A stretch of DNA of 64,000 nt from Hallella mizrahii. GTDB taxonomy: Bacteria; Bacteroidota; Bacteroidia; Bacteroidales; Bacteroidaceae. The stretch is from contig NZ_VUNG01000004.1 of assembly GCF_009695775.1 (NCBI RefSeq), positions 62,001 to 126,000 on the forward strand, given 5' to 3'. Of this stretch, positions 1 through 64,000 are shown piece by piece. Position numbers and translations under genes: made by a program. Numbering within the stretch: the stretch's first letter is position 1; each line of letters starts with the position of its first letter. The notes beneath the pieces were generated by a model. The model had not been told where the DNA came from and ran no database searches. It was given only the letters and a program-made list of their open reading frames with translations.

Positions 1-1
1 A

Positions 2-70
2 CGCAGCGGACTGCACAGCAAGAAGCGGCACCACGGCATCTACTTCTTTTACAAAATGTATGATCGGTAG
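2..70 (+). CDS. TraF-like conjugal transfer protein, C-terminal fragment
   Basis: The frame is open from the window edge to a TAG at 68-70, giving the last 22 residues of a protein whose start lies upstream. The tail is basic and aromatic (ends FYKMYDR). In Bacteroides conjugative transposons the gene directly before traG is traF, a small inner-membrane protein of the DUF4133 type, so position suggests this identity. Too little sequence is present to confirm it. Confidence 0.45.
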   Translation, partial: RSGLHSKKRHHGIYFFYKMYDR

Positions 71-126
71 CCGCTAACATAAAGAAAATCGAAAACCAAA
101 ATCAGTTACTACAAACATAACCTACC

Positions 127-3066
127 ATGTCAAACAAGAAAAAGCCGCTTGACGGCCTCTTCGCCCAGCTCCAGGATATCAAGGATGGCTCCGGCAAGCT
201 GCTGAACACGGTCCTCTTCTCGAAGAACGGCAATCCGTCCGTCATCATCGAGATAGAGAACCCCGTGCAGCAGTATGCCACAGACGCTGTGCAATATGTC
301 GCCTTCACTGACGTGCTGAACAACATCGTCCAGACCCTCGGTGAGGGCTATGCCCTGCAGAAGCAGGACGTGCTGTGCCGACAGAGCTACCACCACGATA
401 TCACCGACGATATGGAGTTCCTCACGCGCAGCTACTTCAGCTACTTCAATGATCGACCCTATACCGAGATACGCACCTACCTTATCATCACGCAGGAGAC
501 CGTCAAGTCCGCCTTCGTGAAGTACGACCCCAAGACATGGCTCGACTTCCATACCAAGGTCAGCAAGGTCACGGACATCCTCAAGGAGCGCGGCATTTGG
601 CACAGAAAGCTCACCAAGGACGAGGTCAACGAGTACCTCCACCGCTTCATGGCCTTCCACTTCAAGGACGGCCCCTTCTCGATGCAGAGCTTCAAGGCCG
701 GTGACGACTGCCTGAAGATGGGTGACAAGGTAGTCAAGTCCTTCGACATCGTCGACGTGGACGAGATTGACCTGCCCTCGCTGATAAAACCCTACCAGCC
801 CGTGGCCGTCAACGGCTACGTCATCGCCACCGACCTGCTGGCCTTCCTCAGTGAGATTCCCGACACCGAATGTGTCATATACAACCAAGTCATCCAAATC
901 CCCCAGCAGCGCAAGCTCCTCCGCAAGCTCCAGTCCAAGGCCAAGCGCCACGGCTCCATGCCCGACCCCAGCAACAAGATTGCCAAGGCCGACATCGAGA
1001 CCGTCCTCGACGTGCTCGCACAGGACAGCAAGCTGCTCGTCTATACCAACTTCAACCTGCTGGTGAGCTGCAAGGCTGATAAGCTGACACCCGTGACCAG
1101 CTACATCGAGACCAAGCTCTACGAGTGCGGTATCTTTGCGTCAAAGTCGGCTTATAACCAGTTGGAGCTCTTCATGGACTCCTTCCCCGGCAACGCCTAC
1201 TCGTTCAACCCCGATTACGACCTCTTCCTGACGCTCAACGACGCAGCCCTCTGCCTTTTCTTCAAGGAACATCTGAAGCACAGCGAGGACACACCGCTGA
1301 AGACCTACTACACCGACCGCCAGGGCCTGCCCGTCTGCATCGACATCACCGGCAAGGAAGGCAGGGTGAAGATGACCGACAACGCCAATTTCTTTTGCAT
1401 CGGCCCAAGCGGAAGCGGTAAGTCGTTCCACATGAACAGCGTCGTCCGCCAGCTCCTGGAGCAGAACACCGATGTGGTGATGGTTGACACGGGTGACAGC
1501 TACGAGGGTATATGCCGATATTTCAAAGGCACTTACATCACCTACTCCAAGGAGAAACCCATCTCTATGAACCCGTTCAAGATTACAGATACAGAGTATG
1601 CCCAGAACTTCGGTGAGAAGAAGAACTTCCTCAAGTCGCTCATCTTCCTCATCTTCAAGGGCAGCGAGGCACCCACGAAGATAGAGGACAAGATCATCAA
1701 CCAGACCATCGTCGAGTACTACGAGTCGTACTTCACCCCCTTCAAGGAGTTCACCGATGCCGAGCGCGACCAGCTCCGCAAGCGTCTGCTCTTAGAAGAT
1801 AAGAAGAATGGCACATATGAAAAGCACAGCAAGGAACTCGAAGAAAAATACAAACATACAGAATATGAAACAGACCTTCCAACCTCCGAAGATCCATCTG
1901 CCTTTAGCGGACAGGATAATGAACACGGTTCTCTCCATACTGCTGATGGCAGTCGTGTGGCCAGTGATGGTCCTTTACATACTGCTGAGGAGAAGGAAGC
2001 CTACGCACGAATCCAGCGGAAGGTGAACAAGCTCCACGACCTCATCAACGACAAGGCCGCCACCGACGGTGAGAAAGTAGCCGCCAACCGCCAGCTCATG
2101 CGCCTCATGCCCCAGCTCATCGAGGGCAACTACCTCGTCACCATTGAGCAGCGCATCGACCGCATGGAGAAGCAGCGGCAGAAGATGCACGTGGTCAACC
2201 TCAGCTTCAACAGCTACTACGAGTTCGCCATCGAGCGCATCCCGCAGATTATGAGAGAAAAGAGTATCACCTTCGACATTGACAACTTCGCCGCCATATT
2301 GGAGCAGTTCTATAAGGGCGGAGAACTCGAACACACGCTGAACAACGATGTTGATGCCAGCCTCTTCGACGAGAAGTTCATTGTCTTCGAGATTGACAAG
2401 ATCAAGGACGACCCCGTTCTGTTCCCCATCGTCGTGCTCATCATCATGGACGTGTTCCTGCAGAAGATGCGCATCAAGAAAGGGCGCAAGGCACTCATCA
2501 TCGAAGAGGCATGGAAAGCCATCAGCTCACCGACTATGGCGGAATACATCAAGTACCTTTATAAGACAGTGAGAAAGTTCCACGGCATAGCAGGAGTAGT
2601 AACCCAGGAGTTGAATGACGTGATAGACTCGCCTATCGTGAAGGAAGCCATCATCAACAACTCTGACGTGAAAATCCTCCTCGACCAGTCTAAGTTCAAG
2701 GACAGATACGATGCTATCAGTGCCATCCTCGGACTGACACAGGTGCAGAAGCAGCAGATCTTCACCGTCAATGCCCTGAACAACCACGAGGGAAGAAATT
2801 ACTTCAAGGAGGTGTGGATATGCCGTGGCCAGTACTCCGATGTCTATGGCGTTGAGGAACCACCCGAATGCTACTGGGCCTACACCACGGAACGTGCCGA
2901 GAAAGAGGCTTTGAAAGTCTATGAGCGTCACTACGGAGACATCCAGACCGCCATCACGAAAATTGAGGAAGACCGCAAGAAGTTGGGCATAAAGAAGTAT
3001 CTTGACTTCGCGGTCAAAGTGAACAAACAACAGAAAATCATGCCACTATGGGAAAAAACAGACTGA
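127..3066 (+). CDS. traG: TraG conjugation ATPase, VirB4 family
   Basis: VirB4-type ATPase that powers assembly of the type IV mating channel at the inner membrane. Seen in the 979-aa product: Walker A GPSGSGKS at residues 426-433 and a Walker B-type stretch ALIIEEA at 789-795, with the usual long N-terminal region. It is longer than I recall for Bacteroides TraG (about 830 aa); the extra length is a charged, low-complexity segment at residues 558-622 between the two motifs, whose DNA is visibly more AT-rich than its flanks. It is the first complete gene of the tra operon and ends 2 bp before the preferred start of the next gene. Family assignment is secure; the role of the insert is unknown. 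Confidence 0.93.
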   Translation: MSNKKKPLDGLFAQLQDIKDGSGKLLNTVLFSKNGNPSVIIEIENPVQQYATDAVQYVAFTDVLNNIVQTLGEGYALQKQDVLCRQSYHHDITDDMEFLTRSYFSYFNDRPYTEIRTYLIITQETVKSAFVKYDPKTWLDFHTKVSKVTDILKERGIWHRKLTKDEVNEYLHRFMAFHFKDGPFSMQSFKAGDDCLKMGDKVVKSFDIVDVDEIDLPSLIKPYQPVAVNGYVIATDLLAFLSEIPDTECVIYNQVIQIPQQRKLLRKLQSKAKRHGSMPDPSNKIAKADIETVLDVLAQDSKLLVYTNFNLLVSCKADKLTPVTSYIETKLYECGIFASKSAYNQLELFMDSFPGNAYSFNPDYDLFLTLNDAALCLFFKEHLKHSEDTPLKTYYTDRQGLPVCIDITGKEGRVKMTDNANFFCIGPSGSGKSFHMNSVVRQLLEQNTDVVMVDTGDSYEGICRYFKGTYITYSKEKPISMNPFKITDTEYAQNFGEKKNFLKSLIFLIFKGSEAPTKIEDKIINQTIVEYYESYFTPFKEFTDAERDQLRKRLLLEDKKNGTYEKHSKELEEKYKHTEYETDLPTSEDPSAFSGQDNEHGSLHTADGSRVASDGPLHTAEEKEAYARIQRKVNKLHDLINDKAATDGEKVAANRQLMRLMPQLIEGNYLVTIEQRIDRMEKQRQKMHVVNLSFNSYYEFAIERIPQIMREKSITFDIDNFAAILEQFYKGGELEHTLNNDVDASLFDEKFIVFEIDKIKDDPVLFPIVVLIIMDVFLQKMRIKKGRKALIIEEAWKAISSPTMAEYIKYLYKTVRKFHGIAGVVTQELNDVIDSPIVKEAIINNSDVKILLDQSKFKDRYDAISAILGLTQVQKQQIFTVNALNNHEGRNYFKEVWICRGQYSDVYGVEEPPECYWAYTTERAEKEALKVYERHYGDIQTAITKIEEDRKKLGIKKYLDFAVKVNKQQKIMPLWEKTD

Positions 3067-3068
3067 TA

Positions 3069-3860
3069 ATGCAGACAAAGCCAAAAGGCAGTCTCAATCA
3101 TAGCAACCACCGCTATGTCATCACAGCTGCCATGCTTCTCCTTGCCACAAGTCAGGCCTTTGCCGGATGGCGTGTGGTCTATGACCCTTGGACGACCGGG
3201 CAGGTCAGTGCCAACACCACCGCCCAGAAGCTTATCGAGAACAAGCACAACGAGCGGCTCGACACCATCTCTGAAAAGCAGAAGAAGATATTGCAGTACA
3301 CTGCCACGATGGAGGGCATCAAGGAACTCTACCATCTGACGATGACCAATGTCCGCGGCTTCGGAGAGGAGTCGGCCTACTACAAGGAAATTTTTCTCCT
3401 AAGTGCCGACATCCTCTCCGGCATCCCCACGGTAACAAAGTACATCGCCTCGAACCCCGTGAAGAACTACGTCCTCTGTCTGAACGAGCTCGCCGACATT
3501 GTAATTGAGACCGAAGGACTCATCCATGACTTCATCGACGTAGTGAACAACGGCAAGATAAAATTGCCCGACAATCCCATCATCCGCCAGAAGATACCCA
3601 ACGGCGGCGGACGCTACAATATGGGCCAGGGTGACGGTTACAACTTCATGGACCGCTACACCCGTCTGACGCTGGCCAATAAAATCTACTCCCGTCTGTT
3701 GGAGATGAAGTACAAGATGGACGTGATGGTGATGATGTGCCAGTTCGGAACGTGGGGCGAGGTGTTCTTTGCCATCGACCCTGAGAGCTGGGCTTCCGTC
3801 TATCAGGCCAGCAACATGGTGGATGGCATCATCAACGACTGGAATAACTTTGGAACATAA
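3069..3860 (+). CDS. traI: TraI-like secreted conjugation protein
   Basis: Exported component of the Bacteroides-type mating apparatus. The N-terminus is a signal peptide ending near SQAFAGW; the rest is mostly helical and soluble. An ATG at 3048 would overlap traG by 19 bp; I prefer the ATG at 3069, just after the traG stop, which keeps the signal peptide. It occupies the place of traI (DUF4141-type) after traG in CTnDOT-like operons. The C-terminus (DPESWASV, then VDGIINDW) resembles that of the protein at 58901-59611 (DPDGWATV, then VDGLIMDW), so the two look like distant paralogues. Function within the channel is not known to me. Confidence 0.72.
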   Translation: MQTKPKGSLNHSNHRYVITAAMLLLATSQAFAGWRVVYDPWTTGQVSANTTAQKLIENKHNERLDTISEKQKKILQYTATMEGIKELYHLTMTNVRGFGEESAYYKEIFLLSADILSGIPTVTKYIASNPVKNYVLCLNELADIVIETEGLIHDFIDVVNNGKIKLPDNPIIRQKIPNGGGRYNMGQGDGYNFMDRYTRLTLANKIYSRLLEMKYKMDVMVMMCQFGTWGEVFFAIDPESWASVYQASNMVDGIINDWNNFGT

Positions 3861-3865
3861 TAGCT

Positions 3866-4549
3866 ATGAAGTACCATACCATTATAATCTGCATCCTGGC
3901 CGTCGCCATCCTCTACCCCTCGAAAGCCCATGCCTTCGACTACCCCAACGACCAGCCGACCATCGAGGCACTCATCTCGTTGCACAAGCTCATCAAGAAG
4001 GAAGAGGAGAAGGCACTGGAGAAGGTGGCGGCAAGCTATGGCGAGCAGAGCCTTGTCACCAAGGGCGCAACGAAGTTCAACGACGTGCGCATGACCTTGA
4101 ACTCCAAGCTCAACAACGCCTACAGCTACGTCATCCTTGGTACGGCACTGGCATCGACGGGCACCGACCTCTACAGGCTCATTGATACGTATGCCAAGTT
4201 CACGAAGAACACAGCGAAGTACGCTTTCAAGAAGCCTGCCGTGGCATGGTACTATACCGAGGCCAACTTCGCCTGTGCAAGAGAAGTCAAGAATATCAAG
4301 CGGATGTATGCGACCCTCACCGCCAGCGGTCTGAACGTGATGCGTGCCAGCATGGACGAGAAACTGGAGCTCGTCAATACCCTCCACAGCTACATCTCCA
4401 ACATGCTCGGCATTATTGACTCTGCCAACCTCTGGTGCAGCATCGTTGTCATGGGCGGCTTCCACTACGACTATATCTGGGACATCCTCAACAGCGATGT
4501 GAAAGATGAGATAGCCACAAAGGTCATTGACAAGTGGTACGGAGCATAA
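3866..4549 (+). CDS. Secreted conjugation-operon protein of unknown function
   Basis: A 227-aa protein with a clear signal peptide (hydrophobic residues 5-15, cleavage after SKAHA). The mature part is helical, with charged heptad-like stretches at residues 35-60, and no catalytic motif that I recognise. It begins 5 bp after the preceding tra gene and is followed by another exported protein, so it is probably a periplasmic part of the transfer machinery specific to this ICE lineage. I do not recognise the family. Confidence 0.7.
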   Translation: MKYHTIIICILAVAILYPSKAHAFDYPNDQPTIEALISLHKLIKKEEEKALEKVAASYGEQSLVTKGATKFNDVRMTLNSKLNNAYSYVILGTALASTGTDLYRLIDTYAKFTKNTAKYAFKKPAVAWYYTEANFACAREVKNIKRMYATLTASGLNVMRASMDEKLELVNTLHSYISNMLGIIDSANLWCSIVVMGGFHYDYIWDILNSDVKDEIATKVIDKWYGA

Positions 4550-4623
4550 TCGCTTCGAAACAACAAACCAACTACCAGTTTAATATCAATGTAAAACGAG
4601 TAAACCATCAAAACGACAATACC

Positions 4624-5316
4624 ATGAGACACATACTTTCTTCCCTAATTGTTTGTATAGCTCTCGCTTTCCCCAACGGGGAATGCGGGAGCGCTTATGC
4701 CCAGAAGGTCGTCCACGACAAGCAGAAGGAAAAGCAGTGGCGGAGCATGGAGACCGGTCCCTGGGACTTCGCTCCTGACTGGTACTACTACTTCCTCCAC
4801 AAGAAATACTCCGGTGCCGAGACCTACTGGAAGTGGTCGGGCTTCAAGTCCGGCTACCGTGTCCGCTTCAAGGAGCACAAGTCCAATGTCAAGACCATCA
4901 TGCCCCGTCGTGTGGCACAGGAAGAGACACAGAAGGAGAAAATCAAGAAAGTCGAGGAAGAACGTGAAAAAGTCAAGGAGATGCACGACGAGGAAGTGAT
5001 CCGTGCCGCCGACCGCAATGTTGACCTCGTCTATCACTCCTTCAAGGACGACTTTACACGTATGCAGAAGTCCATCACCGAGGGTCTCACCTACTGCCTT
5101 ACGAAGAGCAAGGGCAAGATGGCCCCACAGGTCAGCGAGCTCCAGCGTCAGAACGACATGATCTGCCAGTCCATCGCCTACACCCACAAGCAGGGCATTG
5201 GCAATGAGCTTGAAAACTCCAAACGGCAGGAAGCCTACATAGAGTACAAGAAGCAGATGGAACAGATTGTCTCCCGTGTGGCACACCTTGTCGGGATGGC
5301 ACAGCAATACTACTAA
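4624..5316 (+). CDS. Secreted conjugation-operon protein, DUF5045-like
   Basis: A 230-aa protein. The open frame begins at 4534, but that would prepend 30 residues with no signal character; the ATG at 4624 gives a standard signal peptide ending at GSAYAQK. After it comes a Trp/Tyr-rich block (WDFAPDWYYYF, then a Trp-rich stretch) that I associate tentatively with the DUF5045 family of Bacteroides conjugation proteins, and then a Lys/Glu coiled-coil segment at about residues 95-130. It lies between two tra genes on the same strand and is probably a periplasmic channel component. Confidence 0.65.
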   Translation: MRHILSSLIVCIALAFPNGECGSAYAQKVVHDKQKEKQWRSMETGPWDFAPDWYYYFLHKKYSGAETYWKWSGFKSGYRVRFKEHKSNVKTIMPRRVAQEETQKEKIKKVEEEREKVKEMHDEEVIRAADRNVDLVYHSFKDDFTRMQKSITEGLTYCLTKSKGKMAPQVSELQRQNDMICQSIAYTHKQGIGNELENSKRQEAYIEYKKQMEQIVSRVAHLVGMAQQYY

Positions 5317-5378
5317 AAGGTAAAAAGGTAAAGAGGTAAAAATCAAAACATTATGCAGAATTAATCAAGTAGAATACC

Positions 5379-6710
5379 ATGATAGACTTACAATTATCTT
5401 CACTATTCATCAACCAGCTGCTGACAATGGGACTCCCTGCCATCGACGACAGTCTGATGCGCCTACTGACGGCCATGGAGACCTTCCCCAAGTCCGCTGT
5501 CCTCGGCAGTGCCATCAGCTTTGCCAAGATGCTCGGCCTGCTGCTCGCCCTTTGCATGGGTTCCTACGAGTGCTGGATGATGATGCTCGGCCGTCGTGGT
5601 ATGGACGTGATGAAGCTCGCCCGTATCATCGGCCTGTCCCTGTGTATCACCTACAGCAGCTACATCTGCGAGTCGCTCAAGATGCCCGGCAAGGGACTGG
5701 AGGAGGTAACACGGCAGATGGCACAGAGCAAGAACAAGGAAGTGGCGGCACTGGAGCTCAAGGTCGCCCAAAAGCAGGACGACTACCTCAAACGCCTCCG
5801 GCAGGTGCAGGACAGCATCGAGACCGCCAAGCAGGTGCAGGCCATCGGTGAGGACGCACACTGGTGGGACAAATTAATCTACAACATGGAGAACCTCGGC
5901 TCCACCATCAACAACTACGCCCAGCGTGCCGCCGTAGCCGCAGAGACCAAGGTCAGCGAGTGGATCAATGACGTGATACGGTTCGTCGGCGAGCTCATCT
6001 TCCAGATGTCCTACTACGGCATGCTCGTCGCCCAGCGCATCTTCATGACCATCCTCGCCACCTTTGCGCCCATCATGTTTGCTCTCAGTATCGTACCGCC
6101 CTGGAGCAACGCCTGGGCCCAGTGGATGGGCAAGTACCTGTCGCTTTCCCTATGGGGATTTGTCGTGTACTTTTGCCTATACTACATCGACTTCATCCTG
6201 ATGTACAACCTCATGGAAGACATCAAGGCCTACGACACCCTATTGAGAGGAACTGTTAACTCATGGCAGCAGATAGGCGCGTTGGGCTTGCAGGGCATCG
6301 GCTCCAACTGTATGTATGCCATGGGCATGCTCGTGGGTGCCTACGTCCTCCGCTTCGTGCCCGAAGTAGCCTCGTGGCTCATCCCCGGCGGTATCAGCTC
6401 CAGCGCAGGAACGGCTTCCGGCAGCATGGCACAGACCCTCGTCTTCGGCGGTGCAAGCTATGCGATGGGTGCGGCAACCACGACGGCAGCGGCAGGGGCG
6501 GCAGTAGCCACCGGCACGGCCTCCATCATCGGCGCGGCACAGCAGTCGCACAGCGATGGTGGCAGCGGCTTCAACCAGACTGCCCGTACCATCATGGCAC
6601 AGACCGGACTTGGAGCCTCCTACAGCCGTGGCGCTGACTCGGCCCGTAGTATAAATAATGTGGGCAAGTCCGACTCCAACTACAAGCCCGGAGGAGCAGA
6701 GGGAAGTTAG
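5379..6710 (+). CDS. traJ: TraJ polytopic membrane protein, VirB6-like
   Basis: A 443-aa integral membrane protein with several hydrophobic segments: two near residues 45-60 and 80-95, a cluster at about 205-300, and more near 310-330. A charged coiled-coil-like stretch lies between the first and second groups (about 110-155), and the tail is rich in Gly, Ala, Ser and Thr. This matches TraJ of Bacteroides conjugative transposons, the inner-membrane channel protein comparable to VirB6. It sits upstream of traK, as in CTnDOT. The 62 bp before it carry short A-rich repeats (aggtaaa units) and no gene. Confidence 0.85.
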   Translation: MIDLQLSSLFINQLLTMGLPAIDDSLMRLLTAMETFPKSAVLGSAISFAKMLGLLLALCMGSYECWMMMLGRRGMDVMKLARIIGLSLCITYSSYICESLKMPGKGLEEVTRQMAQSKNKEVAALELKVAQKQDDYLKRLRQVQDSIETAKQVQAIGEDAHWWDKLIYNMENLGSTINNYAQRAAVAAETKVSEWINDVIRFVGELIFQMSYYGMLVAQRIFMTILATFAPIMFALSIVPPWSNAWAQWMGKYLSLSLWGFVVYFCLYYIDFILMYNLMEDIKAYDTLLRGTVNSWQQIGALGLQGIGSNCMYAMGMLVGAYVLRFVPEVASWLIPGGISSSAGTASGSMAQTLVFGGASYAMGAATTTAAAGAAVATGTASIIGAAQQSHSDGGSGFNQTARTIMAQTGLGASYSRGADSARSINNVGKSDSNYKPGGAEGS

Positions 6711-6845
6711 GAGTGAGAAGTAAGGAGTTAGGAGTTGTCGAGCCAACGCGAGGCAGCTTCTCAACTCCACAAATTTCTAATTCCTATCTCCTAACTCAAA
6801 GAAACTCCTAACTTCTAATTCCTAACTTCTAACTCACATAGCGTT
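6711..6845. repeat. Intergenic inverted/direct repeat cluster (TTAGGAGT family)
   Basis: Between traJ and traK the sequence first carries GTTAGGAGT-type units and then several CTAACTTCTAATTC / CTCCTAACT units, their reverse complement. The two halves could pair into a long imperfect hairpin. A related stretch (CTCCTAACTTCTATTTCC) recurs at about 10371-10402, just before the coupling-protein gene. It may modulate readthrough or mRNA stability; no promoter or coding potential was seen. Confidence 0.6.
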
Positions 6846-7442
6846 ATGTTGATACAATCCTTAGAACAAAAAACCAAACTGGCACTTGCAACCGTCATCC
6901 TCACGTTGGCGGCTTGCACTGCCATCTGCATCTTCACTGTCTATCAGAGCTCGAAGCTTGTCAGTGAGGAGCGCAGCCAAATATACATTCTCGACGGTGA
7001 CATCCCCTTCCTCGCCGAGCGAAGCTTACAGGAAGCCAACTTCGTGATGGAAGCCAAGGCGCATATCCAACTTTTCCATCAGTACTTCTTCAACCTGCCT
7101 CCCGACAACGATTACATCAAGTGGACGCTCGGCAAGGCCCTCTACATGGCTGACGGAACGGCGATGAAGCAGAAACAGGCCATGGAAGAGAACGGCTTCT
7201 ACTCGGATATTATATCAAGCAGTGCCGTCTGCACCATCAAGTGCGACTCCATCCAGTTCAACGATCATGAGAAAAAATTCAAGTACTTCGGCACGCAGCT
7301 CATCAAGCGCCGAAGCCGTGACCTGAAACGCTCCATCATCACCGTGGGCGAGATAGAGAACGTGCCGAGGACACAAAACAATCCACACGGACTGCTCATC
7401 ATAAACTGGAGAACACTCGAAAACAAAGATTTAGACTACTAA
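6846..7442 (+). CDS. traK: TraK conjugation protein, VirB8-like
   Basis: A 198-aa protein with one N-terminal membrane anchor (residues 12-32) and a periplasmic domain, the plan of VirB8 and of TraK in Bacteroides conjugative transposons. Conserved-looking elements include LAERSLQEANFVMEAKAHI after the anchor and a C-terminal GLLIINW strand. It lies between TraJ and a small TraL-like gene, in the CTnDOT gene order. It probably bridges the inner-membrane ATPase complex and the core channel. Confidence 0.85.
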   Translation: MLIQSLEQKTKLALATVILTLAACTAICIFTVYQSSKLVSEERSQIYILDGDIPFLAERSLQEANFVMEAKAHIQLFHQYFFNLPPDNDYIKWTLGKALYMADGTAMKQKQAMEENGFYSDIISSSAVCTIKCDSIQFNDHEKKFKYFGTQLIKRRSRDLKRSIITVGEIENVPRTQNNPHGLLIINWRTLENKDLDY

Positions 7443-7512
7443 AGACCCTCCCCGGCCCTTCCTAAAAGAGAGGGGGAAAGAATACAGAAATAAATTATCA
7501 AAAGAAAAAGCT

Positions 7513-7971
7513 ATGAAGATATTTAAACGCACCAAGGCCAAGAAGGATGCCAAGATAGCGGAAGGCATCAAGTCGCTGACAGACAAGTTCAAGCTCAAGG
7601 ACAAGATAGCGAAAGCCAACCAATGGGCAGACAAGCACAAGAAGAGAGTGTCCGTCATCACCATCAGCATGCTCATGCTCTCACTCATCGTTGGCAGCTG
7701 GCTCACGCTGACCAGCACCTACAACGAGGCTGACATGATGTCTGGTCTGTCAGACGTGAAGCCTGCCTTCGACGGCATCCGCCGCATCCAGCGTCTGAAG
7801 TCCATGCAGGTGGACCAGACCGTGGAGCTCACCAACAAGGGCCAGCAGCTCAAGCACGACCTCGATTCCCTCATCCGTCTGCCCATCAAAAGCCACAAGG
7901 ACTCCGTGGACATCATGGTGAAGTACCGCCAGTTGGAACTCGTGGTAAAGTATCTCGACAACAAGCAATAA
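7513..7971 (+). CDS. traL: TraL-like small membrane protein
   Basis: A 152-aa protein: a very Lys-rich cytoplasmic N-terminus (residues 1-45), one transmembrane segment (about 47-66), then a helical periplasmic part. Its position between traK and traM and its single-anchor topology match TraL (DUF3989-type), although it is longer than the roughly 100 aa I recall for that family. The 70-bp gap before it has a C-rich and G-rich pair (CCCTCCCC and GAGAGGGGG) that could form a weak hairpin. Confidence 0.65.
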   Translation: MKIFKRTKAKKDAKIAEGIKSLTDKFKLKDKIAKANQWADKHKKRVSVITISMLMLSLIVGSWLTLTSTYNEADMMSGLSDVKPAFDGIRRIQRLKSMQVDQTVELTNKGQQLKHDLDSLIRLPIKSHKDSVDIMVKYRQLELVVKYLDNKQ

Positions 7972-7997
7972 ACGCAAAACAATAAAAAACACATGAT

Positions 7998-9230
7998 ATG
8001 GACTTACAGAAACTCAAGCGTCTGAACCTCAGACAACCCAAGTACATTTTCCCTTTGGTCATCTTCCTGCCCCTGCTGGGACTCATATACTTTGGCATGG
8101 AGACTTTCAAGGGCAACGGCAAGACTGCCAAAAACGTAGTCACCGACTCCATCAACATGAGCCTTCCCGAAGCACGCAGTGAGGGCGTGGACGACAAGAT
8201 GACGGCCATGAACAAACGCTTTGCCGAGGGCGGAGCCTTCACCGCCGTCGACGGCATCGGCGACGAGTACGAACAGAAGGACACTACCGGCAGCGGCTAC
8301 AATGACAGGGAGCGGCAGGACATTGATGCGGTCAACGCCGAGCGTCTCCGTCAAATGAAAGCCGAACAGGACCTCCGCGAGCGCCAGCAGGCCAACATGA
8401 ACCGCATCAACGGCTATGGCAACAGCTATGGAGGCAATGGCTATGGCAATCGCAGCTATGGCAGCGGACGCACCCAGCAGGACGACCTCAACGACTATGC
8501 CCGTGAACTGGAACGCATCCAGAACCGCAGCATGGACCGCCAGCGCCGCTACTATGCCGAGCAGGAACAGCGCGACAAGGAAGAGGAAGCCGAAGAGAGA
8601 CGGCAGCAACAAGAAATGATCGACGCACTCACAGGAAACACGAAAAAGAAAAACAAGAAAGAAGAGAAGACCGAGGTCGTCGAGAAAGTCAAGGAGGACA
8701 ACAGCGAGAAGTTCAACACCGTGGCCAGTACCGAGAATGTCGATGAGCCGCTTATCAAGGCTATGATTGACAAGACCACCAAGGCTCGTGAGGGCACAAG
8801 ACTTCGCTTCAAACTGCTCGATGACGTAACCGTCAAGGGCATCCGCCTCAAGAAGGGTTCATACCTCTACGGCATCGTCACGGGCTTCGGACAGCAGCGT
8901 GTCATGGCCAACATCACGAGCATCCTTGTCGGCAACAAGTTCATAAAGGTTAATCTAAGCGTCTTCGACAATGACGGCATGGAGGGCTTCTATGTCCCCG
9001 AGTCCACGTTCCGAGAGATGATGAAGGATGCAGGCTCCAATGTCGCCGCTCAGAACATCCAGTTCGATGTGAACAGTACTGGCGGCGTGTCGCCGGAGAT
9101 TATCGCATTGCAAGCCCTGCAGAACATGTACCAGTCTGCCAGCTCCGCCGTGTCGAAGAACATCCGCAAGAATAAAGCCAAAATCAAGTACAACACCATT
9201 GTCTATCTTATAAACACACAGCAAGAATAA
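7998..9230 (+). CDS. traM: TraM conjugation protein, VirB10-like
   Basis: A 410-aa protein with a membrane anchor at about residues 14-32, a long low-complexity linker (a Gly/Asn/Tyr-rich patch near residues 135-155, then Arg/Gln/Glu-rich coiled coil to about 235), and a C-terminal beta domain beginning near residue 245 (TRLRFKLLDDVTVKGIRLKKG). This is the plan of TraM, the VirB10-like scaffold spanning the periplasm. It is followed by TraN, its usual VirB9-like partner. Assignment by domain order and synteny is firm. Confidence 0.88.
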   Translation: MDLQKLKRLNLRQPKYIFPLVIFLPLLGLIYFGMETFKGNGKTAKNVVTDSINMSLPEARSEGVDDKMTAMNKRFAEGGAFTAVDGIGDEYEQKDTTGSGYNDRERQDIDAVNAERLRQMKAEQDLRERQQANMNRINGYGNSYGGNGYGNRSYGSGRTQQDDLNDYARELERIQNRSMDRQRRYYAEQEQRDKEEEAEERRQQQEMIDALTGNTKKKNKKEEKTEVVEKVKEDNSEKFNTVASTENVDEPLIKAMIDKTTKAREGTRLRFKLLDDVTVKGIRLKKGSYLYGIVTGFGQQRVMANITSILVGNKFIKVNLSVFDNDGMEGFYVPESTFREMMKDAGSNVAAQNIQFDVNSTGGVSPEIIALQALQNMYQSASSAVSKNIRKNKAKIKYNTIVYLINTQQE

Positions 9231-9246
9231 GGCCTCACCCCCCTTC

Positions 9247-9267
9247 CCCCTCCCTCGTAGGGAGGGG
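9247..9267 (+). terminator. GC-rich hairpin between traM and traN
   Basis: Arms CCCCTCCCT (9247-9255) and AGGGAGGGG (9259-9267) are perfectly complementary over 9 bp with a 3-base loop. No T-run follows, so it is more likely an mRNA stabiliser or attenuator inside the operon than a full terminator. Confidence 0.5.
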
Positions 9268-9324
9268 AGTAAAATGCCTCAAGCGTTCAGAAACCATTTC
9301 AATAACAACAATACCAAATCCATT

Positions 9325-10227
9325 ATGAATATGAAAACGATACTTCTTACACTCGCACTTATTTTTTCAATGACCATCCATGCTGCACAGCCCGATACGG
9401 TAAAGGTCCGCTACATCCACCGTCTCACGGAGGACGATGCACGTATCTTCGAGAACAACCTCCAGAAGACCGTCATCTACGTCAACGATCAGGTGACCAC
9501 CCATCTCATCATGCCGGAGAACATCAAGCTCGTGGACATCTCCACAGACAAGCTCGTCGGCAACCAGTGCGCCGACAACATCGTCCGACTGAAACCCAAG
9601 TCTACGTTGATGGACAACGAACTGGCGGGAACGGTAACTGTCATCGGCGAGCGACACATCGCTCAGTTCACCGTCTATTACACTAAAGCCCCCAAGCGTG
9701 CCCACTCCGTCTATACCGTCGGCCAGGAGGACATCCGCGACTACACCAACCCGGAGGTGAGCATGACGCAGGGCGACATGTCCCGTCTCTGCTGGTCCAT
9801 TTTCATGAGCCGCCGCAAGTGCTTCCGTGTGCACGGCAAGCAGTACGGCATCCGTGCGCAAGTGAACAACATCTACACTGTCGGCGACTACTTCTTCATC
9901 GACTTCTCGTTGCAGAACAAGAGCAACATCAAGTACGACATCGCCGAGATCCGACTGAAGCTGATGGACAAGAAAGAGCTCAAAGCCACGAACTCACAGA
10001 CCATTGAGCTCACGCCGGTGTATATGGTCAACCATGCCGACCACTTCACCAAGTCCTACCGCAATGTCATCGTCCTCAAGAAGCTCACCTTCCCTGAAGA
10101 GAAGAAGCTCCGCCTTGAAATCACCGAGGACCAGATAAGCGGCCGCGTCAGCTATCTCGACATTAACTACCGTGACATCCTCAATGCTGACAGCTTTGCG
10201 CCGGAATTGCTGATAAACTTGCAATAG
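9325..10227 (+). CDS. traN: TraN conjugation protein, VirB9-like
   Basis: A 300-aa exported protein. The frame is open from 9274, but the ATG at 9325 begins a good signal peptide (MNMKTILLTLALIFS, cleavage after IHAAQ), so I use it. The mature protein is rich in beta strands (IKLVDIS, GTVTVIGERHIAQFTVYY, YFFIDFSLQNKSNIKYDI), as in TraN, the VirB9-like outer-membrane core protein that pairs with TraM. It is the last channel gene of the operon before the structured gap and the coupling-protein gene. Confidence 0.87.
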   Translation: MNMKTILLTLALIFSMTIHAAQPDTVKVRYIHRLTEDDARIFENNLQKTVIYVNDQVTTHLIMPENIKLVDISTDKLVGNQCADNIVRLKPKSTLMDNELAGTVTVIGERHIAQFTVYYTKAPKRAHSVYTVGQEDIRDYTNPEVSMTQGDMSRLCWSIFMSRRKCFRVHGKQYGIRAQVNNIYTVGDYFFIDFSLQNKSNIKYDIAEIRLKLMDKKELKATNSQTIELTPVYMVNHADHFTKSYRNVIVLKKLTFPEEKKLRLEITEDQISGRVSYLDINYRDILNADSFAPELLINLQ

Positions 10228-10258
10228 AGTATTTCAAAGGCTAAGCAAATATGCTGTC

Positions 10259-10352
10259 TTGATGCGTGGCAGATGCCAATGAAATCTGCGACAAATGCCA
10301 ACGACATGCATGGCAAATGCCAGTGATGTCGTTGGCAAATGCTTTGCATCAA
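10259..10352. repeat. Nested inverted repeat (cruciform-like) before the coupling protein
   Basis: Outer arms TTGATGC (10259-10265) and GCATCAA (10346-10352) and inner arms GCCAACGACAT (10297-10307) and ATGTCGTTGGC (10326-10336) are perfect complements. GGCAAATGCC-type units repeat inside. In RNA this would fold into a branched structure in the untranslated gap between traN and the coupling-protein gene. Confidence 0.6.
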
Positions 10353-10410
10353 CAATCCGGCCGCGTGAAACTCCTAACTTCTATTTCCTAACTCCTAACT
10401 CCTTAAAACC

Positions 10411-12714
10411 GTGGAAGAAACCCGTGAACAGCAACAGATGTACAACATGTTCCGCTCGTGCATCTACCTGATACTGATTGTAGAGATTGTGATGAACCTA
10501 CCCGTCACGACCTCCAACTCCATGATTGTCTTTGTGCTCGATGTGTTCCACCGCTTCAAGGTCTTTGACTCTGTGGCTACCTGTAAGGTGATGGAGCTCA
10601 TCTGCATCACCGTTACCTGCATTGGAACGAAAGCACGGAAGAGCCTGAAATGGAATCTCAAGACCATGGTGCTCTATCCTGTCCTCGCCGGAGCTACCAT
10701 GATAGTCCTGTGCTTCGTCTTCTACGGCATGTCCCTCAACGGCGCTTTTGCCGGTTATCCCCTCAACCGCTGTCTCTATGTCCTCTGTTCCGTAGTCGGT
10801 ACGATGCTCATCCACCAGGGCTTTGATGCCATCGCGCAGTACTTGGGCATGAAGATTGGTGATGATAAATGGAATTTCGACAATGAGAGCTTCGAGCAGA
10901 GCCGTAACAAGGAAGAGAATGAGTACAGCGTCAATATCCCCATGGTCTATTACTACAAAAAGAAACTGAACCACGGCTGGATCAACATCATCAACCCTTT
11001 CCGTGCCACCATCGTCTTGGGTACGCCCGGCTCTGGTAAGTCATTCGGCATCATCGACCCGTTCATCCGCCAGCACAGTGCCAAGGGCTTTGCCATGATG
11101 GTCTACGACTATAAGTTCCCGGCATTGGCCCGCAACCTCTTCTACCAGTACTGCAAAAACCGCAAGCAGGGCACGCTTCCCAAGAACTGCGGCTTCCGCA
11201 TCGTCAACTTCACCGATGTGGAGTACAGCAACCGTGTGAACCCCATCCAGCGGAAGTATATCCCAGACCTTGCAGCCGCCTCTGAGACAGCAGCAACGCT
11301 TCTATCATCCCTCAACAAAGGCGGTGGCGAGAAGAAAGGCGGCTCCGAGGCCTTCTTCCAGAACTCCGCCGAGAACTTCCTTGCCGCCATCATTTACTTC
11401 TTTGTCAACTTCCATCCGACTGGCTACAAGAACGGCAGGAAGCTTACCCGCTATGTCGAGTATGACGGCAGAAAACTGAAACTCGTCACAAGGAAGTGGC
11501 GCGACTATAAGGCTTTGGACGAACGGGGCAACGTAGTCCTTGACTTCACCGACCGAGAGAGCAACAATGTCTCCACCGATGCCGACGGCATGTTCGTCGA
11601 CCTCAACGGCTTCAGCTACCTTGACCGCAACCAAAAGGAAATCACCATCACTCGCAGTTGGTACGAGGACGAGCGCGGTAACGAGGTGGAGCCCGACACC
11701 ATCACCGGCGAATACTCTGATATGCCTCATGTGCTCAGCTTCTTGGGTCGTAGCTATAGCGAAGTATTCGACATACTGATGGACGACCCCAAAATCATGT
11801 CACTGATGGCACCGTTCCAAAGTGCCTATAAGAACAAAGCCAACGACCAATTGGAAGGTATGGTGGGTACGCTACGTGTCAATGCCGCCCGTCTTGTTTC
11901 CCCAGAGGCATACTGGGTGTTCACCGGCGACGACTTTGACTTGAAGATATCCGACAGGAACAGTCCCAGCTATCTTGTCATCGCCAACGACCCCGAAAAG
12001 GAACAGGTCATCGGCTCGCTCAATGCCCTTATCCTCAACCGACTTGTCACACGCATCAACAGCAAGGGTAACCTGCCCGTGAGCATCATCGTCGATGAGC
12101 TGCCCACGCTCTACTTCCACAAGATAGACCGCCTTATCGGTACGGCACGAAGCAATAAGGTGGCTGTCACCCTCGGTTTTCAGGAACTCCCCCAGTTGGA
12201 GGCCGACTACGGCAAGAACGGTATGCAGAAGATCATCACCACCTGCGGCAACATCTTCATGGGTGCGGCACGCAACAAAGAGACTTTGGAGTGGGCACAG
12301 AACGATGTCTTCGGCAAGGCCAAACAGACAAGTAAGTCCATCACCATCAACGACTCAAAGGTCAGCACCTCCATCAGCGAGAAGATGGACAACCTCGTTC
12401 CAGCCGCCAAGATTGCCGACATGGCCACCGGTTGGCTCGCAGGACAGGCTGCCCGCGACTTCACACCCACGGAGCGCAGCTCCTTTAGCGGCATCAACCT
12501 TGAGGAAAGCCCTGAGTTCAAGACCACGAAGTATTTTTGCAAGACCAACTTCAATATGGCAGAGATCAAGAAAGAAGAAGCTCAATACGTTGACCTCCCC
12601 AAGATCTACGCCTTCAAGGATGCCCGTCAGAAGGAAGTCATGCTCAACCGCAACTTTGCTCGAGTGAACCGTGAGATAGACGAAATGATAAAGAGCCTGC
12701 TCAACTCTCAGTAA
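10411..12714 (+). CDS. Type IV coupling protein (VirD4/TraG family; MobC/TraG of Bacteroides ICEs)
   Basis: Couples the relaxosome to the mating channel and pumps DNA. The 767-aa product has hydrophobic segments near residues 14-30, 85-105 and 120-140, Walker A GTPGSGKS at 204-211 and Walker B IIVDELP with Asp562/Glu563, then the conserved QELPQLEADYG region. The start is a GTG at 10411; there is no upstream in-frame ATG before the structured leader. A terminator follows at 12742. VirD4 family membership is certain; which relaxase it serves (an ICE relaxase outside the window, the one at 41156-42520, or both) cannot be told here. Confidence 0.92.
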   Translation: MEETREQQQMYNMFRSCIYLILIVEIVMNLPVTTSNSMIVFVLDVFHRFKVFDSVATCKVMELICITVTCIGTKARKSLKWNLKTMVLYPVLAGATMIVLCFVFYGMSLNGAFAGYPLNRCLYVLCSVVGTMLIHQGFDAIAQYLGMKIGDDKWNFDNESFEQSRNKEENEYSVNIPMVYYYKKKLNHGWINIINPFRATIVLGTPGSGKSFGIIDPFIRQHSAKGFAMMVYDYKFPALARNLFYQYCKNRKQGTLPKNCGFRIVNFTDVEYSNRVNPIQRKYIPDLAAASETAATLLSSLNKGGGEKKGGSEAFFQNSAENFLAAIIYFFVNFHPTGYKNGRKLTRYVEYDGRKLKLVTRKWRDYKALDERGNVVLDFTDRESNNVSTDADGMFVDLNGFSYLDRNQKEITITRSWYEDERGNEVEPDTITGEYSDMPHVLSFLGRSYSEVFDILMDDPKIMSLMAPFQSAYKNKANDQLEGMVGTLRVNAARLVSPEAYWVFTGDDFDLKISDRNSPSYLVIANDPEKEQVIGSLNALILNRLVTRINSKGNLPVSIIVDELPTLYFHKIDRLIGTARSNKVAVTLGFQELPQLEADYGKNGMQKIITTCGNIFMGAARNKETLEWAQNDVFGKAKQTSKSITINDSKVSTSISEKMDNLVPAAKIADMATGWLAGQAARDFTPTERSSFSGINLEESPEFKTTKYFCKTNFNMAEIKKEEAQYVDLPKIYAFKDARQKEVMLNRNFARVNREIDEMIKSLLNSQ

Positions 12715-12741
12715 GTTATCACAAGTGATTAAGCATCAATA

Positions 12742-12784
12742 GGGATATTCTCTCAATCTGTAGGGAATATCCCATTGTTTTTTG
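12742..12784 (+). terminator. Rho-independent terminator after the transfer operon
   Basis: Arms GGGATATTC (12742-12750) and GAATATCCC (12765-12773) pair perfectly over 9 bp and are followed by ATTGTTTTTTG. It closes the tra operon and overlaps the -33 box of the next promoter. Confidence 0.75.
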
Positions 12785-12804
12785 CCAAATTATCATTACC
12801 TTTG
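12774..12804 (+). promoter_or_regulatory. Bacteroidetes promoter for the secreted coiled-coil protein
   Basis: ATTG at 12774-12777 and TACCTTTG at 12797-12804, separated by 19 bp, fit the TTTG/TAnnTTTG consensus. It lies 25 bp before the ATG at 12829 and rules out the longer start at 12775, which would fall inside the promoter. Confidence 0.7.
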
Positions 12805-12828
12805 TACCATACATCAACAACGTATCTT

Positions 12829-13425
12829 ATGAACAAAATCATTACGCTTATCATGTGTGTGGCTTTCTCCGCCACGATGTCAGGACAGACAGTAAAAGTA
12901 GAAGACCGTGTCAAGACACTTGAAGGAGATGTAAAGACCCTGAAGGGTCAAGTTGAAACGCAGAACGGTCAGATAGCCTCAATGCAGTCTCGTCTTAATG
13001 AGCTTGCAGACATAAATGCTGAGTATAAGAAAGCATTGGACATCAAGCAGACCTTGAACACTACCGATGTGGACGGCTATCAGTATGGTTTCGTATCGGC
13101 TGTTGGAGATAAGACTACAGGGAAGTTAGTCGTAACATTAAACTTATTCAATCCAGGCGAAAGTAGAGAAAAGCAGATGCAACAAGCCCAAATCTCTGAT
13201 TATGTCGGCAATGCTTACGCAACTTATGAATACAAATTTGGAAATCTGGAAAATGCAAGACCCACCATTGACAGCAATACCACTATAAGGCTGAAATTTC
13301 ACTTTGCTGATGTATCGACTGAAACAAAGCGGATAGCATCGCTCACGGTAAAAGCCTATTCATCAACATGGGGAAATAAGGACATGTCGTTCAACTTCCG
13401 CGACCTTCCAGTGGAATGGAAGTGA
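12829..13425 (+). CDS. Secreted coiled-coil protein of unknown function
   Basis: A 198-aa protein with a signal peptide (IITLIMCVAFSATMSGQ) and a heptad-repeat coiled coil at about residues 20-70 (VKTLEGDVKTLKGQVETQNG), followed by a beta-rich domain of about 120 residues. It has its own promoter and sits after the terminator of the transfer operon, so it is cargo rather than part of the mating machine. I do not recognise the family; an envelope role is likely from the signal peptide alone. Confidence 0.7.
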   Translation: MNKIITLIMCVAFSATMSGQTVKVEDRVKTLEGDVKTLKGQVETQNGQIASMQSRLNELADINAEYKKALDIKQTLNTTDVDGYQYGFVSAVGDKTTGKLVVTLNLFNPGESREKQMQQAQISDYVGNAYATYEYKFGNLENARPTIDSNTTIRLKFHFADVSTETKRIASLTVKAYSSTWGNKDMSFNFRDLPVEWK

Positions 13426-13436
13426 CACAGCTATAC

Positions 13437-13518
13437 AAGTTGCCCGCAAGAGAGAAGCAGAAGATAATCATTGGCTTCCTGCCTATGAAAAAGCCTTACC
13501 GCTCTCATCGGGCAACTT
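13437..13518. repeat. Long-loop inverted repeat
   Basis: AAGTTGCCCG (13437-13446) and CGGGCAACTT (13509-13518) are perfect 10-bp complements separated by 62 bp. It lies just after the secreted coiled-coil gene and may end its transcript. A second, shorter inverted repeat, GTGGATT / AATCCAC, lies nearby at about 13578-13612. Confidence 0.45.
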
Positions 13519-13619
13519 TCTTCTAAATTCAAGTTTTGTATGCAACTAATGTACAACAACGAATAACAATATATACGTGGATTCTCCTAAAAACTCTGAT
13601 AAATCCACATAATTGATTC

Positions 13620-14147
13620 TTACATTCGACTATCTGTAGTCTTCTTGATTATCATTCCTAAGTATTTTCGGAATATGGGATGCATAGCATTACCTGGGCT
13701 GTCGGGAAACATCAGAGATTCTGCTTCATTTGCGGGAATCCACTTGGCATTGTTCACCTCACTTGAGAGTCTAAGTGGTTGCTTCTTGCATAGTCCTATG
13801 AAGCCAATCATTAGTTGGTCACGCTTTGGGAAATAGTAAGTTCCTGCAAAATCTAAGGAATCAAGGTCTATACCTAACTCTTCCTTTACTTCTCTCATTG
13901 CTGTAGATTCGGCATTCTCACCCGGCTGTATAAAACCTGATACATAGCTGTAGTACTGAGTGGAAAGATAGTTTTGCCGAAGCATGGCTATCTCTTGCAA
14001 CTCATTAGCCACAAGGATGATAACACACGTAGAAAAGCCATCGAACCAATATTTGGCACAATGCTCGCAGTAAGGGACACCACCATCGTCACCTGCTTCT
14101 TTCAGTGTAAGCTTGCTTCCGCAAGTTGGACAATATTTATAATGCAT
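13620..14147 (-). CDS. NUDIX hydrolase with N-terminal zinc ribbon (NudC-like)
   Basis: A 175-aa hydrolase of nucleoside diphosphate-linked compounds, possibly NAD(H) or capped RNA. It has a zinc ribbon with Cys6, Cys9, Cys27 and Cys30, then a complete Nudix box (Gly71, Glu77, REVKEELG at 85-92). That is the domain order of NudC-type proteins, but it is shorter and lacks the N-terminal NudC domain. It is on the opposite strand to its neighbours and follows a small frameshifted ORF. A TAACTTTG -7 box on the minus strand (14315-14322) could drive both. Substrate is not deducible. Confidence 0.85.
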   Translation of the reverse strand: MHYKYCPTCGSKLTLKEAGDDGGVPYCEHCAKYWFDGFSTCVIILVANELQEIAMLRQNYLSTQYYSYVSGFIQPGENAESTAMREVKEELGIDLDSLDFAGTYYFPKRDQLMIGFIGLCKKQPLRLSSEVNNAKWIPANEAESLMFPDSPGNAMHPIFRKYLGMIIKKTTDSRM

Positions 14148-14155
14148 ATTATATC

Positions 14156-14283
14156 TTATTCTTTATTTTCTAAAAACGCCTCGATAGCCTTCCAGTCAAG
14201 CAGATTGTCATCGAGCCCATTGTTTTCTATATCTTTAGCCAAATCATATCGTAATCGTCAAATGATAGTTCAATATCCTTCAT
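14156..14283 (-). pseudogene. Small ORF with a one-base frameshift
   Basis: From the ATG at 14283 the frame reads MKDIELSFDDYD and then stops after six more codons; shifting by one base continues as DLAKDIENNGLDDNLLDWKA and on to a TAA at 14156. Total length is 128 nt, not a multiple of three. The two halves join at an alternating GAT/TAT stretch and would give an acidic protein of about 43 aa just upstream of the NUDIX gene. It could also be two unrelated fragments or a sequencing error. Confidence 0.4.
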
Positions 14284-14397
14284 ATCTTCCTATGATAATG
14301 ATGTGGTCTGTCCACAAAGTTACGAATAAACTTTGATATACCTATCTTATTTGTCGGTATTTATTTCAATATGTGCACTTTCAAAAGTCATTGGTAT

Positions 14398-14637
14398 TCA
14401 GTCAGAGAGTTGCGGATACTTCTCCAAGAGCTTGTTCATCAGCACATCAAGATTGTCGCCCAAGTCACGGGAGTAGTCAATAGGCACAAATACCTCATGT
14501 GCCGGCATCTTCACTCCCAACATGTTCAACGCCTCATGATAGACGACAGGGAGATGGATGTCGCCAAAGGCGAAGGCAAATTTGCCACCGCGAGCTGTAA
14601 AATCGCTTATTTCTTGTTTGAACGTAGTCTTGTCCAT
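14398..14637 (-). CDS. Small hypothetical protein, divergent from recD2
   Basis: A 79-aa soluble protein with no recognised family. It has its own promoter: the minus-strand box TACTTTTG (14669-14662) lies 25 bp before the ATG. It is divergently transcribed from the RecD2-like gene, with only 82 bp between starts, which suggests joint control. The composition is balanced and no signal peptide or cysteines are present. I regard it as a real gene because of the promoter spacing. Confidence 0.6.
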   Translation of the reverse strand: MDKTTFKQEISDFTARGGKFAFAFGDIHLPVVYHEALNMLGVKMPAHEVFVPIDYSRDLGDNLDVLMNKLLEKYPQLSD

Positions 14638-14661
14638 TATCTGTTTTCCATTTGTGGACTA

Positions 14662-14709
14662 CAAAAGTACAATTGTTTTCTTGAATGCCCAATAATTTCC
14701 GTACTTTTG
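14662..14709. promoter_or_regulatory. Back-to-back divergent promoters
   Basis: TACTTTTG occurs on the minus strand at 14669-14662 and on the plus strand at 14702-14709. The plus box has a TTG 18 bp upstream and leads into recD2 at 14720; the minus box has a TTG about 20 bp upstream and leads into the small gene ending at 14398. The two promoters overlap, so polymerase binding should be mutually exclusive. Confidence 0.65.
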
Positions 14710-14719
14710 TATAATAGTT

Positions 14720-16921
14720 ATGAAGCTGCGCGCGGTCATAGAGCGGATTACGTATCAGAATGGTGAGAACGCCTATTCGATACTGAAGGCACGGGTGAAG
14801 GGGTATGACGACCTCGTCACCCTGGTCGGCAACATGCTTGACGTGACCGTGGGCACCGTACTTGTCGCCGACGGCCAGTGGAAAGTCAACCGGCAATACG
14901 GCAGCCAGTTTGTCGTCGAGAGCTACGAGGAAGCCATGCCCGCCACGCTCTTCGGACTGGAGAAGTACCTTGGCAGCGGACTTGTCAAAGGCATCGGGCC
15001 AAAGTTCTCCAAACTCATCGTAGCCAAATTCGGAATGGACACCTTCGACATCATCGAGAAGGACTGTCAGCGGCTTGGCGAGGTGGACGGTATCGGTCCT
15101 AAGCGCATCAAGAAGATCCACGACTCGTGGATGAAGCAACTCGACATCAAGGATGTGATGGTCTTCCTCCAGGGCAACGGTGTCAGCACCGCCTATGCTG
15201 CAAAGATCTACAAGGCCTACGGCAAGGAGAGCATTGACAAGGTGAAGCAGAATCCCTACTGCCTTGCCGACGACATCTGGGGCATCGGCTTCAAGACCGC
15301 TGACTCCATCGCTGCGAAGATGGGCTATGGCAAGAATGACGAGCGACGGTGTCGCAGTGGCATCCTCTATACCCTCAACCAACTCGCTAACGAAGGCCAT
15401 GTCTATGCCAACCGTGACCAACTCTTGGAAGCTGGAGTGAAATTGTTGGAAGCCGACAAAGCATCCATCGAGTCCGCCCTCGACAAGATGATAACTGATG
15501 AGGACCTGAAGACCGAAGACAAGGCCATCTATCTTCCGCCATTCTATTTCAGTGAGGTGGGCACAGCCAACAAGCTCAAGGCCCTCTTGACTACCCGACA
15601 GCAGAAGATGTTCGAGAAAGAGCCCGACATTGCGGCTATCAGCAAGAAGACTGGCATCAATTATGATGACCTTCAGGCCGAAGCCATTCGTACCGCTGTC
15701 CATAACAAGGTGATGGTGCTCACGGGCGGACCCGGTACTGGAAAGACCACTACCGAGGACGGTATCATCGCAGCCTTCAAGGAGATGGGACTTCACATTC
15801 TCCTTGCCGCACCTACCGGCCGTGCCGCCAAGCGCATGACTGAGGCCACAGGCATGGAGGCCAAGACCATCCACCGGCTGTTGGAGTTCAACCCTGCTGA
15901 GGGCTACAAGCGCAATGACGAAAACCCGTTGGAGGGTGACGCGCTCATCATCGACGAGTGTTCAATGATCGATATTATTCTGATGAACTCCCTCTTGAAA
16001 GCTGTTCCTGCCGACATGCGTCTGCTGCTCATCGGTGATGTGGACCAGTTGCCGAGCGTCGGTGCTGGCAACGTGCTTAGAGATATTATCGACTCGGGTG
16101 TCGTCCCCGTGGTACGCCTCACCCGCATCTTCCGCCAGGCACAGACCAGCCGCATCATCATGAATGCTCACGCCATAAACGACGGACGGATGCCCGACAT
16201 CCGCAACGGCAAACAGTCCGACTTCTTCTTCATGGAGTGTGAGGAGCCGGAGCAGATAGCCTCAACCATCGTCGATTTGGTCAGCCAACGACTGCCCAAG
16301 GCCTACAACATACCGCGAAGCAGCATCCAAGTACTCACGCCCATGCAGCGCAGTGCCATCGGAGCCAACAGTCTGAACATGTCCATTCAGCAGCGAGTCA
16401 ATCCCACCGGCAGCGGCCTCTCACGTGCCGGATTCGTGTTCCGCAAAGGCGACCGTGTGCTGCAACTAAAGAACGACTACACCAAGGAAGTATTCAACGG
16501 TGACATAGGACTTATCACCGCCGTCAACATGGAGGACCGCACACTGACGGTCAGCTTCGACGGCAAGGAAGTGGAATACGAGTCCACCGAGCTTGACGAG
16601 CTCAGTCTTGCATACGCCACGACCATCCACAAGAGCCAGGGCAGTGAATATCCCATCGTTGTCATTCCCGTCCACTTCACAAACTATGTCATGCTCCAGC
16701 GTAACCTCATCTACACCGCTGTCACCCGTGCCAAGAAAGTCTGCGTCGTCATCGGTCAGCGTCGTGCCCTATGGTATGCCGTCAGCCACGTCACCGTTAC
16801 CGAGCGCAACACACGGCTCAAGGAACGGTTGCAGGGCAAGACCATTCCGTTGAGCTATACACGGCAAGACGAAGAGAGTCAGACGGATATAGCGGCCGAG
16901 AATGGGCCTACAACAAAATAG
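14720..16921 (+). CDS. recD2: RecD2-type ATP-dependent DNA helicase
   Basis: Superfamily 1B 5'-3' helicase of 733 aa. N-terminal helix-hairpin-helix region (residues about 80-205, e.g. LGEVDGIGPKRIKKI and IWGIGFKTADSIA), then Walker A GGPGTGKT at 336-343, Walker B IIDECSMID and a C-terminal UvrD-like motif (LAYATTIHKSQGSEYP). RecD2 acts outside RecBCD in DNA repair or replication restart; as ICE cargo it may help maintain transferred DNA. GC-rich codon use resembles that of the tra operon. A 76-aa ORF follows 6 bp downstream. Confidence 0.93.
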   Translation: MKLRAVIERITYQNGENAYSILKARVKGYDDLVTLVGNMLDVTVGTVLVADGQWKVNRQYGSQFVVESYEEAMPATLFGLEKYLGSGLVKGIGPKFSKLIVAKFGMDTFDIIEKDCQRLGEVDGIGPKRIKKIHDSWMKQLDIKDVMVFLQGNGVSTAYAAKIYKAYGKESIDKVKQNPYCLADDIWGIGFKTADSIAAKMGYGKNDERRCRSGILYTLNQLANEGHVYANRDQLLEAGVKLLEADKASIESALDKMITDEDLKTEDKAIYLPPFYFSEVGTANKLKALLTTRQQKMFEKEPDIAAISKKTGINYDDLQAEAIRTAVHNKVMVLTGGPGTGKTTTEDGIIAAFKEMGLHILLAAPTGRAAKRMTEATGMEAKTIHRLLEFNPAEGYKRNDENPLEGDALIIDECSMIDIILMNSLLKAVPADMRLLLIGDVDQLPSVGAGNVLRDIIDSGVVPVVRLTRIFRQAQTSRIIMNAHAINDGRMPDIRNGKQSDFFFMECEEPEQIASTIVDLVSQRLPKAYNIPRSSIQVLTPMQRSAIGANSLNMSIQQRVNPTGSGLSRAGFVFRKGDRVLQLKNDYTKEVFNGDIGLITAVNMEDRTLTVSFDGKEVEYESTELDELSLAYATTIHKSQGSEYPIVVIPVHFTNYVMLQRNLIYTAVTRAKKVCVVIGQRRALWYAVSHVTVTERNTRLKERLQGKTIPLSYTRQDEESQTDIAAENGPTTK

Positions 16922-16927
16922 CGAACC

Positions 16928-17158
16928 ATGCAATACGAGGATATTTGGCAGATACAGGACGAGATAACGTCAGCGGTTAACTCCCTTGGCTATTCCCTAT
17001 GGGACTTGCACTACGAGCGCCCGTCCTTCTCCTTCCACTTAGAGTTGAATGAACATCTACCCGACGATGCTCTCTCGTTTTTCTGCTCTCAGATGCCACT
17101 GCCAACTGACTATGACGGAGAAGGTAGTATTGGCTCACTATTCGTATTGTACCCATAA
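16928..17158 (+). CDS. Small hypothetical protein downstream of recD2
   Basis: A 76-aa soluble acidic protein starting 6 bp after the recD2 stop, so almost certainly cotranscribed. It has many aromatic residues (YSLWDLHYERPSFSFHLEL) and no motif that I recognise. The spacing is the main support for its being real. Confidence 0.55.
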   Translation: MQYEDIWQIQDEITSAVNSLGYSLWDLHYERPSFSFHLELNEHLPDDALSFFCSQMPLPTDYDGEGSIGSLFVLYP

Positions 17159-17613
17159 AAAATAAGAAGATTAAGGATACTTCATATTCATGGATACAGC
17201 TCAAAAAGATGGACAAACATGGATAAAAGAAAAAGTTGCAGGAATCAGAGAACACCAGTACCTTTGTAATCGTAACACTAAATATAATGGATATGAAGGA
17301 AACTGTTTCTACGATACTTCATTTAGCTCGTCGATGTAGGCAAGGCGTTCCGCTTGCGTGTTTGTAGTTGCGTCTAAGCATGGAAAAGCAAAATTATATT
17401 TTGCTCATAAAAACAGGACTGTTACAAATATTTTTATTAAATTTGCAACAAATGCCTATCTTATAAACAGAGCTTAAACCTACTTAGTAGTGCAACTATC
17501 TAATAATAAGCGAGTATCAGCTCTGTAGATAAAGGAAGGCTGTAAAACACATAAAGGAACATTCAACCATAAAAAGGTCATCCAAGATATAGATGGAGCC
17601 TCAATTTTAAAAT
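17159..17613 (+). promoter_or_regulatory. 455-bp leader region of the defence-like operon
   Basis: Holds a strong Bacteroidetes promoter (TTG 17236-17238, 20 bp, TACCTTTG 17259-17266), so the first gene would have an mRNA leader of about 340 nt. In that leader are a 26-codon ORF (17287-17367, MDMKETVSTILHLARRC...) and a hairpin AGCAAAAT/ATTTTGCT (17387-17405, 3-base loop). A second possible -7 box, TAAATTTG, lies at about 17437-17444. No longer gene was found. Composition shifts to AT-rich here, marking the border of the inserted island. Confidence 0.6.
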
Positions 17614-19641
17614 ATGGAAGCAAAACATGAACCAAATGTAGGTGCACAGCAACTGGTACTTGACGAAGACCAGCTGGTATGTATGCTCACCAACAAAGTT
17701 TACAAGGCAACTGAAAAGGAGCAGACTTTGCAGTCAATGATTGCAATGATGATTGACGAATATGGTTTTGACCCTGGTGATATGGAGCGCGATTTCAAAA
17801 TGCAATATGAAGATCCAGACACTGAAAAAATGAAGTCTCAAAAGGTTGACCTTGTCGTCTTTGAAGCAGGTCGGACACACGACTCTGCCAATGTTATTCG
17901 CATCGTCATCGTCGCCAAAAATGCGAAAGTGAAGGCTGATGATAATAAGAACGGTCTCCATCCCTCTCTAGATAGCTTGCTCAACTATTCTGACTGCGAA
18001 TTCGGCTGTTGGACCAATGGTGAGGACTTGCGTTATCTCCATTCTTTTGAGAATGATTCTTTGCAGCCTGATACCGAAGAACTCACTGATTTTCCTGCAG
18101 TCGACCAAACTCTTGAAGACCTTGAGCAGGCTGGCGACCGTGCTATGCCCCGTACTCCGGCTAATGAATCACTCGTAAAAACTTTCAAACGCTGTCACGA
18201 TTATATTTACGGCAATGAAGGACATAAAAAAGATGCCTTTTGGGAGCTACTCAATTTGATCTTTTGCAAACTTTATGACGAAAAGTGCATACAAGAGCAA
18301 TCACGAAAAGGTGAGAGTTACCATCGTCGTTTTTGGGTGGGAGTGAAGGAACTCAACACCCCAGAGGGACAGCACCAAGTAGCGGAACGTATCAAAGGTA
18401 TTTTTGAAGATCTTAAGACCAGTAAACTCTTTCAGGATGTTTTTGATGGGGATGAAGCTATTCATCTTTCTGACCGTGGAGTGGCAGCTGTAGCAGGTGA
18501 ATTGTCAAAATACTCTTTCACTGATGCAACAGTAGATGTAAAAGGTACTGCTTACGAGACGATTGTAGGAACTACGCTCAAACGTGAAGCTGGACAATTC
18601 TTCACTCCGCGTAATGAGGTTCATTGCATGGTGGAGATGCTTGACCCCACTGAGGATGACCGTGTCGTGGACATTGCCTGCGGTACTGCTGGATTCATAG
18701 TTGGTGTTCTTGACCATGTACGTCATAAGATTGCCAAGAGACTCTACCCTAATCTCGACGAATTACATTTGAAGCTGAAACTTAATAGTCCAGATGTCAA
18801 CGAAGAAACTCGCAAGTATGCCGAGAACATGCTCTTTGGTTTTGATTTCGACCCAGACCTAAAGAAGGCAGCACGTATGAATATGATTATGGCTGGCGAT
18901 GGTCATTCTAATATTTTCAATATAAATTCACTGGAATATCCCCAAGGCTCGCTGCCCGATGTTCCAAAGGTGGCGGAATCTGTTAATCATAGCATCGCCA
19001 ACAGCAAAGATAAAGATTTTCCTTTTGAGACTTCTTCCGATAATGCCCAGGGCAAATTCGATATGATTTTCATGAATCCTCCTTTCGGATCAAAAGTAAA
19101 GGTTGCTTCTGCAATTGCTGCCAAATATGAATTAAATAGTAATGCACCAGAAGTTTTGTTTATTGAATGTGCTTATAACTTTCTAAAGCCAGGAGGCAAA
19201 TTAGCTATAATTCTCCCTGATGGTATTCTTAGCAATCCGAATACGGAAGATGTTAGAATTTGGATTCTTCAACATTTTAAGCTCCTAGCTTCTGTAGACA
19301 TGCCTGTTGAAACTTTTCTCCCACAGGTTGGAGTGCAATCTTCTATTTTGTTCTTGCAAAAGAAAACTGCGAAAGAACAATTGGTTTCTATCAACGAGGA
19401 AGATTACGATGTCTTTATGGCAATTGTTGAGAAAGTAGGTAAGGACAGAAGAGGTATTCCTATCTACAAAAGAGATGATGATGGTGCAGAAATTTTGTTC
19501 GATGATGTTAAGCGTTCTATCGTCATTGCACCAAATGGTCGTGAGATAACTCGTGTTCGATTTGAACGTCAGCGTCATCTTGACGATGATTTACCTGATG
19601 TAGCAGCTGCATACAAAAAATTCAAGGAAGGAAAAGTATGA
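17614..19641 (+). CDS. N6-adenine DNA methyltransferase (HsdM-like; MAD2-like)
   Basis: Modifies adenine in DNA to mark self. The 675-aa protein has the class I SAM motif DIACGTAGF at residues 353-361 and the catalytic NPPF at 488-491, preceded by the HsdM-type FFTPRNEV. The first 150 residues look like the N-terminal domain of type I HsdR subunits, but where a nuclease has E-x-K it reads V100-A-K102 (after Asp79), so cleavage by it is unlikely. The 3' end overlaps the HsdS-like gene by ATGA. As I recall, MADS encodes such a methyltransferase as Mad2. An ordinary type I R-M assignment is less likely because no HsdR follows. Confidence 0.85.
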   Translation: MEAKHEPNVGAQQLVLDEDQLVCMLTNKVYKATEKEQTLQSMIAMMIDEYGFDPGDMERDFKMQYEDPDTEKMKSQKVDLVVFEAGRTHDSANVIRIVIVAKNAKVKADDNKNGLHPSLDSLLNYSDCEFGCWTNGEDLRYLHSFENDSLQPDTEELTDFPAVDQTLEDLEQAGDRAMPRTPANESLVKTFKRCHDYIYGNEGHKKDAFWELLNLIFCKLYDEKCIQEQSRKGESYHRRFWVGVKELNTPEGQHQVAERIKGIFEDLKTSKLFQDVFDGDEAIHLSDRGVAAVAGELSKYSFTDATVDVKGTAYETIVGTTLKREAGQFFTPRNEVHCMVEMLDPTEDDRVVDIACGTAGFIVGVLDHVRHKIAKRLYPNLDELHLKLKLNSPDVNEETRKYAENMLFGFDFDPDLKKAARMNMIMAGDGHSNIFNINSLEYPQGSLPDVPKVAESVNHSIANSKDKDFPFETSSDNAQGKFDMIFMNPPFGSKVKVASAIAAKYELNSNAPEVLFIECAYNFLKPGGKLAIILPDGILSNPNTEDVRIWILQHFKLLASVDMPVETFLPQVGVQSSILFLQKKTAKEQLVSINEEDYDVFMAIVEKVGKDRRGIPIYKRDDDGAEILFDDVKRSIVIAPNGREITRVRFERQRHLDDDLPDVAAAYKKFKEGKV

Positions 19642-21050
19642 TTATAGGAAATAAACATTGTAGTTCATTAGTAAAGAACAACAAATTCAGCCCTTCTTTT
19701 TTCTTAAATGAAGGAAGAGCTACATTTGATTATCTGGAAAATGCCCACAAAATTGTAGGACATATTTCAGACATTACAAATAATGTGTTTCGTCCTGGAA
19801 TTTTCAAAAGGGTTTTTGTTGCGAGTTTAGAACATGGTTCACCATACATTACTGCCCAAGCAATGATGAGCCAGGATCCTTTAGCATCATCTAAAATCTT
19901 GTCAAACAAATTAACTGAAAATATTGATTTTATGCGGCTACCTTTGCATTCAATATTAGTCAGTTGCGCTGGAACAGTGGGGAATGTTAGATTAATTGAC
20001 AATACAATTGCAGGGGTTGTAGGCTCTCAAGATATTATAAGGGTAATTCCCAAAGAGAATAATTTTGGATTTGTTTATGCTTATTTATCAACATCCTTGG
20101 TTTACCAATATCTTCAGTCGTGTATTTATGGTTCTGTGGTTCCAAGAATAGAACCCGATGTGGTAGCAAATATTCCATTGGTAGCTGTATCTGAGGATAT
20201 AAAAAACTCTTCAAATGAACTGATATCAGACTCCATTAGATTAAGGGAAGAATCAACTGAGGAATTAACCAAGGCTAGAAAACTTCTAAAATTTAAAGCA
20301 AATCTCAGGGATTTGCAAGCTGAGGATTACGACTATTATGGGCCAAGTGCTCCAAATAGGAAAGTTTCTTGCTTCAAGATCAATAAGAAAAAGATAAACT
20401 CTACCACTATTAATGCATTTAATCTCTCAGAGAGAATTCGTAAGACTAAGTCCTTAATATCTTGCCCAACCAAGCCTTTGAAAGATATTCTCTCGAACGG
20501 AGAAACATTTTCTACGGGGGCTTTTCCACGAGTTGACGTTGGAAAAGATCATGGAGTTATGCTTATTAACCAGAAGGATATATTTGATTCTATTATTAAA
20601 GGTAAATATATTTCAAAGCGGGGAGTAAAACTTGATAATCTTGTAGAATACGGAGAAGTTATAATTGCGGGTGTCGGTACTTTAGGAGAAAGTGAAACAT
20701 TCTGTCGTGCATTATTCGCTAATGAGGATTTGGTGGGGCAACTTGTCTCAGGCGAGTTTATTCGAATGAAGACGAATAACGAAGTCCCATCTGGTTACTT
20801 ATTCGCTTGGCTATCCACAGATTATGGCTTTCGATTCCTAAGAAATATACAAGCAGGAACAAAGCTCTGTCGTCCTATACCGCGGCTTGTGAGAGAAATT
20901 CCCGTTCCCATTCTTGATAAGGACATAATGTCAGAAATTGATTCTAAGGTCAGAGATGCATACACTAAGCGCCATAAGGCGAATGTCTATGAACTTAAGG
21001 CTATTTCCATGGTCGAAAACGAGATTGAGAAGTGGAACAAAGCCAATTAA
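19638..21050 (+). CDS. HsdS-like DNA specificity subunit (MAD5-like)
   Basis: Would guide the upstream methyltransferase to its target. The 470-aa protein has two target-recognition halves: residues about 25-200, and about 270-445 (KPLKDILSNGETFSTGAF onward), each followed by a helical stretch with many charged residues (RLREESTEELTKARKLLKFK in the first). It overlaps the methyltransferase gene by 4 bp, so translation is coupled. In MADS, as I recall, the S-like subunit is Mad5. The recognition sequence cannot be read from the protein. Confidence 0.82.
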   Translation: MIIGNKHCSSLVKNNKFSPSFFLNEGRATFDYLENAHKIVGHISDITNNVFRPGIFKRVFVASLEHGSPYITAQAMMSQDPLASSKILSNKLTENIDFMRLPLHSILVSCAGTVGNVRLIDNTIAGVVGSQDIIRVIPKENNFGFVYAYLSTSLVYQYLQSCIYGSVVPRIEPDVVANIPLVAVSEDIKNSSNELISDSIRLREESTEELTKARKLLKFKANLRDLQAEDYDYYGPSAPNRKVSCFKINKKKINSTTINAFNLSERIRKTKSLISCPTKPLKDILSNGETFSTGAFPRVDVGKDHGVMLINQKDIFDSIIKGKYISKRGVKLDNLVEYGEVIIAGVGTLGESETFCRALFANEDLVGQLVSGEFIRMKTNNEVPSGYLFAWLSTDYGFRFLRNIQAGTKLCRPIPRLVREIPVPILDKDIMSEIDSKVRDAYTKRHKANVYELKAISMVENEIEKWNKAN

Positions 21051-21262
21051 ACGTCAAGCAACGTCGTTGTCATTTTGGAAAATGGCTGGTTTGATGAGGC
21101 GAAACCATAGCTTTCAAGAGGCCAAAAGGCTGCTTTGACGGTGCAGGAAGGGTGTGATCAATTTTGTAAGCTTATAGCAAAAGATCAGGTACTACGTAGC
21201 GAAGCATCATACGCTACTTAGCAAACGACAAAGAATTAGGCAGAAAAACAAAAAAGAAGAAA
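21051..21262 (+). other. 212-bp spacer inside the defence-like operon
   Basis: The only sizeable gap before the kinase gene. It carries a short inverted repeat GTAGCG/CGCTAC (21196-21201 and 21212-21217, 10-base loop) and no convincing promoter or gene. It could separate a methylation module from the effector module. Confidence 0.35.
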
Positions 21263-21934
21263 ATGTCGAAGGTGCATAAAGAACAGATAGAATGTCCACA
21301 CTGCCATAGTATTGGCACGATGGAGATGATAGACGAGGTTGATGCAGACATCGATCCCGTACTTCGGGAGCGTGTGCTCAACGCACAGGCTTTCATCTAT
21401 ACCTGTCCAGAGTGCGGCTCTCGCATCCTTGTCGGCAACAGTCTGCTCTACCATGATGCACAGCATAGGTTCATCATCTTCTTCGACATGGAGCGTCCGG
21501 CGGATTATCATTACCAACCCCTAAAACTCTCCAAGAGCATCATAGAGGATTATCCGGACTACACGTTCCGCTACGTCACAGGCATGACTGAACTTCATGA
21601 AAAGATCATTATTCTTGAAAGCGGATTGAGCGATGTGGTCATCGAAAGGATGAAATATATGTTAGCGCATTACTCTCATCCAGACATAGCCCGAAAAAGT
21701 TACAAAATCCGTTTTGCCAACTATGACCCAGACGATAAGGATGATTCCGAATTCGGCACACTTAGTCTCTTCTATCGTGATAGCAATGACGAGGCTTATG
21801 GCATCAAACTGAACATGCGCCTTTACTATGATTTTAAACTTGCTGTCAAGCTCGACCCCAGAATGCATCCCCAAGGCTGCGTCATAGTGGATGAAGGATG
21901 GATTAGTCGCCAAATGAAAGGAGGTGCCTTATGA
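21263..21934 (+). CDS. CpXC-domain zinc-ribbon protein
   Basis: A 223-aa protein. The N-terminus holds paired CPxC motifs, Cys11-Pro-His-Cys14 and Cys48-Pro-Glu-Cys51, spaced as in the CpXC domain, a putative zinc-binding module found in poorly studied bacterial proteins. The rest is a mixed alpha/beta region without catalytic signature. Its stop overlaps the start of the WG-repeat gene (ATGA), implying a tightly coupled pair. I know of no role for CpXC proteins in MADS, so this may be an added sensor or adaptor. Confidence 0.72.
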   Translation: MSKVHKEQIECPHCHSIGTMEMIDEVDADIDPVLRERVLNAQAFIYTCPECGSRILVGNSLLYHDAQHRFIIFFDMERPADYHYQPLKLSKSIIEDYPDYTFRYVTGMTELHEKIIILESGLSDVVIERMKYMLAHYSHPDIARKSYKIRFANYDPDDKDDSEFGTLSLFYRDSNDEAYGIKLNMRLYYDFKLAVKLDPRMHPQGCVIVDEGWISRQMKGGAL

Positions 21935-24591
21935 GTACCATTCAGTATGAAAATATCATTCAGTTGGAAGGTACAGCCAACAGTATCGTCTTCCGTAATG
22001 GAAAATGGGCCTTGGCTGATGCAGAAGGCAAGCCTTTGACGGACTTCTTGTACGACAAGATAGCACCTCTTGGAGAAGACTTCTTCAAGGCTGGCATCTA
22101 TGTCAAGTCCAATGACGGCAGTCTGATAGTAGAATCTCTCGACACCCGAATGGTTTATGCCATTATAGACAAGACAGGGAAAACACATGTCGGTTTGGAG
22201 AAAGACTACAATTACATCAGTGATTTCCATGAAGGAGAGTGTACAGTGGCCAAGAATGGTCGCTGTGGAATCATCGACTTCGACGGAAATCTCATCATAG
22301 CCTGTAAGTACAAGTACGTACAGCCGCTTGGCGAGGGACACTACCTGCTGTCATCGGACGACCCAGACAACAGATATGCCATCATCATCGACAAGAACGA
22401 CAACGTGCTTATCCCTTCAGATATGCAATTTAGGAGCATCGGCGAGTTTCATAAGGGCGTAGCCATCGCTTCCTATTCTACTACTGAAGGCTTGAGATGG
22501 GGATTGATTGATGATCGTGGCAGATGCATGGCCAACCTCAACTATCAGTACATACAGTATTGGAGTGACGGATATTACCTCGTTGAGCGTGGCTCAAAGA
22601 AAAATCTAATCAATCAAAAAGGAGAGCTTGTCTTGAACGAATGGTTCAATGACATTTACGAGATACATCATGGTTTCTTCATCTTTGGCAATACCATCCG
22701 TAAGACGAAAACCACTCCAACAAGGTATGTGCGTGGTGTTGCCTCGGTCCAAGGTGATATCGTCTTTCCCATGATATTCGAAAGGGTCAGGTGGTCAGAC
22801 GACTATAGCTATATATACGCCGAATTAGGAACCACTCCTTACATACTGACTCTTGATGGAAGTATCTATGATCCGGCTGGCAGCAATCTGCCACAGAAGT
22901 TAGAAATCAACGACAAAACATTCCTCGAAAACACGCTCAACTGGGTGTTACCAGGCCTACAGTTCTTCTATCGTGACACAGATGCCATCAGCAACGCAAA
23001 GCAGATCTACCATAAGGGACAGACTCTGCGTGCCGGTTTCTATGTGGATGCCACCACAAAACTACTGAAGCCCCTGCATAGGACTCGCTTCATCATCGCC
23101 TCCGCCCATGCTGCCCGACTCTTTGAGATTGACAAGTATATAGAGGCAAATTCTAATGTAGGGAAATGGAATTTGGCCATATTCCACTACAACAGCTACT
23201 TCAAGGTCATGGATGTCTATGAGACTCCCACTTGCACCCAAGTATTTCTTCTCCATCTGCCTATGTCAGCAGCATTGCTGTTGGGCGATACTGATTTAAA
23301 TTTCATCGATAAAGCATCCGGAACAGAAAAAACTTTGACACAACTGGCAAGACAGAGCCTTGATGATAAACTGACAATGGACTATCATCCTCGTTCTTTT
23401 GATGAAGATCTCTGCCAACGGATGAAAGCCCCGGTGGGATTGGACAACAGTCTTACACCTTACCCCCTGAGTGCAGAACCAGAGCCGTCGGATCAGAACG
23501 AGGCCGCTTTCAGTAACATGATTCATGAGATCGCCCAAGATGAGGACATCAACTATAAGGTAGAAGTTAAGGATAATTTCGATTGGACAGGGCCGAAGGG
23601 TACTGTGTGTGAAGGCTGCATCTATACGAGAGGCATTCCCGAAGACGCGAGCGGCTGCGGCAGACTGTTCAAAAAGTCTTTCCGCGAGCACGTTGTTAAG
23701 GGTTATTGCGAGTTTCGCAAGATCGACCTGTTCATTCCGTCAGAATTTGAGGAACGCCGGAAGCGAGAAACCATCGAAGCCTGTGAAAAGGCAGAGAAGC
23801 AAAGCGACGTGTTTGCCATAAGCCTATTGAGAGAGTTTGTAAAAGAGAAACTCGACGGCAATATCGACAAGTTGAGAACCTACGATTTATACTCGCTACG
23901 GAACGACGAGAAATATGGAAATTCAGATTTTGCACGTGCAAATATTGTCAAGGCCATTGTAGCCCTCGCCTTCGCAGATGTCTGGCCGGGCCTCAGTGTC
24001 CAGTCCATTGAGGAGTACAAGTATTGGGTGGATGCCATAAGCGATAATACCCGACTTCTTGGAGCAAGGATCCTCGACATGTATTACAAGGGACTTGAAA
24101 GCTGGGATGCACCGAAAGAACTGCAGCAACGTGCATTGGATTGCGGCAAACTGTTCTACAGCGTTGGAGACCTTATTGTCTGGCCGAACAAGATGAATGA
24201 CTACAAGGAGGCATTCGACAGCTACTACGACGGTACAAAATACAAGGGCTATATGGATCAGTACCTGAATGCGATTTATTGCGCTATGACAGGACAGGCG
24301 CGGCCCGATTTTCACATGCAAGGTCTGCTGTACAAGAACCGAAAGGTAATGACAGCATACAAAGGGTATGATGGATTCAAGAGACTTGTTGACAATCTGT
24401 TTCTGACAGATTTCGTCGATGAAGAATATCAGCCGAAGCATATCTTTGCTGGAGTCTGGAGCTACATGAAGGGGCTGGACCAGCAGACATACTTCAAGGC
24501 TGTAGATGAATATATAGATTTCTGCAACGCTTTCATCCCTAAGCGTGCAGACAAAATAATAATGAAGTTAAAGCGTTTGTTAGACAACTAA
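21931..24591 (+). CDS. WG-repeat protein with C-terminal cysteine cluster
   Basis: An 886-aa protein. Residues about 15-310 hold WG-like repeats (RNGKWALADAEGKPL, KNGRCGIIDFDGNLI, GLRWGLIDDRGRCMA), which usually fold as beta-propeller-like binding surfaces. The middle (310-550) resembles nothing I know. A cysteine cluster (CEGC...GCG...GYCEF, residues about 560-595) could bind zinc, and the C-terminal 280 residues are helical. It overlaps the CpXC gene and ends 11 bp before the kinase gene, so it belongs to this operon. A protein-recognition role is an inference from the repeats. Confidence 0.75.
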   Translation: MSTIQYENIIQLEGTANSIVFRNGKWALADAEGKPLTDFLYDKIAPLGEDFFKAGIYVKSNDGSLIVESLDTRMVYAIIDKTGKTHVGLEKDYNYISDFHEGECTVAKNGRCGIIDFDGNLIIACKYKYVQPLGEGHYLLSSDDPDNRYAIIIDKNDNVLIPSDMQFRSIGEFHKGVAIASYSTTEGLRWGLIDDRGRCMANLNYQYIQYWSDGYYLVERGSKKNLINQKGELVLNEWFNDIYEIHHGFFIFGNTIRKTKTTPTRYVRGVASVQGDIVFPMIFERVRWSDDYSYIYAELGTTPYILTLDGSIYDPAGSNLPQKLEINDKTFLENTLNWVLPGLQFFYRDTDAISNAKQIYHKGQTLRAGFYVDATTKLLKPLHRTRFIIASAHAARLFEIDKYIEANSNVGKWNLAIFHYNSYFKVMDVYETPTCTQVFLLHLPMSAALLLGDTDLNFIDKASGTEKTLTQLARQSLDDKLTMDYHPRSFDEDLCQRMKAPVGLDNSLTPYPLSAEPEPSDQNEAAFSNMIHEIAQDEDINYKVEVKDNFDWTGPKGTVCEGCIYTRGIPEDASGCGRLFKKSFREHVVKGYCEFRKIDLFIPSEFEERRKRETIEACEKAEKQSDVFAISLLREFVKEKLDGNIDKLRTYDLYSLRNDEKYGNSDFARANIVKAIVALAFADVWPGLSVQSIEEYKYWVDAISDNTRLLGARILDMYYKGLESWDAPKELQQRALDCGKLFYSVGDLIVWPNKMNDYKEAFDSYYDGTKYKGYMDQYLNAIYCAMTGQARPDFHMQGLLYKNRKVMTAYKGYDGFKRLVDNLFLTDFVDEEYQPKHIFAGVWSYMKGLDQQTYFKAVDEYIDFCNAFIPKRADKIIMKLKRLLDN

Positions 24592-24602
24592 AGACTATAA
24601 AT

Positions 24603-27600
24603 ATGGCACAACTATCAAGGCCCTTGCACGATGAGGGACCAGTAAATAGCGGTGAGAAGAGGTTGCAAAACTACCTCGTCAACAACCTGCCTGACAACTA
24701 CTATGTGGTGCCAAACCTCAATTTGGCAAGCACCAGCCGTCATGTTACCAAATACTGGGAATATGACGTAATTGTGGTAGCTCCCCATGCAGTGTACCAC
24801 ATAGAGAACAAAGACTGGGGTGGAAATCTTGAAGGAGATGACTATGCCTGGTTCCGTAGTGGGCAGGAAGTGGCCAATCCCCACAAGACCGCAAACCTGA
24901 AGAGCCGGGTACTCGCATCGAAGATAAAGAGCGCCCATCCCGATTGGAACTTTGGGCAGATTATTACGCTCGTTACGTTGAGCAATCCAACTCAGACGAA
25001 GTTCGGACTTGACCCCAATAGCGAGACCTACAAGCAAACATTCACGTTGAATGAGAAGCTGATAGAGTTTATCACCGACTTCGATGGAATTGGCCGCAAG
25101 GAAGACTATATCACCAATGTCCAGAAGCCACTCGTGGGTTTCCTGACAGGACAGTCAACATCTCGCAACTATGCCAAGACGGAAATCTTCAACTACAAGA
25201 TTGTCGAGACACTGCAGCAGACTGACGAGTTCACGGAATATCTCTGCGTGCCCAAGCTTATCAATACAGCCCAATACAAGATACGCGAATATCCTCTTGA
25301 TGTAGAAGGCAAAAGCAAAGAAGAACTGGAGAAATTCAGCCTGCAGCTCAATAATGCGTATATAGCACAGGAGAAGATTGGCTCATCGCCGTTCGTCGTC
25401 AAGACGGAATATCGCACCAATGAAGAGAATACATATTATTACGAGATAAGCCGTTATCAGGACGAAAGCTCGTTAAAGGCTAAACTCCGTATCAAGACCT
25501 TCAAGCAACTGGACAAGGTAAACATTATCCTTGATGTAGCACATGGTCTTGCCACAGCCCATAAGGATAATGTATTCCATCGGAACGTATGTCCGGAGAA
25601 TATCTATGTCTACGATGGCGGTCACGCTGCCATCGCCAACTTCGGTATGGCATGGTTCGTAGAGCATATAGACAAGAGCTTTACTGTAGCCAATTTCAGT
25701 GGTGACTCGCCCTATACGGCTCCAGAGCTGATTGGTAAAGATAGCGATGCCTTTGCCTCTACAGACTTATACAGTCTTGGAGTTGTCTTCTATGAGCTGA
25801 TGACGGGTAAAGTGCCGTTTAAGGATGCCATAGCTTTTATCGCCCAAGGAGGTGTTCTGACAGAAGACCAGTTGCCAAGCCATGTCTGTAAAGACCTTCC
25901 CCAGTGGATGGATGAAGTGGCCAAGCATACCATCGTAGAAGATCCTGACGAAAGATGGACTGACGAGAAGTTCATCGATTTCATAACGAAGTCCATCGAA
26001 AGTGGGCAGAAGACACCTTCGCCGACCATAACTTCCACGAAAGACAAGGTGTACTTTCTAAAGGACATGAAGCCCGGCTTGAAGATCTCGCCCTCACTCA
26101 CCTTACATGAGATGCTTGGCAAGGGCGGTTTCGGAAGAGTGTTCAAAGCTCACCATGACTTGCAGAACAAAGACTTTGCGGTAAAGATATTCGAGCGCGA
26201 CTCATCCGTTGACAATGCAATCAATGAGTTCGAGGCGTTGAAGAAGCTTGACCATCCAAACATCGTCAAGTTCGTATGGAACGACCGCACCAGCCAAGGG
26301 TTGTTCTATACCTGTATGGAACTGCTTGAGGGTGAGAACCTGCAGAACTATGTAGAAGGAGACCTGCGCCTGCCGGTGGACGAAATCTATAATATGGCAG
26401 TTCAGATACTCTCTGCATTGGTGTATATGCAGGATAAAGTACCACCAGTGTTCCATCGGGATATAAAACCGAGCAACATCATGTGGGACAGGAAAAACAC
26501 ATTCAAGCTGATAGACTTCAATATCTCCACGACCACCGACGATAAATCGTTCGGCGGAACCTTGCCGTATATGGCCCCTGACCTTATCAAGTCAAGCCAT
26601 GAGATAGACTGGGATTGCAGTGCAGACACCTTTGCGCTCGGCATCACCATCTACCAGCTGTTTGCCCATGCCTATCCATGGAGCGGTGGTGACCTGCGCC
26701 CTAAATTGATGCAAGAGTCAACAAACATACGCAAGTATAACGATAAATTGTCGGACAGAATGGCCGACTTCATTATGAAGAGCATCATTACCGATAAGAC
26801 CAAGCGTTTTACATCGGCAAAGGAGATGCTTGCTGCTTTGGAGGAAATTGGCAAGGACGGCATCCTTAAGAACACCAATAAGGTAATGACCTTCAATAAT
26901 AAGGAAGTTGAAACCGACTATGTTGACTATCTTAATTCCCTCTACAGTCAGAGTCATCATGGCAACAGCGGTACACGTGCAGGCAGCCGCCAAAATACTT
27001 ATGACGACCTTACCTATAGCGAAACCAAACTTGACAAGGAACTCATTGCAGACATCAAGGCTTTGAAATACCGGCTCATCATCATAACAGGTAATGCAGG
27101 AGATGGTAAGACAGCCTTCATTCACCGCATAGAGGACATCGGCGTAAACAAGGAGACTATTGGCACCAATAATGGCTCTACGTTTGAAATTGATGGATTG
27201 AAATTTACCTCCAACTACGATGGTTCCCAAGACGAGGAAGAAAAGGCCAACGATATGGTGCTATCAGACTTCTTCCGCCCATTCAATGACAAGGTTGACT
27301 TCAGGGATGTTCCTGTAGGACGAGTCATTGCCATTAACGAAGGACGTTTGGTTGACTTCCTTTCCACCCATGAGAAACTGCGTGCCCTACAAGACAACAT
27401 AGAGGATTACTTCTACAAGGAGGGACACACCGATCTGATTCCGGGTCTGATGGTCATCAACCTTAACCTCCGTTCTGTCACTGCTCGTGATGATGTCAAT
27501 AAGACTCCAAGTCTGCTTGCCCAGCAAGTGAAGAAGCTGACGCGTCCCGACTTGTGGACGAAGTGTGCAGGCTGCCCCGTTGCCGACCGTTGCTACATTA

Positions 27601-28739
27601 AATATAATGTAGATACATTCCAAGACAGCAGTGTTGGAGATGAGGTCATCTTGAGACTTGAATGGATAGTAAGGCTTATAGTCTATAAACGTGAGCTGCA
27701 CATCACGATGCGCGACTTGCGATCGATGATAGCGTGGATGCTTACTCGCGACTACTCGTGCGATGAGGTGAAACAACTGATAGAGTATGTCAAGACAGAA
27801 GACCTGCCGGAGTATTATTGGCAGTATTATTACTTCAATGTAACAGCTCCAGCGATTGGCATTGAACACAAAGCCTTCCCACTGCCGCCATTGTCTTCTT
27901 CAGACAGACTTGTAAAGCTGCTTCGCGAAACGGATATAGCAGAAGTCGCACTGCCAGCTTTTGACAGGGACTTGTACTATAAGGACAAGGAGACAGAGAA
28001 GTATCTTACATTTAGCGACCGCAAACGTTCGCTATTGGCAGAGTTTAACAATGCCAAAGCCATTCTTCCCTCATATGAGGAGAAAGACCCTGTGGTAAGA
28101 CAGGTTCAGTCCCTGAGAGAGAAGACGTTCATACGCCATCAATATTTCGAGGGCGCATACGTTGACGGCTTTGATTTCCATCGCCGCCTACCTTATCGTC
28201 ATGCAACTGACTTCTATAAGCAGCTGAATAACGAGAGTGCCAAGGATTTAGCTGAGACAAAGCAAACCATTGCAAAAGCCATATCAGCCAGCGAGGGTTG
28301 TGAAAATGCGAACATGACCAGCGATTATCTGCTGCTTGCCAGCAGCAATGCCAAAGACCCAATATCCAAGAGCTACAGACGTTTCCCCCTGGATGAGTTT
28401 GAGTTGTTTGTGAACAAGACAGAGCATTTAACCCGATATATCGAGTATGAAAGCGACAGTCTGACTTTCCGTCACAAGAAAGACCAGTTCATTCAACTGA
28501 CGGTCGGTCTTGACCTTTTTGAGATGTTGCAATACATCGATGAAGGATTCAGTCCGTCGGTCAATGACCTTCGTGGAAAGTTCATAGAACTGCAGATATT
28601 CAAAAATCTATTGGAAGCAAAGACATACTCGGAGATTCTCGTCACCAAGGACAACCGGCGCTTCGCCGTTGTCAAGCTCGACGATCAGAAACGTATTGTC
28701 ATAGAACCATTAACGATAGGAAAGGAGGCAGAAGCATGA
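24603..28739 (+). CDS. NERD nuclease-like / pseudokinase / Ser-Thr kinase / NTPase fusion (MAD6- or PglW-like)
   Basis: A 1378-aa multidomain protein. Residues 15-130: NERD domain with Glu18, Asp55, Glu68 and Lys70, an intact PD-(D/E)xK set. About 250-470: a kinase-like domain with H326-R-N instead of HRD and N346-F-G instead of DFG, hence probably dead. About 500-760: second kinase with GKGGFG (506-511), Lys528, H618-R-D620 and D638-F-N, probably active. About 815 onward: P-loop GNAGDGKT (830-837) and a later cysteine cluster (CAGCPVADRC). NERD-plus-kinase proteins occur in BREX type 2 (PglW), and a kinase (Mad6) in MADS. It overlaps the next gene by ATGA. Confidence 0.83.
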   Translation: MAQLSRPLHDEGPVNSGEKRLQNYLVNNLPDNYYVVPNLNLASTSRHVTKYWEYDVIVVAPHAVYHIENKDWGGNLEGDDYAWFRSGQEVANPHKTANLKSRVLASKIKSAHPDWNFGQIITLVTLSNPTQTKFGLDPNSETYKQTFTLNEKLIEFITDFDGIGRKEDYITNVQKPLVGFLTGQSTSRNYAKTEIFNYKIVETLQQTDEFTEYLCVPKLINTAQYKIREYPLDVEGKSKEELEKFSLQLNNAYIAQEKIGSSPFVVKTEYRTNEENTYYYEISRYQDESSLKAKLRIKTFKQLDKVNIILDVAHGLATAHKDNVFHRNVCPENIYVYDGGHAAIANFGMAWFVEHIDKSFTVANFSGDSPYTAPELIGKDSDAFASTDLYSLGVVFYELMTGKVPFKDAIAFIAQGGVLTEDQLPSHVCKDLPQWMDEVAKHTIVEDPDERWTDEKFIDFITKSIESGQKTPSPTITSTKDKVYFLKDMKPGLKISPSLTLHEMLGKGGFGRVFKAHHDLQNKDFAVKIFERDSSVDNAINEFEALKKLDHPNIVKFVWNDRTSQGLFYTCMELLEGENLQNYVEGDLRLPVDEIYNMAVQILSALVYMQDKVPPVFHRDIKPSNIMWDRKNTFKLIDFNISTTTDDKSFGGTLPYMAPDLIKSSHEIDWDCSADTFALGITIYQLFAHAYPWSGGDLRPKLMQESTNIRKYNDKLSDRMADFIMKSIITDKTKRFTSAKEMLAALEEIGKDGILKNTNKVMTFNNKEVETDYVDYLNSLYSQSHHGNSGTRAGSRQNTYDDLTYSETKLDKELIADIKALKYRLIIITGNAGDGKTAFIHRIEDIGVNKETIGTNNGSTFEIDGLKFTSNYDGSQDEEEKANDMVLSDFFRPFNDKVDFRDVPVGRVIAINEGRLVDFLSTHEKLRALQDNIEDYFYKEGHTDLIPGLMVINLNLRSVTARDDVNKTPSLLAQQVKKLTRPDLWTKCAGCPVADRCYIKYNVDTFQDSSVGDEVILRLEWIVRLIVYKRELHITMRDLRSMIAWMLTRDYSCDEVKQLIEYVKTEDLPEYYWQYYYFNVTAPAIGIEHKAFPLPPLSSSDRLVKLLRETDIAEVALPAFDRDLYYKDKETEKYLTFSDRKRSLLAEFNNAKAILPSYEEKDPVVRQVQSLREKTFIRHQYFEGAYVDGFDFHRRLPYRHATDFYKQLNNESAKDLAETKQTIAKAISASEGCENANMTSDYLLLASSNAKDPISKSYRRFPLDEFELFVNKTEHLTRYIEYESDSLTFRHKKDQFIQLTVGLDLFEMLQYIDEGFSPSVNDLRGKFIELQIFKNLLEAKTYSEILVTKDNRRFAVVKLDDQKRIVIEPLTIGKEAEA

Positions 28740-30307
28740 GCCAAGTACTGAAATTAAAGAAGGGATCGGTCGCTGGTGGATTCATGAACAAGGATATACT
28801 CTTTGTCGATGTGAAGAGTGTACGCCTTGACCGTGTCCTGACTAACCTATTCCTGAAGATGTATGCCAACGGAGCACCACTAAGTCCTCTTGTAAGGAGA
28901 GGCGGATATGATATTGAGAATATCGAAGAGATTTTATGCAAGCTCGAAGAGAAAGGAAAGTTCAAGGGCGTTGTAGCCAATTCGGGTGCCGTGGAAGACT
29001 GGTTAAGAAGTTCCTTGCTTGAACTGGTCAACCGAGGCAATGTCGTGAAAGAGCATGTCGCGACGCTGAAGCCTCTTCATCTGTTGAGTTGGAGGTTGCA
29101 GAACACCAAGTATTGCCGTGACTACCGTGCCTCTGACCAACTTTATCTAATGCTGCATAGCAACCCTTCTGTTATGGCTGGCCTTGTCAGCTATCTTAGC
29201 AAAGGATGGGACAAGCATTCAGGCAACATAGTAAGCTCTGAGAATCTTGATGTAGATACTACTGGCATTCTCTATCTTACCCAGCCGATGAAGGAGAAGA
29301 ATAACACAAGAAAGGAAATTGAATCAACTCCAGAGCCTTTCCTTAAAGAACAGGCAGCTTTATTCTGTGATGACATTCGTCGTTTACTTCTTTATAAAGA
29401 TGTTCTTCCTCGGACCGTCTTCATAGACTATCTCCGTATACTGTGTGGTTTTCATCTGTGCCTTTACACATTGAAGCTTGTTTACCTCCTTCCCAAAATG
29501 GTGGTTGCAGGGACACGAGACATTCCCGACGACTGGTCGATGGTTGTTGATGTTACTGACAACCTGGACAGTCCGGTAGCTCCATACGCGTGTAGCGATA
29601 TGGAAAGAACGGAGAATGGATATGGACGATACATACGGGCCACCTATATGATTGACTATGTTCAAAAGCGCAGGGGATGCAGTGTTGACGAAGCATTGCG
29701 TATATTAGCAAATGACAATAATCATTCTGATGGCTATTATGAGTCAGACTTGAACAATATTCGTGACGGGCTTCCAAAATCCAGTGAAACAGAATTCGAT
29801 CAGGAAGATTTGAAAGAAATGCTGGAGTTGTTCCCTGAAGATGATTACTTCGACAAGTTGATACACATATTGGAGAAATCCAACTTGGGTGCAAGCCAAC
29901 TACGCTTTACAAGGGACTTCGTAGATTCTGTTTCTATGAAGAACACCTCTTCCAAGCTGCTTGCCGACAGCCGTTCACGTCGTCATCCACGCCGTGGAGC
30001 ATTGGGTTCTAAGTTGTTGGAGACCTTGGTACAATTACTTGTCATTCAAGACAAGCCCAATGGTGGTTTTGAGACGAGATCATTGTCAATTGATGAACTT
30101 GTAGAAGAGATTCGCAACCGATACGGTCTCATCATCAACGGGCTTGCAGAAGACCGCTTTGCTGAGACTGGAGTTGAAGCCAATGAAGCCTTCCGAATAA
30201 ACATGGAGGCTTTCAAGGACAAGCTCCGCCAGATAGGTTTCTATACGGATATGAGCGATGCCTATATCCTACAGAAGATTCGTCCACGTTATAAATTAGA
30301 AAGCTAA
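28736..30307 (+). CDS. Unknown protein between kinase and HerA-like ATPase (MAD7-like by position)
   Basis: A 523-aa soluble protein with no motif that I can name. It is largely helical, with a stretch of winged-helix-like character near residues 20-95 and an acidic region around 335-385. It overlaps both neighbours (4 bp and 1 bp), so it is made in step with the kinase and the HerA-like ATPase and is likely part of one complex. In MADS the gene between the kinase (Mad6) and the ATP-binding protein (Mad8) is Mad7, also of unclear biochemistry as far as I recall. Confidence 0.65.
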   Translation: MSQVLKLKKGSVAGGFMNKDILFVDVKSVRLDRVLTNLFLKMYANGAPLSPLVRRGGYDIENIEEILCKLEEKGKFKGVVANSGAVEDWLRSSLLELVNRGNVVKEHVATLKPLHLLSWRLQNTKYCRDYRASDQLYLMLHSNPSVMAGLVSYLSKGWDKHSGNIVSSENLDVDTTGILYLTQPMKEKNNTRKEIESTPEPFLKEQAALFCDDIRRLLLYKDVLPRTVFIDYLRILCGFHLCLYTLKLVYLLPKMVVAGTRDIPDDWSMVVDVTDNLDSPVAPYACSDMERTENGYGRYIRATYMIDYVQKRRGCSVDEALRILANDNNHSDGYYESDLNNIRDGLPKSSETEFDQEDLKEMLELFPEDDYFDKLIHILEKSNLGASQLRFTRDFVDSVSMKNTSSKLLADSRSRRHPRRGALGSKLLETLVQLLVIQDKPNGGFETRSLSIDELVEEIRNRYGLIINGLAEDRFAETGVEANEAFRINMEAFKDKLRQIGFYTDMSDAYILQKIRPRYKLES

Positions 30308-33300
30308 TGAATACGCAAATAAACACAATATATTACGATCGCTTCTTACAGCACATTGTAGAAAGCTACACCCCTTTGCTTAAATCTGCAAAGGACGGTC
30401 ACTGCATGAAGATAACTGGGCTGGCCATGAAAGAGTTGACAAGACTCCTTCCGATGCTTCGCCCCATCAACCCAAATGTCTCTGTATATATTCTTTCAGA
30501 GACAGAGAATGGCGATGAGTACATCCATGCGTCAAAGCTCATAGAGCTACGCAATGACCCTGAAAAGTCAGTACTCATTCTCGTTCCGTCGAATAGCCGC
30601 ACATCGGCAGAAGATTCATACGGAGACGCAACATTCCAGAACCTTTCTGTAGCTGAGCTGCAAGACTCTTTCTTAGGCTCCTTGATCAACGACATTCCAC
30701 AGGATAAGTTGCATTGGTGGACCCAAATATGGGAGTTGCTGAAAGAAATAACAGTTACAAAGGCTGCATTAACGAATTATATCCTTTACCTTGAACTTCA
30801 CGACTACAGTGATGAAGCATGGGGTAACGGGCTTTATCTGTTTGGACTTGTGCCTGACAGAGAACTTATTAAGGAAGCTTCCTCCATTAGGCGCCGGTTC
30901 ATGATCAACTTGGAGAAAGTCTCATCAGCCTTGGGCGATTTTTCTGTGACGGCTTCAGACAGAATAATGGAGCTGCCACTAAAGAAAAATACTAAGCAAC
31001 GGGAGCTGATGGTTTATCTTACTGGTGAAGGTGACTTTGATGACTGTCTTTCTCTTTTTGAGGACATTGAAGAGAACCATCCGGAGTTCAACTATGCTGC
31101 ATTACCATTAAATATAGACGACAAAGGAGACATATTTATCAGAGTTGACATACAACCGGGCAAAGACCAGAAGAAAGAACTCGTAAAGTCTGATGATGGC
31201 TCCTACGTTATTAACATTTTGCAAGACAAGAAAGGAAAGATATCCTTTAAAGTCATAACAGACCCTTCTCCCAAGGATGATCCTGATATCGTAGCCTTTG
31301 AGATAGCCATCATTCGCGTGGAGGATTTCTCTGAGTGGGGTGTCTTGAAGAAGACCAAAGTCGGCAAGAACAAGAACGGCAGTAGACGTATGTCTGTAAG
31401 TCTGCCGTTCGGAATGCTTGAAGACGGCGAATACATGCTTCGCGTCAGGGCTGTAGACGAGAATGGTATCGTGCTTCCAACAAAGAAAGTATTTAGAGAG
31501 GAAAGAGTCCAGGCTTCATGGGAAGACGCGTTGGAAGAAAATCCTAATCTCAACATCGACCAATATCGCACGGATAACCATGTGGCCTATAGCAATGAGT
31601 CTGAGGTGTTCTCTGTTATCACTTCAGAAGATCCGGTAGATGCCAGTAGCACTGTTGACAAACGTGCCAAAGTTGACAGCATTACCCAAGCGCTAATCAA
31701 CTATCGCATTTCCCATCTCATAAAGAAAGAAGCACTTGAGATACCCGACGACAACATAGACAGGAATGCATGGAAAAAAGGCAATCTGAACAATACTTAT
31801 CAGTTTGACTTCGGTACATCGTATGCCTATCAGATTCAGTTACCGAAGAAGCTCATACAACTTGAGCGTTGCTTCCTTGACCACGAAGATCAATTCGGAT
31901 TTGTCGAAGCTCAGCTCAGTGCCAATCCAACTGATATCAAGCTTCTTGACCCGACAGACACCGCTATCCAAACGCCCAAGTTCGCCAGTACCACGAAAGT
32001 GGACATCCCTGATGATTTGGTCGCTCTTAGACAGGAATTATTCGTACTCATCAAAGAGTCAGCAACTGACGGTGATGAGAATGCTGGCCTTACCTGCACC
32101 TTCGATTTTGCTAAGAATATTGCAATTGTCAAGAACTATTTGCTATCTTACACAAGTTGGCTAAACGCATTGGCAGACCAAGACCTTGATGAAGAATCCT
32201 TAGCAGAAGTTCAGAACTTGGACACCGTTCTGCTCAAAGTGGAAATGCCAGATGCTACAGGCAAGTTTACGAACGTCAAGCTAATCACCCCACTACATCC
32301 GCTCCGACTTGCTTGGATTGTCAATCTTTATGAGCTATACCAGGATTGGGAAGAACGTACCCAAGAGGACTTCAAACGATACAAGTCAGCATGGTATAGA
32401 AAACTCGACAAGCTATTCCAAGGAGAATTACCTCTTGACGTAGCTCCACTTGTGCTTACAGACAAGTCGCTGGAGCAGGCATATCAATACATAGGTGAAC
32501 TTACCTACGGTTGGGGCGCGTACTCACAGCCTCTCTTTGCAGAAGAGAATACATTTGCCGGCAGCTACCGTCAGCTAAAGTCGTATGTGTCAACATTACT
32601 GAACATCACACAGGACAAGCGAATAGATAGCGATGTTAGCGCAGCACTGGTGACAAGACATATTGCGAATTATGTCCTGTCCCATCCTTATACCAACAAA
32701 CTCGTCATCAACCTGTTCAATGCAGGTGATGCATCTGTGTTTGCCAAAGCACTGGTGACTCTTGAAAAAATAGGATTGGGGGGTGAGTTGTCCTACGAGG
32801 TCAGACTATTCTCTGACGAGAATGTCCTTATGTCTGGGGAAGCTTTCCGTGATTTGCTTGATCCAGAATCTCAGCTTGCAGAAGAAGCAGAAGTGTTCTC
32901 ACAGGCATCAGCAAACAGACTATTCCCCAAGCTCCGTTTCTCTCTGAATAAGATAGAAGAGTTCATTAATAATCACGACAAATATCAAGCGCATTTGTCG
33001 TTCTTAGTCAATCCGTTTGCAGTACATACGGAACTGGTACGTCCCGATGAGCTTAGTCGCTCTTTCTATTTGAACGGAACCATCTGCCGCGATGTCATAG
33101 ACTCGCACAGAGAAGGCAAGGCATGGATATGGAATCGTTATGTGTCAAACAAAGTCATTCCAAACCCGGTAAACGAATTCTCCAATACCGAGGTTAATAT
33201 TTTCGGTAAGTTGCAAGATGCAACAAGCAAGTTGCTCTCCACGACGCAAAAGGAGTCTATACCAACCACGACGCTACGTCTTCAAGAAAAAGACACAATG

Positions 33301-35802
33301 ATGATTGGCTTTGTCCACGACTGTAGCGACTGGGTGATAACGTTCGACAAGAACATGGGACCGGAGTTCTATGACCTGCCTTGTACAGAGAAGAACGATG
33401 TGCCTTATCTTTTGGACTATGTTCCCGGTGAGGAGACAACAGGTATTTCTTCTTATCTGACCGCGAGACCCACCAGCGAGATAGCTGCCTTCGTAGTGCC
33501 ATTGTTCAAAGACTATGGCATAGATTTGACACAATATGACAACTTCAAGGAAATTCTTGAGGACATACGTTCTGTGAGCAGTTCTATCATCATGCAGGTG
33601 AATGCCACGAAATCCAAGGCTTTTGAGGTGATAGGGACAACACTTTGCAAACGGTTCCTTGACAAGAAACATATCACTAAAGAGTCTTTCCTTATTCCTA
33701 TCGACTTGCACAAGGAGTTGTTTGAGGATTTGGATTCGCAGTCCAAGGAACGCGCCGACAATCTCGTGGTGAAGATGAATCCTGATAAAAATGAGATAGT
33801 CTTTACTGTAGTAGAGATCAAATGCCGCAATGCGGTCTATCAAAAAGACGAATTACATGCCAAGATAGTAGAACAGATTCAAAATACGATACTGGCGTTA
33901 AAGAGTCATTTTGAAATTGCTACAGATGGTCATGACCGTCTTGACAGAGAACTGAAAACTCTTGAACTGCGTACGCTGTTAGAGTTCTACATACGTCGTT
34001 CGTTGCGCTATGGTCAACTCGACCCTAACGTAGCACAAAGCTATCTCGAATTCTTGAGTAAGCTGGATGATGGTTATACATTACGGTTTAAGCAACTTGG
34101 CGTTATCTTCGACTTCCAACAGAACGAGAGGCAAAAGAAAGACTTTTACGGCGAAGCCGTGGTATACACTATGGGCAACCCCGTAATAACTGAAATCCTT
34201 GACAAAAAGAGTTCGCTTGACACTGCCGATCTTGAAGATAAAGACAAGGAGTTTGTAGACTTTTTCGAGCCAACAGATGTAGTGACAAACGTGGATAGTA
34301 TTGAGCTGAAAAAGCCTCAGGATGAAGTGCAGACACACGTAGACACAGTGGCAGACGGTTTATCTTCCCAACCAATACAGACGATAGAGAGTCAGCCTTC
34401 CGTCAAGTTCGATGAGCATGAGGATGACGAGAAGCCTGTTGAGTCAGAGACATCCTCCAAGCCTGTCGCACCTGTGCCTACGCCAGAACAGGAAAAGTCA
34501 ACGACTCAACCAGAGCTGCAGACAACAGTAGAGCCGCCATTCCAAGTAGAGCCCAAACAACCTGTAGCTGCAGACCCGAACTATGTCAAGCCATCATACG
34601 ACCTGATGATAGGCGCAGGGCAAGAAACACCACAATATGGCATCTTAGGTAAAATGGTGAGCAATGGACGCAAGGTCGCTCTGGACTTAGATGGTTGTAA
34701 TACCATAAGTCTATTTGGTGTTCAAGGTGCTGGCAAGAGTTATACCATCGGTTCTGTTGTGGAAATGACGCTCAAGCAGTTCTCTAATATCAATGTACTG
34801 CCATCACCATTGGCTGGTGTTATCTTCCACTATAGTGACAGCATGGATTATGCGCCAGAATTCACATCCATGGTATATCCAAATGACGAAGCCGGACAGC
34901 TGGCAAAGCTCAAGGCAGAATACGGAGCAGAACCAGGAAGCATAAAGGATGTGGTGCTTTTAGCTCCAGAAAGTCAGGTAGAGACCCGTAAGGCTGAATA
35001 CCCAGACTTGGAGATTCATCGCATCGGTTTCGATTCTTCAGAGCTCGGCGTAAAGGAATGGATGTTCCTGCTAGGTGCAATGGGTAATGACTCCACGTAT
35101 ATCAAGGAGTTGAAACAGATTATGAAGGGCTGTAGAAATAATATGTCACTGGAAAACATCCGAAAAGGTGTTGAGGACAGCCCATACATGTCAACATCTC
35201 AAAGGACATTGGCAACGCAAAAACTCGATTTTGCCTCTGACTACATCACAGATGGCGTAAAACTCCAGCAGTTTATGAAGCCTGGACGGTTGATTATCGT
35301 GGACTTACGTGATGAATTCATAGAGAAGGACGAAGCATTGGGCTTGTTCGTAGTTATGCTGAACATATTCTCTAATGCAAAAGCTGTAAATGGACAGAAG
35401 TTCAACAAGTTTATTGTCTTTGACGAGGCACACAAGTACATGAACAATAAGGACCTTGTGGACTCCATTACGACTGCGATTAGAGAAATGCGACATAAGG
35501 GCGTGTCAATCATGATTGCCAGCCAAGATCCGATGAGCCTGCCTACGGAAATCATAGAATTGAGTTCTATCGTCGTCTTGCATAGGTTCAGCTCACCAGC
35601 CTGGGTCAAGCATGTGCAGAAAGCCATTACGCCGCTGCAAACATTGACTGCTACTGAGATGGCCCAACTCGGCTCTGGCGAGGCACTTGTCTGGGCAAGC
35701 AAAGCTACGGACAAAACCGTAACGATGCGTCCGATAAAGATAAGTATTCGTCCACGTGCAACCAAACATGGTGGTGATACGATTTCAGCCGTTAACAAAT
35801 AA
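30307..35802 (+). CDS. Giant HerA/FtsK-like ATPase with embedded nuclease-like motif (MAD8-like)
   Basis: An 1831-aa protein. The C-terminal 400 residues form a HerA-type motor: Walker A GVQGAGKS at 1471-1478, Walker B FIVFDEAH with Asp1706/Glu1707, then IMIASQDPMSLP, the usual HerA sensor region. Further upstream, Asp1151, Glu1170 and Lys1172 (VVEIKCRN) fit a PD-(D/E)xK nuclease core. A Pro/Glu/Thr-rich linker (about 1340-1430) separates the two. The N-terminal 1100 residues are unrecognised. A motor with a nuclease would make it the likely effector that degrades or blocks foreign DNA. It ends 4 bp before the phosphatase gene. Confidence 0.8.
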   Translation: MNTQINTIYYDRFLQHIVESYTPLLKSAKDGHCMKITGLAMKELTRLLPMLRPINPNVSVYILSETENGDEYIHASKLIELRNDPEKSVLILVPSNSRTSAEDSYGDATFQNLSVAELQDSFLGSLINDIPQDKLHWWTQIWELLKEITVTKAALTNYILYLELHDYSDEAWGNGLYLFGLVPDRELIKEASSIRRRFMINLEKVSSALGDFSVTASDRIMELPLKKNTKQRELMVYLTGEGDFDDCLSLFEDIEENHPEFNYAALPLNIDDKGDIFIRVDIQPGKDQKKELVKSDDGSYVINILQDKKGKISFKVITDPSPKDDPDIVAFEIAIIRVEDFSEWGVLKKTKVGKNKNGSRRMSVSLPFGMLEDGEYMLRVRAVDENGIVLPTKKVFREERVQASWEDALEENPNLNIDQYRTDNHVAYSNESEVFSVITSEDPVDASSTVDKRAKVDSITQALINYRISHLIKKEALEIPDDNIDRNAWKKGNLNNTYQFDFGTSYAYQIQLPKKLIQLERCFLDHEDQFGFVEAQLSANPTDIKLLDPTDTAIQTPKFASTTKVDIPDDLVALRQELFVLIKESATDGDENAGLTCTFDFAKNIAIVKNYLLSYTSWLNALADQDLDEESLAEVQNLDTVLLKVEMPDATGKFTNVKLITPLHPLRLAWIVNLYELYQDWEERTQEDFKRYKSAWYRKLDKLFQGELPLDVAPLVLTDKSLEQAYQYIGELTYGWGAYSQPLFAEENTFAGSYRQLKSYVSTLLNITQDKRIDSDVSAALVTRHIANYVLSHPYTNKLVINLFNAGDASVFAKALVTLEKIGLGGELSYEVRLFSDENVLMSGEAFRDLLDPESQLAEEAEVFSQASANRLFPKLRFSLNKIEEFINNHDKYQAHLSFLVNPFAVHTELVRPDELSRSFYLNGTICRDVIDSHREGKAWIWNRYVSNKVIPNPVNEFSNTEVNIFGKLQDATSKLLSTTQKESIPTTTLRLQEKDTMMIGFVHDCSDWVITFDKNMGPEFYDLPCTEKNDVPYLLDYVPGEETTGISSYLTARPTSEIAAFVVPLFKDYGIDLTQYDNFKEILEDIRSVSSSIIMQVNATKSKAFEVIGTTLCKRFLDKKHITKESFLIPIDLHKELFEDLDSQSKERADNLVVKMNPDKNEIVFTVVEIKCRNAVYQKDELHAKIVEQIQNTILALKSHFEIATDGHDRLDRELKTLELRTLLEFYIRRSLRYGQLDPNVAQSYLEFLSKLDDGYTLRFKQLGVIFDFQQNERQKKDFYGEAVVYTMGNPVITEILDKKSSLDTADLEDKDKEFVDFFEPTDVVTNVDSIELKKPQDEVQTHVDTVADGLSSQPIQTIESQPSVKFDEHEDDEKPVESETSSKPVAPVPTPEQEKSTTQPELQTTVEPPFQVEPKQPVAADPNYVKPSYDLMIGAGQETPQYGILGKMVSNGRKVALDLDGCNTISLFGVQGAGKSYTIGSVVEMTLKQFSNINVLPSPLAGVIFHYSDSMDYAPEFTSMVYPNDEAGQLAKLKAEYGAEPGSIKDVVLLAPESQVETRKAEYPDLEIHRIGFDSSELGVKEWMFLLGAMGNDSTYIKELKQIMKGCRNNMSLENIRKGVEDSPYMSTSQRTLATQKLDFASDYITDGVKLQQFMKPGRLIIVDLRDEFIEKDEALGLFVVMLNIFSNAKAVNGQKFNKFIVFDEAHKYMNNKDLVDSITTAIREMRHKGVSIMIASQDPMSLPTEIIELSSIVVLHRFSSPAWVKHVQKAITPLQTLTATEMAQLGSGEALVWASKATDKTVTMRPIKISIRPRATKHGGDTISAVNK

Positions 35803-35806
35803 CTGA

Positions 35807-36493
35807 ATGGAGATATACCAATATACAAACAAAGGCCAAAGAAAGGAGAACCAAGACTATACAGTCTATAAGGTTCTCCCCTCTGGTGACAGCATATTTA
35901 TAGTTGCCGATGGCATGGGAGGTTATTCTTACGGAGATGTAGCCTCTCATGTCGTTGGTGATTCGATTGCTTCTTTTGTTGAAGCAAATATTGATAAGTA
36001 TGAACCTCAAACCTTGTTGGAAAACGCTATCAAAGGGGCTAATGAAGCATTAATGCAGAAGCGCCTGTTGTTGAATGTCCGTAAGATGGGGACAGTAGTA
36101 TCTGTAGCAATGATAAAAGGTGGTGAACTATATGTCACATGGCTTGGAGACAGCCGTGTTTATTTATTCAATGGGGATGATATGGTTTTCAAGACCGAAG
36201 ACCATTCTTTGCTTAATGAGATTAAGACGAAAAGGCCATTAAGTGCATCTACGATTGAAAGATATGCAGGTGTTGTAACCAAATGTATAATGGGTGATGA
36301 CGACTTGGGGGAGATTCCTGTGAAAGTAATACCCATTACTAAGGGCGAAACGATCGTACTTTGCACGGATGGTTTCCATAAGGAAATGGATATACAATGG
36401 GCTCTGAATTATAATACAGCTTTAAAAGAAACGCTGGATGCCAAATCCAACTACGCTTCTGATAACTATTCATTTATAAAAGTCGCAATTTAA
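35807..36493 (+). CDS. PP2C-family Ser/Thr protein phosphatase
   Basis: A 228-aa metal-dependent phosphatase. PP2C motifs are present: ENQD at residues 14-17, VADGMGG (Asp35), LGDSRVYLF near 105-115, and LCTDGF towards the end. It starts 4 bp after the HerA-like gene and ends 1 bp before the next, so it is part of the same operon. The obvious substrate is the kinase at 24603 or that kinase's targets, which would make the island a reversible phosphorylation switch. Confidence 0.9.
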   Translation: MEIYQYTNKGQRKENQDYTVYKVLPSGDSIFIVADGMGGYSYGDVASHVVGDSIASFVEANIDKYEPQTLLENAIKGANEALMQKRLLLNVRKMGTVVSVAMIKGGELYVTWLGDSRVYLFNGDDMVFKTEDHSLLNEIKTKRPLSASTIERYAGVVTKCIMGDDDLGEIPVKVIPITKGETIVLCTDGFHKEMDIQWALNYNTALKETLDAKSNYASDNYSFIKVAI

Positions 36494-36494
36494 T

Positions 36495-37040
36495 ATGATA
36501 TTGAGTCAAGACATCATCAAGGACATCAAGGGAAAGTCAAATTTAATGTTTGATAAAGCTTCTGATTTTAATGTTCTTACAGATAAAATCAGCAAAGAGA
36601 CCGGGCGTACTATCGGACTAACCACTATAAAGAGGCTTTTCGGCTATATAGATGATGACCGCAAGACCAGCCAATATACCTTGAATACCCTTGCGCTATA
36701 TCTTGGCTTCAGTGACTGGAATGAATATTCTAGGTCAAAGAATCTTGATAGCGACTGGAATTTTGACACAGACAAAGTTCTAATAGCAGAGCAGACTATT
36801 GGGACTATGATTCATGTTAAGTATCTTGACAGAATCGTTACATTCGTAGTTACCGAATATGACAATCAGAAGGTACTACGAGTGGAGAAAGCTGAAAATA
36901 GCAGTTTGAAAGTTAACGATATCTTGTTCGTGAACAGTCTTCAAGTAGGTAATATTATAGAAGCCGACAAAGTCATCCGTGGTAAAAATATTGGAAATTA
37001 CCGCACTCATGGAGAAATATCGGAAATGCATGTAGAGTAA
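36495..37040 (+). CDS. Small putative DNA-binding regulator at the end of the operon
   Basis: A 181-aa protein. Residues 20-80 (TIGLTTIKRLFGYIDDDRKTS, then YTLNTLALYLGFSDWNEY) match a pattern common in Bacteroidetes proteins: a helix-turn-helix-like segment next to LGF.DW. The C-terminal half is a small beta domain. It starts 1 bp after the phosphatase gene. A role as operon regulator is plausible but inferred; DNA binding is not proven by the sequence. Confidence 0.6.
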   Translation: MILSQDIIKDIKGKSNLMFDKASDFNVLTDKISKETGRTIGLTTIKRLFGYIDDDRKTSQYTLNTLALYLGFSDWNEYSRSKNLDSDWNFDTDKVLIAEQTIGTMIHVKYLDRIVTFVVTEYDNQKVLRVEKAENSSLKVNDILFVNSLQVGNIIEADKVIRGKNIGNYRTHGEISEMHVE

Positions 37041-37079
37041 TATTCAAATTGAATGGACAAAAATGGATGGCTTTAATTG

Positions 37080-37110
37080 TTTGAAGTAAAAGAATTTTTG
37101 TCTAAATTTG
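37080..37110 (+). promoter_or_regulatory. Bacteroidetes promoter for the HD-fold protein unit
   Basis: TTTG at 37080-37083 and TAAATTTG at 37103-37110 with 19 bp between fit the consensus exactly. It starts a unit independent of the methyltransferase/kinase operon. Confidence 0.75.
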
Positions 37111-37129
37111 CAGTGTTACTTAAACTGTC

Positions 37130-37564
37130 ATGCCTATGATAAGCATCGAAGATGTTATAAGAATAACGATAGAAGCTCATGAAGGACAGAAGGATTTAGA
37201 TGGTAAGCCCGAAATCCTCCACCCTTTAGCTGTGGGCCTCGCAGGTACAAACCGCGAGGAAGTCATTACTGGCTTTTTGCACGGTGTCGTAGAGGATTCT
37301 AAATTGACATTGTCAGATCTTCGTAAAAAGGGTGTTGATGAAGATGTCATTATCGCTTTAAAGCTTCTTACTCATGATAAGAGCAAGATAACATATGAAG
37401 AATACATTAAGGGAATAGCCCTATCTGGAAATAGCACTGCTATACATGTCAAGTATAATGATTTGCGGAATAACCTACAACGTGGATTGGCTGGTAATCA
37501 CATGAAACAAGTAAGGAAGCATGAGGCAGCTCTGCGAATTATTGAGCCATTGATTAAGGACTAA
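37130..37564 (+). CDS. HD-fold (SpoT-like) hydrolase homologue with altered HD motif
   Basis: A 144-aa protein with the pattern of small (p)ppGpp-hydrolase-like HD proteins: AHEGQKDLDGKPEILHP (His31), then FLHGVVEDS, then an NDLRNN segment near 112. In the family the second motif is LHDVVED; here His51 is followed by Gly52 in place of the metal-binding Asp. Either the protein is catalytically dead and binds a nucleotide, or metal binding has shifted. It has its own promoter and begins a four-gene run with envelope-type proteins. ATGs at 37130 and 37136 are both possible starts. Confidence 0.7.
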   Translation: MPMISIEDVIRITIEAHEGQKDLDGKPEILHPLAVGLAGTNREEVITGFLHGVVEDSKLTLSDLRKKGVDEDVIIALKLLTHDKSKITYEEYIKGIALSGNSTAIHVKYNDLRNNLQRGLAGNHMKQVRKHEAALRIIEPLIKD

Positions 37565-37569
37565 AAATT

Positions 37570-38121
37570 ATGACTGCAATGATTAAAAGACTATTTTCTG
37601 CAATTATACTGGCAACTTTTTCAATGGCCTTAAACGCTCAAGGCTATTGGAAATTGGAGAGTAAGACAGATGACTATACAATGGAAAAGGAATATCTTAT
37701 CAGTCATTACTCAAGAGGTCTAATAGATGCTATCTATTTCGTAAACGATGAGAATTTAAAAGTTATAAGGGACTATAAAGGACTGACCTACTTTGATACC
37801 TGCTGGAATGCTGCCGTCTATAATGATGGCAAGATAGATGATTATACAGGTACGATCTACTGTAGACTCATTAATTCTGGCGACGATTATGAGGAGTTCA
37901 AATTAGATGATATGACTATTTCATACGATGGTTATGCTGGTGATGGGAAAATTGACACTAATGGCTTCTTCAGCTATTTCTACATTGCCTGTGAACCGGA
38001 ACAACTCAAAAAGGCAAACTATATAACGTTCCAGTATTATGATAAGATTTCTAAGCAAACAATTAGTAGAAAAATCAGCCTCGCTGGATTTACTAAAGCG
38101 TATAATTCTATAAGGTATTAA
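37570..38121 (+). CDS. Exported protein of unknown function
   Basis: A 183-aa protein with a signal peptide (IKRLFSAIILATFSMALNAQ); the ATG at 37579 would serve equally well. The mature part is Tyr/Asp-rich and mostly beta. It starts 5 bp after the HD-fold gene, so the two are cotranscribed. I do not recognise the family. Confidence 0.65.
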   Translation: MTAMIKRLFSAIILATFSMALNAQGYWKLESKTDDYTMEKEYLISHYSRGLIDAIYFVNDENLKVIRDYKGLTYFDTCWNAAVYNDGKIDDYTGTIYCRLINSGDDYEEFKLDDMTISYDGYAGDGKIDTNGFFSYFYIACEPEQLKKANYITFQYYDKISKQTISRKISLAGFTKAYNSIRY

Positions 38122-38139
38122 CTTAAAGCTAACAAGAAT

Positions 38140-38706
38140 ATGAAGAAGATTTTACTTTTCATGCTGCTGAGCATGTTCTGCTTAACATCATTTGGGCAGA
38201 CAAATAATGAAGCAGCGAAGAAGTTGACCAAGTTTGAAGAGTTTACCTCTAAGACTGGTCGAATTACCAAATTCGTGGATGTTAATATGCCAAGAATTTC
38301 TGAAAGTTTTCTTGGCTCATTGGTTACAGGTATCAGAACCATTATGGGATCAGACAGGAATGCCTATTTCTATCGCATAGAAGAACCAGAGACAGACCGG
38401 CGCGTGGCACATATTGCAATGATTGAATATTCCGACTTGGTTGAGGTCAACAAAGCTTTAGCCAAATTAGTTGGCGAAGTGGATGCTGATTGTAACGCAA
38501 ATCCTGACTATCTGGAGAATAAGTTTGTAACCGATGATGGTTTTGAAGTAGGCTATTACGTCTCTAAGGGAAAAGCTAATTGGTATCTGAAATTGGAAAG
38601 GTATGAAAGTAGTACTGTATTTGTGAAGAACGCAGAAGAACTCACCAGCAACTTCACTGCCGCACAAAAGAAGATAGAAGAGCTTCGAGTACAGTACGGA
38701 AAATAG
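38140..38706 (+). CDS. Exported protein of unknown function
   Basis: A 188-aa protein with a signal peptide (ILLFMLLSMFCLTSFGQ) and a soluble mature domain of mixed structure ending in a charged helix. No motif that I can name. It lies 18 bp after another exported protein, in the same unit. Confidence 0.65.
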   Translation: MKKILLFMLLSMFCLTSFGQTNNEAAKKLTKFEEFTSKTGRITKFVDVNMPRISESFLGSLVTGIRTIMGSDRNAYFYRIEEPETDRRVAHIAMIEYSDLVEVNKALAKLVGEVDADCNANPDYLENKFVTDDGFEVGYYVSKGKANWYLKLERYESSTVFVKNAEELTSNFTAAQKKIEELRVQYGK

Positions 38707-38739
38707 TGTTATCATATAAAACATATAAAGGAAAGAATT

Positions 38740-39372
38740 ATGAGTCTAGTTGACCATGAAGGGGAAGTAGTATATCCCTATTCAAAGAAAACAGTGTTTA
38801 ATGCTGTCATGGAAGCTGCTAACAATATAAGTGGCCTTTCATTAGATAGCGCAGACGAACTGAGCGGCAGAGTAACTTTCAAAGCAGGTGTAAGTCTTGC
38901 AAGTTGGGGTGAAAACATTCCAGTACAACTTGAAGAGATTGGTGCAAATCAGACTAAGATGAAAGTGCTCTCAACACCTAAAACAGGCATTATGTTTGGA
39001 GGTGCTATGGACTTTGGAAAGAATCGACAGAATATTGAGAAAATCATTAATGCTGTATCCAATGCCTTGGCCAATAAGCCAAAAGAACAGATTAATGTTG
39101 AAAATACAGGGTCTACGGCTGATGAACTTCTTAAACTCAAGAGTCTTTTAGACCAAAAGATCCTGACCCAAGAAGAATTCGATGCTCAAAAAGCGAAACT
39201 GTTGTCTCAATCAATAGAAGCACCTGTTGCTCCACAAGAATCATCGAATGTTGACTCAAAAGAAAGCAAACCAATACATATCGAATCTTCTGGAAAAGAC
39301 AATACTATCACATACGTAGCTATCGCAGTCGGAATAATTGTTTTCCTGTGGATGTTAATGGCAATGATGTAA
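38740..39372 (+). CDS. SHOCT-domain membrane-anchored protein
   Basis: A 210-aa protein: an N-terminal alpha/beta domain (residues 1-115), a SHOCT motif near 130-155 (ADELLKLKSLLDQKILTQEE), a polar linker, and one C-terminal transmembrane helix (about 188-208, ending at the stop). SHOCT is a short oligomerisation motif common in bacterial membrane-associated proteins. It closes the unit that starts with the HD-fold protein; a hairpin follows at 39397. Confidence 0.75.
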   Translation: MSLVDHEGEVVYPYSKKTVFNAVMEAANNISGLSLDSADELSGRVTFKAGVSLASWGENIPVQLEEIGANQTKMKVLSTPKTGIMFGGAMDFGKNRQNIEKIINAVSNALANKPKEQINVENTGSTADELLKLKSLLDQKILTQEEFDAQKAKLLSQSIEAPVAPQESSNVDSKESKPIHIESSGKDNTITYVAIAVGIIVFLWMLMAMM

Positions 39373-39396
39373 TAGTTTCGAATAATCCATCACAAG

Positions 39397-39436
39397 CACT
39401 GGTATGTCACAGCTATAAAGCTTAAACATACCAGTG
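39397..39436 (+). terminator. Hairpin terminator after the SHOCT gene
   Basis: CACTGGTATGT (39397-39407) pairs perfectly with ACATACCAGTG (39426-39436), 11 bp, with an inner AGCT/AGCT pair in the loop. It lies 25 bp after the stop. The following T-tract is weak. Confidence 0.6.
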
Positions 39437-39483
39437 TTAATGATGATCTCATTGTATTTCTTTATCTGAAGAAGGAAATTGAA

Positions 39484-41143
39484 TAAAGAAACCTCCATTT
39501 GAGACACTATACGCCAAGCATAGCCACTAGCTCTTCTATATATTTAAGCATGGTTGCCGTGCTCCATTTCCCACCATCTTTGGTTCTCACCTTCTTGTAT
39601 TTTGAGAGGTATCGGAATATAGCCTTGTAAGAATATTTCTTGTTTAGTTCCAACTTGACAAACTCATTCTTAACCCTTGTCGTTATGACAACAGAGAGAA
39701 AATTAATCAGTTCGGTGGCATATACGCTGTAGTCTGAATGCACGTTTACCGTGTCACGGTCGATGATATTCTTGTAGAGCCAGAACAGAGTCTCCACAGA
39801 CCACCGCTGAGAGTAAGCCAAATAGACGGTCAATGGGTCAAGGTCAGCTTTTGACTTGAAGACAATCAGGCCGAACAACCCTTTCCTCTCGGCATAGTTT
39901 TCTGCCTTGAAGTTGTCTTTCTTGTTGGCATTCTGCACATATCCAATCTCCTGTTCGGAGGCAGCTTTCGGGTCGCGGAAAGAGTAGAGGTACTTGCCGT
40001 TTGACATTCTTTGCTTCTTGTAGAGAATCGTGCCGTCCTTATAGTCCTTCAATGGCATTGTCGGCTCATCCATCTTGTAATTCTTTATGAACGCCGAGTT
40101 CTGCTTTAACGGTATCAGGTATGCAAGTCCTTCCATCTTATCGACTTTCTCAAAAAGCTTGTCGTTGTAGAAGCCCTTGTCGAAGACCATCAGACCGTTC
40201 TTAATCTCATACTCCGCTACAAAGTTGTCTATCGCCGTCTGATCCAGCATGTTGCCTGCGTAAGGCTTTGCCGCAATGGGCTCACGCGTCAATGGGTTGA
40301 AAGCATACAGCAGGCTGATGTCCTTGGAGCCCTTCTTCGCTCCCTTTCGCGAGAACTCCGACAGACTCCCCGTCTTGGCATTATAGTCCTTGAGCATGCC
40401 ATCGATGACCATGTTACCGCCGGTAAAGGAGTTCACCCTATTGCGCATGAACTCACAGATAAGGGAGTATGCTTTACCTATCTCCACAAGAAATCCGGAC
40501 ACTGCCGTCTCAGACAAATGGACTCCCGGATACATCTCTGATGCAAATGAGCAGAGGTACTGTATCTGCAAGTCACGGTTCATGATGTCTCCATATGAAG
40601 CACGGAGCAAAGCTATGACATAGAGGCGCTTCGCATCGTCAAGACTCCAAACCTTGGCGAGTTCTTGAAGAAGTCCACTGCCGTACTTGTCACAGAGAGC
40701 AACCTCTCCATAATCCTTTATATCCACTTGATTCTTCTTGCGCCTGTACGAGCCCTCGACAAACTTGCCGTTTACAATTTCTCCTACTGTACCTAGGTCC
40801 ACGGGGACAGGCTTGCCGTTAATTCTTTTGCTTGTCCTTTTTATGACGACAAATCGACTGCCTCTCTGTCGTACTATCGTACTCTTGGGGCGGACGACCG
40901 ACAATATCTCTTCTGGAATAGCCATAAACGCGTATAGTATCTATATTATTATAAGAACTATACAAAGGTACAAATAAACAGCCATATCTGCAAGAAATTA
41001 GCAACAATATTGCTAAAAGTATTTATGCGGAGACTAAAATAAGGGGAGTTTAAGCGGGCTTACTACAAAAGCAAGCCCTTGCTAAGCCAGAAACGGCAAA
41101 GCAAGGGCAAAATTGTATAGTGTCTAGAATGGAGGTTTCTTTA
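39484..41143. mobile_element. Complete insertion sequence, IS4/IS1634-like, 1660 bp
   Basis: Imperfect terminal inverted repeats of 29 bp: the left end begins TAAAGAAACCTCCATT, and the right end is the complement, finishing AATGGAGGTTTCTTTA. The direct flanks are both ATTGAA (39478-39483 and 41144-41149), a 6-bp target-site duplication. One transposase gene fills the element. It inserted between the SHOCT gene and the relaxase gene without breaking either; the relaxase stop is only 12 bp from the right end. Confidence 0.9.
39507..40925 (-). CDS. IS4/IS1634-like transposase
   Basis: A 472-aa DDE transposase. The C-terminal signature YSQRWSVETLFWLYK is the IS4-type Y-R-E-K motif, with candidate acidic residues in MVIDGMLKDYN and LMVFDKGFYND. 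The stop codon (39507-39509) lies inside the left inverted repeat, as in many compact IS elements. The reading frame is intact, so the element may still move. Confidence 0.9.
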   Translation of the reverse strand: MAIPEEILSVVRPKSTIVRQRGSRFVVIKRTSKRINGKPVPVDLGTVGEIVNGKFVEGSYRRKKNQVDIKDYGEVALCDKYGSGLLQELAKVWSLDDAKRLYVIALLRASYGDIMNRDLQIQYLCSFASEMYPGVHLSETAVSGFLVEIGKAYSLICEFMRNRVNSFTGGNMVIDGMLKDYNAKTGSLSEFSRKGAKKGSKDISLLYAFNPLTREPIAAKPYAGNMLDQTAIDNFVAEYEIKNGLMVFDKGFYNDKLFEKVDKMEGLAYLIPLKQNSAFIKNYKMDEPTMPLKDYKDGTILYKKQRMSNGKYLYSFRDPKAASEQEIGYVQNANKKDNFKAENYAERKGLFGLIVFKSKADLDPLTVYLAYSQRWSVETLFWLYKNIIDRDTVNVHSDYSVYATELINFLSVVITTRVKNEFVKLELNKKYSYKAIFRYLSKYKKVRTKDGGKWSTATMLKYIEELVAMLGV

Positions 41144-41155
41144 ATTGAACTTTTG

Positions 41156-42520
41156 TTATCTTCCCCATCTCCTTTGCTGGCTCTGATCGTCGTCCACATC
41201 GTTCACATTCATGCCATGTCCGACTTCGTTTTCACGATTGACATCCTTTGATCCGGCCTGACTATCCATCGCATTGCTGATTGCAGGACTGGAGCCAGTG
41301 GAAGATGACTGCCGTGGATGTTCTATCTTGGGGTGATGAGTGCTAACGTGTTTGACAATGCCTCTTGACTCCAGGTAGTTGTCATGGAGTTGACGAACAA
41401 CAGACTCGCGCAAGGTGATGGTTTCACCGTTCCATGATATCGTTCCTCTGTGAATGCGCGTACCAAACTGCCGATAGAGGACGCGGTTGATGTCCGCTGT
41501 GGTGAGCTTCGGATTGTCAGTCAACAGATTGTCGATTGTTTGCTCAATCTTTGCAAAGCGAGTGACAGCATCCTCGAACTGGAGAAGTTCCTTGATACTG
41601 AGAAACTCGCCACCTTTGAAGATGGTCTTGTTCTTGTGGTCAACAACGATATAACCATAAGGCGTGTCTGCCTTACCGACAAAGACAAGACTGATACCGA
41701 ACTTACGCTTCATATGTGCGGCAAGTTCTTCCTTATTGGCAGACAGGTTGCGGTACTTTTGCAGGATGGCACGTAGTTGCCGGCGGCGTTTGTCGTCAGG
41801 CTTGTTCTCTTTCTGTGCCTGCTGCATGATGAGTTGCACCTGTATTGTTCCCAACTCTTCACCGTTTCGGTAGAGGTGAACCATTGGCTTCTCTTCGTCA
41901 TCCTTGCACTCATAACCCAGACTCTCCATGATGGCACAGAATTGAGCTTTGGAAGTATAGCGATAAGTAAGCGCATCCTTGGCAATATCGTTAACTTCCG
42001 GCTCCTGCCTTTGGCCAGTGTATTCCTCCATGATTTTCAGCGTCGCTGCACGTGAACGCCGTTTCTCATGGTTGTGGTCTATCTTATGACCATCGGGTGC
42101 CACACGGGAAGTAATGATATGGATGTGGTTATTGTCGGTGTCGTGGTGAGCATAGACCAGCAGCGGCTGCCCTTCTTCGGCATAACCCATCTCCTTGAGA
42201 TAACGATGGGCAATATCAAGAAGCTGCTGGTGGGTGTACTCTGTTCCCTTGCAGCTGACAGCCACATGGAACTGGGCGTTTTGGATGTGTGTGTTCCTTG
42301 ATGAGTAGTCTATAAAGAACTGCCGGAGCTTTTCGGAAGTGAAAGATTCCTGTCTAAGTCCGAAAATGTTCTGAGCCTCTAAGAGTGTAGCCACCCCTTT
42401 CTCAACCTTCATTTCATTGTAGGCGACGGCATGGAAGTTGGTTGAGGATGGAAGAATGGTGATAATCATATCAAAAGAGTCAAAAGGTTCATGTTTCTTC
42501 TTGTTTGTCGTGGATGGCAT
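41156..42520 (-). CDS. Relaxase (MobA/MobB type) of a mobilizable element
   Basis: Nicks DNA at oriT and stays bound to the strand to be transferred. The 454-aa product has the three-His motif HHDTDNNHIHIITSRV (counting from the second Met at 42469, residues 108-117) and an upstream Tyr candidate. The ATG at 42520 overlaps mobC by 32 bp; the ATG at 42469 gives the MII-type start usual for Bacteroides Mob proteins and no overlap, so the true start is uncertain. The C-terminal 60 residues are low-complexity. It would need the coupling protein and channel encoded by the surrounding ICE. Confidence 0.87.
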   Translation of the reverse strand: MPSTTNKKKHEPFDSFDMIITILPSSTNFHAVAYNEMKVEKGVATLLEAQNIFGLRQESFTSEKLRQFFIDYSSRNTHIQNAQFHVAVSCKGTEYTHQQLLDIAHRYLKEMGYAEEGQPLLVYAHHDTDNNHIHIITSRVAPDGHKIDHNHEKRRSRAATLKIMEEYTGQRQEPEVNDIAKDALTYRYTSKAQFCAIMESLGYECKDDEEKPMVHLYRNGEELGTIQVQLIMQQAQKENKPDDKRRRQLRAILQKYRNLSANKEELAAHMKRKFGISLVFVGKADTPYGYIVVDHKNKTIFKGGEFLSIKELLQFEDAVTRFAKIEQTIDNLLTDNPKLTTADINRVLYRQFGTRIHRGTISWNGETITLRESVVRQLHDNYLESRGIVKHVSTHHPKIEHPRQSSSTGSSPAISNAMDSQAGSKDVNRENEVGHGMNVNDVDDDQSQQRRWGR

Positions 42521-42875
42521 CCAACTCAGCCTTGATACTCCTTATTGCTTGGATAGCATTTCGAGTCTCAGGGATTAGGATGCTGCGGAAGTAACTCTCA
42601 GTGAGCTCACCGGCTATGGCCAGCTCGTTAGCGCGGTGCATACACTGATTGAAATTACCACCCAACCAAGAGAGCTGTTGTTGATATTTTTTATAGAACT
42701 GCAGGAGCGACTCCATCGTCTTTATCTTCCCTCTTGTCCTTTTGTCATCGAAGCGTCGGACGGCATCACGCACCATGACACTCACATTTCCTCCATAGTT
42801 TTTTGCTTTGTTCTGGAACATCTGAGCCTCTTCATCTGTGAGACGGATTTCCAAACGGATACATTTCTTCTTCAT
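42489..42875 (-). CDS. mobC: MobC-like relaxosome accessory protein
   Basis: A 128-aa protein. The N-terminus (KKKCIRLEIRLTDEEAQMF) is the ribbon-helix-helix type of mobilization proteins that bind oriT and help the relaxase; the rest is helical (GGNFNQCMHRANELA is typical of the MobC family). It lies directly upstream of the relaxase gene. A minus-strand TACTTTTG box at 43005-42998 may be its promoter. Confidence 0.83.
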   Translation of the reverse strand: MKKKCIRLEIRLTDEEAQMFQNKAKNYGGNVSVMVRDAVRRFDDKRTRGKIKTMESLLQFYKKYQQQLSWLGGNFNQCMHRANELAIAGELTESYFRSILIPETRNAIQAIRSIKAELDAIHDKQEET

Positions 42876-43205
42876 ACGTGGTTGAATGGTTTATAGTTCA
42901 TCTAATAAGGATAAGGGAGTTGCGACCGTTAATCCGCCCCAGCTCCGCTGGCAAGTGACTTTTGAAGTATACCGAGGTGCTAACCGAGGTGTACGTACAA
43001 AAGTACAACTTGCTACTCCCAAATGACTGCCGTAGCGGTGGCAAAGCCTGTTATTAGGGTAAAAGTTCCGATTTACAAGTAGATATGCTTCGTTCTTCAT
43101 GTTGGAGTGCTCAATATTCCAATAGCGTAAGTGAATTCGTCCTAAAAGTATGCACCATCGTGTCATCACCAAACTCAGTATTTTACTGGCTCGAACCATG
43201 CAAAA
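42876..43205 (-). promoter_or_regulatory. Region upstream of mobC: candidate oriT and promoter
   Basis: No gene was found here. It carries a minus-strand TACTTTTG (43005-42998) inside the inverted motif GTACGTACAAAAGTAC, a direct repeat ACCGAGGTG (about 42971-42979 and 42983-42991), and further short inverted repeats. oriT sites of mobilizable elements usually lie just upstream of the mob genes, so nicking here is likely, but no known nic consensus was recognised. Confidence 0.4.
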
Positions 43206-43430
43206 GATAAAATCTATCTTTAGATTGTTCTGATAAATTCTATCCGTGGATTGCTCTGATTGCTCAGATAGATTTTATCCTTAGACTGAGCTGATAGTTC
43301 GGATAGAAACTATCTGAAGATTGCTTAGATAGATTGGATAGATTCTATCTGCAGATAACTTAGATAGATCAGATAGATTCTATCTGTAAATTGCTCTGAT
43401 AGCTTGGATTGCTCTGATAGTTTCTATCTT
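43206..43430. repeat. Array of seven ~35-bp degenerate repeats with palindromic core
   Basis: Units start at about 43206, 43232, 43267, 43302, 43337, 43372 and 43416 (spacing 26, 35, 35, 35, 35, 44). Each begins with GATAGATTCTATC or a close variant, a palindrome, and continues CTG.AGATTGCT..GATAG. The strict 35-bp phasing looks like an iteron or operator array. It lies between mobC (whose promoter is 200 bp away) and the 3' end of the gene at 43490. Confidence 0.8.
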
Positions 43431-43489
43431 TTGTGCCTGCCTCTCGACTGAAATCCGCCAATAACACTTTTGTTGGTGTCAAATGCAGA

Positions 43490-44158
43490 TTACGGAATAC
43501 ACACACGGTGTTTTGTCAAGAAATCCACATTGATGAATACCCCATTCTGGCTGTAGCCATGCGTGAATATATTCTTGCATTTGACATTGCTTGAGACAAA
43601 AGGAAGAAGCTCTTTAGGTGTCATACTCGCAACATAAGCGTCGTCCACCTGCCATCCATTAGCCATCCCACCCTCAAAGCGGAGGAAAAGAGTATAATCG
43701 CCAGTAGAGATTTTGATGTCCCTGCAGAGTATCGGATTGCGTTTTGTCGCTATCTTAACCTTCCTTCCCGATACCTTTAAGAAGCACTCTTGCAGATAAT
43801 CGTTGCGGTTCTCGGTCTTGTCAAAAGGCATGTTGGCAATGTTGATGCTGCCCGGATGCTCTTTGCGGAGCGGAGACAGAATCATGGTTGTATTCTCAAA
43901 TTCAGTCTGCAACTCATCTTCGAGCTGCTTGCAGAACAATGCTACCAACAAGCAGTGGAAAGGTGTCTCGATGGACTTGTCCACGATGGTCAGGTTGCAG
44001 TCCTTTCGTCCTGCAAAAGTACTTCGGAAGAGAGTCCAGTTCTCTGTATCCTTTGATACGATACTCGGCAGAAACGACTGTGTTGTGGTGTCCTCTCTGA
44101 AGAACACATTGAAAGTCAAGATCGCTTTTTGGTAATTTGGAATGGTATTTGTACTCAT
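43490..44158 (-). CDS. Hypothetical protein of the mobilizable element
   Basis: A 222-aa soluble protein. The frame is open to 44221, but the ATG at 44158 (MSTNTIPNYQKAILTF) is the likelier start, since the extra N-terminus is not protein-like. No motif that I recognise. It is adjacent to the 35-bp repeat array and could be its binding partner, but nothing in the sequence shows this. Confidence 0.6.
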   Translation of the reverse strand: MSTNTIPNYQKAILTFNVFFREDTTTQSFLPSIVSKDTENWTLFRSTFAGRKDCNLTIVDKSIETPFHCLLVALFCKQLEDELQTEFENTTMILSPLRKEHPGSINIANMPFDKTENRNDYLQECFLKVSGRKVKIATKRNPILCRDIKISTGDYTLFLRFEGGMANGWQVDDAYVASMTPKELLPFVSSNVKCKNIFTHGYSQNGVFINVDFLTKHRVCIP

Positions 44159-44229
44159 AGTGACAGTGATTTTGTCGTTGGAAACGATTGATTTTATTGC
44201 ATGTTTATAGAAAATAATCACAGAAAAAC

Positions 44230-44260
44230 TTGTGTATTTCGAAAAATATTCGTATCTTTA
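44230..44260 (+). promoter_or_regulatory. Promoter for the small membrane peptide
   Basis: TTG at 44230-44232 and TATCTTTA at 44253-44260 with 20 bp between. The last base of the -7 box differs from TAnnTTTG. It lies 54 bp before an ATG on the plus strand. Confidence 0.5.
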
Positions 44261-44314
44261 TAGGGAATTAAGGAGTTAACAAACATAATTATTCACCCTC
44301 AAAAAGATGTCATC

Positions 44315-44485
44315 ATGTTCGCACTCTTCTTCCTTTACGCTCTCATCTTCGCCGTTGTCATTGGAGCGGTCGTCCTGGTCCTTAAGGTCCTCTTCTGGGC
44401 TTTGATGTTTCCCATACTTTGGATCAGCTTCTCTATCGCCAATCTCATTGACCGAAAGAAGAAAATGGCCCGACAGCGCAGATAG
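44315..44485 (+). CDS. 56-aa two-helix membrane peptide
   Basis: An ORF too short for most gene finders. It begins MFALFFLYALIFAVVIGAVV, continues with a second hydrophobic stretch (LFWALMFPILWISFSIANLI) and ends with a basic tail (DRKKKMARQRR), the composition of a genuine small inner-membrane protein with cytoplasmic C-terminus. A promoter-like element lies 54 bp upstream. It is on the opposite strand to both neighbours. Function unknown; small membrane peptides are often toxins or membrane-stress regulators. Confidence 0.6.
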   Translation: MFALFFLYALIFAVVIGAVVLVLKVLFWALMFPILWISFSIANLIDRKKKMARQRR

Positions 44486-44513
44486 CCTGCACTGCCGGTG
44501 CCACAGCATCGCC

Positions 44514-46601
44514 TCAGAATATCTTGAGCTGATAGGATTGGTCGGATAGCTGCTCTATAATTGCTTTATCCCTCATGGTACGGATATAGTCCTTTGCCGT
44601 CCGGGGCTGTATCTCCATCGCATCGACGATGGCCTTCACCATTTCTCCATATGTCAGCTTGTCAACCTTCTCGAAGATACCCTGGGCTATGCTCTTGAGG
44701 TCATTGATTTTCTGTCTTTCCTTATCCTCTTTAGCCTTCACGCCCATATACACGAACATATCCTCCTTCTTGTCCCATCCGAAAGACATCATCGGAATAT
44801 CCAGCGGACTTCCGTCTCGCACCTTGATGCACTTGACCACAGAGTAGGCAGGATTGGTGTCTTTCTCAATGGACAGAATGCCGGCTGCCTTGCGCTGAAG
44901 CTCAGAGCCTATATGTCCTCTGAGCTTTACCCCGTTAGGCACAAAGTGCAACACACAGACAATACAGCAGTGGTAAAATCCTGCAAGACGGTACAACTCA
45001 TCAATGACATCCACACTCTCCAGCTCGTCGTTGGCAGAACGCACCAAGTCTGCCACACCGTCGATGATGACCAACTGGATGCCTTTGTGCTGATGGAAGT
45101 TCATGTCGAGTGCCGTTCGGATGATGTCAAGACGCTCCTTGCGCGACTGCTCCGACAGATGATAGGCATGAAAGAAGTCCGGCTTGTCATCGAGATAAGC
45201 CCTTTTGACAGCCTTACGCACATTCTTGTAAAGCTGATGCTCAGACTGCTCCGTGTCAAAGAGAATAACGGCCCTACCCGACGGATTCGGGATGATGGTA
45301 AGGCCCAGCGTGCGCTCGGCGTCCAGCGCACTCTCAGCTATTGTACCGGAGATGATGGCAGCAACGAAGTTGCTCTTTCCCACACCCTCACCCCCGGTGA
45401 GACAAAAAAGGTTGTCACAGGTGCCTACCGGTACATCATTTACCTCTACCACTGAAGAAGACCTTGCGGGTGGATTTGCATAGTCCAGTTCGCACGACTT
45501 GAAAATAACCGAGCTTTTGCGGTATATCTTCTGAATGAGTTCTGTAATTATCCTGCTGAGTTCGTCGGCGGTATGTCCAAGAGCAAAGAAGTCAGAGATG
45601 TCCTTCTCGCTTTTGGTTCCAGCAAGCGGCAGTTCCAACCGTTTCACGCCATAAGCTCTCAAAGCCTGCTCTATTCTTGCAGCACTTTTCTTGCCCGTGT
45701 CGTCCATGTCATAGAGCAGGACGATATGCTTGAACCGCCGGTGAAGATTCTCAATAATGTTGATTGGCGGGACCGCTGTCTCACTGTTGAAGCAGACAGC
45801 ATTGAAGCTATGTGCCGCGAGCGACATGACATCCTTCTCTCCTCCGGTGATGAACACCATGTGTCCGCGCGCCGGCAGATGCTCCAGTCCGTAGACATAC
45901 TCACTACTCGGTCGGTGCGCATACATGAACCGCAGCTTGTTTTTCGGCATGTACACCTTAACGGCTTCGTCAATGGTGTGATACACGAACATCGGCTCGT
46001 TGGGCTGAGAGTATATCTTGTATTTCTTTCCCTCCTTTGACACACCGGTGAGCGATTTTGCGCTCTTTACCTTGAAGCGTTTAAGGGTACTTGCTGTAAT
46101 GCCATACCGACCCCAGTATTGCAGTTCCACTTCCGAGAACTCCTTGTAGGCGAGTTTGACGTTCGGCTGCGGTGAGAGTTGTTCGTCAACTTTTGGTTCA
46201 GCATAACTCTCTGATGCAGTATTGGCAAAAGATCTGGGCTTAGGCTCAGCAAAGTTTGTCTGCCAGTTCCCATTTCTGTTGTCAGTCGTTACATCCATGG
46301 GTATGCAGAGGTGCATATCCTCGTTGATACGTCGCAGAATCTGCTTGAAGTCGCTCTTCATGTCAAGCCCCAACATCTTGCCGACCAACCAAAAGCAATC
46401 GCCTGAGTACTCCGGGTCACCGAAATCCTTCATCATATAGATTCCAGACTTCTTGTTCAGATAGATGGAACACGATGCCTTCGTATCATTGTACAAAGGG
46501 TTCTTGAAACTTCTGTTCGGAATGAACTTCACACCCAGGTAGTGATGGAAAACGTCAAGCCCTTGACGTGTCCTGTTCAGAATCTGAATTTTAATATCCA
46601 T
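44514..46601 (-). CDS. Primase/helicase-like replication protein (toprim plus RecA-like ATPase)
   Basis: A 695-aa protein of the mobilizable element. N-terminal 100 residues resemble the DNA-primase zinc-domain fold without an obvious Cys set (KKSGIYMMKDFGDPEYSGDCFWL); a toprim segment follows at about 250-340 (FITGGEKDVMSLAAH, then LLYDMDDTGKKSA with the DxD pair); the C-terminal part is a RecA/RepA-like ATPase with P-loop GGEGVGKS near 398-406 and Walker B VIIDGVADL. Such proteins prime or unwind the element after excision or transfer. It ends 28 bp from the small membrane gene (convergent). Confidence 0.82.
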   Translation of the reverse strand: MDIKIQILNRTRQGLDVFHHYLGVKFIPNRSFKNPLYNDTKASCSIYLNKKSGIYMMKDFGDPEYSGDCFWLVGKMLGLDMKSDFKQILRRINEDMHLCIPMDVTTDNRNGNWQTNFAEPKPRSFANTASESYAEPKVDEQLSPQPNVKLAYKEFSEVELQYWGRYGITASTLKRFKVKSAKSLTGVSKEGKKYKIYSQPNEPMFVYHTIDEAVKVYMPKNKLRFMYAHRPSSEYVYGLEHLPARGHMVFITGGEKDVMSLAAHSFNAVCFNSETAVPPINIIENLHRRFKHIVLLYDMDDTGKKSAARIEQALRAYGVKRLELPLAGTKSEKDISDFFALGHTADELSRIITELIQKIYRKSSVIFKSCELDYANPPARSSSVVEVNDVPVGTCDNLFCLTGGEGVGKSNFVAAIISGTIAESALDAERTLGLTIIPNPSGRAVILFDTEQSEHQLYKNVRKAVKRAYLDDKPDFFHAYHLSEQSRKERLDIIRTALDMNFHQHKGIQLVIIDGVADLVRSANDELESVDVIDELYRLAGFYHCCIVCVLHFVPNGVKLRGHIGSELQRKAAGILSIEKDTNPAYSVVKCIKVRDGSPLDIPMMSFGWDKKEDMFVYMGVKAKEDKERQKINDLKSIAQGIFEKVDKLTYGEMVKAIVDAMEIQPRTAKDYIRTMRDKAIIEQLSDQSYQLKIF

Positions 46602-46615
46602 AGCATATGCAGTAG

Positions 46616-47059
46616 TTAATCATTGTTTTCTCTGAGTTGGCTCACATCCTTTGAGTAAGTCAAGATACGCTCCAAGGCTTTGATTTTGCCGAGTCCCTTA
46701 CACTTCACTATTCCAGTGTTGACAGCTTCGTACAATTTCGAAAGCTTGTAAGTGACATGATTAATGGATATGTACGTGAATTCCAGCTTCCCGTTTCTTC
46801 GCCAACGCTTCAGCGTGGTCTCGGAAATTTGTAAAATCTCCATAACATCACGGCTTCCAACCTCTATGTTCTTGGCGCGGAGAATTTCCTCCGCGTCATG
46901 ATCAAAAGAATTTGTTCTGTTCTCTTCAGGAGGTGGGTTTTCCCCGGTCAAGACCAAGTGAAGGGTGCTTACTTGATTTTTTAGGACTTTGACATCCTCG
47001 CGAGTCTTTGTAAGCATTCTGCACATGGTCTCAAGTTGTTGAGTCAGTGCTTTCTCCAT
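46616..47059 (-). CDS. MerR/excisionase-type helix-turn-helix protein
   Basis: A 147-aa protein. A coiled-coil N-terminus (residues 1-40) is followed by a winged helix-turn-helix of the excisionase/DNA-binding type (VMEILQISETTLKRWRRNGK, about 90-110). It lies 14 bp before the primase gene and is cotranscribed with it. A role in excision or in control of the primase gene is likely from similar elements. Confidence 0.75.
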   Translation of the reverse strand: MEKALTQQLETMCRMLTKTREDVKVLKNQVSTLHLVLTGENPPPEENRTNSFDHDAEEILRAKNIEVGSRDVMEILQISETTLKRWRRNGKLEFTYISINHVTYKLSKLYEAVNTGIVKCKGLGKIKALERILTYSKDVSQLRENND

Positions 47060-47122
47060 TATTCTCTTACAATTTTTAATTAGTTGATTATGTTAAGGGT
47101 TCTCTCGTTTCGTCTCGGAGTA

Positions 47123-47620
47123 TTAATGGGTTAATCGCCAGATAAGATCCAGTAGCTTCTCAGTGTCTGATGAGAGCATCTCAATGATCTCTTCCCTACT
47201 GCCTTCGATTGATGCGGCTCGCGCAAGAACAGCATTGAACATAAAGGCAGCCTTCCAGATTTCCTCATAGTTGGCCTTGTTGCCAGCGGCATTGAGGAGA
47301 AAATCCAAGAGTGCGTTGCTGCCGTCTCCCAACGGCACTCTCCAATAATACTCCTGCTCTTCACCGTAACCGGCTATCAAGCGTTTCAACTGTGGAGACT
47401 CTGGTACAGGCACGATTATGTATCTCATGTCATATGCAGAACCTATGTCCTGCAGCACATCCATGGTGAAGTTCCGCTTACCTTTGAGGACTTGTCGAAG
47501 GTAGCTCTGATCTCTTTTTGCCGCACTAGCCAGCTTTGAGAAGAAATCTTCATTTTTCTTCTTAACTTGATTAATAACTGAAACTATTACGGGCTTAATT
47601 TTGTTCTTTTTGTTGCTCAT
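47123..47620 (-). CDS. XRE-like helix-turn-helix regulator
   Basis: A 165-aa protein. Residues 20-65 have the helix-turn-helix pattern (FFSKLASAAKRDQSYLRQVL, then FTMDVLQDIGSAYD). The C-terminal 90 residues are helical and unassigned. It is the first gene of the minus-strand operon with the gene at 46616 and the primase. A perfect 12-bp palindrome (47676-47687) just before the start is a candidate operator. Confidence 0.72.
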   Translation of the reverse strand: MSNKKNKIKPVIVSVINQVKKKNEDFFSKLASAAKRDQSYLRQVLKGKRNFTMDVLQDIGSAYDMRYIIVPVPESPQLKRLIAGYGEEQEYYWRVPLGDGSNALLDFLLNAAGNKANYEEIWKAAFMFNAVLARAASIEGSREEIIEMLSSDTEKLLDLIWRLTH

Positions 47621-47675
47621 GGTGCAAAGTTTTGAATATTTTTTTATTAGTACCTTAGTATATAGTCCAAGTATG

Positions 47676-47704
47676 AGACTATAGTCTTACAACTTACAAA
47701 AGTA
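47676..47704 (-). promoter_or_regulatory. Promoter and palindromic operator of the regulator operon
   Basis: AGACTATAGTCT (47676-47687) is a perfect 12-bp palindrome placed about 10 bp downstream of a minus-strand TACTTTTG box (47704-47697). Binding there would block the start of transcription. No good -33 box was seen. Confidence 0.5.
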
Positions 47705-47932
47705 TTCTTATAATGCACTGTAACATAAGCAATTACAAATGATTGATATGAAACTTAATTTGTTGAAAAGTTTTATGTCTGTAAAATACTATTACTAATC
47801 TTCATTTATCATGTCGCCTTCTTATATTAAGTGTATATATATAAACTTTTGACGGTACGATCATGAATTAGAGATGATGAATTTGCAATTATAATTCCGC
47901 GATACATATCATATAGCTAAGAACATCGCTGA

Positions 47933-48115
47933 GTGATCGAGGTCAAAGTAAGCAACTACTATGTCCATATGACCGACCTTGAGCGAAGTATGTGTGATGC
48001 TGTCAAGTACAGGAATAAGATAGGCCACGCCCTGTGCTCGGAGATTATCCAGAACTATACGAAACGCACAGACCGTAACCTAAGCCGTCTGTCAGAATAT
48101 GCCAAGATATTGTGA
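47933..48115 (+). pseudogene. AbiEi-type antitoxin, C-terminal remnant
   Basis: 60 codons starting at a GTG: YYVHMTDLERSMCDAVKYRN then HALCSEIIQNYTKRTDRNLS and a LSEYAKIL ending. This is the pattern I associate with the C-terminal part of Bacteroidetes AbiEi/transcriptional-regulator antitoxins (the LERS.CD..KYRNK..... segment). The N-terminal helix-turn-helix part is missing and no ATG or promoter precedes it. It is probably a leftover of a second AbiE locus beside the intact one. Confidence 0.55.
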
Positions 48116-48382
48116 TCAGAAAAATCAATGAAAGAATACATGACAATTACATTGGGAGAATGATTAAGCATAAGAACTACGGGAAGTCAGTAAGGACAAG
48201 GCTTCTAACGCTGACAAATAAGACTGAAAAAGGTACATAAAGCTTTTTGACGCGAAATTTCAACGAGCGAATGTTGTATAGGTTATCTGTTCATCAATGC
48301 ATCAAGAATTCAATAAGAAGCAAGAAAAAACCTTGTAAATCAATTTAAAGTATATTATAAAGCATTATTTTCAACCATAATC

Positions 48383-48413
48383 TTGCAAGATAAGAAAAGA
48401 TTGATTATCTTTG
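48383..48413 (+). promoter_or_regulatory. Promoter of the AbiE operon
   Basis: TTG at 48383-48385 and TATCTTTG at 48406-48413 with 20 bp between. It excludes the longer ATG start at 48383, which would lie within the promoter. Confidence 0.7.
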
Positions 48414-48442
48414 CAGTTGAATATACAGAAAGGAAATATACT

Positions 48443-49213
48443 ATGAGTGTATCTGCCGGAACAAAAATAAACCAGTTGCTTGCCAATACATCTCCATCCG
48501 GACTTATGTTCTCAGAATGGATGAAACGAAAAGGCTATTCGTCGCAACTGCAAAAACGATACCGGGACACAGGGTGGCTGACAACCTTGTGTAAGGGTGT
48601 CATGTTCAGAAGTGGCACCCGTCTCAACGCTTTCGATGCGCTTGCCTCCTATAATCTCCAGATGGGAAGACAATTGAGGATAGGAGCCGTCTCAGCCTTG
48701 GAATATTCCGGCTTTAACCATTATGTTCCCATGGGCAAGCCTTTGCTGATGGTGGCTTTGCCTGCGGGAGAGAAGATGCCCATGTGGATGAAAAGCGATG
48801 TGTATGACATGACTTTCCGGACTTTCTCTTCAACGGCTATTGCAGAGGTGGAAGTAACCAGGCATGATACCGAGAACGGAACGCTGTATGTGTCCTCTCC
48901 AGAACTGGCATTTCTTGAATGCCTTGCGCTGGCACCGAAGCAGTATTCATACTTGGATCTCTACTATATCATGGAGCAGCTGACGACATTGCGGTCTGAG
49001 GTTGTACAGAGGCTGCTGGAGAATACATCCAATCATAGGGTGAAGCGAATGTTCCTCTATATGGCAGAAAAGGCCGGTCATTACTGGTTCGAGGAATTAG
49101 ATACAAGCAAGATAGACATGGGTACCGGAAAGCTGCAACTGGTAAAAGACGGTATCCTCAACAAGAAATACTCAATAACAGTTCCAAAAGAATTAAACGA
49201 TTATGAGGGATAA
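48443..49213 (+). CDS. abiEi: AbiEi-type antitoxin (type IV toxin-antitoxin)
   Basis: A 256-aa antitoxin and probable autorepressor. An N-terminal winged-helix region (MFSEWMKRKGYSSQLQKRYR) is followed by the antitoxin domain (SPELAFLECLALAPKQYS and on). The start at 48443 is chosen because the promoter lies upstream of it. It overlaps the toxin gene by 11 bp, the usual coupling in AbiE operons. In the family the antitoxin does not bind the toxin directly, hence type IV. Confidence 0.87.
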   Translation: MSVSAGTKINQLLANTSPSGLMFSEWMKRKGYSSQLQKRYRDTGWLTTLCKGVMFRSGTRLNAFDALASYNLQMGRQLRIGAVSALEYSGFNHYVPMGKPLLMVALPAGEKMPMWMKSDVYDMTFRTFSSTAIAEVEVTRHDTENGTLYVSSPELAFLECLALAPKQYSYLDLYYIMEQLTTLRSEVVQRLLENTSNHRVKRMFLYMAEKAGHYWFEELDTSKIDMGTGKLQLVKDGILNKKYSITVPKELNDYEG

Positions 49214-50108
49214 ATACAGGAAGCAGGTCGAGCTGTTGATACGTATCATGCCATCCGTGTTTAAGATAAAAGAATTCGCCGTACATGGAGGCACGGCGAT
49301 CAACTTGTTTCACAAGGACCTGCCAAGGTACTCTGTGGATATTGACATCACCTACATCCCGATACAAGACAGGGAAACAAGTCTGAGAACAATAAATGCG
49401 AAACTGCTGGATATCAAGGCAGATTTGGAAAGAACCATCCCTGGCATCAAAGTCATACCTAAACCCAATGTTTGGAAACTGATGTGCAGCCTTGGCGAGG
49501 CTACTGTGAAGATAGAGGTCAATGGCACGAAGAGGGGCATTATCGGTGATACTGTCATTATGCCTCTTTGTGAAAGGGCAAGAAAAGAGTTCAATATGGG
49601 TTGCAAGGCTCGTACAGTCTCTTTCAGCCAGCTCTATGGCGGTAAGATAACGGCAGCACTTAGTCGTCAACATCCGCGTGATCTGTTTGACTGCCATCAC
49701 ATGGACTTATCGTCATTTGATGAGGTTAAGGATGGCTTCATGCTCTGTCTGTTGGGAAGTGACAAGCCCATAATCGAGTCTTTGCAGCCACATGAGATTG
49801 ACCAGTCAGAAGCTTTGGAAAAGCAGTTCGAAGGAATGTCAGCTCTCAAGTTTGACTATGCAGACTATGAGCAAGCAAGGAAAGACTTGATTAGAATGAT
49901 TCATGGCGGCTTGAACGAAGAGGACAAATCATTCTTGCTCTCCTTTGAGCGTGGCGAACCAGACTGGACTCTTTGTTCAGCAGGTAATCTGTCTGCATAT
50001 CCCTCGGTGCAATGGAAATTAATCAATATACTCAAACTAAAAGAAACCAACATAAAGAAGTTTGAACAGGGTATCAAGAAACTTGAGGACTACCTTACAT
50101 GTAAATGA
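49203..50108 (+). CDS. abiEii: AbiEii-type nucleotidyltransferase toxin
   Basis: A 301-aa toxin. The nucleotidyltransferase motif is present: Gly29-Gly30-Thr31 and, after a short spacer, Asp46-Ile-Asp48 (RYSVDIDITYI), with a basic segment following. AbiEii proteins transfer nucleotides to cellular targets and stop growth during phage infection. It lies directly upstream of the region with integrase sites, so this defence pair is cargo near the end of the mobilizable element. Confidence 0.88.
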   Translation: MRDKYRKQVELLIRIMPSVFKIKEFAVHGGTAINLFHKDLPRYSVDIDITYIPIQDRETSLRTINAKLLDIKADLERTIPGIKVIPKPNVWKLMCSLGEATVKIEVNGTKRGIIGDTVIMPLCERARKEFNMGCKARTVSFSQLYGGKITAALSRQHPRDLFDCHHMDLSSFDEVKDGFMLCLLGSDKPIIESLQPHEIDQSEALEKQFEGMSALKFDYADYEQARKDLIRMIHGGLNEEDKSFLLSFERGEPDWTLCSAGNLSAYPSVQWKLINILKLKETNIKKFEQGIKKLEDYLTCK

Positions 50109-50164
50109 AAGTGCGAATTTCGGACTTGTCATCTGAATACGGAATACATGTCCGCAGTTGGCAA

Positions 50165-50226
50165 ACACGATAGTGCGGTGTGCAAGGTCTCCTATATATA
50201 CGACCTCGCACACCGCACTATCGTGT
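50165..50226. repeat. 25-bp near-perfect inverted repeat
   Basis: Arms ACACGATAGTGCGGTGTGC...GGTC (50165-50189) and GACC...GCACACCGCACTATCGTGT (50202-50226) pair with one mismatch, around a 12-base AT-rich loop. It lies 57 bp after the AbiEii stop. It could terminate that transcript, but the arms are unusually long and no T-run follows directly. Confidence 0.75.
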
Positions 50227-50262
50227 AGCCAAAAAGTTTTTTAAAAGATTGTAGCCCAAATA

Positions 50263-50294
50263 TTTGGTAGATAGTTCATTTTTTGCTAACTTTG
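50263..50294 (+). promoter_or_regulatory. Strong promoter without a downstream gene
   Basis: TTTG at 50263-50266 and TAACTTTG at 50287-50294 with 20 bp between, an exact consensus match. The next 240 bp hold no ORF longer than 31 codons. Confidence 0.7.
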
Positions 50295-50300
50295 AACCCG

Positions 50301-50577
50301 AGAATTTGAGAATTCATCTCATGACTGGTACATGGTCTCTGTGTGGTCATCTTGTCTCCCTTAGGGGTTCACGAAAGGGTCAAAAAATGGCTACACATAC
50401 GGTACACGGCTTTTGAGTGATTAGATAACTACTTATTATAAAGGAATTTAGCGGATGAGGTCGCAGAGCCTCTCTCTCCGCGAAACCCTTTTTTGATAAT
50501 CACCAAGTTATCACGAAGGAATTTTAAGGAATTCAGTTAATTGCCGTAAACTCAATGAGTTACGGCAATTTTCGTTT
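50301..50577 (+). ncRNA. Candidate small RNA
   Basis: Bounded by the promoter at 50263-50294 and the hairpin AATTGCCGTAA (50539-50549)/TTACGGCAATT (50560-50570) with tail TTCGTTT. Inside is another hairpin-like stretch (GCGGA.GAGG/CCTC..TCCGC, about 50452-50482). The only ORF is 31 codons. Transcript limits are inferred from the sequence. Confidence 0.4.
50539..50577 (+). terminator. Hairpin with T-rich tail
   Basis: An 11-bp perfect stem (AATTGCCGTAA/TTACGGCAATT, 50539-50570) with a short inner stem, followed by TTCGTTT. It would stop transcription from the promoter at 50263 before the integrase gene. Confidence 0.6.
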
Positions 50578-50866
50578 CTGAAGGTTGGAAAAATCGGGTT
50601 ACTTGAAGATACCGACCGACGTCACGAGATACTCATTTTTTGGCTACATTTCGGCTACACCTCTCAAGACTCGAGAAAACTGTGTAGCCAAGAGTACGCA
50701 ATGATTACGCAATGATTATCTGAAAACTCTGTTTTACAACAATTTAAGTTTAACTTTGCAGCCCAATAACAGCATCAAAGAAACGTGGCTACACGGATGT
50801 ATGCTTTATCTTAAAGTTTTTAACTTAGAGCATGGTTTTTGGACCTGCAGTAAAAAAGTAGTTTTT

Positions 50867-52135
50867 ATGAAATCAAATTTCAAGGCAGCCTTCTATCTTA
50901 GAAGCAACCACGTCAACAAGGACGGGAAGTCAATGGTGATGCTCCGCTGTTCTCTCAACGGCGAGCGTGCAAATTTCGGCAGCACCGGCATCGGTGTAGA
51001 TCCGAAGGCTTGGAACAGCTCCAAGTCTCGTGTCAAGGGCAGGACCACGGAAGCCCTGTCAACAAATCTCCAGCTTTCCAATCTGGAGGACCTCGTACTC
51101 TCTATATATAATAAGTACGAGAATACCGATGAGTTGAGCCTCGACCGTATCAAGCAGGATTTTCTGGGCAAGACCGTCTCCACGGATACGATAATGGAGC
51201 TCTTCGAGACCCACAATGAGGATGTCAAGAAGCAGGTGGGCTACGGACTGAGCACCACCTCTTACCAGAAGTATGAGCTTGTCCGCAAGCGCTTCGCTGA
51301 GATGATTATGAAGAAATACCGCCGTAAGGACCTCCGCCTCACAGAGGTCACGCCTTTTGTCATCCACGACTTCGAGCTTTATCTGCGTACGGAGATCGGT
51401 CAGAGTGCCAACACTGCCACCAAGACTCTTAAGACCTTCAAGTCTGTCATCCTCTTCGGCCTTCGCAACGGCCTGACGACCAACAACCCGTTCGCCAACA
51501 TCCGCTTCCACCTCAAGGCTGTTGACCGTGGCTATCTTGAGGATGACGAGCTCAACCGGCTCATGAACAAGGAGATTGAGAACAAGCGTCTTTCCCTCAT
51601 CCGTGACCTTTTCGTGTTCTCCTGCTTCACCGGCCTTGCCTATATCGACCTGGCCAATCTGAAGGGTGAGAACATCGTGACGCTCAACGGCGTCGAGTGG
51701 ATCAAGGGCCGTCGTATTAAGACAGGCACACTTATAAATGTAGTTCTGCTGGACATCCCCAAGCGACTAATCCTCAAGTATACTGATGACAAGCGCAGAA
51801 AGGAGTTTCTGTTTCCCATCATCTCCAATCAGAAGATGAACGCGTACCTGAAGGAAATCGCCGCTATCTGCAACATAGACAAGAACCTGACCTGCCATAT
51901 CGCCCGCCACACCTTCGCTACGATGGCATTGAGCAAGGGAGTGCCTATCGAGTCAGTCTCCAAGATGTTGGGCCACACGAACATCCGGACCACACAAATT
52001 TATGCAAAGGTGACCGACAAGAAGATAGAGCACGACATGGAAGGACTGGCCGGGCAGATGGGCAAGTTCAACAAGTCAGCCGAAAACGGGCTGTTCGAGG
52101 ATAACCTGGAATCAGACAAGGCTGCGAAGGCATAA
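50867..52135 (+). CDS. int: Tyrosine integrase of the mobilizable element
   Basis: A 422-aa site-specific recombinase. The open frame starts earlier at a TTG (50756), but the ATG at 50867 gives the usual Bacteroidetes N-terminus (FKAAFYLRSNHVNKDGKSM). Catalytic residues seen: H344-x-x-R347 (HIARH), His370, and nucleophile Tyr379 (TTQIYAKV). The first Arg of the family pentad is Ala258 (TGLAYIDL), which, as I recall, is also replaced in IntDOT-type integrases. A -7 box TAACTTTG lies at 50751-50758. The GGCTACA cluster upstream is its probable arm region. Confidence 0.9.
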   Translation: MKSNFKAAFYLRSNHVNKDGKSMVMLRCSLNGERANFGSTGIGVDPKAWNSSKSRVKGRTTEALSTNLQLSNLEDLVLSIYNKYENTDELSLDRIKQDFLGKTVSTDTIMELFETHNEDVKKQVGYGLSTTSYQKYELVRKRFAEMIMKKYRRKDLRLTEVTPFVIHDFELYLRTEIGQSANTATKTLKTFKSVILFGLRNGLTTNNPFANIRFHLKAVDRGYLEDDELNRLMNKEIENKRLSLIRDLFVFSCFTGLAYIDLANLKGENIVTLNGVEWIKGRRIKTGTLINVVLLDIPKRLILKYTDDKRRKEFLFPIISNQKMNAYLKEIAAICNIDKNLTCHIARHTFATMALSKGVPIESVSKMLGHTNIRTTQIYAKVTDKKIEHDMEGLAGQMGKFNKSAENGLFEDNLESDKAAKA

Positions 52136-52146
52136 AGCCTTCAGAC

Positions 52147-52230
52147 TTCCCTATTTATCCCTATTTATCCCGATTTTCCCTGAAGTTTGCAGAATTGAGG
52201 ATAGATCATTAACTTTGCGGAAAAATAAGA
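52147..52230 (+). repeat. Direct repeat leader, copy A
   Basis: 84 bp starting TTCCCTATTTATCCC and containing a full promoter (TTTG 52186-52189, 20 bp, TAACTTTG 52210-52217). Copy B (52553-52636) aligns without gaps. No intact gene follows this copy; a hairpin (GACTGGAGG/CCTTCAGTC, about 52348-52376) with a T-rich tail could end any transcript. Confidence 0.7.
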
Positions 52231-52552
52231 TGTGCCGGCAAATACCATTGAGGCATCTCACTCTTTAGGAGTCGTTGAAACGTTCAACAGGTATGAAGCC
52301 TACAGGGCACAGGACAGTAAGTTAGCTCAGATTCGATCAATAGAAGAGACTGGAGGAACCCAAAAGCCTTCAGTCTTTTCGCCTTTTATGGTTCGTCCAA
52401 TATTTTTTGTTCTGTTTCTCGCATAAGCGTTATCATATTCGTGGTTCTAAAGATTGCCAACCCTTCTCTCAAAATAACAGTATCGGCGCTAACGAACCAA
52501 TGGCGGAAGGGTCATTTTCCCATTACATTATCATATAAGAAGCATCGTCGAT

Positions 52553-52636
52553 TTCCCGATTTATCCCTATTTATCCCGTTTTTCCCTAATGTTTGGATAG
52601 ACAGAATTTTATTATTAACTTCGCAGAAAAATGAGA
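52553..52636 (+). repeat. Direct repeat leader, copy B
   Basis: 84 bp starting TTCCCGATTTATCCC, aligned without gaps to copy A. Its promoter is TTTG 52592-52595, 20 bp, TAACTTCG 52616-52623, and it leads into the small excisionase-like gene at 52644. The 320 bp between the two copies hold no convincing gene. Confidence 0.7.
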
Positions 52637-52643
52637 AAGCCAT

Positions 52644-52820
52644 ATGAACATGAAAGTTAGCGACAAAATTCTTACCATCAAGGATGTAGCAGAACTCTTC
52701 CACCGTGAGCAGAGTACAATCCGTAAGCGAATGTGTAACGGCCAGTTGCCCGGACGTAAAGTCGGAAGGAGCTGGTATGTTCTGGAGTCAGAGCTGTTTG
52801 AGACGATAAAAAGTGTATAA
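52644..52820 (+). CDS. Small excisionase-like helix-turn-helix protein
   Basis: A 58-aa protein, below the usual ORF cut-off: MKVSDKILTIKDVAELFHRE, then STIRKRMCNGQLPGRKVGRS and WYVLESELF. This is the MerR/excisionase-type winged helix-turn-helix found beside integrases and mobilization genes. It has the copy B promoter 21 bp upstream and precedes a primase-like gene by 18 bp. It may regulate excision or replication of the element. Confidence 0.8.
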   Translation: MNMKVSDKILTIKDVAELFHREQSTIRKRMCNGQLPGRKVGRSWYVLESELFETIKSV

Positions 52821-52838
52821 GCAATAATAACAGACAAT

Positions 52839-53843
52839 ATGCAGACAAAAATGAAAGGAATCAATGAATTTTTCCTGTCAAGAATGGATGGGATGAACGA
52901 AGTGAAATTCAACGCTGAGTGCAGCCCCGACCTACTGATGACCGCACTTGGCTACCCCTGTATCAGGCAGGAGGGTGAAACGAAATATTACAGAGTCATC
53001 AACAGTGCCGGCAAGGTCTACGCCTTTACGGTCAACACAGTTAACAATACGTGGCTTTCCAAGGACAACAAGCGCGGCCGCACAACGGACCTGTTGCGCT
53101 ATATGGACTATCTCCACCTTTCCCCTACCGACAACTGCACAGCTGAGACCTGCCTGCTCAATTCCCTATACAAGGATCTGATGTGTTTTGACTACAGAAT
53201 AACTTGTAGTGACAATCCCATCGATATAAGCCGGTTTGACCGAATCAACCTGACAATCGGTGACAAGGACAGCATCGCCGTTCTCGCCCGTCATGGAATA
53301 TCCATGAAGGCTGCGGAGCTGGCAAAGCTGAGAGAACTTGTTTTGTCTTCGTCGCAGGGAAGCAAGGAACGCCATCTTCTTGCCCTCCCTACAGACAATG
53401 GATGTATGACCGTGTTCGATGGCAAGGAAATACGTCCTTTTTTAAACACCGGTATCTCTATTATCCCAGCCAAGTGCAAGACTCTGTACTACAAGGTGTT
53501 CGAGAATATGATGGACTATCTGGCCTATGTCGAACTGGATTCACGCAGAAGCTGGCAGATGATGGGCATCTCTACGGCAATCATCCTCAATGGAGAGGAT
53601 AATATAGAGGACGTGATAAGTTTCTTCAAGAAGAACAAGGGTGTGGAAGCCATTCAGTGCTACTTCACTGATGACATTCGGGGAAACAACCTCTATAGGT
53701 ATTTGGCTCGTGAAGTCGGGAGACGGTTTATCCGTAATAAGTCGGAGGAGTTCTTCCCATTCCACTCACTAAGCGAGACCGTAAGGACTAAGGTCCCAAC
53801 GATTGTAATTAAGCAGTTAGTCAAATGGAAGAAAACCGCCTGA
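52839..53843 (+). CDS. Primase-like protein (N-terminal zinc-less primase fold)
   Basis: A 334-aa protein. The first 110 residues resemble the substrate-binding part of mobile-element primases (YYRVINSAGKVYAFTVNTVN, then RGRTTDLLRYMDYL), and the C-terminal part has a toprim-like beta layout (TAIILNGEDNIEDVISFFKK, then CYFTDDIRGNNLYRYL). The acidic pair expected of a catalytic toprim is not clear, so catalysis is uncertain. It follows the small excisionase-like gene, as primase genes often do in Bacteroides integrative elements. Confidence 0.65.
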   Translation: MQTKMKGINEFFLSRMDGMNEVKFNAECSPDLLMTALGYPCIRQEGETKYYRVINSAGKVYAFTVNTVNNTWLSKDNKRGRTTDLLRYMDYLHLSPTDNCTAETCLLNSLYKDLMCFDYRITCSDNPIDISRFDRINLTIGDKDSIAVLARHGISMKAAELAKLRELVLSSSQGSKERHLLALPTDNGCMTVFDGKEIRPFLNTGISIIPAKCKTLYYKVFENMMDYLAYVELDSRRSWQMMGISTAIILNGEDNIEDVISFFKKNKGVEAIQCYFTDDIRGNNLYRYLAREVGRRFIRNKSEEFFPFHSLSETVRTKVPTIVIKQLVKWKKTA

Positions 53844-54037
53844 TGATTAACGCCATTGAGTTGTTCATGTTATCATTAGACAATACATAATTTTGGTTAA
53901 TACTTGTGTCTATCGCGCGATTTATTTATTGTCCAAGGACTTGTGAAAGCCCTTGGACATATTGAAATATCTATTGCTGGAGAACAAATACGGAATATTG
54001 CTTTTTGCTATTGACCCCTATTATTGCCCAGTAATTT

Positions 54038-54069
54038 TTTGGGGAATATGAATATTTTCGTTACTTTTG
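54038..54069 (+). promoter_or_regulatory. Promoter of the acidic protein
   Basis: TTTG at 54038-54041 and TACTTTTG at 54062-54069 with 20 bp between, 22 bp before the ATG. An exact consensus match. The 248-bp gap before the gene holds nothing else. Confidence 0.75.
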
Positions 54070-54091
54070 CACCTAAACAAATTTATTCAAT

Positions 54092-54595
54092 ATGATAGAC
54101 TTCAAAGAAATCCATAAAAAGCCGTATCATTTTACATTGGAACGCTTAGATCCTGAGAACGAGAATGTGCCGGAAGCCATCATTCCGGATGATATGAACC
54201 TGCACTTCACAGCCGAAGAAATGCTGATGTTACGCCGTTTCTACAAGGAACGTGGCCGTGATGTCGAATTTGAGGAATTCGAAGGCTTCGATGAAGACTC
54301 CTACGAGGATGACTGTGATATATTGCTTCAATACTTGTATATGTGCACTTCAAAGGAGATGCAGGACTATGCAGCTGCCCATCCTATGACGGACTTGGGC
54401 ATTTATACATACCAGTTGTCTCAGAAACTCCCTTACAACCTTGATGACTACTGGATTTGTCCGCCGGATGAGCTTATCGATAATGTTCTTGACGACAATT
54501 TCATGGACTGGGTAGGAATAATGAATGAGCAGGACTTACAAAACGCCATGTTTGATGCGACTGCGGATATGGACTTACCCAAAGACGATAACTGA
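54092..54595 (+). CDS. Very acidic small protein, candidate DNA mimic
   Basis: A 167-aa protein with 25 Asp and 17 Glu against about 12 Lys/Arg by my count, i.e. roughly one residue in four is acidic, with clusters such as EFEEFEGFDEDSYEDD. Length and charge resemble antirestriction ArdA proteins, but I do not see their conserved motif, so the family is open. It has its own strong promoter and sits in mobile DNA. It is convergent with the broken acetyltransferase gene, 5 bp away. Confidence 0.6.
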   Translation: MIDFKEIHKKPYHFTLERLDPENENVPEAIIPDDMNLHFTAEEMLMLRRFYKERGRDVEFEEFEGFDEDSYEDDCDILLQYLYMCTSKEMQDYAAAHPMTDLGIYTYQLSQKLPYNLDDYWICPPDELIDNVLDDNFMDWVGIMNEQDLQNAMFDATADMDLPKDDN

Positions 54596-54600
54596 CTTTA

Positions 54601-54942
54601 TCAGTCCTTCCTGTCAAGAATATCCTGAAACTGCGGATGCCTCTGGTACCAGACAACGGCGAATGAGCAGACGGGAAGGACGCGGAGTCCCCTGTTGATG
54701 GCCTAGTCGTTGACAGCACTGACAAGCAGACTCCCCACACCCATCCCTTCCTTGTAGGCATACGTGTGGTCAATGCTCAATACATTTCCCTTGAAGGAGA
54801 AATCCAGTCGGCCAACAAGTTCGTCACTATCATAGGCAAGTACCTTGCCGCCAGTATTCGTAGTCTCAATCTTCGTCTCCATATCGGGCACAAAGGTACG
54901 ATATTTCCCCGACATTTCGGAGTTATTGTATTTCATACTCAT
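54601..54942 (-). pseudogene. GNAT (YjdJ-type) acetyltransferase interrupted by an amber codon
   Basis: The frame runs MSMKYNNSEMSGKYR...YKEGMGVGSLLVSAVND, then TAG at 54705-54703, then AINRGLRVLPVCSFAVVWYQ in the same frame to a TGA at 54601. Both halves match one short GNAT protein of the type G-GVG...LV..A, then a Cys-Ser-Phe segment. One base change (for example TGG to TAG) would explain it. No frameshift is needed. It may be a recent pseudogene or a readthrough case. Confidence 0.75.
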
Positions 54943-54959
54943 ATTATTATATATCTGAT

Positions 54960-56190
54960 ATTTCCAATAATTGCGTAGCGCGTCAAGAGCTTGACTTCGT
55001 CCTTGCAGTCATGGACGAAAGAGCGAAGTGAAGCATCCAAGGGCTTGTTCGCAAGGTATGTGGCGGAAGAGCATCGAAGCGCAGCCTTGATGCTACTGTA
55101 GCCACTTGCCTTGCGATACTGTTGGTACTCCCATGCATTGCGTGGCGGATATTCCCAATCATTGCGAAGCACTTCAAAAGCTTGACTTCGCCCTTGCAGT
55201 CCACCGACGAAAGAGCGAAGTGAAGCATTCGAAGGCTTGTACGCAAAGCATGTGGCGGAAGAGGCATCGAAGCGCAGCCTTGATGCTACTGTAGCTACTT
55301 GCCTTGCGATACTGTTGGTACTCCCATGCCTTGCATAGCTTATACTTCCAAGCCTTGCGTAGCGGGTAGTCCAAATCATTGCGAAGCACTTCAAAAGCTT
55401 GACTTCGCCCTTGCAGTCCATGGACTAAAGATCGAAGTGAAGCATTCAAGGGCTTGTGCGCAAGGCGTGTGGCGGAAGGGCATCGAAGTGCAGCCTTGAT
55501 GCCACTGTAGCCACTTGCCTTGCGATACTGTTGGTAGTCTCATGCATTGCGTAGCTTATACTTCCAAGCCTTGCGTAGCGGGTACTCCCAATCATTGCGA
55601 AGCACTTCAAAAGCTTGACTTCGTCCTTGCAGTCATGGACGAAAGAGCGAAGTGAAGCATTCAAAGGCTTGTGCGCAAGGCGTGTGGCGGAAGAACATCG
55701 AAGCGCAGCCTTGATGCTACTGTAGCCACTTGCCTTGCGATACTGTTGGTACTCCTATGCATTGCGTAGTTTATACTCCCATGCATTGCGTAGCGGATAT
55801 TCCCAATCATTGCGCAGCGCATCAAGAGCTTGACTTCGCCCTTACAGTCATGGACGAAAGAGTGAAGTGAAGAATTCCAAGGCTTGTGCGCAAAGCATGT
55901 GGCGGAAGAGCATCGAAGCGCAGCCTTGATGCTACTGTAGCCACTTGCCTTGCGATACTGTTGGTACTCCCATGCATTGCGTAGCTTATACTTCCAAGCC
56001 TTGCGTAGCGGGTACTCCCAATCATTGCGAAGCACTTCAAAAGCTTGGCTTCGCCCTTGCAGTCCATGGACGAAAGAGTGAAGTGAAGCATTCAAGAACT
56101 TGTGCGCAAAGCATGTGGCGGAAGAGTATCGAAGCGCAGCCTTGATGCTACTGTAGCCACTTGCCTTGCGATACTGATAATCAATCTACA
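54960..56190. repeat. Tandem array of about 215-bp repeats, six copies
   Basis: The element CTTGACTTCG.CCTTGCAGTC recurs at about 54990, 55181, 55398, 55614, 55829 and 56044 (spacings 191, 217, 216, 215, 215). Every unit also carries GAAGTGAAGCAT, TGTGGCGGAAGA.CATCGAAG and CTTGCCTTGCGATACTG. Units contain inverted pairs (ACTTCG/CGAAGT; GCATC/GATGC). Open frames on the minus strand switch frame between units because the period is not a multiple of three, so I do not call genes here. It abuts the stop of the next minus-strand gene. Confidence 0.85.
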
Positions 56191-56193
56191 AGG

Positions 56194-57165
56194 CTACGCC
56201 TCACCGAGCTCCGCTCCCATTTGCACTGCCAAAGAACGCGTGAGGCCATTGAGGTTCCAGTTCTTTCCTTCTGCCAGCGTGACTTCCTCGCCGCTGTCAA
56301 ACTTGGCAACGACAGTGTTCCTGCCGAAGTCAAGACGCGCCTGTGTCAGCTCGAAATATCCCGGATGCGGATAGATGACCGGCCGTATCTTCCTCAGAAA
56401 CCTCACCTGCTCATCGGCCAGCTCCCCCATCATCCTCAGGTAGTCGATGAACTGCTGCAGCGACGCGACACTGTCCTCCTCGAACGCCGTCGAGAGAATG
56501 TCGAACTCCCCGAAGTCCCGGATCTGAATGCTGTACCCACTCTGACGCAGTACATCCAGTCCGTAGCCGTTGATGAACATCCAACTCACCGGTCCTGTCG
56601 TAGCCTCCACGTGTCCCGTCTGCCAACCAAAGACCTCGAAGAGCCGGTCGGCATCCTGCCCGATGGCCGCCCAGCGCTTGGCATTCGGCTTGCCACACGG
56701 GAAGATGACGATATGCACGTCCTCCTCGCGCTGCGTCGCCTTGAGCAGAATGTCCACCAGCTCCCGGTTCCACTGTTCCGTCTCCGTCCACTTTTCCGGG
56801 TTGAAGCCCAGCTTCCATCTGATGAAGACAGACAAGATCTTGTCGTTGGCACCCTCGGCATAGTCGTCGAGAATGCCCAGTAGGTTACCTTTTTGTGGAA
56901 TCCCCTCCACATCCGTGAACGACAGTCCATAGTCTTTCAGCAGCTTGCGCCACTGCTTGAACTCCTCCACGCTCGTTACCGACAGCAGCGTCTGATAAGC
57001 TTTCATGAGCTCCTTGTCATCGAACAGCTGCTTGTTTGCGGCATAGAAGTCCAGAATGTCGAGGTACTGCTTTCTGAGCAGATTCACCCAAGTCATGTTC
57101 AATGTTTCCATAGTAGTGTTTGGTGTTAGATGGTTTGTATCACAGTTGAATTGTTCCTTGTTCAT
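56194..57165 (-). CDS. Hypothetical ICE protein
   Basis: A 323-aa soluble protein without a recognised motif. It is acidic, mostly helical in the first half and mixed in the second. The ATG at 57165 overlaps the stop of the lipoprotein gene (ATGA), which supports this start over an internal Met at 57111. It lies in the GC-rich back-end operon of the ICE. The stop codon is directly at the border of the tandem repeat array. Confidence 0.65.
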   Translation of the reverse strand: MNKEQFNCDTNHLTPNTTMETLNMTWVNLLRKQYLDILDFYAANKQLFDDKELMKAYQTLLSVTSVEEFKQWRKLLKDYGLSFTDVEGIPQKGNLLGILDDYAEGANDKILSVFIRWKLGFNPEKWTETEQWNRELVDILLKATQREEDVHIVIFPCGKPNAKRWAAIGQDADRLFEVFGWQTGHVEATTGPVSWMFINGYGLDVLRQSGYSIQIRDFGEFDILSTAFEEDSVASLQQFIDYLRMMGELADEQVRFLRKIRPVIYPHPGYFELTQARLDFGRNTVVAKFDSGEEVTLAEGKNWNLNGLTRSLAVQMGAELGEA

Positions 57166-57659
57166 GGTATCGGCAGTTCAAAGGCTTTGTACACCTGCTT
57201 GCCCTCCTTGTCGATGAAGCACCACCGCTCTGAGCGGTACGGCAGTCCGGCGGCATCGACACAGGCATAGTCGATCTTCACCTTCCATCCGCTGAACTCC
57301 CCATTCCTGTCGCCTTTCATGATGAGCGAGCGGATTTCCGCCATGCTCCGCATCTGCCTTTCGGCAAGACTGACGACATAGTGGTCGGACGGGTTGAAGC
57401 GGTTCATGTTGTCCGTCCGCTTCATGATCGTGTCCGTCACCACCTGCATCGTCCTGAGCATCCCCTTCACCTCATCTTTTGTGAAGTAGCCCGTTCCGAA
57501 TGCCGAGTCCGGCTCCGACACCGCCAGCACACGCAGCTGCTTGGGATAGTCCACACTGAGCTCCAGGTTCTCCTTTGCCAGCCGCTTCATCTTCTCACCC
57601 GAGTTGCCGCACGACACCATCAGTGCGGCACCCATCATTAGTAATAATGACTTCTCCAT
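57162..57659 (-). CDS. Lipoprotein of the ICE back end
   Basis: A 165-aa protein with a lipoprotein signal peptide: hydrophobic stretch, then lipobox MVSC with the Cys at residue 17. The mature domain is soluble, with no motif that I recognise. It is translationally coupled to the gene at 56194 by an ATGA overlap and lies 12 bp after the HU-like gene. Probably anchored in the outer membrane or periplasm. Confidence 0.75.
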   Translation of the reverse strand: MEKSLLLMMGAALMVSCGNSGEKMKRLAKENLELSVDYPKQLRVLAVSEPDSAFGTGYFTKDEVKGMLRTMQVVTDTIMKRTDNMNRFNPSDHYVVSLAERQMRSMAEIRSLIMKGDRNGEFSGWKVKIDYACVDAAGLPYRSERWCFIDKEGKQVYKAFELPIP

Positions 57660-57671
57660 CTTCCAAAGGCT

Positions 57672-57965
57672 TTATCGTCCGTACTTCAATGTGTAGTTGA
57701 TCACGTTACCGAAGGCCTTGAATTTCACCTTCTTCATCGGCGGCGCAACGAACTTCTCCCCCGTCTGCGGATTGCGGCATATACGCTCACCGCGCCGGTA
57801 GATGTAGAACTTCCCGAAGTCCGGGATGATGACCTCCCCGTCCTCACGGAGGATGTCCGACACCGCGCAGAGGAAGGCATCCACCGCCTTCTCCACGTCC
57901 TTGACAGAAAGCCCCGACTCAAAAGCCGCCTTTCTCAACAGTTTCTTCTTGTTCACAGTACTCAT
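57672..57965 (-). CDS. HU-family DNA-binding protein
   Basis: A 97-aa histone-like protein. HU/IHF features are present: helical N-terminus (LRKAAFESGLSVKDVEKAVD), the strand VIIPDFGKFYI and the arm region RRGERICRNPQTGEK. The frame is open to 58016, but the ATG at 57965 matches the family length. Such proteins bend DNA and often assist transfer or recombination of ICEs. Confidence 0.87.
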   Translation of the reverse strand: MSTVNKKKLLRKAAFESGLSVKDVEKAVDAFLCAVSDILREDGEVIIPDFGKFYIYRRGERICRNPQTGEKFVAPPMKKVKFKAFGNVINYTLKYGR

Positions 57966-58043
57966 AGTTAATGGTTTGAATGGTTGATAATCAATAGAAT
58001 AGTAAAAAATAGACAACGTTTAGTTTAACTTGTTATGGTATGC

Positions 58044-58754
58044 TCACTTGTTATAATCCGCCACGATCCGTTTCCGGTCATCCGACAGCCGCAGGTACGC
58101 CTTCGACAGCGATCCCTTGTCGTCAATTAGCATCACCTCATTCTTGGTGACACCATACTCCAGCAGCTCCTTCAGCTCATCGAGCGTCACCTCATGCCCA
58201 CGTATATGCCGCCATAAAGTAAGGTGGTACGGCTCCCCGAGCTTCTCATGACAGGAACAGTTGAACGCCAGCGGACTCACCAGCACGTCCTCGCCACAGA
58301 CAGGACACTTGCCCACCACCGAGGATAGCGACATGCCATAGACCTCACTCTCCACCAGCACGGCCGAGAAGATCCGTCCCTGTGAGTTGAAACATCCGTC
58401 GAGCACCGTCGGATGCCCGTCGAGGAACGCCTCAATCTCATGCGGCAGGATGAAGCGGTGCGAGAGGATACCGTTGCAGTGCCATTTGCAAGCATCACCT
58501 TTGTCAAAGTAATGCTCACAGAAGTACCCCTTTGAGGTAATCTTGATACGCCCTCCACAGTGCGGACAGCGGTGCTCCAGATACTTGCCCTCCGGCACCA
58601 CCGCCAGCTTGTCACTTTCCACCTCAATATGAGCGAGGTACTGTTTCCCCTTCTTGTCCTTGAATGTCAGCACACGGCTTCTGCCCGTGTTCTCCAGTTC
58701 CTTGTTGACAGCGTCCGTGATCTGTACGCCACGGATAGATTTCTTGATTTCCAT
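58044..58754 (-). CDS. Topoisomerase C-terminal-type zinc protein
   Basis: A 236-aa protein with two Cys-rich modules: residues about 63-95 (RCPHCGGRIKITSKGYFCEH, then CKWHC) and 148-170 (KCPVCGEDVL, then NCSCHEK). They resemble the zinc-binding C-terminal repeats of type IA topoisomerases without the catalytic part. It belongs to the minus-strand ICE operon. It probably binds single-stranded DNA, an inference from the domain type. Confidence 0.68.
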   Translation of the reverse strand: MEIKKSIRGVQITDAVNKELENTGRSRVLTFKDKKGKQYLAHIEVESDKLAVVPEGKYLEHRCPHCGGRIKITSKGYFCEHYFDKGDACKWHCNGILSHRFILPHEIEAFLDGHPTVLDGCFNSQGRIFSAVLVESEVYGMSLSSVVGKCPVCGEDVLVSPLAFNCSCHEKLGEPYHLTLWRHIRGHEVTLDELKELLEYGVTKNEVMLIDDKGSLSKAYLRLSDDRKRIVADYNK

Positions 58755-58900
58755 AGTTGATAAAGTTAATGGTTGATGGTTATTAATGATTAGTAGTTAT
58801 TGATTAATGAAAGTTTATTAGTAGTTGACATACAACTGTTTATATTAAAATCATAAAGTTTTCTTGCGGTTTAAAGTGACCACTTCTGACGATACATAGC

Positions 58901-59611
58901 CTATAGATATTTCCAATCCATTATGAGTCCGTCCACGATCGCCTTGCCCGACATCACCGTCGCCCATCCGTCCGGGTCGAGTCCGAACCACAGGTCATTC
59001 CACGAGAGCGTCCGGATCTGCCAGGCCAGCAGCCACAAGTCCGTGTTGATGCTCTCCAGCCGCGTGACAATCTCATTGGCCACATAGTACCGCTCCGCCG
59101 AGTTCAGCAAGTTGACCTTGTGTTTCTCCGTCTTGCCGTCCGCATTGGTAACGTTGTACGACCCACTTGTCACTAGCTGCTTCATGAACGGATAGAGCGA
59201 GAGCATCTGTGCCGAGGCATCCACAAGCTCTTCCGAGACCATCACGGCAATGGCAGTACCCTTCAGATTGCCCGGCAACGACTTGCGGAGCAACGCCATA
59301 TTTTGGGGTATCTCCATACTCACGAGTTCCGCGGCACGCTTGATCTGATAGATATTCTGCATGGCACCCTGCGCGTTCTGCAGATAGCCCAACATCTTAT
59401 CCTCCAAATGGTGCATCCGCTCCATGGCCAGCGTGACCCCGGCTTCCGTTGCGATGATCGCCTCCTGCGTCTTCTCGCGCTTCTTGAAGAGCTTCTTCAG
59501 CATTTCCGTCTGTGTGGTCACCGCCCCTGTCAGGAGCGGGTCTGTCTGCTGTGCGAAGCCGCAGACGGAACAGGACATGGCCAGCAACAGACAAAAGAAT
59601 TTTCTTTTCAT
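58901..59611 (-). CDS. TraI-like secreted protein, second copy
   Basis: A 236-aa exported protein. The frame is open to 59710, but the ATG at 59611 starts a signal peptide (KFFCLLLAMSCSVCGFAQQ). The mature part is helical, and the C-terminus (FGLDPDGWATV, then VDGLIMDWKYL) parallels the TraI-like protein at 3069-3860. Probably another periplasmic component of the transfer machinery located away from the main operon. Confidence 0.7.
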   Translation of the reverse strand: MKRKFFCLLLAMSCSVCGFAQQTDPLLTGAVTTQTEMLKKLFKKREKTQEAIIATEAGVTLAMERMHHLEDKMLGYLQNAQGAMQNIYQIKRAAELVSMEIPQNMALLRKSLPGNLKGTAIAVMVSEELVDASAQMLSLYPFMKQLVTSGSYNVTNADGKTEKHKVNLLNSAERYYVANEIVTRLESINTDLWLLAWQIRTLSWNDLWFGLDPDGWATVMSGKAIVDGLIMDWKYL

Positions 59612-59728
59612 GGTTCTCCGGTTGTTATGGCCACGTACATCACTGACGGTACGGACTTGAAAAGTCGGTGCCGGAAGTGACGCGCCGTGACCTCGTTCAT
59701 ACTTTCCCATATACAGAGATACTGGAAT

Positions 59729-60955
59729 TTACATCTTAAATCCGCTCTTGCACTCGTTGCGCTCCCTGAGCTCCGTCCTTATCCTCGCGAGATTTTCGTC
59801 CCGTTGGAACTTCGTCTTGAGCTGCAGGGCTTCCAAAGGCATGTCGCGTACAACATCGTTCCAGTCCTTGTAGTTCACCGGCGGCTTCATCACCTCTATG
59901 CGGTCAGAGAGCTTGACAAACTTCCCCAGTTCCTCAACAGAAGCCTTTCCCACCGGCATGTCAAAGGACTTCCCGTCCATCTCCAGCCTGAGGTTGTCCC
60001 CCATCTGAAAGACGCTGAGTCGCTTCCCGTCGAGCAGCGCCGCCATACGCATGCCATAGATCCGCCCCGGAAGGTCATTGTCAAAACAGTCCACCGCCTT
60101 GGCCATGCAGAAGTGCTTCATCAGTCCCGACACCTGTCCGTTGGACAGCGCGCCGCCCACAGAAACGAATGCCGAGTGTGGAAGGTCCATCTTCGCCCGG
60201 TTCGCCTGATAGAACGACATGGCATCGTAAGCCGACTCACAGAAATAGACATGCCTGACCATCTGCGGATTGTTCAGTGCCGAGTGTATGCCCGCCGTCC
60301 ACATCGCCGTCGTCGAGTTCGTCCCTGCCGCCTTGCCCTTGAATCCACGGTCGCCCCGCAGCTCATAGCCTGCCAAGTCCGCATTGAAGTCCGGCTCGCG
60401 GTAAGGAAATCCTATCATCGGCAGACCGTTCCTGTTCTTCTGGTCCGTTACTATGGCGATATGCCGCTCAAAGAGCGATACAGTCTCACGGCTGATTCCC
60501 CTGTCCTCAAAGATCCCCATGGCATAGTCCATGTTCCTTGCCAGCGGCTGAGCCGTGTAACGTTTAGGATTGAACACCGGGTTCAGACTCCCCAGCCCAC
60601 CACTATACCCACGGTCGTGATTGTCCACTACCGGCATGTTGGCAAAGTCCGCCAGCACCTTGCCGATGACCTCCCACTGGTTGCGTCCGAACTTGTTGAA
60701 GCGACCAAGGTTCTCACCGATGAAATCCACCACGTCGCCCCGCTTGCCCGAATTGCGGTGGAAGTACCGCTGCCGGTCCTTCTCCTGCGGATGCGAGATG
60801 ATGATGGTGTCGAGCTTCTCACCCCTTCCGTCGGGCAGGATCAGTTCGATGTAACGTCCCACACCCGCCTGTCTGTTGAGCTTGTATCCGAGCGAGAAGG
60901 CAACATCGTCGATGCCTACCCTCGGCTTCATTTCCTGAAAAGATACGTAAGACAT
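59729..60955 (-). CDS. Toprim-domain DNA primase of the ICE
   Basis: A 408-aa protein. N-terminal region of the mobile-element primase type (VAFSLGYKLNRQAGVGRYIE, then RQRYFHRNSGKRGDVVDFI), and a C-terminal toprim domain at about 230-320 with acidic residues in HVYFCESAYDAMS and AVDCFDNDLPGR. It would prime synthesis of the second strand after conjugation. The gene is in the conserved back-end order next to ArdC. Confidence 0.82.
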   Translation of the reverse strand: MSYVSFQEMKPRVGIDDVAFSLGYKLNRQAGVGRYIELILPDGRGEKLDTIIISHPQEKDRQRYFHRNSGKRGDVVDFIGENLGRFNKFGRNQWEVIGKVLADFANMPVVDNHDRGYSGGLGSLNPVFNPKRYTAQPLARNMDYAMGIFEDRGISRETVSLFERHIAIVTDQKNRNGLPMIGFPYREPDFNADLAGYELRGDRGFKGKAAGTNSTTAMWTAGIHSALNNPQMVRHVYFCESAYDAMSFYQANRAKMDLPHSAFVSVGGALSNGQVSGLMKHFCMAKAVDCFDNDLPGRIYGMRMAALLDGKRLSVFQMGDNLRLEMDGKSFDMPVGKASVEELGKFVKLSDRIEVMKPPVNYKDWNDVVRDMPLEALQLKTKFQRDENLARIRTELRERNECKSGFKM

Positions 60956-61033
60956 AGGCTTGTAGTTTTATGTTTGTTATAGGTTTGATAGTTAAGCAGC
61001 CCACAAATAAAGTTTAATGTGAGTATACAACAT

Positions 61034-62431
61034 TCATAATTTCAAGCCTTTATTTTCCTTATTCTCCTGCTTCTGCTCCCATATCTCACGCACTTCCCCG
61101 ACGAACTTTCTCGCTACCGTGTCGTGCAGCATCTGATCCTTCAGCGCCCCCACCGGCATCATCTCATATCTGATACCCGTAATCTTGCTGATGGGCTTCA
61201 TGCCGAGATCCTGCCCCTCGAAGGTCGCACGCACCGCATAGCCCCCATCCATTCGCTTGAAGATGGACGCACTGTCGAACTTCGCTGAGAGCGCGATGTC
61301 ATGCGGCTGCTGCCACTCCTTCTTGGCAGCTTCAACCCCCTTGTCAAGTCCCACCTTACGCTGGTTCTCTGTAAGGATAGGCGTCTCACCGAGAGCAATC
61401 TTCTGCTCGTCAATCTTCTCAAGGATCATCTTCGAGGCCTTGTTCACGTCAGCCATGACCGATACGATGAATTTCGGTTCCTCACGCAGGGCGTTGATCC
61501 ATCCGTCCATGTAGGCAGCGTTGTTGTTGAGAATACGCTTGTCAAATCCCAGGGCATTGCCCACCATGGCAGCCGTGAGCTCCGCCACCAGCTCCTCCTT
61601 GGCATACTTCTCGTCCCCGAACTTCGCCCCCTTGTCACGGTTCAGCCGGTTGGGGGTGCCTGTGGAGTGCGTCATCTCATGGAGTGCCGAAGAATAGTAC
61701 TCCATGCCGTCCTTGAAAATCTCCTCCGCGTTCTTGCCGATGTTGAACTGCTCCTTCTTCGGGACGATGACAATGTCGCGTGCCGGAGAGTAGAACGCCC
61801 CGTCCACGATCCTGTCGGTCTGCACACGGCATATCCACTCCTGCCGCTCGAACATCCGGTCGAGAGCACGGTTCTCGTACATGCCCTGCGTATCACGAAG
61901 CTGCGGCCCTTTGAAACGGTCCACAATGGCATCGTACTTCTCCTTGTTGACCTCTTCTAAGTTAGTCTGATCCACGTTGAACACGGAGAAAGCACGGAGG
62001 AACGGTCTGACCTCGCACTTCGCCTGCTCGCCGCGGCTCATCTGCCTGTAGTCCGACTCGGCGACCCGCTTGCCCCGCTCGTCCTTAATATTAAGGTCCC
62101 AGTAGATGACCGGCATCGACTGCGCGCCCTTCTTGATACGGAGATTCTCTTTCTGCGCCTGCATGAAAGTCATGTATACCGGCGTGCGGTAAGCGTTCAT
62201 CGCCGTGTCCATTTGGAGGAAGAACGAGTTCGTGCCCGAGTAGTTGCGTCCGCTGAGGTTCTGCGGCATGCCGAGCATCGTACCTTTCCCGTTCGTCCAT
62301 CCCTGCCGCCAGTCAGATGCCTTCATCGCCTTCATGCGGTCGATCATAAGCGAGCAGAACCTGTCTATGGCCTTGTCGCCGCTGCTCTTGTATTCCTGTC
62401 CTTTCCTTGACTTGGAATCCTTGTTTTCCAT
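61034..62431 (-). CDS. ArdC-like antirestriction protein with zincin domain
   Basis: A 465-aa protein. N-terminal ArdC-type single-stranded-DNA-binding region (GTMLGMPQNLSGRNYSGTNS, then FLQMDTA), followed by a metallopeptidase-like zincin domain with His251-Glu-Met-Thr-His255 (HExxH), within SALHEMTHSTG. ArdC proteins protect entering plasmid or ICE DNA from host restriction. The C-terminal 120 residues are ICE-specific. It precedes the primase gene by 78 bp. Confidence 0.88.
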   Translation of the reverse strand: MENKDSKSRKGQEYKSSGDKAIDRFCSLMIDRMKAMKASDWRQGWTNGKGTMLGMPQNLSGRNYSGTNSFFLQMDTAMNAYRTPVYMTFMQAQKENLRIKKGAQSMPVIYWDLNIKDERGKRVAESDYRQMSRGEQAKCEVRPFLRAFSVFNVDQTNLEEVNKEKYDAIVDRFKGPQLRDTQGMYENRALDRMFERQEWICRVQTDRIVDGAFYSPARDIVIVPKKEQFNIGKNAEEIFKDGMEYYSSALHEMTHSTGTPNRLNRDKGAKFGDEKYAKEELVAELTAAMVGNALGFDKRILNNNAAYMDGWINALREEPKFIVSVMADVNKASKMILEKIDEQKIALGETPILTENQRKVGLDKGVEAAKKEWQQPHDIALSAKFDSASIFKRMDGGYAVRATFEGQDLGMKPISKITGIRYEMMPVGALKDQMLHDTVARKFVGEVREIWEQKQENKENKGLKL

Positions 62432-62549
62432 AGTGTCAGTATTGGTTATGTTAGGTTAGTAGTCCCTCAGTACGATGGCACTGCCTTCGCACTGAGGGCA
62501 TAATAAAAATATGTGTCTTTCACAGTATCACTGAGGCAATGAAACCGTC

Positions 62550-62780
62550 TTAGATGACGGCTCCGACAAACTCCTCCGCGAACTCGTTGCCGTCGTCATA
62601 GATACGGCTCTCGGTCTCTTCGAGGTAGAGCTCAGCGTTGTTATCATCAGGCTCGATGCCGTGGTCGTCGCACCACTGGAGATAGGCTTTGCCGTGGTCA
62701 CTGCGCAGTGCGAGCTCGCACCATCCTATCTTGCCGTCCTGTTTGAGTTGAATGAGTTCTTCGATTGTATTGTTCTGCAT
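62550..62780 (-). CDS. Small acidic hypothetical protein
   Basis: A 76-aa acidic protein (IEPDDNNAELYLEETESRIY, ending FAEEFVGAVI). It lies between ArdC and the right-edge gene on the same strand, with gaps of 118 and 143 bp. No family recognised; size and composition are typical of small ICE back-end genes. Confidence 0.65.
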   Translation of the reverse strand: MQNNTIEELIQLKQDGKIGWCELALRSDHGKAYLQWCDDHGIEPDDNNAELYLEETESRIYDDGNEFAEEFVGAVI

Positions 62781-62923
62781 AGTTGTGATGTGTTAATGGT
62801 TGATGATTAATAGTTATGGTTAAAGGTTGATGATAGAGTTTTCTAATCGCTCTTACCAAACCTTCAGATGATTTGTATTATTCATTGACAGACAGAGAAT
62901 AACGTCAAAAAGTTGAACTGGTT

Positions 62924-64000
62924 CTATCGCTTGAACGCCTGCTTCGCACTGACCTTCTCCGACTGCATCTCCTTGATTTCCGTGTTGAGATAGCGGGCAG
63001 CCAGTTGTTCCTTGGTAGCCGTATTATGCGTGAAGAGCGCCTGCTTGTCGTGCCATGAGAGCACCGCCTTGCCGGTCATCCTGTCGTCATCGAGCTTTGC
63101 CGACACCGTCCAGTCGCCCTGCTGGCTCTTGGCGATGCGCACCTCCTTGACACCTTCCTCCAGCTTGAACTGGTTGTAGAAGGAGGCAAGGTGCAGCTGC
63201 TCCCCGAAGTTCTTCTCCACGAGCTTGGAAGGCGTTGTCACACGGTCGAAGTAAGCGTTCAGATCCTCCTTCGACATCGTGCGTGACATCTTCTGCTCGC
63301 CCACCTGCGTGTAGAGCTTGTACTTGCCCACGTCCTGCCGCTGCTCATCGTGTTCCTTGTAGACCACCATCTTGTCGATGATGCGCCCGTCAGAGAGCTT
63401 GTTGTCAGCCTTGTACTCCTCCGGAGTAACCTTCTTGGCCAGCTTAGAGGGATAGTACGTTTGCATGAGCCCTTCAACCGTTGTCTCCCTCTTCTGATAG
63501 GCAACGGCATCCTCCGGCTTCATGAGCTGCGGACGGAGTTGCTGTCCGTCGATACGGGCGGTAAAATACCACTTGTTCGGGTCCAGGTTGCTTTGGAAGC
63601 TATGGCCGTGGGTCACCTTCTCACCGTTGACCGTCACCATCTGCGGCTCGCGCGGCTTGTGAACCTTGTTGTCAGCGGACTGTTCAACGGCTTTGTCGTT
63701 CTTCTTGGTCTCAGCCCTCACCGCAGTCTTGTCAGCTTTAGCAGTCTCAGCCTTGTCGACCTTGTTCTCGGTCTTCTCAACCTTGGCTTCCTTCGTCTTG
63801 GTTTTCTTCTTTTCTGTTTTCTTTTCCATAGTATCTGTTTGAGTTTGGTTTTTGGTTTGATTGGTGGTTTGCTTTTTGCTCGGCTCCTGCATGTCAGCGA
63901 TCGCCACACGATTGCCCGCCCGGATAAGCCTTGGCAGGTAGACGTCGAGCGCATGATGCGGAAACTCCGCGATCAGCTCCCCGTCCTTCTTGAACTTCGG
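62924..64000 (-). CDS. MutS domain-I-like plus Lys-rich linker fusion protein, 5' truncated by the window
   Basis: The frame is open from the stop at 62924 through 64000, so the start is outside the window; the GTG at 63907 is internal. The first visible residues (AEFPHHALDVYLPRLIRAGN, then RVAIADMQEP) match the mismatch-recognition domain I of MutS. A linker rich in Lys, Thr and Glu (about 100 residues) follows, then a soluble domain of about 230 residues (HGHSFQSNLDPNKWYFTARI and on). It is the first visible gene of the minus-strand operon. Such MutS-domain fusions occur in Bacteroides ICEs as far as I recall; function unknown. Confidence 0.72.
   Translation of the reverse strand, partial: PKFKKDGELIAEFPHHALDVYLPRLIRAGNRVAIADMQEPSKKQTTNQTKNQTQTDTMEKKTEKKKTKTKEAKVEKTENKVDKAETAKADKTAVRAETKKNDKAVEQSADNKVHKPREPQMVTVNGEKVTHGHSFQSNLDPNKWYFTARIDGQQLRPQLMKPEDAVAYQKRETTVEGLMQTYYPSKLAKKVTPEEYKADNKLSDGRIIDKMVVYKEHDEQRQDVGKYKLYTQVGEQKMSRTMSKEDLNAYFDRVTTPSKLVEKNFGEQLHLASFYNQFKLEEGVKEVRIAKSQQGDWTVSAKLDDDRMTGKAVLSWHDKQALFTHNTATKEQLAARYLNTEIKEMQSEKVSAKQAFKR

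Follow-up and report, generated by a model that had tools for sequence, protein, structure and literature searches.

Homologues of DndF, DndG and DndH in a MADS-core locus of Hallella mizrahii

In the accessible part of a 2026 article, the restriction mechanism of MADS is a blank entry in a table, and MADS is counted among the systems of unknown mechanism (PMC12904381). DndFGH is presented, in the available text of another report, as a standalone system with no inbuilt modification module, and fusions of NERD and kinase domains to DndF are described there as well (PMC10853773). A Halococcus paper of 2026 reports, in its accessible portion, a loose group whose genes are similar to those of MADS, Shango, phosphorothioation and BREX (PMC13321033). 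The available part of PMC12839542 makes no mention of MADS, and the sole match to the term in PMC12707154 is an author's name. In the literature from 2023, searched together with methyltransferase and kinase, we found no paper treating MADS and DndFGH together; the link may already be in print.

Gene content and standing within MADS

Within the analyzed stretch of 64,000 nucleotides, hereafter the window, nine genes, all open frames on the + strand upon ORF checking, occupy positions 17614-37040. Neighboring genes overlap by 1-4 bp or are spaced by 1-11 bp, the exception being a 212-bp gap (21051..21262) between the genes of the specificity subunit (S) and of the CpXC protein, which is the left edge of a slot for accessory cassettes. 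The run contains the Pfam families N6_Mtase, Methylase_S, CpXC, WG_beta_rep, NERD with two Pkinase stretches, HerA_C and PP2C_2, while Pfam gave no significant match for the Mad7-like protein or the regulator. Frames, strand, spacing and Pfam content all agree with the operon of nine overlapping genes proposed in a first-pass annotation. That annotation placed the end at 36493, which is indeed the end of the PP2C gene, but the regulator, which it also named, extends to 37040. Since the four ORFs 3' of the regulator (37130-39372) matched nothing above 25 bits in the covered stretches of other loci, the end of the system was set at 37040. On its flanks the locus has conjugation, relaxase and integrase genes, in keeping with the Bacteroidales ICE originally suggested: the element is of conjugative type, in a Bacteroidales genome.

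Comparison loci were chosen by similarity to the window Mad7, so that distant MADS are under-sampled; sampling outside Bacteroidota was scant, the plasmid searches yielding four records, one of them from Pseudomonadota. The census excludes L001 and L002, which are the window's own copy, and residue counts omit truncated ORFs under set lengths; near-identical pairs (L015/L016 and L018/L019) were retained, and counts are therefore not independent. The tree is of a quick kind, with long branches for L077 and L085, and was built without L016, L040, L041, L023 and L026; the slot count on it covers rows with a visible slot.

The first two genes encode a Mad2-like N6-adenine DNA methyltransferase of 675 aa (17614..19641, + strand), featuring motif I and an NPPF motif kept in 70/70 full-length homologues, and the Mad5-like S subunit (19638..21050, +). 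The methyltransferase also has an N-terminal HSDR_N_2 domain by Pfam, in which no conserved ExK was found. NCBIfam equivalog cut-offs, which are curated, are exceeded by five proteins: MAD2 (NF047738, 756 bits, cut-off 720), MAD5 (NF047740, 476.8, cut-off 400), MAD6 (NF047741, 710.5, cut-off 460, the profile spanning residues 1-612), MAD7 (550.7, cut-off 410) and MAD8 (NF047742, 213, cut-off 175, over aa 31-225 only). The kinase, "unknown" and HerA-like proteins of the first-pass annotation are thus placed inside MADS families, and the genes are found together elsewhere: the order methyltransferase-S-Mad6-Mad7-Mad8-PP2C recurs in other genomes, which makes the locus more than a chance assembly.

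A complete MAD1-8 set is carried by the Piscinibacter plasmid L085. Its Mad2, Mad5, Mad6, Mad7 and Mad8 follow the same order as here, and its Mad6 is of similar size (1391 aa, against 1378 aa in the window). In contrast, the window has CpXC and WG genes between S and Mad6, and PP2C and regulator genes after Mad8, and no Mad1, Mad3 or Mad4 was found. Inspection by eye of 12 ORFs of at least 30 aa at 16900-17620 revealed no excisionase-type Mad1 HTH before MAD2, and phmmer searches with the plasmid Mad1, against ORFs of at least 40 aa, and with its Mad3 and Mad4 gave no match in window positions 12001-42000. The Mad3 ATPase and Mad4 are likewise absent between MAD2 and MAD5, where the two genes overlap by 4 bp. 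The lack of Mad1 and Mad3 at their usual place, noticed at first pass, thus holds and extends to Mad4. An XRE-type HTH gene, resembling that located 5' of the methyltransferase of plasmid L086, precedes the methyltransferase in 7/81 loci (L005, L008, L011, L017, L024, L025 and L078), a count limited to the loci whose upstream stretch is covered; as a stand-in for Mad1 it was discarded here, no such gene being present in the window. The locus is a MADS-core: MAD2, MAD5, MAD6, MAD7 and MAD8 are represented, and MAD1, MAD3 and MAD4 are lacking.

Mad6, Mad7 and Mad8 are homologues of DndF, DndG and DndH

The Mad6-like protein (24603..28739, +) joins a NERD nuclease, a pseudokinase, a kinase and a DndF-like C-terminal half. 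The NERD domain (aa 15-118, 24645..24956, +), recognized by Pfam, retains D55 and K70 in 77/77 and E68 in 76/77 homologues, which we take to be the NERD residues. A predicted pseudokinase (aa about 280-455, 25440..25967, +) has HRN for HRD and NFG for DFG; among the 77 homologues the Asn of NFG is kept in 75, and HRD is found in 70 and HRN in 7. It is followed by an active-looking Ser/Thr kinase (aa 499-753, 26097..26861, +), with K528, HRD and DFN retained. A NERD, pseudokinase and kinase N-terminal half is shared with PglW of Type 2 BREX, but the PglW equivalog model scores 203.6 bits against a cut-off of 990, which rules out that identity, and the C-terminal half is DndF-like here, whereas in PglW it is made of wHTH and iSTAND parts, according to the available part of PMC12839542. 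PglZ and BrxC had no match among the ten proteins profiled.

Dpt profiles were built from 9 loci (DptF 8 rows, DptG 7, DptH 7; L091 DptG/H and L092 omitted). The P-loop region of Mad6 (aa 773-1361, 26919..28685, +) aligns to DptF by hhalign at 99.6% (E 1.8e-24) over 520 columns, and its GNAGDGKT motif is found in 77/77 homologues. The relation is remote, since TIGR03238, the DptF equivalog, is not one of the 18 families that Mad6 matches at an E of 0.1 or lower, and DndF of L087 is not recognized by the PADLOC mad6 model. For the Mad7-like protein (28736..30307, +), the sequence match to DptG is weak, 76% over 54 columns and 75-76% when stretched to 413-422 columns; a Foldseek search with the Mad7 model gave zero PDB matches at E 0.001, and the match of the model to DndG comes from the VIA second look. 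The Mad8-like protein (30307..35802, +) aligns to DptH at 99.3% over 627 columns (aa 514-1261), with no alignment for residues 1-513. This region includes a PD-(D/E)xK-type nuclease motif (33757..33822, +), aligned with the D...ExK stretch of DptH, whose D1151, E1170 and K1172 are each present in 79/79 homologues. The HerA/FtsK-type ATPase (aa 1454-1828, 34666..35790, +) matches DptH at 90.7% over 64 columns when excised, and reaches no more than 0.3% as an additional alignment when the full-length protein is used; its Walker A Lys, Walker B DE and Q1740 are kept in 79/79 homologues.

The C-terminal half of Mad6, Mad7 and Mad8 are homologues of DndF, DndG and DndH. Both sets feature the F-G-H order, a GDGK P-loop, a D...ExK nuclease motif and a HerA/FtsK-type ATPase. 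They differ in the predicted self mark, N6-methyladenine here and phosphorothioate for DndFGH, and in the NERD, pseudokinase and kinase fused to DndF, along with a PP2C partner. No dndBCDE match was found in the subset of window proteins scanned. The first-pass annotation had missed this homology.

Phosphatase, kinase and predicted mode of action

The PP2C phosphatase (35807..36493, +; Pfam PP2C_2, 6.4e-18) retains D17, D35, D115, D188 and D219, presumably its metal-binding residues, in all of 75/75 homologues. Regarded at first as a local addition, it is instead a near-constant neighbor of Mad8, adjoining it in 74/77 loci. A PP2C of this type is missing from L050, L063, L077 and the plasmids L085 and L117, and is therefore not essential everywhere. 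In L063, Mad8 is directly followed by a TerY-P-like set, consisting of two VWA proteins, a 502-aa PP2C protein and an ORF in which kinase-like motifs are visible by eye; replacement by this phosphatase is only suggestive, because a kinase of its own seems to come with the set, and no PP2C match was obtained when a replacement was sought in L050 and L077. The last gene of the run encodes a probable regulator of no named family (36495..37040, +; no NCBIfam match either), with homologues in 11/81 loci.

We hold it reasonably probable that the locus destroys DNA devoid of the host methyl mark, the fused kinase and the PP2C phosphatase switching the attack on and off. The direct observations behind this proposal are the order of the genes, the homology to DndFGH, the conservation of catalytic motifs and the near-constancy of PP2C. 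Mad2 and Mad5 would write N6-methyladenine at sites picked by S, and Mad6-7-8 would form a DNA-translocating nicking complex of the DndFGH kind, its ATPase being repressed by methyladenine, in place of the phosphorothioate repression reported for DndFGH. The cut would be made by the PD-(D/E)xK site of Mad8. The targets of the active kinase, which is preceded by the pseudokinase, may be the complex itself or proteins of the host, and PP2C may hold the system quiet until infection disturbs the kinase/phosphatase balance; NERD could be a second nuclease, perhaps self-directed.

An unlikely alternative is phosphorylation-driven abortive infection, in which unmethylated DNA would free the kinase to shut down the cell, with the second kinase domain and NERD as effectors, PP2C as antitoxin, and Mad7-Mad8 only sensing or loading on DNA. 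KKP operates likewise, according to the part available of PMC11341870, and fused NERD and kinase domains have been proposed as co-effectors that may act suicidally, in the accessible text of PMC10853773; both NERD and kinase residues are conserved. The invariance of the nuclease and HerA motifs of Mad8 is, however, hard to square with a protein limited to sensing. As in KKP, paired kinase domains are opposed by a PF13672 PP2C, but here they lie in one chain rather than in separate genes, one being a predicted pseudokinase, and their partners include a restriction complex and a methyltransferase.

The exchangeable slot and the meaning of the locus

The slot is filled by a CpXC zinc-ribbon protein (21263..21934, +; Pfam CpXC, 2.9e-28) and by a WG protein (21931..24591, +), whose N-terminal part is made of WG repeats and beta-propeller-like, and whose long C-terminal part is conserved. 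According to the first-pass annotation these genes, with PP2C, mark a distinct MADS subtype; we judge this reading, in which CpXC and WG would be indispensable, quite improbable. The two genes do overlap by 4 bp, are fused in P0125 (CpXC to the WG core), and sit in this slot in L007, L009 and L013 too. The pair is found, however, in only 3 of the 76 other loci showing both S and Mad6; 62/76 leave no space for a gene in the slot, and the slot of close relatives holds different genes. L008 and L009 share 9.9 kb at 92% DNA identity, beginning at the Mad6 start and reaching into Mad8, yet carry YhcG and CpXC-WG, respectively. Outside MADS, a contig of the viral collection also carries the pair, 3' of an HsdR-like gene. 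Full-length matches to the WG protein are limited to its own genome, 1/393 genomes of the order, 1/395 of the class at 1e-40 and one viral-collection contig, while 57 other genomes of the order have matches to the WG repeats only (63.4 bits at most). The rarity of the pair, the L008/L009 swap, the non-MADS copy and the near-constancy of PP2C led us to reject a subtype defined by CpXC, WG and PP2C. CpXC-WG would rather be one among several exchangeable accessory cassettes, moving together with S. An N6 methyltransferase and S pair with cargo genes adjoining S is also typical of Type I restriction-modification, but no HsdR is present in the run, cutting being predicted to occur via the DndFGH-type complex.

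That the locus is an epigenetic module of the element, controlling for example its transfer, with no real anti-phage role, is very improbable: it sits among conjugation genes, but all five NCBIfam families are named "antiphage" and two nuclease motifs are conserved.

A broader formulation, which we advance tentatively, is that in MADS a DndFGH machine reads N6-methyladenine in place of phosphorothioate and is armed by a tandem kinase/PP2C phospho-switch, S and the slot cassette being exchanged as a unit, so that a new specificity brings its own accessory effector. The predicted answer to how MADS cuts DNA is a DndFGH-type complex. The homology makes the restriction mechanism of MADS testable, providing a candidate nuclease, its residues and a likely translocating ATPase, and PP2C is a predicted off-switch, missing from the eight-gene locus of the Piscinibacter plasmid. 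Two literatures are joined in this way: DndFGH has been described with no modification module, and the homologues reported here come with one.

Gene content and distribution of the MADS core

The first-pass annotation described a nine-gene operon related to the MADS defence system, and both the run and its kinship are borne out. All nine genes occupy the + strand (17614-37040), and Pfam and PADLOC recognize in them an N6 methyltransferase, an S subunit, CpXC, WG repeats, NERD with two kinase stretches, a HerA-type C-terminus and PP2C. Five proteins exceed the curated equivalog cut-offs of the NCBIfam families MAD2, MAD5, MAD6, MAD7 and MAD8, the MAD8 model reaching over residues 31-225 only and the MAD6 model over residues 1-612. 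All eight MAD families pass these NCBIfam cut-offs in L085, a locus on a Piscinibacter plasmid; its Mad1, Mad3 and Mad4, used as queries, were unmatched in positions 12001-42000 of the window, and no Mad1-like small ORF was seen by eye 5' of the methyltransferase gene. The locus is a variant of the known MADS, a core accompanied by PP2C and lacking Mad1, Mad3 and Mad4.

Searching with a Mad7 alignment (A1) gave 80 genome loci, the best 80 of 87 relatives, which together with one viral-collection locus make 81. Methyltransferase and S genes are adjacent in 71 of the 72 loci showing both; in L068 alone a 1040-aa gene (1410-4532) separates them. PP2C lies directly 3' of Mad8 in 74 of the 77 loci whose sequence extends 0.7 kb or more past Mad8, the exceptions being L050, L063 and L077; among four plasmid loci, it is present in L086 and L118 and absent from L085 and L117. 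Directly after Mad8, L063 carries instead a TerY-P-like set (17073-21572), formed by two VWA proteins (TerY_C is present in one of them), a PP2C protein of 502 aa and an ORF with kinase-like motifs recognized by eye. L050, a core operon in a Bacillus record, is nested among Bacteroidota on the Mad7 tree, a possible cross-phylum transfer.

Single-sequence searches of the 81 loci with Mad1, Mad3 and Mad4 of L085 returned just three scattered matches of 22-24 bits (L034, L036, L080), none of them between core genes or just upstream. An XRE-type HTH gene, distinct from Mad1, precedes the methyltransferase gene in seven loci (L005, L008, L011, L017, L024, L025, L078) and is absent from the window. 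The Mad7 relatives and the conjugation genes point to Bacteroidales; within the order, Mad7 was found in one of 295 genomes, the window's own, as a single copy.

A slot of variable content between S and Mad6

S and Mad6 overlap or lie at most 30 bp apart in 62 of the 76 loci showing both. The gap is larger in 14, and 12 of these contain genes in the slot occupied in the window by CpXC and WG. Schlafen AlbA_2 proteins are found in L003-L007, L010-L012 and L083 (called by Pfam in seven of the nine, L004 and L006 being likened to L003 by eye), a YhcG/DUF1016 nuclease in L008, and CpXC with WG in L007, L009 and L013. In L007 the pair stands next to AlbA and its WG frame is split; in L013 its neighbour is a 668-aa gene without clear family assignment. 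A 62-aa CpXC start, left alone in L015 (5585-5773) and at the same place in L016, is probably the scar of a lost cassette.

In L008 and L009, a 9.9-kb stretch that begins where Mad6 begins and runs on into Mad8 is 92% identical at the DNA level, and their methyltransferase genes are 79% identical; between these two regions, the S genes give only a partial alignment (67% over 504 bp) and the slot genes none. On a Mad7 tree built by a quick method, with CpXC+WG, AlbA, YhcG and empty as states (L007 coded as CpXC+WG, L015 as empty), the slot changes at least six times, and the nearest relatives L007, L008 and L009 have three different contents. From this comparison and these changes we infer that S and the slot gene were probably replaced together.

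CpXC and WG also occur in L116 (9312-12091), a viral-collection contig, downstream of one gene named by eye as HsdR-like and of others as DUF262-like. Protein P0125 is a single chain combining CpXC with the WG core, at 50% and 63% identity to the two window proteins, a fusion which argues that they work jointly. P0124 is a CpXC-WG core fusion as well.

Genomic setting

The window also encodes a TraG-type ATPase, TraM, a DUF4138 protein, a coupling protein, a relaxase, a DDE transposase and a tyrosine integrase. The coupling protein has three further matches in the same genome (98, 92 and 89% identity; the last covers residues 1-499, with one internal stop). Different genes lie behind each of the four, the contigs concerned being C43, C49 and C20. 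DNA likeness to the window stops within about 0.4 kb past the coupling gene in each sibling, save one or two further stretches; on C20, a RecD2-like gene matches at 73% window positions 14720-16921, a RecD2-like helicase gene just upstream of the MADS run. The run itself is unmatched in the sibling stretches compared, two of which reach the end of their contig. Since the siblings match the window at the coupling gene and not at the run, MADS is probably the cargo of one among several sibling elements.

An AbiEii nucleotidyltransferase and its upstream gene, an AbiE-type toxin-antitoxin pair, lie near the integrase (48383-50108). A small protein 3' of the run (37130-37564) has weak RelA/SpoT-type similarity, and was unmatched in the sequence stretches examined from other loci.

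Conserved residues and the relation to DndFGH

Residues with known roles in enzymes of these kinds were counted among full-length homologues of Mad8, Mad6, methyltransferase and PP2C. Mad8 retains D1151, E1170, K1172, the Walker A K1477, the Walker B DE and Q1740 in 79 of 79, and its D...ExK aligns with that of DptH. In Mad6, the NERD D55 and K70 are kept in 77 of 77 and E68 in 76, as is the P-loop GNAGDGKT in all 77; the second kinase retains K528, HRD (R in 76/77) and DFN. The first is a predicted pseudokinase, because Asn replaces the DFG Asp in 75 of 77 and the window additionally has HRN. NPPF is present in all 70 methyltransferases and the five PP2C aspartates in all 75 phosphatases. Residues 36-146 of the window methyltransferase (17614-19641) form an HSDR_N_2 domain in which no ExK motif is conserved; it is probably a nuclease-like domain that has lost its activity.

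There is evidence that the MADS effector module is of the DndFGH type, a link which the MADS discovery paper may already have stated. Fusions of NERD, pseudokinase and kinase to DndF have been described (PMC10853773), in a report whose main text contains none of the terms HsdS, HsdM, phosphatase and PP2C. In the KKP system, PP2C has been shown to restrain the paired kinases, and a phage protein to inhibit that PP2C (PMC11341870). DndFGH is reported to form a 2:2:1 complex, in which nicking is coupled to translocation and the ATPase is repressed by the phosphorothioate self mark (PMC11662687). Mapping this behaviour onto MADS, we infer, in steps going past homology and residue conservation, that Mad6-7-8 would translocate along, and nick, DNA devoid of the Mad2-Mad5 mark.
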